A stretch of 15,447 nucleotides of DNA from an uncultured Rhodospirillaceae bacterium (GTDB taxonomy: Bacteria; Pseudomonadota; Alphaproteobacteria; RF32; CAG-239). The translations under genes were made by a program, and so were the position numbers. Shown in pieces: positions 1-15,447 of this stretch (its first letter is position 1; every line of letters begins with the position of its first letter). The notes under the pieces are model-generated. The model worked only from the letters and a program-made list of their open reading frames with translations, had not been told where the DNA came from and searched no databases. The stretch is from the NCBI GenBank assembly GCA_900313355.1, contig OMQZ01000027.1, positions 1-15,447 on the forward strand, in the 5' to 3' direction.

Positions 1-481
1 CGTTTAAGATTTTGTTGTGCTGTGTTTGATAAAGTTTAATCATTTCATCTCTGGCGTTCGGATCTTTTTTATAAACAAGAGTGGCATCGTAAGCGTGCCG
101 CGGTTTAACAAGTTTTCCGTCGGGCATTTTAATTGTGCCGTCGCCATATAAAACAGCCTTAAAAATCTGTTGGTTATCAAAAGATCTGTTGATTTGGGCG
201 CAATCAGACATATTATCTCTGATTTTTGAGATAAACGCTTCTGCTTTTCCTTCATTAAAAGCGCGCATTCCTTGTTCCTGCATATCATCGCTTTGTGCTT
301 TTGAAATTAAAATAGCACGGGCCAAAAGTTCAAAAGTGTCGTATTTTGAAGCCTGACAGGCGAGTCCTTGCCCCGACACAAAGCCTAAAGATTTAACTTC
401 TTCAAGGTAGGTAGGCTCGGCAGCAACGGCACCGAAGGCGGGCAAAAGTGATAAAAAAGCATAAAATAAAGTTTTATTCAT
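1..481 (-). CDS. Secreted protein of unknown function, 3' end outside the window
   Basis: This is a leftward reading frame of 160 codons with no stop before the window edge, so the C-terminus is missing. It starts at the ATG at 481-479, preceded by a GGGGAA Shine-Dalgarno seven bases upstream. The N-terminus is a classical Sec signal peptide: MNK, a hydrophobic stretch LFYAFLSLLPAFGAV, then a likely signal peptidase I site at AVAA-EP around residue 21. The mature part begins TYLEEVKSLGFVSGQGLAC and is mixed charged/polar without further membrane segments. Two cysteines (about residues 42 and 94) could form a periplasmic disulfide. A motif LYGDGTIKMPDGK lies near residue 115. I do not recognise the family. 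It is transcribed divergently from rpmJ and shows no link to the transporter. The frame, signal peptide, SD and promoter together make it a convincing gene; small open frames on either strand inside it are shadows. Confidence 0.85.
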   Translation of the reverse strand, partial: MNKTLFYAFLSLLPAFGAVAAEPTYLEEVKSLGFVSGQGLACQASKYDTFELLARAILISKAQSDDMQEQGMRAFNEGKAEAFISKIRDNMSDCAQINRSFDNQQIFKAVLYGDGTIKMPDGKLVKPRHAYDATLVYKKDPNARDEMIKLYQTQHNKILN

Positions 482-512
482 CGAAGTATTCCCCAAATTT
501 TAATATGGCGAT

Positions 513-540
513 ATCATACATAAAATAAGTAAAAAAGCAA
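513..540 (-). promoter_or_regulatory. Probable sigma-70-type promoter of the leftward secreted-protein gene
   Basis: Read on the minus strand, TTGCTT (540-535) is followed after 16 bases by TATGAT (518-513). Transcription would start about 505, some 25 bases before the ATG at 481. Placement and spacing fit a housekeeping promoter, but the surroundings are very AT-rich, so this is a motif-based call only. Confidence 0.5.
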
Positions 541-577
541 TTAAAATAAAAAAAATCATAAAATAAAAAAATTTTAG

Positions 578-606
578 TTGACATTTCATATCTTTTAGAA
601 TATCTT
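578..606 (+). promoter_or_regulatory. Strong sigma-70-type promoter of rpmJ
   Basis: A perfect -35 box TTGACA (578-583), a 17-base spacer and a -10 box TATCTT (601-606) lie just upstream of rpmJ. The expected start is near 613. That leaves a 25-base leader with the Shine-Dalgarno AAGGAA (625-630) eight bases before the ATG. This is the best consensus promoter in the window, as expected for a ribosomal protein gene. Confidence 0.8.
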
Positions 607-638
607 GCGCCCAAATATAACGAAAAGGAATTAAAAAA

Positions 639-764
639 ATGAAGTGCTACAGTTCTTTGAAATCTAAGAAAACGCGCGATAAAGACTGCAAAGTTGTTCG
701 CCGCAAAGGTCGCGTTTATGTTATCAATAAAAAGAATCCTAAGCTCAAAGCTCGTCAGGGATAA
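639..764 (+). CDS. rpmJ: 50S ribosomal protein L36, zinc-independent (C-) form
   Basis: The 41-residue basic protein begins [20 protein letters not shown] and ends [10 protein letters not shown]36 is the small last-assembled protein of the 50S subunit near the peptidyl-transferase region. The zinc form is about 38 residues with a C-x2-C...C...H cluster. This longer form has only two cysteines (residues 3 and 17) and lacks the cluster, so it is the C- paralog type, which is the usual form in many alphaproteobacteria and proteobacterial paralogs (YkgO-like). Cys3 replaces the usual small or aliphatic residue. It is monocistronic, with a near-consensus promoter at 578-606, an AAGGAA ribosome site and a terminator at 791-817. 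Confidence 0.93.
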
Positions 765-778
765 TCTTTTTTATTGCA

Positions 779-817
779 TTGAAAAGTTTAAAACCCGCTG
801 TTTTCAAGCGGGTTTTT
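779..817 (+). repeat. 39-bp direct repeat, copy 1 (contains the rpmJ terminator)
   Basis: This stretch is identical base for base to 2039-2077, exactly 1260 bases downstream. It covers a short AT-rich lead-in (TTGAAAAGTTTA), the terminator hairpin and the first T residues. The two copies bracket the SBP1 gene and its promoter. Confidence 0.9.
791..817 (+). terminator. Rho-independent terminator of rpmJ
   Basis: A nine-base-pair stem (AAACCCGCT 791-799 with AGCGGGTTT 807-815) closes a seven-base loop and runs into a T tract to 817. It lies 26 bases after the rpmJ stop codon. Confidence 0.92.
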
Positions 818-845
818 AATTTTTAAAATATAAACAAAAATCTTC

Positions 846-874
846 TTGCATTTTTAAATGTTAATCTTTATCAT
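846..874 (+). promoter_or_regulatory. Probable promoter of SBP1
   Basis: TTGCAT (846-851), a 17-base spacer and TATCAT (869-874) give a good sigma-70-type promoter with a start expected near 881. The leader would then be about 44 bases. The ribosome site AGGA (913-916) lies eight bases before the ATG at 925. No clear operator palindrome is visible. Confidence 0.6.
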
Positions 875-924
875 AAAGCGGTTAAATTCTGATAAGAAAT
901 TTTAATTTATTTAGGAATAATGCT

Positions 925-2031
925 ATGAAAAAAGTCATTTTAAGTTTATGTGTGCTTTTGGCACTAGGCGCTTGTAAAGAGCAAAAGAAAGCACAAATTA
1001 AGGAAAAACCCATTATCAAAATCGGTGCGGAGCTTCCTTTAAGCGGTGAATATGCACGTATCGGTCATGCTAACCAACAAGCGATCTTAATGGCTTTGGA
1101 AAAATGGCAAAACAAAAATACAAAATACAAATATGAGGTCATTTTTGAAGATGATCAAATGGCAACTTCGCGAGCGGCAATGGTAGCTAACAAGTTTATA
1201 AATGTTGACAAGGTGAAAGGTATTATATCTACCTGGGGAATTGTCGGACCTGTTGTCGCAGATGTTGCAGATAAAAATCAGGTAATCAGTATGGCTTGTG
1301 CCGGTATGAAAGAGATTGTTAAACCTTATTATTCTTTCAATCACTTCACACAAGACGATAAATTGGCCGAAAAGTTGGTGCCTTTGTTGAAAGAGAAAGG
1401 CGTTCGTAATGTTGTTTTTGCTTATACGGCAGCTGCAGCTTATGATGAAAAAGCCAAAGTTATGGAGGAAAAGCTTACGCAAAACGGCATTAATGTTTTA
1501 GCGGTGGAACGTTACAACATTTCGGAAACTGATTTTAGGGTATCGATTCGTAAGTTAGAACAATTAAATCCGGATGCATATATTGATTTTGTAATGATGC
1601 CCGGAACGGTTAATTTTATCAAACAATTTAATGAAATAACTCAAGGGAAACGATTGCTTATCGGATTGCATGTTTTCAACGAAATGCCCTCAAAATATTG
1701 GACGATGGTTGAAGGTTTGTATTCTGTCAGAGATACGAACGGAACAGCAGAGTTCAGCCGTGCATTCCAGGAAAGAACAGGGGAAGACAACCAGCCCTGC
1801 AACGGCAACCATTATGACAACTTGGATCTGTTGATTTGGGCTTTTGAAAACACACCGGTTAAAGAAGGAAAAACGGTGCCGGATACAAAAGATGTGGTTG
1901 AAAAACTCCATTCGATTAAGAATTGGAGCGGTGCTGTCGGAAAAATTTCTGTTGAAGACAGCGGACTTATCAACTCCGAAGCTATCCTTGAAATATATCA
2001 AGACGGAAAACCTGTTTCAATAGAAGAATAG
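925..2031 (+). CDS. SBP1: Liv-type (Peripla_BP_6) substrate-binding lipoprotein, stand-alone
   Basis: This 368-residue protein is a type I periplasmic binding protein of the branched-chain amino acid (LivJ/LivK) class. A lipoprotein signal peptide ends in lipobox LGAC with Cys17, followed by a charged linker to about residue 29. Family marks follow: IKIGAELPLSG (31-41), FEDD (74-77), NVDKVKG (93-99) and ETDFRVSIRKL (201-211). It has its own promoter and an AGGA ribosome site, and is separated from livH by a terminator, so its level can differ from the operon-encoded paralogs. Aligned by eye to E. coli LivJ, the contact positions Ser79/Thr102/Glu226 are Gly105/Gly127/His249, so it probably does not bind a plain aliphatic amino acid in the LivJ manner. 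Its C-terminal Glu-Glu is coded GAA GAA, with no Shine-Dalgarno, unlike the operon copies. It presumably delivers to the LivHMGF channel; the true ligand is unknown. Confidence 0.92.
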   Translation: MKKVILSLCVLLALGACKEQKKAQIKEKPIIKIGAELPLSGEYARIGHANQQAILMALEKWQNKNTKYKYEVIFEDDQMATSRAAMVANKFINVDKVKGIISTWGIVGPVVADVADKNQVISMACAGMKEIVKPYYSFNHFTQDDKLAEKLVPLLKEKGVRNVVFAYTAAAAYDEKAKVMEEKLTQNGINVLAVERYNISETDFRVSIRKLEQLNPDAYIDFVMMPGTVNFIKQFNEITQGKRLLIGLHVFNEMPSKYWTMVEGLYSVRDTNGTAEFSRAFQERTGEDNQPCNGNHYDNLDLLIWAFENTPVKEGKTVPDTKDVVEKLHSIKNWSGAVGKISVEDSGLINSEAILEIYQDGKPVSIEE

Positions 2032-2038
2032 TTTTCTT

Positions 2039-2077
2039 TTGAAAAGTTTAAAACCCGCTGTTTTCAAGCGGGTTTTT
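2039..2077 (+). repeat. 39-bp direct repeat, copy 2 (contains the SBP1 terminator)
   Basis: This is an exact copy of 779-817, beginning seven bases after the SBP1 stop codon. The exact copy over stem, loop and flanks shows that the terminator was duplicated, either together with or by the event that placed SBP1 between rpmJ and livH. Confidence 0.9.
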
Positions 2078-2080
2078 TTT
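2051..2080 (+). terminator. Rho-independent terminator of SBP1
   Basis: The stem AAACCCGCT (2051-2059) pairs with AGCGGGTTT (2067-2075) around a seven-base loop, followed by a run of eight T residues (2073-2080). The run is longer than in the rpmJ copy, so termination should be at least as efficient. Confidence 0.92.
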
Positions 2081-2102
2081 GTATATGAAAAACAAAAAAT
2101 GC

Positions 2103-2131
2103 TTTAAAAGACGTTTTAAAAACCGTATAAT
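2103..2131 (+). promoter_or_regulatory. Probable promoter of the livH-SBP2..10-livMGF operon
   Basis: TTTAAA (2103-2108), a 17-base spacer and a perfect TATAAT (2126-2131) lie between the SBP1 terminator and livH. The expected start is near 2138, giving a leader of only about 22 bases with AAAGGG (2143-2148) as the likely ribosome site. The short leader leaves no room for a riboswitch or attenuator. Confidence 0.6.
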
Positions 2132-2159
2132 CCGCATGTTTGAAAGGGTTTGAAAACGA

Positions 2160-3023
2160 ATGTTTCTTGTTTTGCTCATTAATGTTTTGATTGTCGGTGC
2201 GGGTTACGGCTTAATGGCGATGGGCTTTGCGCTGATGTGTTCGGTTTCGCCGTTTTTTAATTTAACGCTTGGCTCAATCATTGCTTTAGGTGCATATGGC
2301 ACATACGCCCTGACAAATTTGGCGGGGCTTCCTGCTGTTTTTGCGATTCCCGCAAGCATTGTCCTTTGCGCCGTTTTGTCGGCTTTGCTTGAACGATTTG
2401 TATATACACCGTTTCGCTTGAAAGGTGCATCGTCAATGGTTCTTTTGGTGGTATCATTGGGACTCTATACAATTTCGGAAGCATTTATTCACCTTGCTTT
2501 CGGTCCGCAATATCAAATTTTAGGCGGGGTGTCCGTACAAAACATTAATTTTGCTTCTTTTTCAATGCCGAAAGTTCAGTTTTTAACGATTGTCGCAGAT
2601 TTTGTGATTTTCGGAATATTGAACGGGCTTCTCTTTCACACGTTTTTCGGTAAAACAATACGTGCGGTTAATGACAATCCAAAGTTGGCCGATATAACGG
2701 GCTTGAACAACAACAAAATCATCTTAATCGTTTCTGCAATAGCAGGTATGATTTTAGGGCTTTCCGGTGTTTTAACAGGCTTTGATACGGGCCTTGAGCC
2801 GACAATGGGCTTTAATTTGCTTTTCAAAGGCATTATTGCGGCAATTATCGGCGGTATGAGCACAATGAAAGGTCCGTTTTTGGGTGCGTTTTTCTTGGCG
2901 GCTGCCGAAAATATCGGCGTTTTGGCTTTATCGTCCGAATGGCGTGATTTAGTCGCTTTCGTAATTTTTATCATCTTTTTAATGTTCCGTCCGAATGGTA
3001 TTTTTGAAAAAAAGGAGAAATAA
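2160..3023 (+). CDS. livH: LivH-type permease of a branched-chain-amino-acid-class ABC importer
   Basis: The 287-residue inner-membrane protein has about eight hydrophobic segments. It shows the LivH hallmarks: LGSIIALGAYGTYAL near 37-51, a cytoplasmic coupling loop GKTIRAVNDNPKLADITGLN (164-183) that docks on the ABC subunit, and GGMSTMKGPFLGA (231-243). It ends in FRPNGIFEKKEK. The length is close to the family norm of roughly 290-310. It pairs with LivM to form the channel. The start is the ATG at 2160, with AAAGGG eleven bases upstream. It is the first gene of the operon. Its last codons (AAG GAG AAA TAA) supply the ribosome site of SBP2, whose ATG directly abuts the stop. Unusually, livH is separated from livM by about 9.7 kb of binding-protein genes. 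UrtB, the urea-transporter homologue, is a less likely alternative. Confidence 0.95.
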   Translation: MFLVLLINVLIVGAGYGLMAMGFALMCSVSPFFNLTLGSIIALGAYGTYALTNLAGLPAVFAIPASIVLCAVLSALLERFVYTPFRLKGASSMVLLVVSLGLYTISEAFIHLAFGPQYQILGGVSVQNINFASFSMPKVQFLTIVADFVIFGILNGLLFHTFFGKTIRAVNDNPKLADITGLNNNKIILIVSAIAGMILGLSGVLTGFDTGLEPTMGFNLLFKGIIAAIIGGMSTMKGPFLGAFFLAAAENIGVLALSSEWRDLVAFVIFIIFLMFRPNGIFEKKEK

Positions 3024-4112
3024 ATGTTTAAAAAACTGATTTTAAGTTTGTGTCTTGTTTTGGCGCTTGGTGCGTGCAAAGAAGAAAAAGCGCCTGAAGC
3101 GCAGGTAAAGCCTGTTGTTAAAATCGGCGTTGTTGATGCGCTGAGCGGAAAATATGCGGAAAACGGGCAAAATGTGCGTCAGGCCATCGAATTTGCTAAA
3201 GAAAATTTTGCTTCATCGGGCATCGATTTTGAATTTGTTTTTGAAGATTACGGCTATGAATCAAAGCGCGCTGCGGTTGCTGCAAATAAATTAATTCACG
3301 TTGATAAGGTCGATGCGCTGATCAGTTGGAGCTCTATGTCCGGAAATGTGGTTTCTCCGATTGCCGATAAAATGAAAATGATCCACTTTGCTATCTGCAA
3401 TGATGATCGCGTTGCTGAAGGAAAGTATAATTTTACGCATTTTACCCCGTCGCAAAAGTTAGCGGAAAAGCTCGTTAAACAAATAGAAGATAAAGGTGCT
3501 CAAAAAGTTGCGCTGTTTGCAGTTTATCAACCGGCGTTGCAAAAGCACACCGACGAGGTTGAAAGAATGTTAAAAGAAAAGGGTCTTAAAACAGAACGTT
3601 TCAATTTTTCCATGGATAATTTGGATTTTGACTTAATGCTTGAAAAAGCTCGTCAAAACAATTTTGACGTGTGGTATATTGCGGCTTTGCCGCCAAGTTT
3701 GGATATTTTCTTAAAGACATTTTTCCAGAAAAATATTGAAGTTCCTTTGGTTGCGATCGATTCTTTGCTTTTTGCGCAAGACAAGGCGTCGGTTGAAGGA
3801 ATGAGCTTTGTAACAACGCCTGATGGGAACAAAGCACTATTGGAAAAATTGACGGCAACGAACGGTTCGAAAAATTATTTTTCGGTCGGATATGCCTATG
3901 ATGTGGCGAATCTTTTGATGAAGGCATATGCCGATTTGTATAAGCTTAACAAAAAAATTCCGAGCTCGGATGAAGTTGCCGATTATTTGCTCAATTTGAA
4001 GGGATATAAAGGGGCTGTCGGTGAATTGATAATGGATGAAAGAGGGATTGTAATATCGCCCGCTGTTGTCAAACAAATGAAAGATGGTGTTCCGGTCGTT
4101 ATTGAGGAGTAG
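3024..4112 (+). CDS. SBP2: Liv-type substrate-binding lipoprotein
   Basis: The 362-residue protein has lipobox LGAC with Cys18, one residue later than in its paralogs because of an extra Phe after Met1. A linker KEEKAPEAQVKP leads into the fold at VKIGVVDALSG (32-42). Other marks are FEDYGYESKRAA (74-85), HVDKVDALIS (92-101) and DFDLMLEKA (201-209), where the usual GERDF is degenerate. The positions aligned to LivJ Ser79/Thr102/Glu226 are Ser104/Asn126/Asp246, a mixed pattern suggesting a modified amino acid-like ligand. The segment after the pocket (AIDSLL...EG..FV..PDG) most resembles SBP7. The ATG abuts the livH stop and uses the strong AAGGAG inside the livH end. Its own end, GAG GAG TAG, provides the ribosome site of SBP3 three bases downstream. 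Confidence 0.93.
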   Translation: MFKKLILSLCLVLALGACKEEKAPEAQVKPVVKIGVVDALSGKYAENGQNVRQAIEFAKENFASSGIDFEFVFEDYGYESKRAAVAANKLIHVDKVDALISWSSMSGNVVSPIADKMKMIHFAICNDDRVAEGKYNFTHFTPSQKLAEKLVKQIEDKGAQKVALFAVYQPALQKHTDEVERMLKEKGLKTERFNFSMDNLDFDLMLEKARQNNFDVWYIAALPPSLDIFLKTFFQKNIEVPLVAIDSLLFAQDKASVEGMSFVTTPDGNKALLEKLTATNGSKNYFSVGYAYDVANLLMKAYADLYKLNKKIPSSDEVADYLLNLKGYKGAVGELIMDERGIVISPAVVKQMKDGVPVVIEE

Positions 4113-4115
4113 AAC

Positions 4116-5195
4116 ATGAAAAAACTGATTTTAAGTTTGTGTTTTATTTTGGCGCTTGGGGCATGCAAAGAAGAAAACAAAAAACCGCAAGAAAAGCCTG
4201 TCGTTAAAATAGGTGCTATCCTTCCTTTAAGCGGAGATTTAGCCGTTTGGGGCAATAGTGAAAAACAAGGTATTCTGTTAGCTCAAGAAAATTTATCGAA
4301 AGACTTAAAAAACAAATATGAGATTGTTTTTGAAGATTCCTTAAATGCTAATAAAAATATTCAACATATTGCACAAAAAATGATCAGTGTGGATAAGGTA
4401 GATGTTATCATAACAATGTTTGACCCCGCGGCCAATATTGTCGGTCCGATGGCTACGACAAACAAAATTATTCATTTCGGACAATCGTGGTTTCCGCAAT
4501 ATGTAACAGATAAATACAATTATAATGTTTATGCGGATATTAAACAAGAAGCTCAGCTTATCGCGGATTACCTTGCTAACAAAGGAATTAAGAAAGTTTA
4601 TTTGTTTACGGTTAATCAAACAGGTTTTATCGGTGGAACAGAGATTTTAAAGTCGCTGCTCAAAAAAAGAGATATTGAATATCAGGAAAGGAACTTCAAT
4701 TTCGGACAAACAGATTTCAGAACAGACATCATCAAAGCTAAATCTTTTGAAGCTCAAGCTTATATTATCGGGGCTTTTGCGCCGGAGGCAGATATTTTAA
4801 CCAAACAATTAAAGCAAATTATAGGACAAGATATCATTGTTACCGGATTGGATTTAGGGCTTAACGTTGCCAACAGAAGCATTTATGAAGGCAGTGTTTT
4901 CGGTTCTCCGGCTATACCGAATAAGTCTTTTTTGAATGCTTATCACGAAAAATATAAAGATGAGAATTACCTCTTTGGCGCAACAGTCGGTTATGTTTCG
5001 TTTAATGCGATTGTTTATGCCTTTGAAAATATTGAAACAACGGACAAACAGGTTGCCGCTGCTTTTTTAAGTTCTCAACACAGCGTTCCGACAATATATG
5101 ATGAAGAAATCGTGAAAGACAAGGGATTGATTTATATTCCGTCAAAATTGCTTACGATTGATCATAATGAGCTTATTGTCTTTGAGGAGAAATAA
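4116..5195 (+). CDS. SBP3: Liv-type substrate-binding lipoprotein, Asp/Trp/Asp pocket
   Basis: This 359-residue lipoprotein has Cys17 in LGAC and the linker KEENKKPQEKP. Fold marks are VKIGAILPLSG (30-40), FEDSLNANK (72-80), VDKVDVIIT (92-100) and GQTDFRTDIIKA (197-208). The LivJ contact positions align to Asp103, Trp125 and Asp246, a combination shared only with SBP7 and unlike an alpha-amino acid pocket. An acid facing the ligand carboxylate site would favour a cationic or amide/amine ligand; that is inference. FAPEADILTKQ (221-231) resembles SBP8. The 5' end shares long identical DNA with SBP2, and the linker with SBP4. The final codons GAG GAG AAA TAA hold the ribosome site of SBP4, and the ATG of SBP4 begins one base after the stop. 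Confidence 0.93.
   Translation: MKKLILSLCFILALGACKEENKKPQEKPVVKIGAILPLSGDLAVWGNSEKQGILLAQENLSKDLKNKYEIVFEDSLNANKNIQHIAQKMISVDKVDVIITMFDPAANIVGPMATTNKIIHFGQSWFPQYVTDKYNYNVYADIKQEAQLIADYLANKGIKKVYLFTVNQTGFIGGTEILKSLLKKRDIEYQERNFNFGQTDFRTDIIKAKSFEAQAYIIGAFAPEADILTKQLKQIIGQDIIVTGLDLGLNVANRSIYEGSVFGSPAIPNKSFLNAYHEKYKDENYLFGATVGYVSFNAIVYAFENIETTDKQVAAAFLSSQHSVPTIYDEEIVKDKGLIYIPSKLLTIDHNELIVFEEK
5184..5189 (+). promoter_or_regulatory. Shine-Dalgarno that fixes the SBP4 start, inside the end of SBP3
   Basis: GAGGAG lies seven bases before the ATG at 5197. It codes the last Glu-Glu of SBP3. It supports 5197 rather than the in-frame ATG at 5158, which would add 13 residues in front of the signal peptide. 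Confidence 0.8.
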
Positions 5196-5196
5196 T

Positions 5197-6264
5197 ATGA
5201 ACAAAATCGTTTTATCTTTATTTATGGCTCTTTCTCTTATAGCTTGTAAAGAAGAAACCCATAAGCCTCAAGAAAAGCCTGTCGTTAAAATAGGTATCAT
5301 TGCGCCGATGAGCGGCGAATATGCGCATTTTGGTGAGTCGATGAAAGTCGCCGTTAAAATGTTTGAAGAAGACGATGAAACAAAAAATTCAGCCCGTCGC
5401 TATCGGTTTTTTATTGAAGACAATGCTTTTAATCCGGCAAGAAGCGCCATCGTTGCAAAAAAGCTGATAGATGTTGATAAAGTTGATGTGATTGTAACAT
5501 TGAGCTCTGATATAGGCTCTGTCGTTTCTCCGATTACGCAAGATGCGCGCGTTATTCACATGTCAATGGCAACTGAGCCGAATGTTGCTAAAGGCGAATA
5601 TAACTTTACGGCCAGCACGCCGCCGAACAAAAATACGGGAAGAATGATTGAAGAATTGGAAAAATTAAATCTTAATCGGGTGGCTTTTGTGATACAAAAC
5701 ACGGCTATGATGCAATCTGTTGCGGAACAGGTTCGTAAGGCCGGAAAAAACGGCAGAATCACCATCGTATCAGACAATGCCATCAACAGCGGTGAAAGAG
5801 ATTTCAGAATATTGATTCATAAAATCCTGGAAGATAAACCTGATGCCATGATTGTTCAGCTACAGCCTCCGGAGTTGCAAATTTTTGTAAAACAGTTACG
5901 TGAAATCAATAAAGATATTTTAATTACATCCGTTGAATCTTTCGGCTATCCTGAGGATAAAACGCTCTTTGAAGGGACGTGGTTTTCGGGCGCCGTTGTG
6001 CCAACAAAGGCTTATGTCGCAAAATATAAAGAAATGACAGGCTCTGATGCGACAAATTATTCCGAGTTGTTTTATTCTTGTTTTGAGGTTGTAAGACATG
6101 CTTACACTTCAGAAGACAAAGCAAAAGTGATAAACAATATTTTAGATCTTAAAATGAAGAGTTTTTCAATCGGTGATATTTCTTTTGATGAAGATGGTAT
6201 GATGCAAACAAATGCCTACCTGTACACAATCAAAAACGGTCAAATGGAAGTTATGGAGGAATAA
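5197..6264 (+). CDS. SBP4: Liv-type substrate-binding lipoprotein with amino acid-type pocket
   Basis: Starting at 5197 the protein has 355 residues. The signal peptide MNKIVLSLFMALSLIAC ends at Cys17; it is the most diverged signal of the array and lacks the usual Cys9. A more upstream in-frame ATG (5158) would place charged residues before the signal and overlaps SBP3, so it is rejected. Fold marks are VKIGIIAPMSG (30-40), IEDNAFNPARSAIVAKKL (73-90), VDKVDVIVT (93-101) and SGERDFRILIHKI (198-210). Ser104, Thr126 and Glu247 match LivJ Ser79, Thr102 and Glu226, so it is a good candidate for a true alpha-amino acid binder. It is closest to SBP9 and SBP6 (MATEPNVAKGEYN against TATDPNVAKGKYN). 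The end GAG GAA TAA forms the ribosome site of SBP5. Confidence 0.92.
   Translation: MNKIVLSLFMALSLIACKEETHKPQEKPVVKIGIIAPMSGEYAHFGESMKVAVKMFEEDDETKNSARRYRFFIEDNAFNPARSAIVAKKLIDVDKVDVIVTLSSDIGSVVSPITQDARVIHMSMATEPNVAKGEYNFTASTPPNKNTGRMIEELEKLNLNRVAFVIQNTAMMQSVAEQVRKAGKNGRITIVSDNAINSGERDFRILIHKILEDKPDAMIVQLQPPELQIFVKQLREINKDILITSVESFGYPEDKTLFEGTWFSGAVVPTKAYVAKYKEMTGSDATNYSELFYSCFEVVRHAYTSEDKAKVINNILDLKMKSFSIGDISFDEDGMMQTNAYLYTIKNGQMEVMEE
6255..6260 (+). promoter_or_regulatory. Shine-Dalgarno that fixes the SBP5 start, inside the end of SBP4
   Basis: GGAGGA lies eight bases before the ATG at 6269 and overlaps the last codons of SBP4. The in-frame ATG at 6212 would add 19 non-signal residues inside SBP4 and has no comparable site. 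Confidence 0.8.
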
Positions 6265-6268
6265 AAAT

Positions 6269-7288
6269 ATGAAAAAGTTTGCTTTAGTTTTATGTATGTT
6301 TTTAGCCCTTGTTGCCTGCAAAGATCAAAAGGAAACAGCGACAAAAGAAAAACCCGTTGTTAAAATCGGTGTGATTTTGCCTTTAACGGGTGCAAATACA
6401 TATATGGGATCGCAAATGCGTGAAGGGTATGAGTTTGTAAAAGAATATGAAAAACCTGATATCAATTATGAACTGATTTATTTTGATGATCAACAACAGC
6501 CGGCAAAAGCAGCGATAGGCGCAAAAAAATTGATCGAGGTCGATAAAGTTGATGCCTTACTGACGGGAACATCACAAACGGCCGCCGTTGTGGCTGATAT
6601 GGCCGAAAGTGCTAAAATAATTCATTTAGGCATTTCAAGCGATACGCGTTTTGCCCAAAAAAATTATAACTATACCATGGCTCCCGATGTGGCAGATGAG
6701 GCTGCAGTAATTTTGAAATATATGCAAGAACAAGGATATCGCAACCTCGCATTGATTTCGTCTAATGAAATGTATGCCAATCTGGTTCAAGAAAATGTAA
6801 GCAAATATGCACCCGAATATGATATAGCATTAACTTTTAATGAAAAGTTTACACCCGGCTCAACGGATTATCGCATATTATTGCACAAAGCGGCTCAAAC
6901 AAATCCGGATATTTTTCTTCTTCAAGCGTGGATGCCTGAAATTGATATTTTAACAAGACAGTTGTTGGAAATAGCCCCTGATGCGAAAATAACATCTTTA
7001 TATGCATTTTTCATATCTCCTACTCCGGAACTTTATAAAGGACGCTTTTGTTTAAACGTCGGAAGTGAAAATGAAACGTTTAAAAAAGCATTTTATGAAA
7101 AGTATGGCAAGCATATAGAGCAAATGTCGTCAACAACTTATGCACAGTTATCACTGATGTTGGATATATTAAAAAATAAAAATACGGATTTAAGTCAAAT
7201 AATCAAACAACATGACAGCATATTCGGAAAGCTGACTTTAGACGGTCACGCAATCAGGTACTTGCCGATTGTGGAAACACTTGAATAA
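6269..7288 (+). CDS. SBP5: Liv-type substrate-binding lipoprotein, shortest and atypical C-terminus
   Basis: The 339-residue protein starting at 6269 has signal peptide MKKFALVLCMFLALVAC with Cys17. Fold marks are VKIGVILPLTG (31-41), FDDQQQPAKAAIGAKKL (72-88), VDKVDALLT (91-99) and GSTDYRILLHKA (197-208), where Tyr replaces the usual Phe. The pocket positions align to Ser102, Ser124 and Tyr245, so the amine-binding Glu is missing. It is about 16-26 residues shorter than its neighbours. It ends IVETLE instead of the usual ...IEE, losing the final strand residues and the built-in Shine-Dalgarno. The gap to SBP6 is the largest in the array (11 bases). The 5' end (first 30 bases) is identical to SBP7 and SBP9. 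It appears intact: no frameshift or internal stop. Confidence 0.92.
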   Translation: MKKFALVLCMFLALVACKDQKETATKEKPVVKIGVILPLTGANTYMGSQMREGYEFVKEYEKPDINYELIYFDDQQQPAKAAIGAKKLIEVDKVDALLTGTSQTAAVVADMAESAKIIHLGISSDTRFAQKNYNYTMAPDVADEAAVILKYMQEQGYRNLALISSNEMYANLVQENVSKYAPEYDIALTFNEKFTPGSTDYRILLHKAAQTNPDIFLLQAWMPEIDILTRQLLEIAPDAKITSLYAFFISPTPELYKGRFCLNVGSENETFKKAFYEKYGKHIEQMSSTTYAQLSLMLDILKNKNTDLSQIIKQHDSIFGKLTLDGHAIRYLPIVETLE

Positions 7289-7299
7289 GAGAATAAAAC

Positions 7300-8373
7300 A
7301 TGAAAAAAATAGCCTTAGTTTTATGTATGGTTTTAGCCCTTGGTGCTTGTAAGGAAGAAAAAAAAGTTGCGCAAAACAATAAGCCGACGATAAAGATTGG
7401 TATTGTCGCACCGTTGACCGGTAATTTGGCAATGGTGGGTGAGGGAATAAAAAGTGCCGTTATTATGGCAGAGGAAGATCTGAAAACACGTAACCTTAAA
7501 AATCAGTATGAATTCGTTGTTGAAGACGATGGCTATGAAGCCGGTAAAACAGCATTGATTTATCCGAAATTAAAATCGGTTGATAAAGTTGATGCAATTT
7601 TAAGCACGTTTTCTCAAACGGGAAAAATTATCTCTCCTCGTGCCGATGCTGATAAAATACTTCATATAAGTCTTTCTTCGGATGCTGAAATTGCAAAGGG
7701 AGAATATAATTTTCTCGACTGGACAACACCTAAATACACGGCAAAACGCATGTTGGAATTTTACAAAGAACGTAACATCAAAAAAATTGTCAGCTTTGTT
7801 CCCAATAATGCAGGGACATTACCTCAAGAAAATGCTTTCATGGATCTTGTAAAAGAAGACGGAGAAATTGAGGTTTCGCGCTATCTTATTGCGCCGGAAG
7901 AAACAGATTTCAGAATACTGTTTGCAAAAGCAAAAGAAGAAAAACCCGATGCTTATCTGGCATTGATTTACGGTGCCAGTTTTGTTCCTTTTTTCAAGCA
8001 GTACCAAGAGACAGGCCAAACCGCGCTGGTTACAAGTATAGAAACTTTTGCCACCTTGTCCGACACATCAATTGCTCAAGGGGCTTACTATACAGATGCG
8101 GCTGTTGCCAATGATACATTTTTGAAAAGACACCAACAACGATTCGGTGAGATATCTAATTATGGTGTCGGAACAATGTATGATATGGTGATGCTTGCCG
8201 TAGAGGCTTTTGAAAAAACAGACAATAAAAATTTGGCTGCTGATGAGTTAGCAAAGATAAAACATTATAACGGTGTTGTCGGAGAGTTAGAACAAGATGA
8301 TGAGGGAATTTTCAATTCTCAGGCCGTTTTGATGGAAATAAAAGACGGAAAAAGAATAAGAGTAGAGGAATAA
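7300..8373 (+). CDS. SBP6: Liv-type substrate-binding lipoprotein with amino acid-type pocket
   Basis: This 357-residue lipoprotein has Cys17 in LGAC and linker KEEKKVAQNNKP. Fold marks are IKIGIVAPLTG (31-41), VEDDGYEAGKTA (74-85), SVDKVDAIL (93-101) and ETDFRILFAKA (201-211). Ser105, Ser127 and Glu248 match the LivJ contact pattern, and the surroundings (SDAEIAKGEYNF, TSIETF) place it with SBP4 and SBP9 as a likely amino acid binder. The ribosome site is weak (AGAGAA, 7288-7293) compared with the rest of the operon, because SBP5 does not end in GAG GAA. Reinitiation may be less efficient here. Its own end, GTA GAG GAA TAA, starts the long repeat shared with the SBP7/SBP8 junction. Confidence 0.93.
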   Translation: MKKIALVLCMVLALGACKEEKKVAQNNKPTIKIGIVAPLTGNLAMVGEGIKSAVIMAEEDLKTRNLKNQYEFVVEDDGYEAGKTALIYPKLKSVDKVDAILSTFSQTGKIISPRADADKILHISLSSDAEIAKGEYNFLDWTTPKYTAKRMLEFYKERNIKKIVSFVPNNAGTLPQENAFMDLVKEDGEIEVSRYLIAPEETDFRILFAKAKEEKPDAYLALIYGASFVPFFKQYQETGQTALVTSIETFATLSDTSIAQGAYYTDAAVANDTFLKRHQQRFGEISNYGVGTMYDMVMLAVEAFEKTDNKNLAADELAKIKHYNGVVGELEQDDEGIFNSQAVLMEIKDGKRIRVEE

Positions 8374-8415
8374 AACAATGAAAAAGTTTGCTTTAGTTTT
8401 ATGTATGATTTTAGC
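8363..8415 (+). repeat. Junction repeat A, copy 1 (end of SBP6 / signal peptide of SBP7)
   Basis: These 53 bases match 9453-9505 with one mismatch (codon 3 AAG against AAA). The unit spans the GAG GAA TAA end of one gene, the four-base gap and the first 38 bases of the next. It is a natural site for homologous exchange between array members. Confidence 0.85.
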
Positions 8416-9463
8416 GCTTGGTGCGTGCAAAGACCAAAAAGCAAAACAGCCTCAATTAAAGCCAATTGTGAAAATCGGAGCTACATTACCGCTGACAGGA
8501 AACATGGCAAATATCGGCAATGCTATTAAAGAGGCGTTGTTGATGGCTAAAGAAGAAATCCCCTCAGACAGCAAATATAATTACGAATTAATTATTGAAG
8601 ATGACAGCTACGATTATAAAAGGACGGCTTTGAACATAAATAATTTTGCCGACATAAAAAAAGCAGATGTCGTTTTGTCGTTGTTTGACGGCGCGGCCGG
8701 AATAATTGCACCCGTTGCGGAAAGAAACAAAATAAATCATATCGGGTGTGCATGGGGCGAAAAATTTTTTGAAGAATACAAATACTCCTTTAACCATTTC
8801 TCAAAGCCTGAAACACAAGCGAAAGCTTTTGTAGAACTTTTACAGGAAAAAGACATTAAAAAATTTGCGATTGTAGCGATTAACTATGCGTCGATGACGG
8901 AAATGCTTGAATACATTGAAAAAGACACAAAAGAAAAAAACATAGGAATAACGTCTGTTAATTTGGTTAATTTCGGTGAAAGAGATTTTCGTATTATTAT
9001 CGAAAAAATAAAATCACAAAATCCTGATATCGTTATGTTGGTTATGCTCAATCCCGAACTTGACATATTTATTAAACAAGCGATGGAAGCAAATTTAAAT
9101 AAACCTTATACGGCCATAGATTTGTTGCCGGCAACCAACTATAAAAAGCTTCTTGAGGGGACAGAATTTGTGATGTCACCGGATGGTTCCGCTGATTTCA
9201 AAAATAAATTTGCGCAGAAAACGGATTTACCTCTGACATCATGTGTGGCAAATTTATATGATGCGGTAAGAATAACCGTCGATTTATACGAAAAATATAA
9301 TGCCAAACCGAGTTCCGAACAAATTAACAATGATTTGTACCATTTAAGAAATTTTGATTCGGCAATCGGAGGTCAGGTGAATGTCGATGAAAACGGAATC
9401 ATTGATGCTGACTTAATTAAGGTAAAGTTTGAAGGCGGTAAATTAAAAACGATAGAGGAATAA
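8378..9463 (+). CDS. SBP7: Liv-type substrate-binding lipoprotein, Asp/Trp/Asp pocket
   Basis: The 361-residue protein has signal peptide MKKFALVLCMILALGAC (Cys17) and linker KDQKAKQPQLKP, nearly the same as that of SBP9. Fold marks are VKIGATLPLTG (31-41), IEDDSYDYKRTA (73-84), KKADVVLS (94-101) and GERDFRIIIEKI (200-211). The contact positions align to Asp104, Trp126 and Asp248, the same trio as in SBP3, though the rest of the protein is closer to SBP2 (AIDLLP, EGTEFVMSPDG). The strand before the pocket reads NNFADIKKADVV in place of the common NKxIxxDKVD. The start has the strong GAGGAA site in the end of SBP6; its own end GAG GAA TAA serves SBP8. Confidence 0.93.
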   Translation: MKKFALVLCMILALGACKDQKAKQPQLKPIVKIGATLPLTGNMANIGNAIKEALLMAKEEIPSDSKYNYELIIEDDSYDYKRTALNINNFADIKKADVVLSLFDGAAGIIAPVAERNKINHIGCAWGEKFFEEYKYSFNHFSKPETQAKAFVELLQEKDIKKFAIVAINYASMTEMLEYIEKDTKEKNIGITSVNLVNFGERDFRIIIEKIKSQNPDIVMLVMLNPELDIFIKQAMEANLNKPYTAIDLLPATNYKKLLEGTEFVMSPDGSADFKNKFAQKTDLPLTSCVANLYDAVRITVDLYEKYNAKPSSEQINNDLYHLRNFDSAIGGQVNVDENGIIDADLIKVKFEGGKLKTIEE

Positions 9464-9505
9464 AACAATGAAAAAATTTGCTTTAGTTTTATGTATGATT
9501 TTAGC
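9453..9505 (+). repeat. Junction repeat A, copy 2 (end of SBP7 / signal peptide of SBP8)
   Basis: This copy matches 8363-8415 over 53 bases with one mismatch. Further on, the first 62 bases of SBP8 (9468-9529) match the first 62 of SBP9 with only two mismatches. Confidence 0.85.
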
Positions 9506-10550
9506 ACTCAGTGCTTGTAAAGAAGAAAAAGCGCCTGAAACGCTGGCAAAGCCTGTTGTTAAAATAGGTGCATCTTTTCCTCTGTCAGGCAACATGGCTG
9601 CAATCGGTAACGCCGCACACAAGGCCTTGGTTGCCTCAATCAACGATGTAAACAAAAATAAAAATAACAAGTATCACTATGTGCTCATCACAGACAACGA
9701 TCAAATGGATGCAAAATACATTTTAAACATCGCAAACAAGTTTATTTTTCAAGACAAAGTTGATGTTTTAATTTCATATTTTTCGGTTGCAGGGCGGATT
9801 GTTGCGCCACTTGCCGCTGAGCATAAAATTATCAACTTTAATTTTGGTTTTGGTGATGAAGTTTTACAAAGCAAATATAATTTTCAAAACTTTTTAACAG
9901 TTGAAGCCGAAAACGAAGCGGTAATAAGCTTCTTAAAGAAAAATGAGATTCAAAATGTTGATTTGGTTTATCAAAATATTGGGGCGGCCGATCAATTTTT
10001 AGCCCATTTGGAAAAACTTTTAGAAAAAAATAAGATTGCATATACCATTTATCGTTTTAACAAAGGCGAGAGGGATTTTAAAATTTTGACTTCAAAAATC
10101 AAAGAATCACTGAGTGAAGCTGTTTTTATTTATGCATTTGAGCCGGAAGCCGATATCTTAACGCAAGAATTTCGCGTACAAAATGTTCAAAAATTGGTGG
10201 CCTATAATGATGGTTTGCCGATGACAAACAATTATGAAATCTATGAGGGATATTACAACATCGGTTCAATCATGACCCCTGAAAAATACCAAAAAGAGTG
10301 GGGGCTTGAAGGGGAAAATGCCGCTTATGCCGTTTATTTGTATGATACCGGACAAATTATTGCAGAAGCTTATGAAAATGCACCGACACACAATAGAATT
10401 CCGAGTTCGGACGAAATATCGGCATATTTGCTTTCAAAGCAAAATTATTTTGGTTTAGCAGGGAATTTGAAGCTTGATCAAAAAGGTCAGTTCCATTCAA
10501 AAGGTCAGACAACAATCGTTAAAAACAATTATTTAACAATAGCGGATTAA
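9468..10550 (+). CDS. SBP8: Liv-type substrate-binding lipoprotein
   Basis: This 360-residue lipoprotein has Cys17 in LSAC. The linker KEEKAPETLAKP resembles those of SBP2 and SBP10, while the signal peptide belongs to the SBP7/SBP9 type, so the gene looks mosaic at its 5' end. Fold marks are VKIGASFPLSG (31-41), ITDNDQMDAKYI (74-85, with a Thr-Asp instead of Glu-Asp), FQDKVDVLIS (94-103) and GERDFKILTSKI (200-211). The contact positions align to Ser106, Phe128 and Asn247, a pocket that should not hold an amino group in the LivJ way. FEPEADILTQE (224-234) resembles SBP3; IPSSDE near the C-terminus resembles SBP2. It ends IAD, so the ribosome site offered to SBP9 is only a weak GCGGAT. Confidence 0.93.
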   Translation: MKKFALVLCMILALSACKEEKAPETLAKPVVKIGASFPLSGNMAAIGNAAHKALVASINDVNKNKNNKYHYVLITDNDQMDAKYILNIANKFIFQDKVDVLISYFSVAGRIVAPLAAEHKIINFNFGFGDEVLQSKYNFQNFLTVEAENEAVISFLKKNEIQNVDLVYQNIGAADQFLAHLEKLLEKNKIAYTIYRFNKGERDFKILTSKIKESLSEAVFIYAFEPEADILTQEFRVQNVQKLVAYNDGLPMTNNYEIYEGYYNIGSIMTPEKYQKEWGLEGENAAYAVYLYDTGQIIAEAYENAPTHNRIPSSDEISAYLLSKQNYFGLAGNLKLDQKGQFHSKGQTTIVKNNYLTIAD

Positions 10551-10555
10551 AAACA

Positions 10556-10593
10556 ATGAAAAAGTTTGCTTTAGTTTTATGTATGATTTTAGC
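10556..10593 (+). repeat. Signal-peptide repeat in SBP9
   Basis: The first 38 bases of SBP9 are identical to the first 38 of SBP7 (8378-8415) and differ by one base from SBP8. SBP5 is identical for its first 30 bases. Synonymous positions are conserved as well, which argues for recent conversion or duplication rather than protein-level selection alone. Confidence 0.85.
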
Positions 10594-11629
10594 ACTCGGT
10601 GCTTGTAAAGAAGAAAAGGCAAAACAGCCTCAATCAAAACCTGTTATTAAAATCGGAGCCCTGTATCCGATGTCGGGTGATGGAGCCGTTTTCGGTGAGG
10701 CAGCAAAAAATGCTGTCAGCATATTTTTTGAAGAGTTTAACAGCAAACCTCATAAATTTGATTATCAGGTCGTTTTTGAAGACAATCAAAACGTGCTTTC
10801 AAAACAAGCGGTTTTAGCTCAAAAAATCATAAATATAGATAAAGCGGATGTGTTGATTACTGTTCTGTCAAATTTTGGGGCAGTTGTTTCTCCGCTTGCA
10901 CAACAAAGTAAAACACTGCATATTTCGACAGCCACGGATCCGAACGTTGCAAAAGGAAAATATAATATCATAGCTTCTTCTAATCCTCAAGGTGAAATAG
11001 ATTTGCTTTACACGACACTCCTTAAAAACAAGGTCCAAAAAGTTGATGTGGTGATTGCTCAGGCAACCGGACCGGAAGTTATGCTTGATGAATTAAAGCA
11101 AAAGGAAGGCTTAAATATCGACCAAGTATATTCCGTTAATATCAATGAAAAAGATTTTCGATTAATGCTTCATAAGATCAAAGAGAATAAACCGGATTAT
11201 ATTATCGCGCTTTTAGCGATGCCGACGATTGATGTTTTTATGCGGCAATATCACGAAAACGAAATAAATATTCCCGTAACAGGCATAGAAACTTTCAGCT
11301 ATTTGCAAAACAAGGAACTTGCTGAAGGAATGTGGTATGTTGATGCGGCGCCTGCGACAGATGAATATGTTAAAAAATATCAGGAAAAAACAGGCTCTAA
11401 CACGACAAATTATGCCGAATATATGGATTTTATGCTTCAAATGGTAACATTCGGATATGAAAAATCAGGATCAACAAATGCTGAAGATGTTGCAAACTAT
11501 CTTGAAAATAACGCGTCAGGCCAAAAAACCGCGGTTGGCGTTGTTTCAGTTGAACCGGATGGCGTTTTAATTGCTCAACCGGTTGTTAAAAAAGTAATTA
11601 ACGGTGAACCGGTTATTATAAAGGAATAA
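10556..11629 (+). CDS. SBP9: Liv-type substrate-binding lipoprotein with amino acid-type pocket
   Basis: The 357-residue protein has signal peptide MKKFALVLCMILALGAC with Cys17, then KEEKAKQPQSKP. Fold marks are IKIGALYPMSG (31-41), FEDNQNVLSKQAVLAQKI (74-91), NIDKADVLIT (93-102) and EKDFRLMLHKI (198-208). Ser105, Thr127 and Glu245 reproduce the LivJ Ser79/Thr102/Glu226 trio, the most LivJ-like pocket of the set with SBP4. The two also share TGS-x-x-TNY near residue 285. The gap to SBP8 is five bases with a weak ribosome site. It ends AAG GAA TAA, giving an AAGGAA site for SBP10. Small plus-strand frames inside it are shadows. Confidence 0.93.
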   Translation: MKKFALVLCMILALGACKEEKAKQPQSKPVIKIGALYPMSGDGAVFGEAAKNAVSIFFEEFNSKPHKFDYQVVFEDNQNVLSKQAVLAQKIINIDKADVLITVLSNFGAVVSPLAQQSKTLHISTATDPNVAKGKYNIIASSNPQGEIDLLYTTLLKNKVQKVDVVIAQATGPEVMLDELKQKEGLNIDQVYSVNINEKDFRLMLHKIKENKPDYIIALLAMPTIDVFMRQYHENEINIPVTGIETFSYLQNKELAEGMWYVDAAPATDEYVKKYQEKTGSNTTNYAEYMDFMLQMVTFGYEKSGSTNAEDVANYLENNASGQKTAVGVVSVEPDGVLIAQPVVKKVINGEPVIIKE

Positions 11630-11632
11630 AAC

Positions 11633-12730
11633 ATGAAAAAACTTATACTTATTTTATGTTTTGCTCTAGCACTCACAGCTTGCAAAGATGAAAAAAAAGC
11701 CCCTGAAACGCAGGTAAAGCCTGTCATTAAAATCGGGGCAATTATACCGCTTTCAGGTCCGCAGGCGGCTATGGGAGAAGCGGCGAAAGCGGGTATGCAA
11801 AAAGCCTTAAAAGAAAAAACAAATTCAAATCAGCATTATAATTACGAACTTGTTTTTGAAGATAATCAGGCAAAGTTACAGGTTATGCCAACTCTCGCCA
11901 ACAAGATTATTTTACAAGACAATGTTGATGCGCTTGCGACGATCACATCAGCTATGGCAAGAGTTATTGCACCGATTACCGACGAAAAAGAAAAAGTGTT
12001 ATACAATTTTTCTATTGAACAGGGCGATTATGAGCGCTTTGGTAAATATACTTTTACACAAGGCATGCCCATAGATGCCATTGCAGATAAAGCAGAAGAA
12101 TTTTTGACGCAAAAAGGCATGAATGATATTTTGATTTTTGCTGAAAATATAGGTATTATCGGGTCCTTAACCACATATTTATCAAAAAACTTATCCGAAA
12201 AAAATATACGCCACAATGTTAACACGTTTAACCCCGGCGAAAGAGATTTTCGCGTTGCTATTGAAAAAGCGAAAGCAGAGGGGTACAAATACTTTTTTAC
12301 TTTTGGTTTTCCGCCTGAGAGGACGATTATTCGCAAACAACTGGTTGAAAGCTCTGTTACAAATGATTATATATATTCATTTTGTATGGATTTAGAAAAA
12401 GCTTCAGATGATAATAACAACATAACAACCGTGACCTATAATCCCGGACCGAGTGAATTTGTTGAAAGTGTACAACAGGAATATAATATTGACAGCACAT
12501 TCGGTTCCGCGGTATTTTATGATTTTGTAAGTTTGATGATTGAGGCTTATGAAGCTCTTTACAAAAACGGAGAAAAACCGACGGCAGAAGAAATTACAAC
12601 CTACATTCACGGCAAAAAGAAATATCCGTGTATGAGCGGAATCTGTATTGTTAATGAGAATGGTTTTATAACAAACGATCCTGTTTTTAGAACCTTTCAA
12701 AACGGTAAATGGCAAACAATTGGGGAATAA
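11633..12730 (+). CDS. SBP10: Liv-type substrate-binding lipoprotein, most divergent array member
   Basis: This 365-residue lipoprotein is the longest of the array. The signal peptide MKKLILILCFALALTAC (Cys17) is of its own type, with linker KDEKKAPETQVKP like SBP2. Fold marks are IKIGAIIPLSG (32-42), FEDNQAKLQ (75-83), LQDNVDALAT (94-103) and GERDFRVAIEKA (202-213). The contact positions align to Ser106 and Ile128; the third cannot be placed with confidence (IYSFCMD, 247-253). The second pocket loop reads LYNFSIEQGDYERFGKY, unlike any paralog. It has an acidic/Asn-rich stretch DDNNNITT (259-266) and two nearby cysteines, Cys333 and Cys338 (YPCMSGICIV), that may form a disulfide. It ends GGG GAA TAA, which serves the GTG start of livM. 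Confidence 0.92.
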   Translation: MKKLILILCFALALTACKDEKKAPETQVKPVIKIGAIIPLSGPQAAMGEAAKAGMQKALKEKTNSNQHYNYELVFEDNQAKLQVMPTLANKIILQDNVDALATITSAMARVIAPITDEKEKVLYNFSIEQGDYERFGKYTFTQGMPIDAIADKAEEFLTQKGMNDILIFAENIGIIGSLTTYLSKNLSEKNIRHNVNTFNPGERDFRVAIEKAKAEGYKYFFTFGFPPERTIIRKQLVESSVTNDYIYSFCMDLEKASDDNNNITTVTYNPGPSEFVESVQQEYNIDSTFGSAVFYDFVSLMIEAYEALYKNGEKPTAEEITTYIHGKKKYPCMSGICIVNENGFITNDPVFRTFQNGKWQTIGE

Positions 12731-12733
12731 AAA

Positions 12734-13600
12734 GTGGAATATTTAGTTAATATCGGAATTTTGTTTTGCATTTATGCCATGCTTGCTTTATCGCTGAATA
12801 TGGTGGTGGGGCTCTCGGGGCTTGTATCTCTGGCCCAAGCCGCATTTTATGGAATAGGCGCTTATGCTGTGGGTATTTTGATGACGGCGCACGGCTTTAA
12901 TTTTTGGAGCGCAATGTTTATCGGGATACTCTTAAACGGTATAACGGCTTTTATTGTCGGCAAAATTCTTTCAAAATTTAAGGGCGATTATTATGCTATT
13001 GTTTCGGCAGGGTTATCGGTGATTGTGTTTTCGGTTTTGCTTAACTTCAAGTCTTTAACAAAAGGTCCGCTTGGCATATACGGCATCGGAAAGCCGTCTA
13101 TTGCAGGATTTTCGTTTTATTCTTCCGTTTCGTTTTTGGCACTTGCGCTTGTTTTTGTGGTGCTTTTTTATGCGCTTTTCGTGTTGATAGATAAGTCTTC
13201 ATTCGGCAGAGCCTTAAAAGGCTTGCGTGAAGATGAAGAACTAACGATTTTCTTGGGTTACAAAACGACAAAATATAAAAACTTTATTTTTACATTGTCT
13301 GCCATAATGGCAGGTGTTGCCGGAAGTTTTTTTGCAAGCTATATTGCGTTTATTGATCCGACATCGTTCCAGCTTGCGGAAGGCATATTCTTTTTTACAA
13401 TGATAACGGTGGGCGGCCTGTCTTCGGCTTTCGGAAGCATCATAGGTGCGGCTTTGTTGCTTGCTTTGCCGGAAAGCTTGCGTTTTTTGGGGCTTCCTTA
13501 TGAAACTGCAGCACAATTGCAACAAGTGATATATGGAGCTCTTCTTGTTTTAATGATGGCATTTCGTCCGCAAGGTTTGTTTGGAAAATTTAGGGTGTAA
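12734..13600 (+). CDS. livM: LivM-type permease of the same ABC importer
   Basis: The start is a GTG at 12734, six bases after GGGGAA and three after the SBP10 stop; no better ATG is available. The 288-residue inner-membrane protein has about eight hydrophobic segments. It carries the LivM signature MVVGLSGLVSLAQAAFYGIGAY (23-44), the cytoplasmic coupling loop FGRALKGLREDEELTIFLGY (157-176) and GGLSSAFGSIIGAA (228-241), and ends in FRPQGLFGKFRV. Its length is that of the compact LivM form, without the extra N-terminal part of E. coli LivM. It partners LivH. Its final codons (AGG GTG TAA) give the ribosome site for livG. UrtC is the nearest alternative. Confidence 0.95.
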   Translation: MEYLVNIGILFCIYAMLALSLNMVVGLSGLVSLAQAAFYGIGAYAVGILMTAHGFNFWSAMFIGILLNGITAFIVGKILSKFKGDYYAIVSAGLSVIVFSVLLNFKSLTKGPLGIYGIGKPSIAGFSFYSSVSFLALALVFVVLFYALFVLIDKSSFGRALKGLREDEELTIFLGYKTTKYKNFIFTLSAIMAGVAGSFFASYIAFIDPTSFQLAEGIFFFTMITVGGLSSAFGSIIGAALLLALPESLRFLGLPYETAAQLQQVIYGALLVLMMAFRPQGLFGKFRV

Positions 13601-13603
13601 AAT

Positions 13604-14419
13604 ATGGCGCTGAAAGATTATTTAAAAAAATATCGGTCAATAGATAAAGGTCTCGCAAAAGAGCGGATGGACGTTTATCAGGAAGGTTTGGATGCCATTT
13701 CAACCTTGCATTTGAGCAAATCGTTTATGGGCATTAAAGCGGTTAACGATTTGAGCATTTCTTTTCCGAAAGGGCTTGTAACGGGGCTCATCGGTCCGAA
13801 CGGCTCAGGAAAATCAACGCTGATTAATGTGCTTACGGGGTTGCTTACCCCTGATGCCGGTTCTGTTGTTATTTCAGGGCGTGCTTTTCCTTACATCAAA
13901 CCATATAAGCTCCGCAAATTCAAAATAGCGCGCACATTCCAAGATGCAAGGCTTATTGAGCAATTAAGTGTTGAAGATAATCTGCTTTTGAGCGTGGCTC
14001 AAAATAAAATTGAAAAAAGCCTGTTTGAATTAAACGCAAAAGCATATCGCAAAAAACTTGAAGGGATATTGGTCAAAACGGGCTTAAAAGACCATCGCTT
14101 CAAAAAAGCGGAAGAACTCTCTTATGGGCAAAGAAAGCTCTTGGAAATCGGCAGAGCTTTGATGCAAGAAGCAGATATTTATATTTTTGATGAGCCGTTC
14201 ACGGGGCTTTCGCCGCAGATGGTTGAAGAGGTTTTATCCATCATCGAAATTTTGCGTGTTGAAGCAAAAACGGTAATTTTGATTGAACATAATATGGGGC
14301 TCATTGAAAAGCTTTCGGACTATGTGATTGTCTTAGACCATGGCACGCTTCTTGCCTCAGGCGCCCCGAAAGACGTTTTGAAAAATAAACTTGTCCAAGA
14401 AGCATATTTAGGAGTGTAA
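13604..14419 (+). CDS. livG: LivG-type ATP-binding subunit
   Basis: The 271-residue cytoplasmic ATPase has all motifs intact: Walker A GPNGSGKST (64-72), Q-loop Gln113 in TFQD, ABC signature LSYGQ (172-176), Walker B IYIFDEP (192-198) and H-loop His229 in IEHN. The C-terminal region (ASGAPKDVLKNKLVQEAYLGV) is the usual LivG tail. It powers the LivHM channel as a heterodimer with LivF. An unusual point is an N-terminal extension of about 32 charged residues (MALKDYLKKYRSIDKGLAKE onward) before the first ABC strand, which LivG proteins normally lack. The ATG has AGGGTG just upstream and no better internal start, though a start within the extension cannot be fully excluded. The end of the gene (GGA GTG TAA) serves livF. 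Confidence 0.95.
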   Translation: MALKDYLKKYRSIDKGLAKERMDVYQEGLDAISTLHLSKSFMGIKAVNDLSISFPKGLVTGLIGPNGSGKSTLINVLTGLLTPDAGSVVISGRAFPYIKPYKLRKFKIARTFQDARLIEQLSVEDNLLLSVAQNKIEKSLFELNAKAYRKKLEGILVKTGLKDHRFKKAEELSYGQRKLLEIGRALMQEADIYIFDEPFTGLSPQMVEEVLSIIEILRVEAKTVILIEHNMGLIEKLSDYVIVLDHGTLLASGAPKDVLKNKLVQEAYLGV

Positions 14420-14422
14420 GTC

Positions 14423-15121
14423 ATGCTCACCTTAAAAAACATAGATGCCGGCTATGGAAAAAAGAAAGTTTTAAATGATGTGTCAGCTTTATTTAAAGCT
14501 GATTCTATCACGGTTGTGATGGGGCCGAACGGCGCCGGAAAATCAACGCTCTTAAAGGTGGCATTCGGACTTTTGAAACCTTACAAGGGAGAAGTTTTGT
14601 TTGAAGACAAAACAGTGAAAGCCTCTCCTCAGATGTTTGTGAAAAACGGCATTTTTATGGTTCCTCAGGGGCGCCGCGTTTTCAAAGATATGACGGTTAG
14701 GGAAAACATCGAACTTGCTACCGGTTTTTGGAAATCTCGCCGGAATTTTGAGGAAGAGTTTGAGCGTGTTTTAAGCTATTTTGAAGAATTAAAGCCATTC
14801 TTAAAACTACCTGCGGGCAATCTATCGGGCGGACAGCAACAAATGGTGGCGTTGGCGCGTGCTTTCATCAACAAGCCGAAAATGGTGCTTATGGATGAAC
14901 CCTCAATCGGGTTGTCTCCAAAGCTGATCAATGACACGTTTTCCAAAATTAAAGAAATAAAGGATAAAACAGGAGCGGGCTTTGTGATTGTGGAACACAA
15001 TTTAAAAACGCTTTTGCCTTTAACGGATTTTGCCTATATTCTAAAAGATGGAGCCGTCGTATATAATGGAAAATCGGAAGGCAGTGTTTTAGAAAAAATG
15101 ATGAATACCGTTTTTGAATAA
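14423..15121 (+). CDS. livF: LivF-type ATP-binding subunit
   Basis: The 232-residue ATPase has Walker A GPNGAGKST (34-42), Q-loop Gln82 in VPQGR, signature LSGGQ (134-138), Walker B MVLMDEP (154-160) and H-loop His192 in VEHN. The PQGRRVFKDMTVRENIELA stretch is typical of LivF. The length is the normal 230-240. It is the last gene of the operon, three bases after livG, using GGAG in the end of livG as ribosome site. With LivG it hydrolyses ATP to drive import. A terminator follows 41 bases after the stop. Confidence 0.96.
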   Translation: MLTLKNIDAGYGKKKVLNDVSALFKADSITVVMGPNGAGKSTLLKVAFGLLKPYKGEVLFEDKTVKASPQMFVKNGIFMVPQGRRVFKDMTVRENIELATGFWKSRRNFEEEFERVLSYFEELKPFLKLPAGNLSGGQQQMVALARAFINKPKMVLMDEPSIGLSPKLINDTFSKIKEIKDKTGAGFVIVEHNLKTLLPLTDFAYILKDGAVVYNGKSEGSVLEKMMNTVFE

Positions 15122-15137
15122 AAAAACAAAAAAACAC

Positions 15138-15165
15138 TTGAAATTTCAAAAATATGGTGTATAAA
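15138..15165 (+). promoter_or_regulatory. Possible rpsA promoter overlapping the operon terminator
   Basis: TTGAAA (15138-15143), a 16-base spacer and TATAAA (15160-15165) make a plausible promoter. Its start, near 15172, falls inside the 5' arm of the terminator hairpin (15163-15177). New transcripts would lack most of that arm and escape the terminator, while read-through from livF would be stopped. A second AT-rich candidate -10 (TATATAA) lies near 15234. Confidence 0.45.
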
Positions 15166-15200
15166 AGGCGCATCTTTAAAACAAAGGGTGCGCTTTTTTT
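15163..15200 (+). terminator. Rho-independent terminator of the liv operon
   Basis: A 15-pair stem (AAAAGGCGCATCTTT 15163-15177 with AAGGGTGCGCTTTTT 15184-15198, three G-T pairs) closes a six-base loop and ends in a T tract to 15200. The GCGCA/TGCGC core is perfect. Confidence 0.8.
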
Positions 15201-15268
15201 AAAGTTTTTTAACCACGCACAAGTCCGCTTTTTTATATAAGGTCTGGCATTTTTTGAAATATTTTTTT

Positions 15269-15447
15269 ATGACTACAGAATTTAAAATCCCCGAAACAAC
15301 AGAAAACTTTGAAGAACTCTTAAATGAGCAGTTCGGCGATAAAGGTATTGTCGGCTCTGTTGTTAAAGGCACAATCATTCGCTTAACAGACGATTTTGCA
15401 ACAGTTGATGTCGGCTTAAAATCAGAAGGTCGCATTCCGCTTCGCGA
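15269..15447 (+). CDS. rpsA: 30S ribosomal protein S1, 5' part only
   Basis: The 59 complete codons begin MTTEFKIPETTENFEELLNE and continue into the first S1 (OB-fold) repeat, GSVVKGTIIRLTDDFATVDVG, then LKSEGRIPL. This is the typical start of bacterial S1, which brings mRNA to the 30S subunit. The gene runs off the right edge. The bases before the ATG are T-rich (ATTTTTTT) with no Shine-Dalgarno. This fits the family, since rpsA is often translated without a strong SD and autoregulated by S1 on its U-rich leader. In many proteobacteria cmk precedes rpsA; here livF does. Confidence 0.93.
   Translation, partial: MTTEFKIPETTENFEELLNEQFGDKGIVGSVVKGTIIRLTDDFATVDVGLKSEGRIPLR

What the first reader, a model, noticed from the sequence alone, without database searches (positions are those of the whole stretch)
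925..15121. Ten paralogous binding lipoproteins serving one Liv-type ABC importer
The sequence shows ten intact genes of one binding-protein family around a single livH-livM-livG-livF set. HAAT importers usually have one or two binding proteins (for example LivJ and LivK sharing LivHMGF in E. coli). Ten for one channel suggests a modular capture system in which many ligands, or one ligand class over many concentrations or variants, feed one permease. Sharing of the permease is inferred from linkage, and no other permease is in view.
Basis: partly seen in the sequence, partly recalled or inferred. Interest (0 to 1): 0.85.

Follow-up and report, generated by a model that had tools for sequence, protein, structure and literature searches.

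The report
Shuffled binding-protein cassettes, one importer
A small-genome bacterium related to rumen Alphaproteobacteria carries ten different nutrient-catching proteins around one import channel, and comparison with relatives suggests these catchers behave like swappable cassettes with a shared, recombining front end, which may let a reduced genome change its diet without adding transporters.

Summary
In detail: ten intact LivJ/LivK-type lipoprotein genes (PF13458) surround one livH-livM-livG-livF set, and no other such permease was found in the 78%-complete genome. Of 58 liv loci from other bacteria, 55 have one such gene nearby. Relatives hold 1 to about 14 at the locus, in an order no more conserved than chance. 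Ligand-pocket columns are more conserved between orthologues, and more divergent between paralogues, than other columns, so different ligands are likely. Unexpectedly, paralogues of one genome share their first ~34 codons (up to 96% of bases) while the rest is unrelated in DNA (about 45%); the excess stops at codon 35. Window leaders are mosaics. In one relative a ~164-base spacer is repeated at 5 of 5 close SBP junctions. Best reading: tandem binding-protein cassettes feeding one importer, reshuffled by recombination at shared junction-leader blocks. The mechanism class is known (esaG/tipC arrays); I found no report of it for importers in the papers searched. Ligands and docking are untested.

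The parts
925..2031 (+). S1, binding lipoprotein; probably a separate transcription unit
   Evidence: PF13458 130.5 bits; identical terminator hairpins on both sides; cysteines at LivJ positions 100 and 276
790..816 (+). intrinsic-terminator-like hairpin upstream of S1
   Evidence: identical stem-loop to 2050-2076
2050..2076 (+). intrinsic-terminator-like hairpin between S1 and livH
   Evidence: repeat family D10
2160..3023 (+). livH, permease subunit
   Evidence: PF02653 106 bits
3024..4112 (+). S2, binding lipoprotein
   Evidence: PF13458 105.7 bits
4116..5195 (+). S3, binding lipoprotein
   Evidence: PF13458 96.7 bits
5197..6264 (+). S4, binding lipoprotein; keeps the LivJ amino-acid trio Ser-Thr-Glu
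   Evidence: PF13458 117.7 bits; pocket columns
6269..7288 (+). S5, binding lipoprotein (339 aa); AlphaFold model
7300..8373 (+). S6, binding lipoprotein
   Evidence: PF13458 117.1 bits
8378..9463 (+). S7, binding lipoprotein; cysteines at LivJ positions 100 and 276
   Evidence: PF13458 104.8 bits
9468..10550 (+). S8, binding lipoprotein; mosaic leader
   Evidence: PF13458 63.6 bits; signal half nearest S9, linker half nearest S2
10556..11629 (+). S9, binding lipoprotein; keeps Ser-Thr-Glu trio; AlphaFold model
11633..12730 (+). S10, binding lipoprotein
   Evidence: PF13458 72.3 bits
12734..13600 (+). livM, permease subunit (GTG start)
   Evidence: PF02653 145.9 bits
13604..14419 (+). livG, ATPase
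   Evidence: PF00005 106 bits; BCA_ABC_TP_C 25.0 bits, just under its cut-off 25.5
14423..15121 (+). livF, ATPase
   Evidence: PF00005 110 bits
925..1025 (+). leader block of S1 (signal peptide, linker, KPIIKIG)
3024..3127 (+). leader block of S2
4116..4213 (+). leader block of S3
5197..5294 (+). leader block of S4
6269..6369 (+). leader block of S5
7300..7400 (+). leader block of S6
8378..8478 (+). leader block of S7
9468..9568 (+). leader block of S8
10556..10656 (+). leader block of S9
11633..11736 (+). leader block of S10

Best explanation
This is an importer of the branched-chain amino acid (HAAT) class in which one LivHMGF permease is served by a tandem set of binding-protein cassettes with different ligands. 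The cassettes share a front end: a short junction in which the last codons of one gene (often GAG GAG stop) can double as the ribosome-binding site of the next, a lipoprotein signal peptide, a linker and the KPVVKIG motif. These ~100-base blocks exchange sequence between paralogues by homologous recombination (gene conversion or unequal crossover), and they let whole cassettes be gained, lost and reordered without disturbing translation, export or anchoring. SHOWN by sequence: ten intact genes, one permease set, sharp end of the shared block at codon 34, mosaic leaders, shuffled order, pocket divergence. INFERRED: recombination as the cause of these patterns and of gain and loss, docking of all ten on LivHM, and ten distinct ligands.
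For: Anatomy and single permease; baseline of one SBP per liv locus in 55 of 58; SBP sets and livM occur together in 14 of 152 genomes, with one exception each way. Same-genome paralogues: mature 25.8% but leader 64.3% identical over 704 pairs; orthologues between genomes: mature 71.4%, leader 58.3% over 250 pairs; codon identity at identical residues in paralogue leaders 0.579, against 0.494 in their mature parts and 0.449 in leaders of unrelated pairs from different genomes. Nearest neighbour lies in the same genome for 4 of 136 mature parts but about 65 of 136 leaders; genome labels cluster leaders (0.122, largest of 300 permutations 0.024) and not mature parts (-0.009). The excess is +0.02 to +0.22 in residues 1-34 and within 0.016 of zero after that. 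Leader base identity of 0.90 or more in 11 of 698 paralogue pairs, 0 of 8157 unrelated and 0 of 250 orthologous pairs between genomes; of 0.80 or more in 85, 27 and 5. Genes with another SBP gene within 400 bases match the set's leaders better (0.691, n=100) than those without (0.585, n=17; Mann-Whitney p 7e-5). Mosaic leaders in S2, S3, S8, S10. G044: a hairpin-rich spacer, 98-100% identical, at 5 of 5 close SBP junctions; one more copy, 84% identical, precedes a lone SBP; no other full-length match in that genome. Order: 6 shared adjacencies of 55; shuffles mean 3.9, maximum 10 of 1000. Pocket: 18 of 19 groups more conserved there than overall; 0 of 5000 random column sets reach the observed contrast.
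Against: Most leader pairs are old: the silent-site excess is modest overall and absent in G102 (leader 0.379, mature 0.431; leader residues only 36% identical). The 20 bases upstream are little more alike within genomes (0.436) than between unrelated (0.394) or orthologous (0.431) pairs of different genomes. The nearest orthologue lies in the own genus for 35 of 66 SBPs, but livM (6 of 12) and livG (3 of 9) do no better, so transfer of cassettes between genera is not shown. Some SBPs lie on other contigs away from the permease (for example in G100, G093 and whole blocks in G045). None of the four liv genes reaches the NCBIfam cut-off of its E. coli Liv equivalog. No within-species variation, expression or binding data. 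G044's repeats could have misled assembly.
Confidence: 0.66

Rival explanations
1. Ordinary lineage-specific duplication: one ancestral SBP was duplicated many times long ago, the copies diverged, and leaders look alike because each genome's export machinery selects one style of signal peptide.
For: Silent-site excess is modest when all pairs are pooled; leaders are under functional constraint; SBPs of G102 (9 of 10) and G065 (1 of 1) lack a lipobox by a loose pattern and look membrane-anchored, a style change that selection could explain.
Against: Leader DNA up to 96% identical beside mature DNA at about 45%; mosaic leaders within the window; near-identical noncoding spacers at G044 junctions; genes outside the arrays of the same genomes share the leader less well.
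Confidence: 0.2
2. Most of the SBPs do not serve the permease but act as sensors, periplasmic buffers or decoys; only one or two (for example S9, S4 or the gene next to livM) feed LivHM.
For: SBPs exist on contigs away from any found permease; for the TTT family, roles in sensing have been proposed for orphan SBPs (PMC5994714, passages read).
Against: Nine of ten genes are packed inside the permease operon with gaps of 0-11 bases, and all 15 genomes with two or more profile matches, out of 152, have livM or livH.
Confidence: 0.14

Closest known systems
E. coli LivJ/LivK with LivHMGF (HAAT importer; TC 3.A.1.4 recalled)
   Same: Same five component families; two SBPs beside one permease set (annotated locus; sharing recalled)
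   Different: Two SBPs there, differing at 3 of the 11 pocket positions compared; ten lipoproteins with divergent pockets here, nine of them inside the permease operon, with shared leaders
Borrelia burgdorferi OppA1-5 with OppBCDF
   Same: Five lipoprotein SBPs dock on one permease (PMC12830385, passages read)
   Different: Peptide SBPs of another family; five, not ten or more; shared mosaic leaders were not mentioned in the passages read
TTT/Bug SBP expansions in Bordetella and Rhodoplanes (PMC5994714, passages read)
   Same: Far more SBPs than permease components in Proteobacteria; shared use of one membrane component proposed
   Different: Another transporter family; majority orphans in Bordetella; the term 'gene conversion' does not occur in the main text
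esaG and tipC immunity-gene arrays (PMC9484751, abstract and section list read)
   Same: Tandem non-identical paralogues recombine through shared homology blocks (for tipC at the 5' and 3' ends); for esaG this explains loss and expansion of copies
   Different: Immunity proteins of Firmicutes, not substrate-binding proteins of an importer

Membership tests
HAAT (Liv-type) ABC importer | SBP of the PF13458 type | tested here: met
HAAT (Liv-type) ABC importer | two PF02653 permease subunits | tested here: met
HAAT (Liv-type) ABC importer | two ABC ATPases | tested here: met
HAAT (Liv-type) ABC importer | amino-acid pocket (LivJ Ser79, Thr102, Glu226; residue list recalled) | tested here: inconclusive
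   trio intact in 20 of 136 SBPs; in the window in S4 and S9 only
HAAT (Liv-type) ABC importer | uptake of amino acids or amides | not testable with these tools
   no transport assay
E. coli-type LivHMGF equivalogs (NCBIfam) | scores over the NCBIfam cut-offs | tested here: not met
   LivM 171.6 of 366, LivG 163.6 of 362, LivF 157.4 of 441, LivH 70.6 of 379; so the gene names mean the class, not these equivalogs
Urea importer UrtABCDE (NCBIfam) | scores over the NCBIfam cut-offs | tested here: not met
   UrtD 185.4 of 304.1, UrtE 187 of 285.8, UrtC 114.2 of 296.2, UrtB 83.2 of 250.3; the ATPases and livH score higher here than with the Liv models, livM lower
Recombining tandem paralogue array (esaG/tipC kind) | blocks of high similarity shared by otherwise divergent tandem paralogues | tested here: met
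Recombining tandem paralogue array (esaG/tipC kind) | gain and loss of copies between close strains | not testable with these tools
   one genome per species is held; between species copy number and order vary
Antigenic-variation cassette family (one expression site, silent copies) | silent, promoterless or truncated donor copies | tested here: not met
   all ten window genes are intact, with start codon and purine-rich upstream sequence; expression itself not tested

The most novel reading that the evidence does not exclude
A lineage of small-genome gut Alphaproteobacteria runs a recombinational plug-in system for nutrient uptake: one permease plus an open-ended pool of binding-protein cassettes (27 groups and 17 singletons among 136 SBPs of the 17 genomes sampled), whose junction-leader blocks serve as exchange handles so that repertoire and order are reshuffled while any newly arrived domain is given the resident signal peptide.
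Probability: 0.4. Interest if true: 0.8.

Novelty: new variant of a known kind. Interest (0 to 1): 0.63.

Why it matters
It would show how a reduced genome can widen its diet without adding transporters, give a natural set of SBPs that presumably dock on one permease but differ in pocket (useful for learning the docking code), and extend array recombination known from immunity genes to nutrient receptors.

Tried and rejected
Urea importer: equivalog cut-offs not met, though nor are those of the E. coli Liv proteins. Many permeases elsewhere: only the window's livH and livM in the own, 78%-complete genome. RNA element in the junctions: only two tRNAs at Rfam's gathering scores in the window, L135 and L137. 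Conserved gene order: not above chance. Cassette transfer between genera judged by the nearest orthologue: inconclusive, because livM and livG show the same pattern. Promoter scan: 50 found, 43.3 expected, so not used; terminator scan: 30 found, 15.1 expected, of which only the two identical hairpins are used. Literature; among the papers listed (one search listed 20 of 145, 15 of 80, the others all) I saw no title or opening of an abstract that describes shared recombining leaders in substrate-binding protein arrays; most subscription papers are not held.

Dropped rows: of 151 SBPs found, 15 were left out of the statistics (cut by contig ends, incomplete by profile, or the SBP of G045's second system); 136 were used, among them three with atypical leaders (G065 and two of G102). 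G152 (found later) is not in the statistics. At most 13 first-look candidates per genome were scored, so counts for G045, G088, G102 and others are lower bounds. 'Solitary' means no other SBP gene within 400 bases on the same strand; some of the 17 lie at the liv locus, S1 of the window among them; G102 was left out there. The 11 pocket columns rest on LivJ contacts recalled from memory and on a MAFFT alignment. Lipobox presence is a loose pattern check.
Full report

HOW UNUSUAL. Of 58 liv loci of other bacteria fetched with livM, 55 hold one gene of this type, 2 none and 1 two. In the family, 15 of 152 genomes encode livM and 15 of 152 have two or more matches to the ten-paralogue profile; 14 have both. 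G044 has the SBPs, livH and livF but no livM or livG at the locus, and only one PF02653 match in all. G065 has livM and one SBP. Thirteen further genomes have a single profile match and no livM. A genome of another family of the order, G152, has livM 57% identical and ten full-size SBP frames plus two pieces around it, with leaders that look like membrane anchors without a lipobox.

A POOL OF CASSETTES. From 17 genomes I collected 151 SBPs and used 136. Average-linkage clustering of the mature parts gives 27 groups with two or more members and 17 singletons (S7 is a singleton). They sit between livH and livM, between livM and livG, between livG and livF, and after livF. Ordered adjacencies are shared by two or more genomes in 6 of 55 cases; shuffling members within genomes gives a mean of 3.9 and a maximum of 10 in 1000 trials. 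So order is not conserved beyond chance.

SHARED LEADERS. Over 704 same-genome pairs (mature identity under 50%) the leader is 64.3% identical and the mature part 25.8%; over 250 orthologous pairs between genomes the leader is 58.3% and the mature part 71.4%. The nearest neighbour is in the same genome for 4 of 136 mature parts and about 65 of 136 leaders (ties shared), and 84 of 108 SBPs with both kinds of relatives have leaders closer on average to their paralogues. Along the protein the excess identity of same-genome paralogues over unrelated pairs of different genomes is +0.07, +0.12, +0.15, +0.22, +0.13 and +0.02 in bins to residue 34, and within 0.016 of zero after that. At DNA level 11 of 698 paralogue pairs reach 0.90 in the leader while their mature DNA is 0.42-0.46; no pair between genomes does, unrelated (0 of 8157) or orthologous (0 of 250). 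In the window S9-S7 leaders are 0.87 and S9-S8 0.83 identical, with mature DNA at 0.45 and 0.44.

MOSAICS AND SPACERS. Split in two, the leader of S8 is nearest S9 in its signal half (0.96) and nearest S2 in its linker half (0.91); S3 is nearest S2 (0.92) and then S4 (0.89); S10 reaches only 0.69 in the signal half but 0.89 with S2 in the linker half. This is what exchange in short tracts would leave. In G044 a hairpin-rich spacer of about 164 bases (z -8.8) lies at 5 of 5 close SBP junctions, 98-100% identical, at matching distances from stop and start codons; a sixth copy, 84% identical, precedes a lone SBP; no further full-length match was found in that genome, while G045 has six partial copies of 78-80 bases, one of them 224 bases before an SBP gene and the others elsewhere. 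One insertion followed by spread with the junction is the simplest account. Genes with no other SBP gene within 400 bases share the set's leader less well (0.585, n=17) than the others (0.691, n=100; p 7e-5; G102 left out). Junctions are compact, often 3-5 bases between genes, and in many the final GAG GAG stop of one gene looks like the ribosome-binding site of the next (by eye, sequences; not counted).

LIGANDS. Using LivJ contact positions (recalled), identity at 11 pocket columns is 0.819 between orthologues and 0.148 between paralogues of one genome, against 0.694 and 0.264 for random columns; none of 5000 random sets reached the contrast. 18 of 19 groups with three or more members are more conserved in the pocket than overall; g5 is the exception. 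The Ser-Thr-Glu trio is intact in 20 of 136, in the window in S4 and S9. So S4 and S9 probably bind amino acids and others something else; which ligands cannot be said.

RESULTS AGAINST. Pooled silent-site excess in leaders is modest (0.579 against 0.494) and reversed in G102 (0.379 against 0.431), whose leaders are only 36% identical. Upstream 20-base identity differs little (0.436 within genomes, 0.394 between unrelated and 0.431 between orthologous genes of different genomes). The nearest orthologue lies in the own genus for 35 of 66 SBPs, but livM (6 of 12) and livG (3 of 9) behave alike, so exchange between genera is not shown. A lead left open: in the window's genus the four SBP orthologue pairs are 0.66-0.78 identical while livM and livG are 0.88-0.93; exchange, hidden paralogy or faster evolution would all fit. 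The loss of livM and livG in G044 fits a crossover between SBP junctions, but repeats of this length could equally have misled the assembler. The liv genes do not reach the NCBIfam cut-offs of the E. coli Liv or of the urea importer equivalogs.

VERDICT. By its parts it belongs to the HAAT importer class. The novelty is in the arrangement and its evolution: a shuffled tandem set of SBP cassettes with mosaic leader blocks around one permease. The closest mechanism known to me is array recombination in esaG and tipC (PMC9484751, abstract and section list read); the closest functional cases are Borrelia OppA1-5 (PMC12830385, passages) and the TTT SBP expansions (PMC5994714, passages).

Noticed in passing
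LivJ positions 100 and 276 in the SBP alignment; window S1 and S7: Two cysteines at pocket positions tend to occur together: both in 36 of 136 SBPs, one alone in 8, none in 92. A disulfide or a thiol or metal site in the pocket of one subset is possible.
   Followed up: partly
G102, G065 and G152 loci (L126, L122, L170): SBP leaders there look like N-terminal membrane anchors without a lipobox: 9 of 10 in G102 and 1 of 1 in G065 by a loose pattern, and the SBP frames of G152 by eye: a change of anchoring type across a whole set.
   Followed up: partly
G044:C11:192938-197311 (L137): livM and livG are missing between livH and livF although SBP genes remain; deletion by recombination or assembly collapse at the repeated junctions.
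   Followed up: partly
L114:9890-10906 (G004): A YhcG-type PDDEXK nuclease gene (PF06250, PF17761) sits inside the liv operon between livG and an SBP gene.
   Followed up: no
G000:C218:1477-2457 (L002): An SBP with an N-terminal anchor and no other SBP gene in the fetched 4 kb of the own genome; G001 has one with the same first 30 residues. Neighbouring frames look like ribosomal proteins and a translational GTPase (recognised from memory).
   Followed up: partly
window:12734-13600: Beyond the two same-genus records, the closest livM relatives in one pattern-based scan of genome contigs were Nitrospirae and Deltaproteobacteria groundwater MAGs (42-44%), not other Alphaproteobacteria. The scan reaches close relatives only, so this is a hint of old horizontal transfer, no more.
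   Followed up: no
window S5 and S9: Proteins 96% and 88% identical to S5 and S9 (P0064, P0002) lie on public contigs whose longest is 15,372 bases in both cases, perhaps one sister locus of the window.
   Followed up: no
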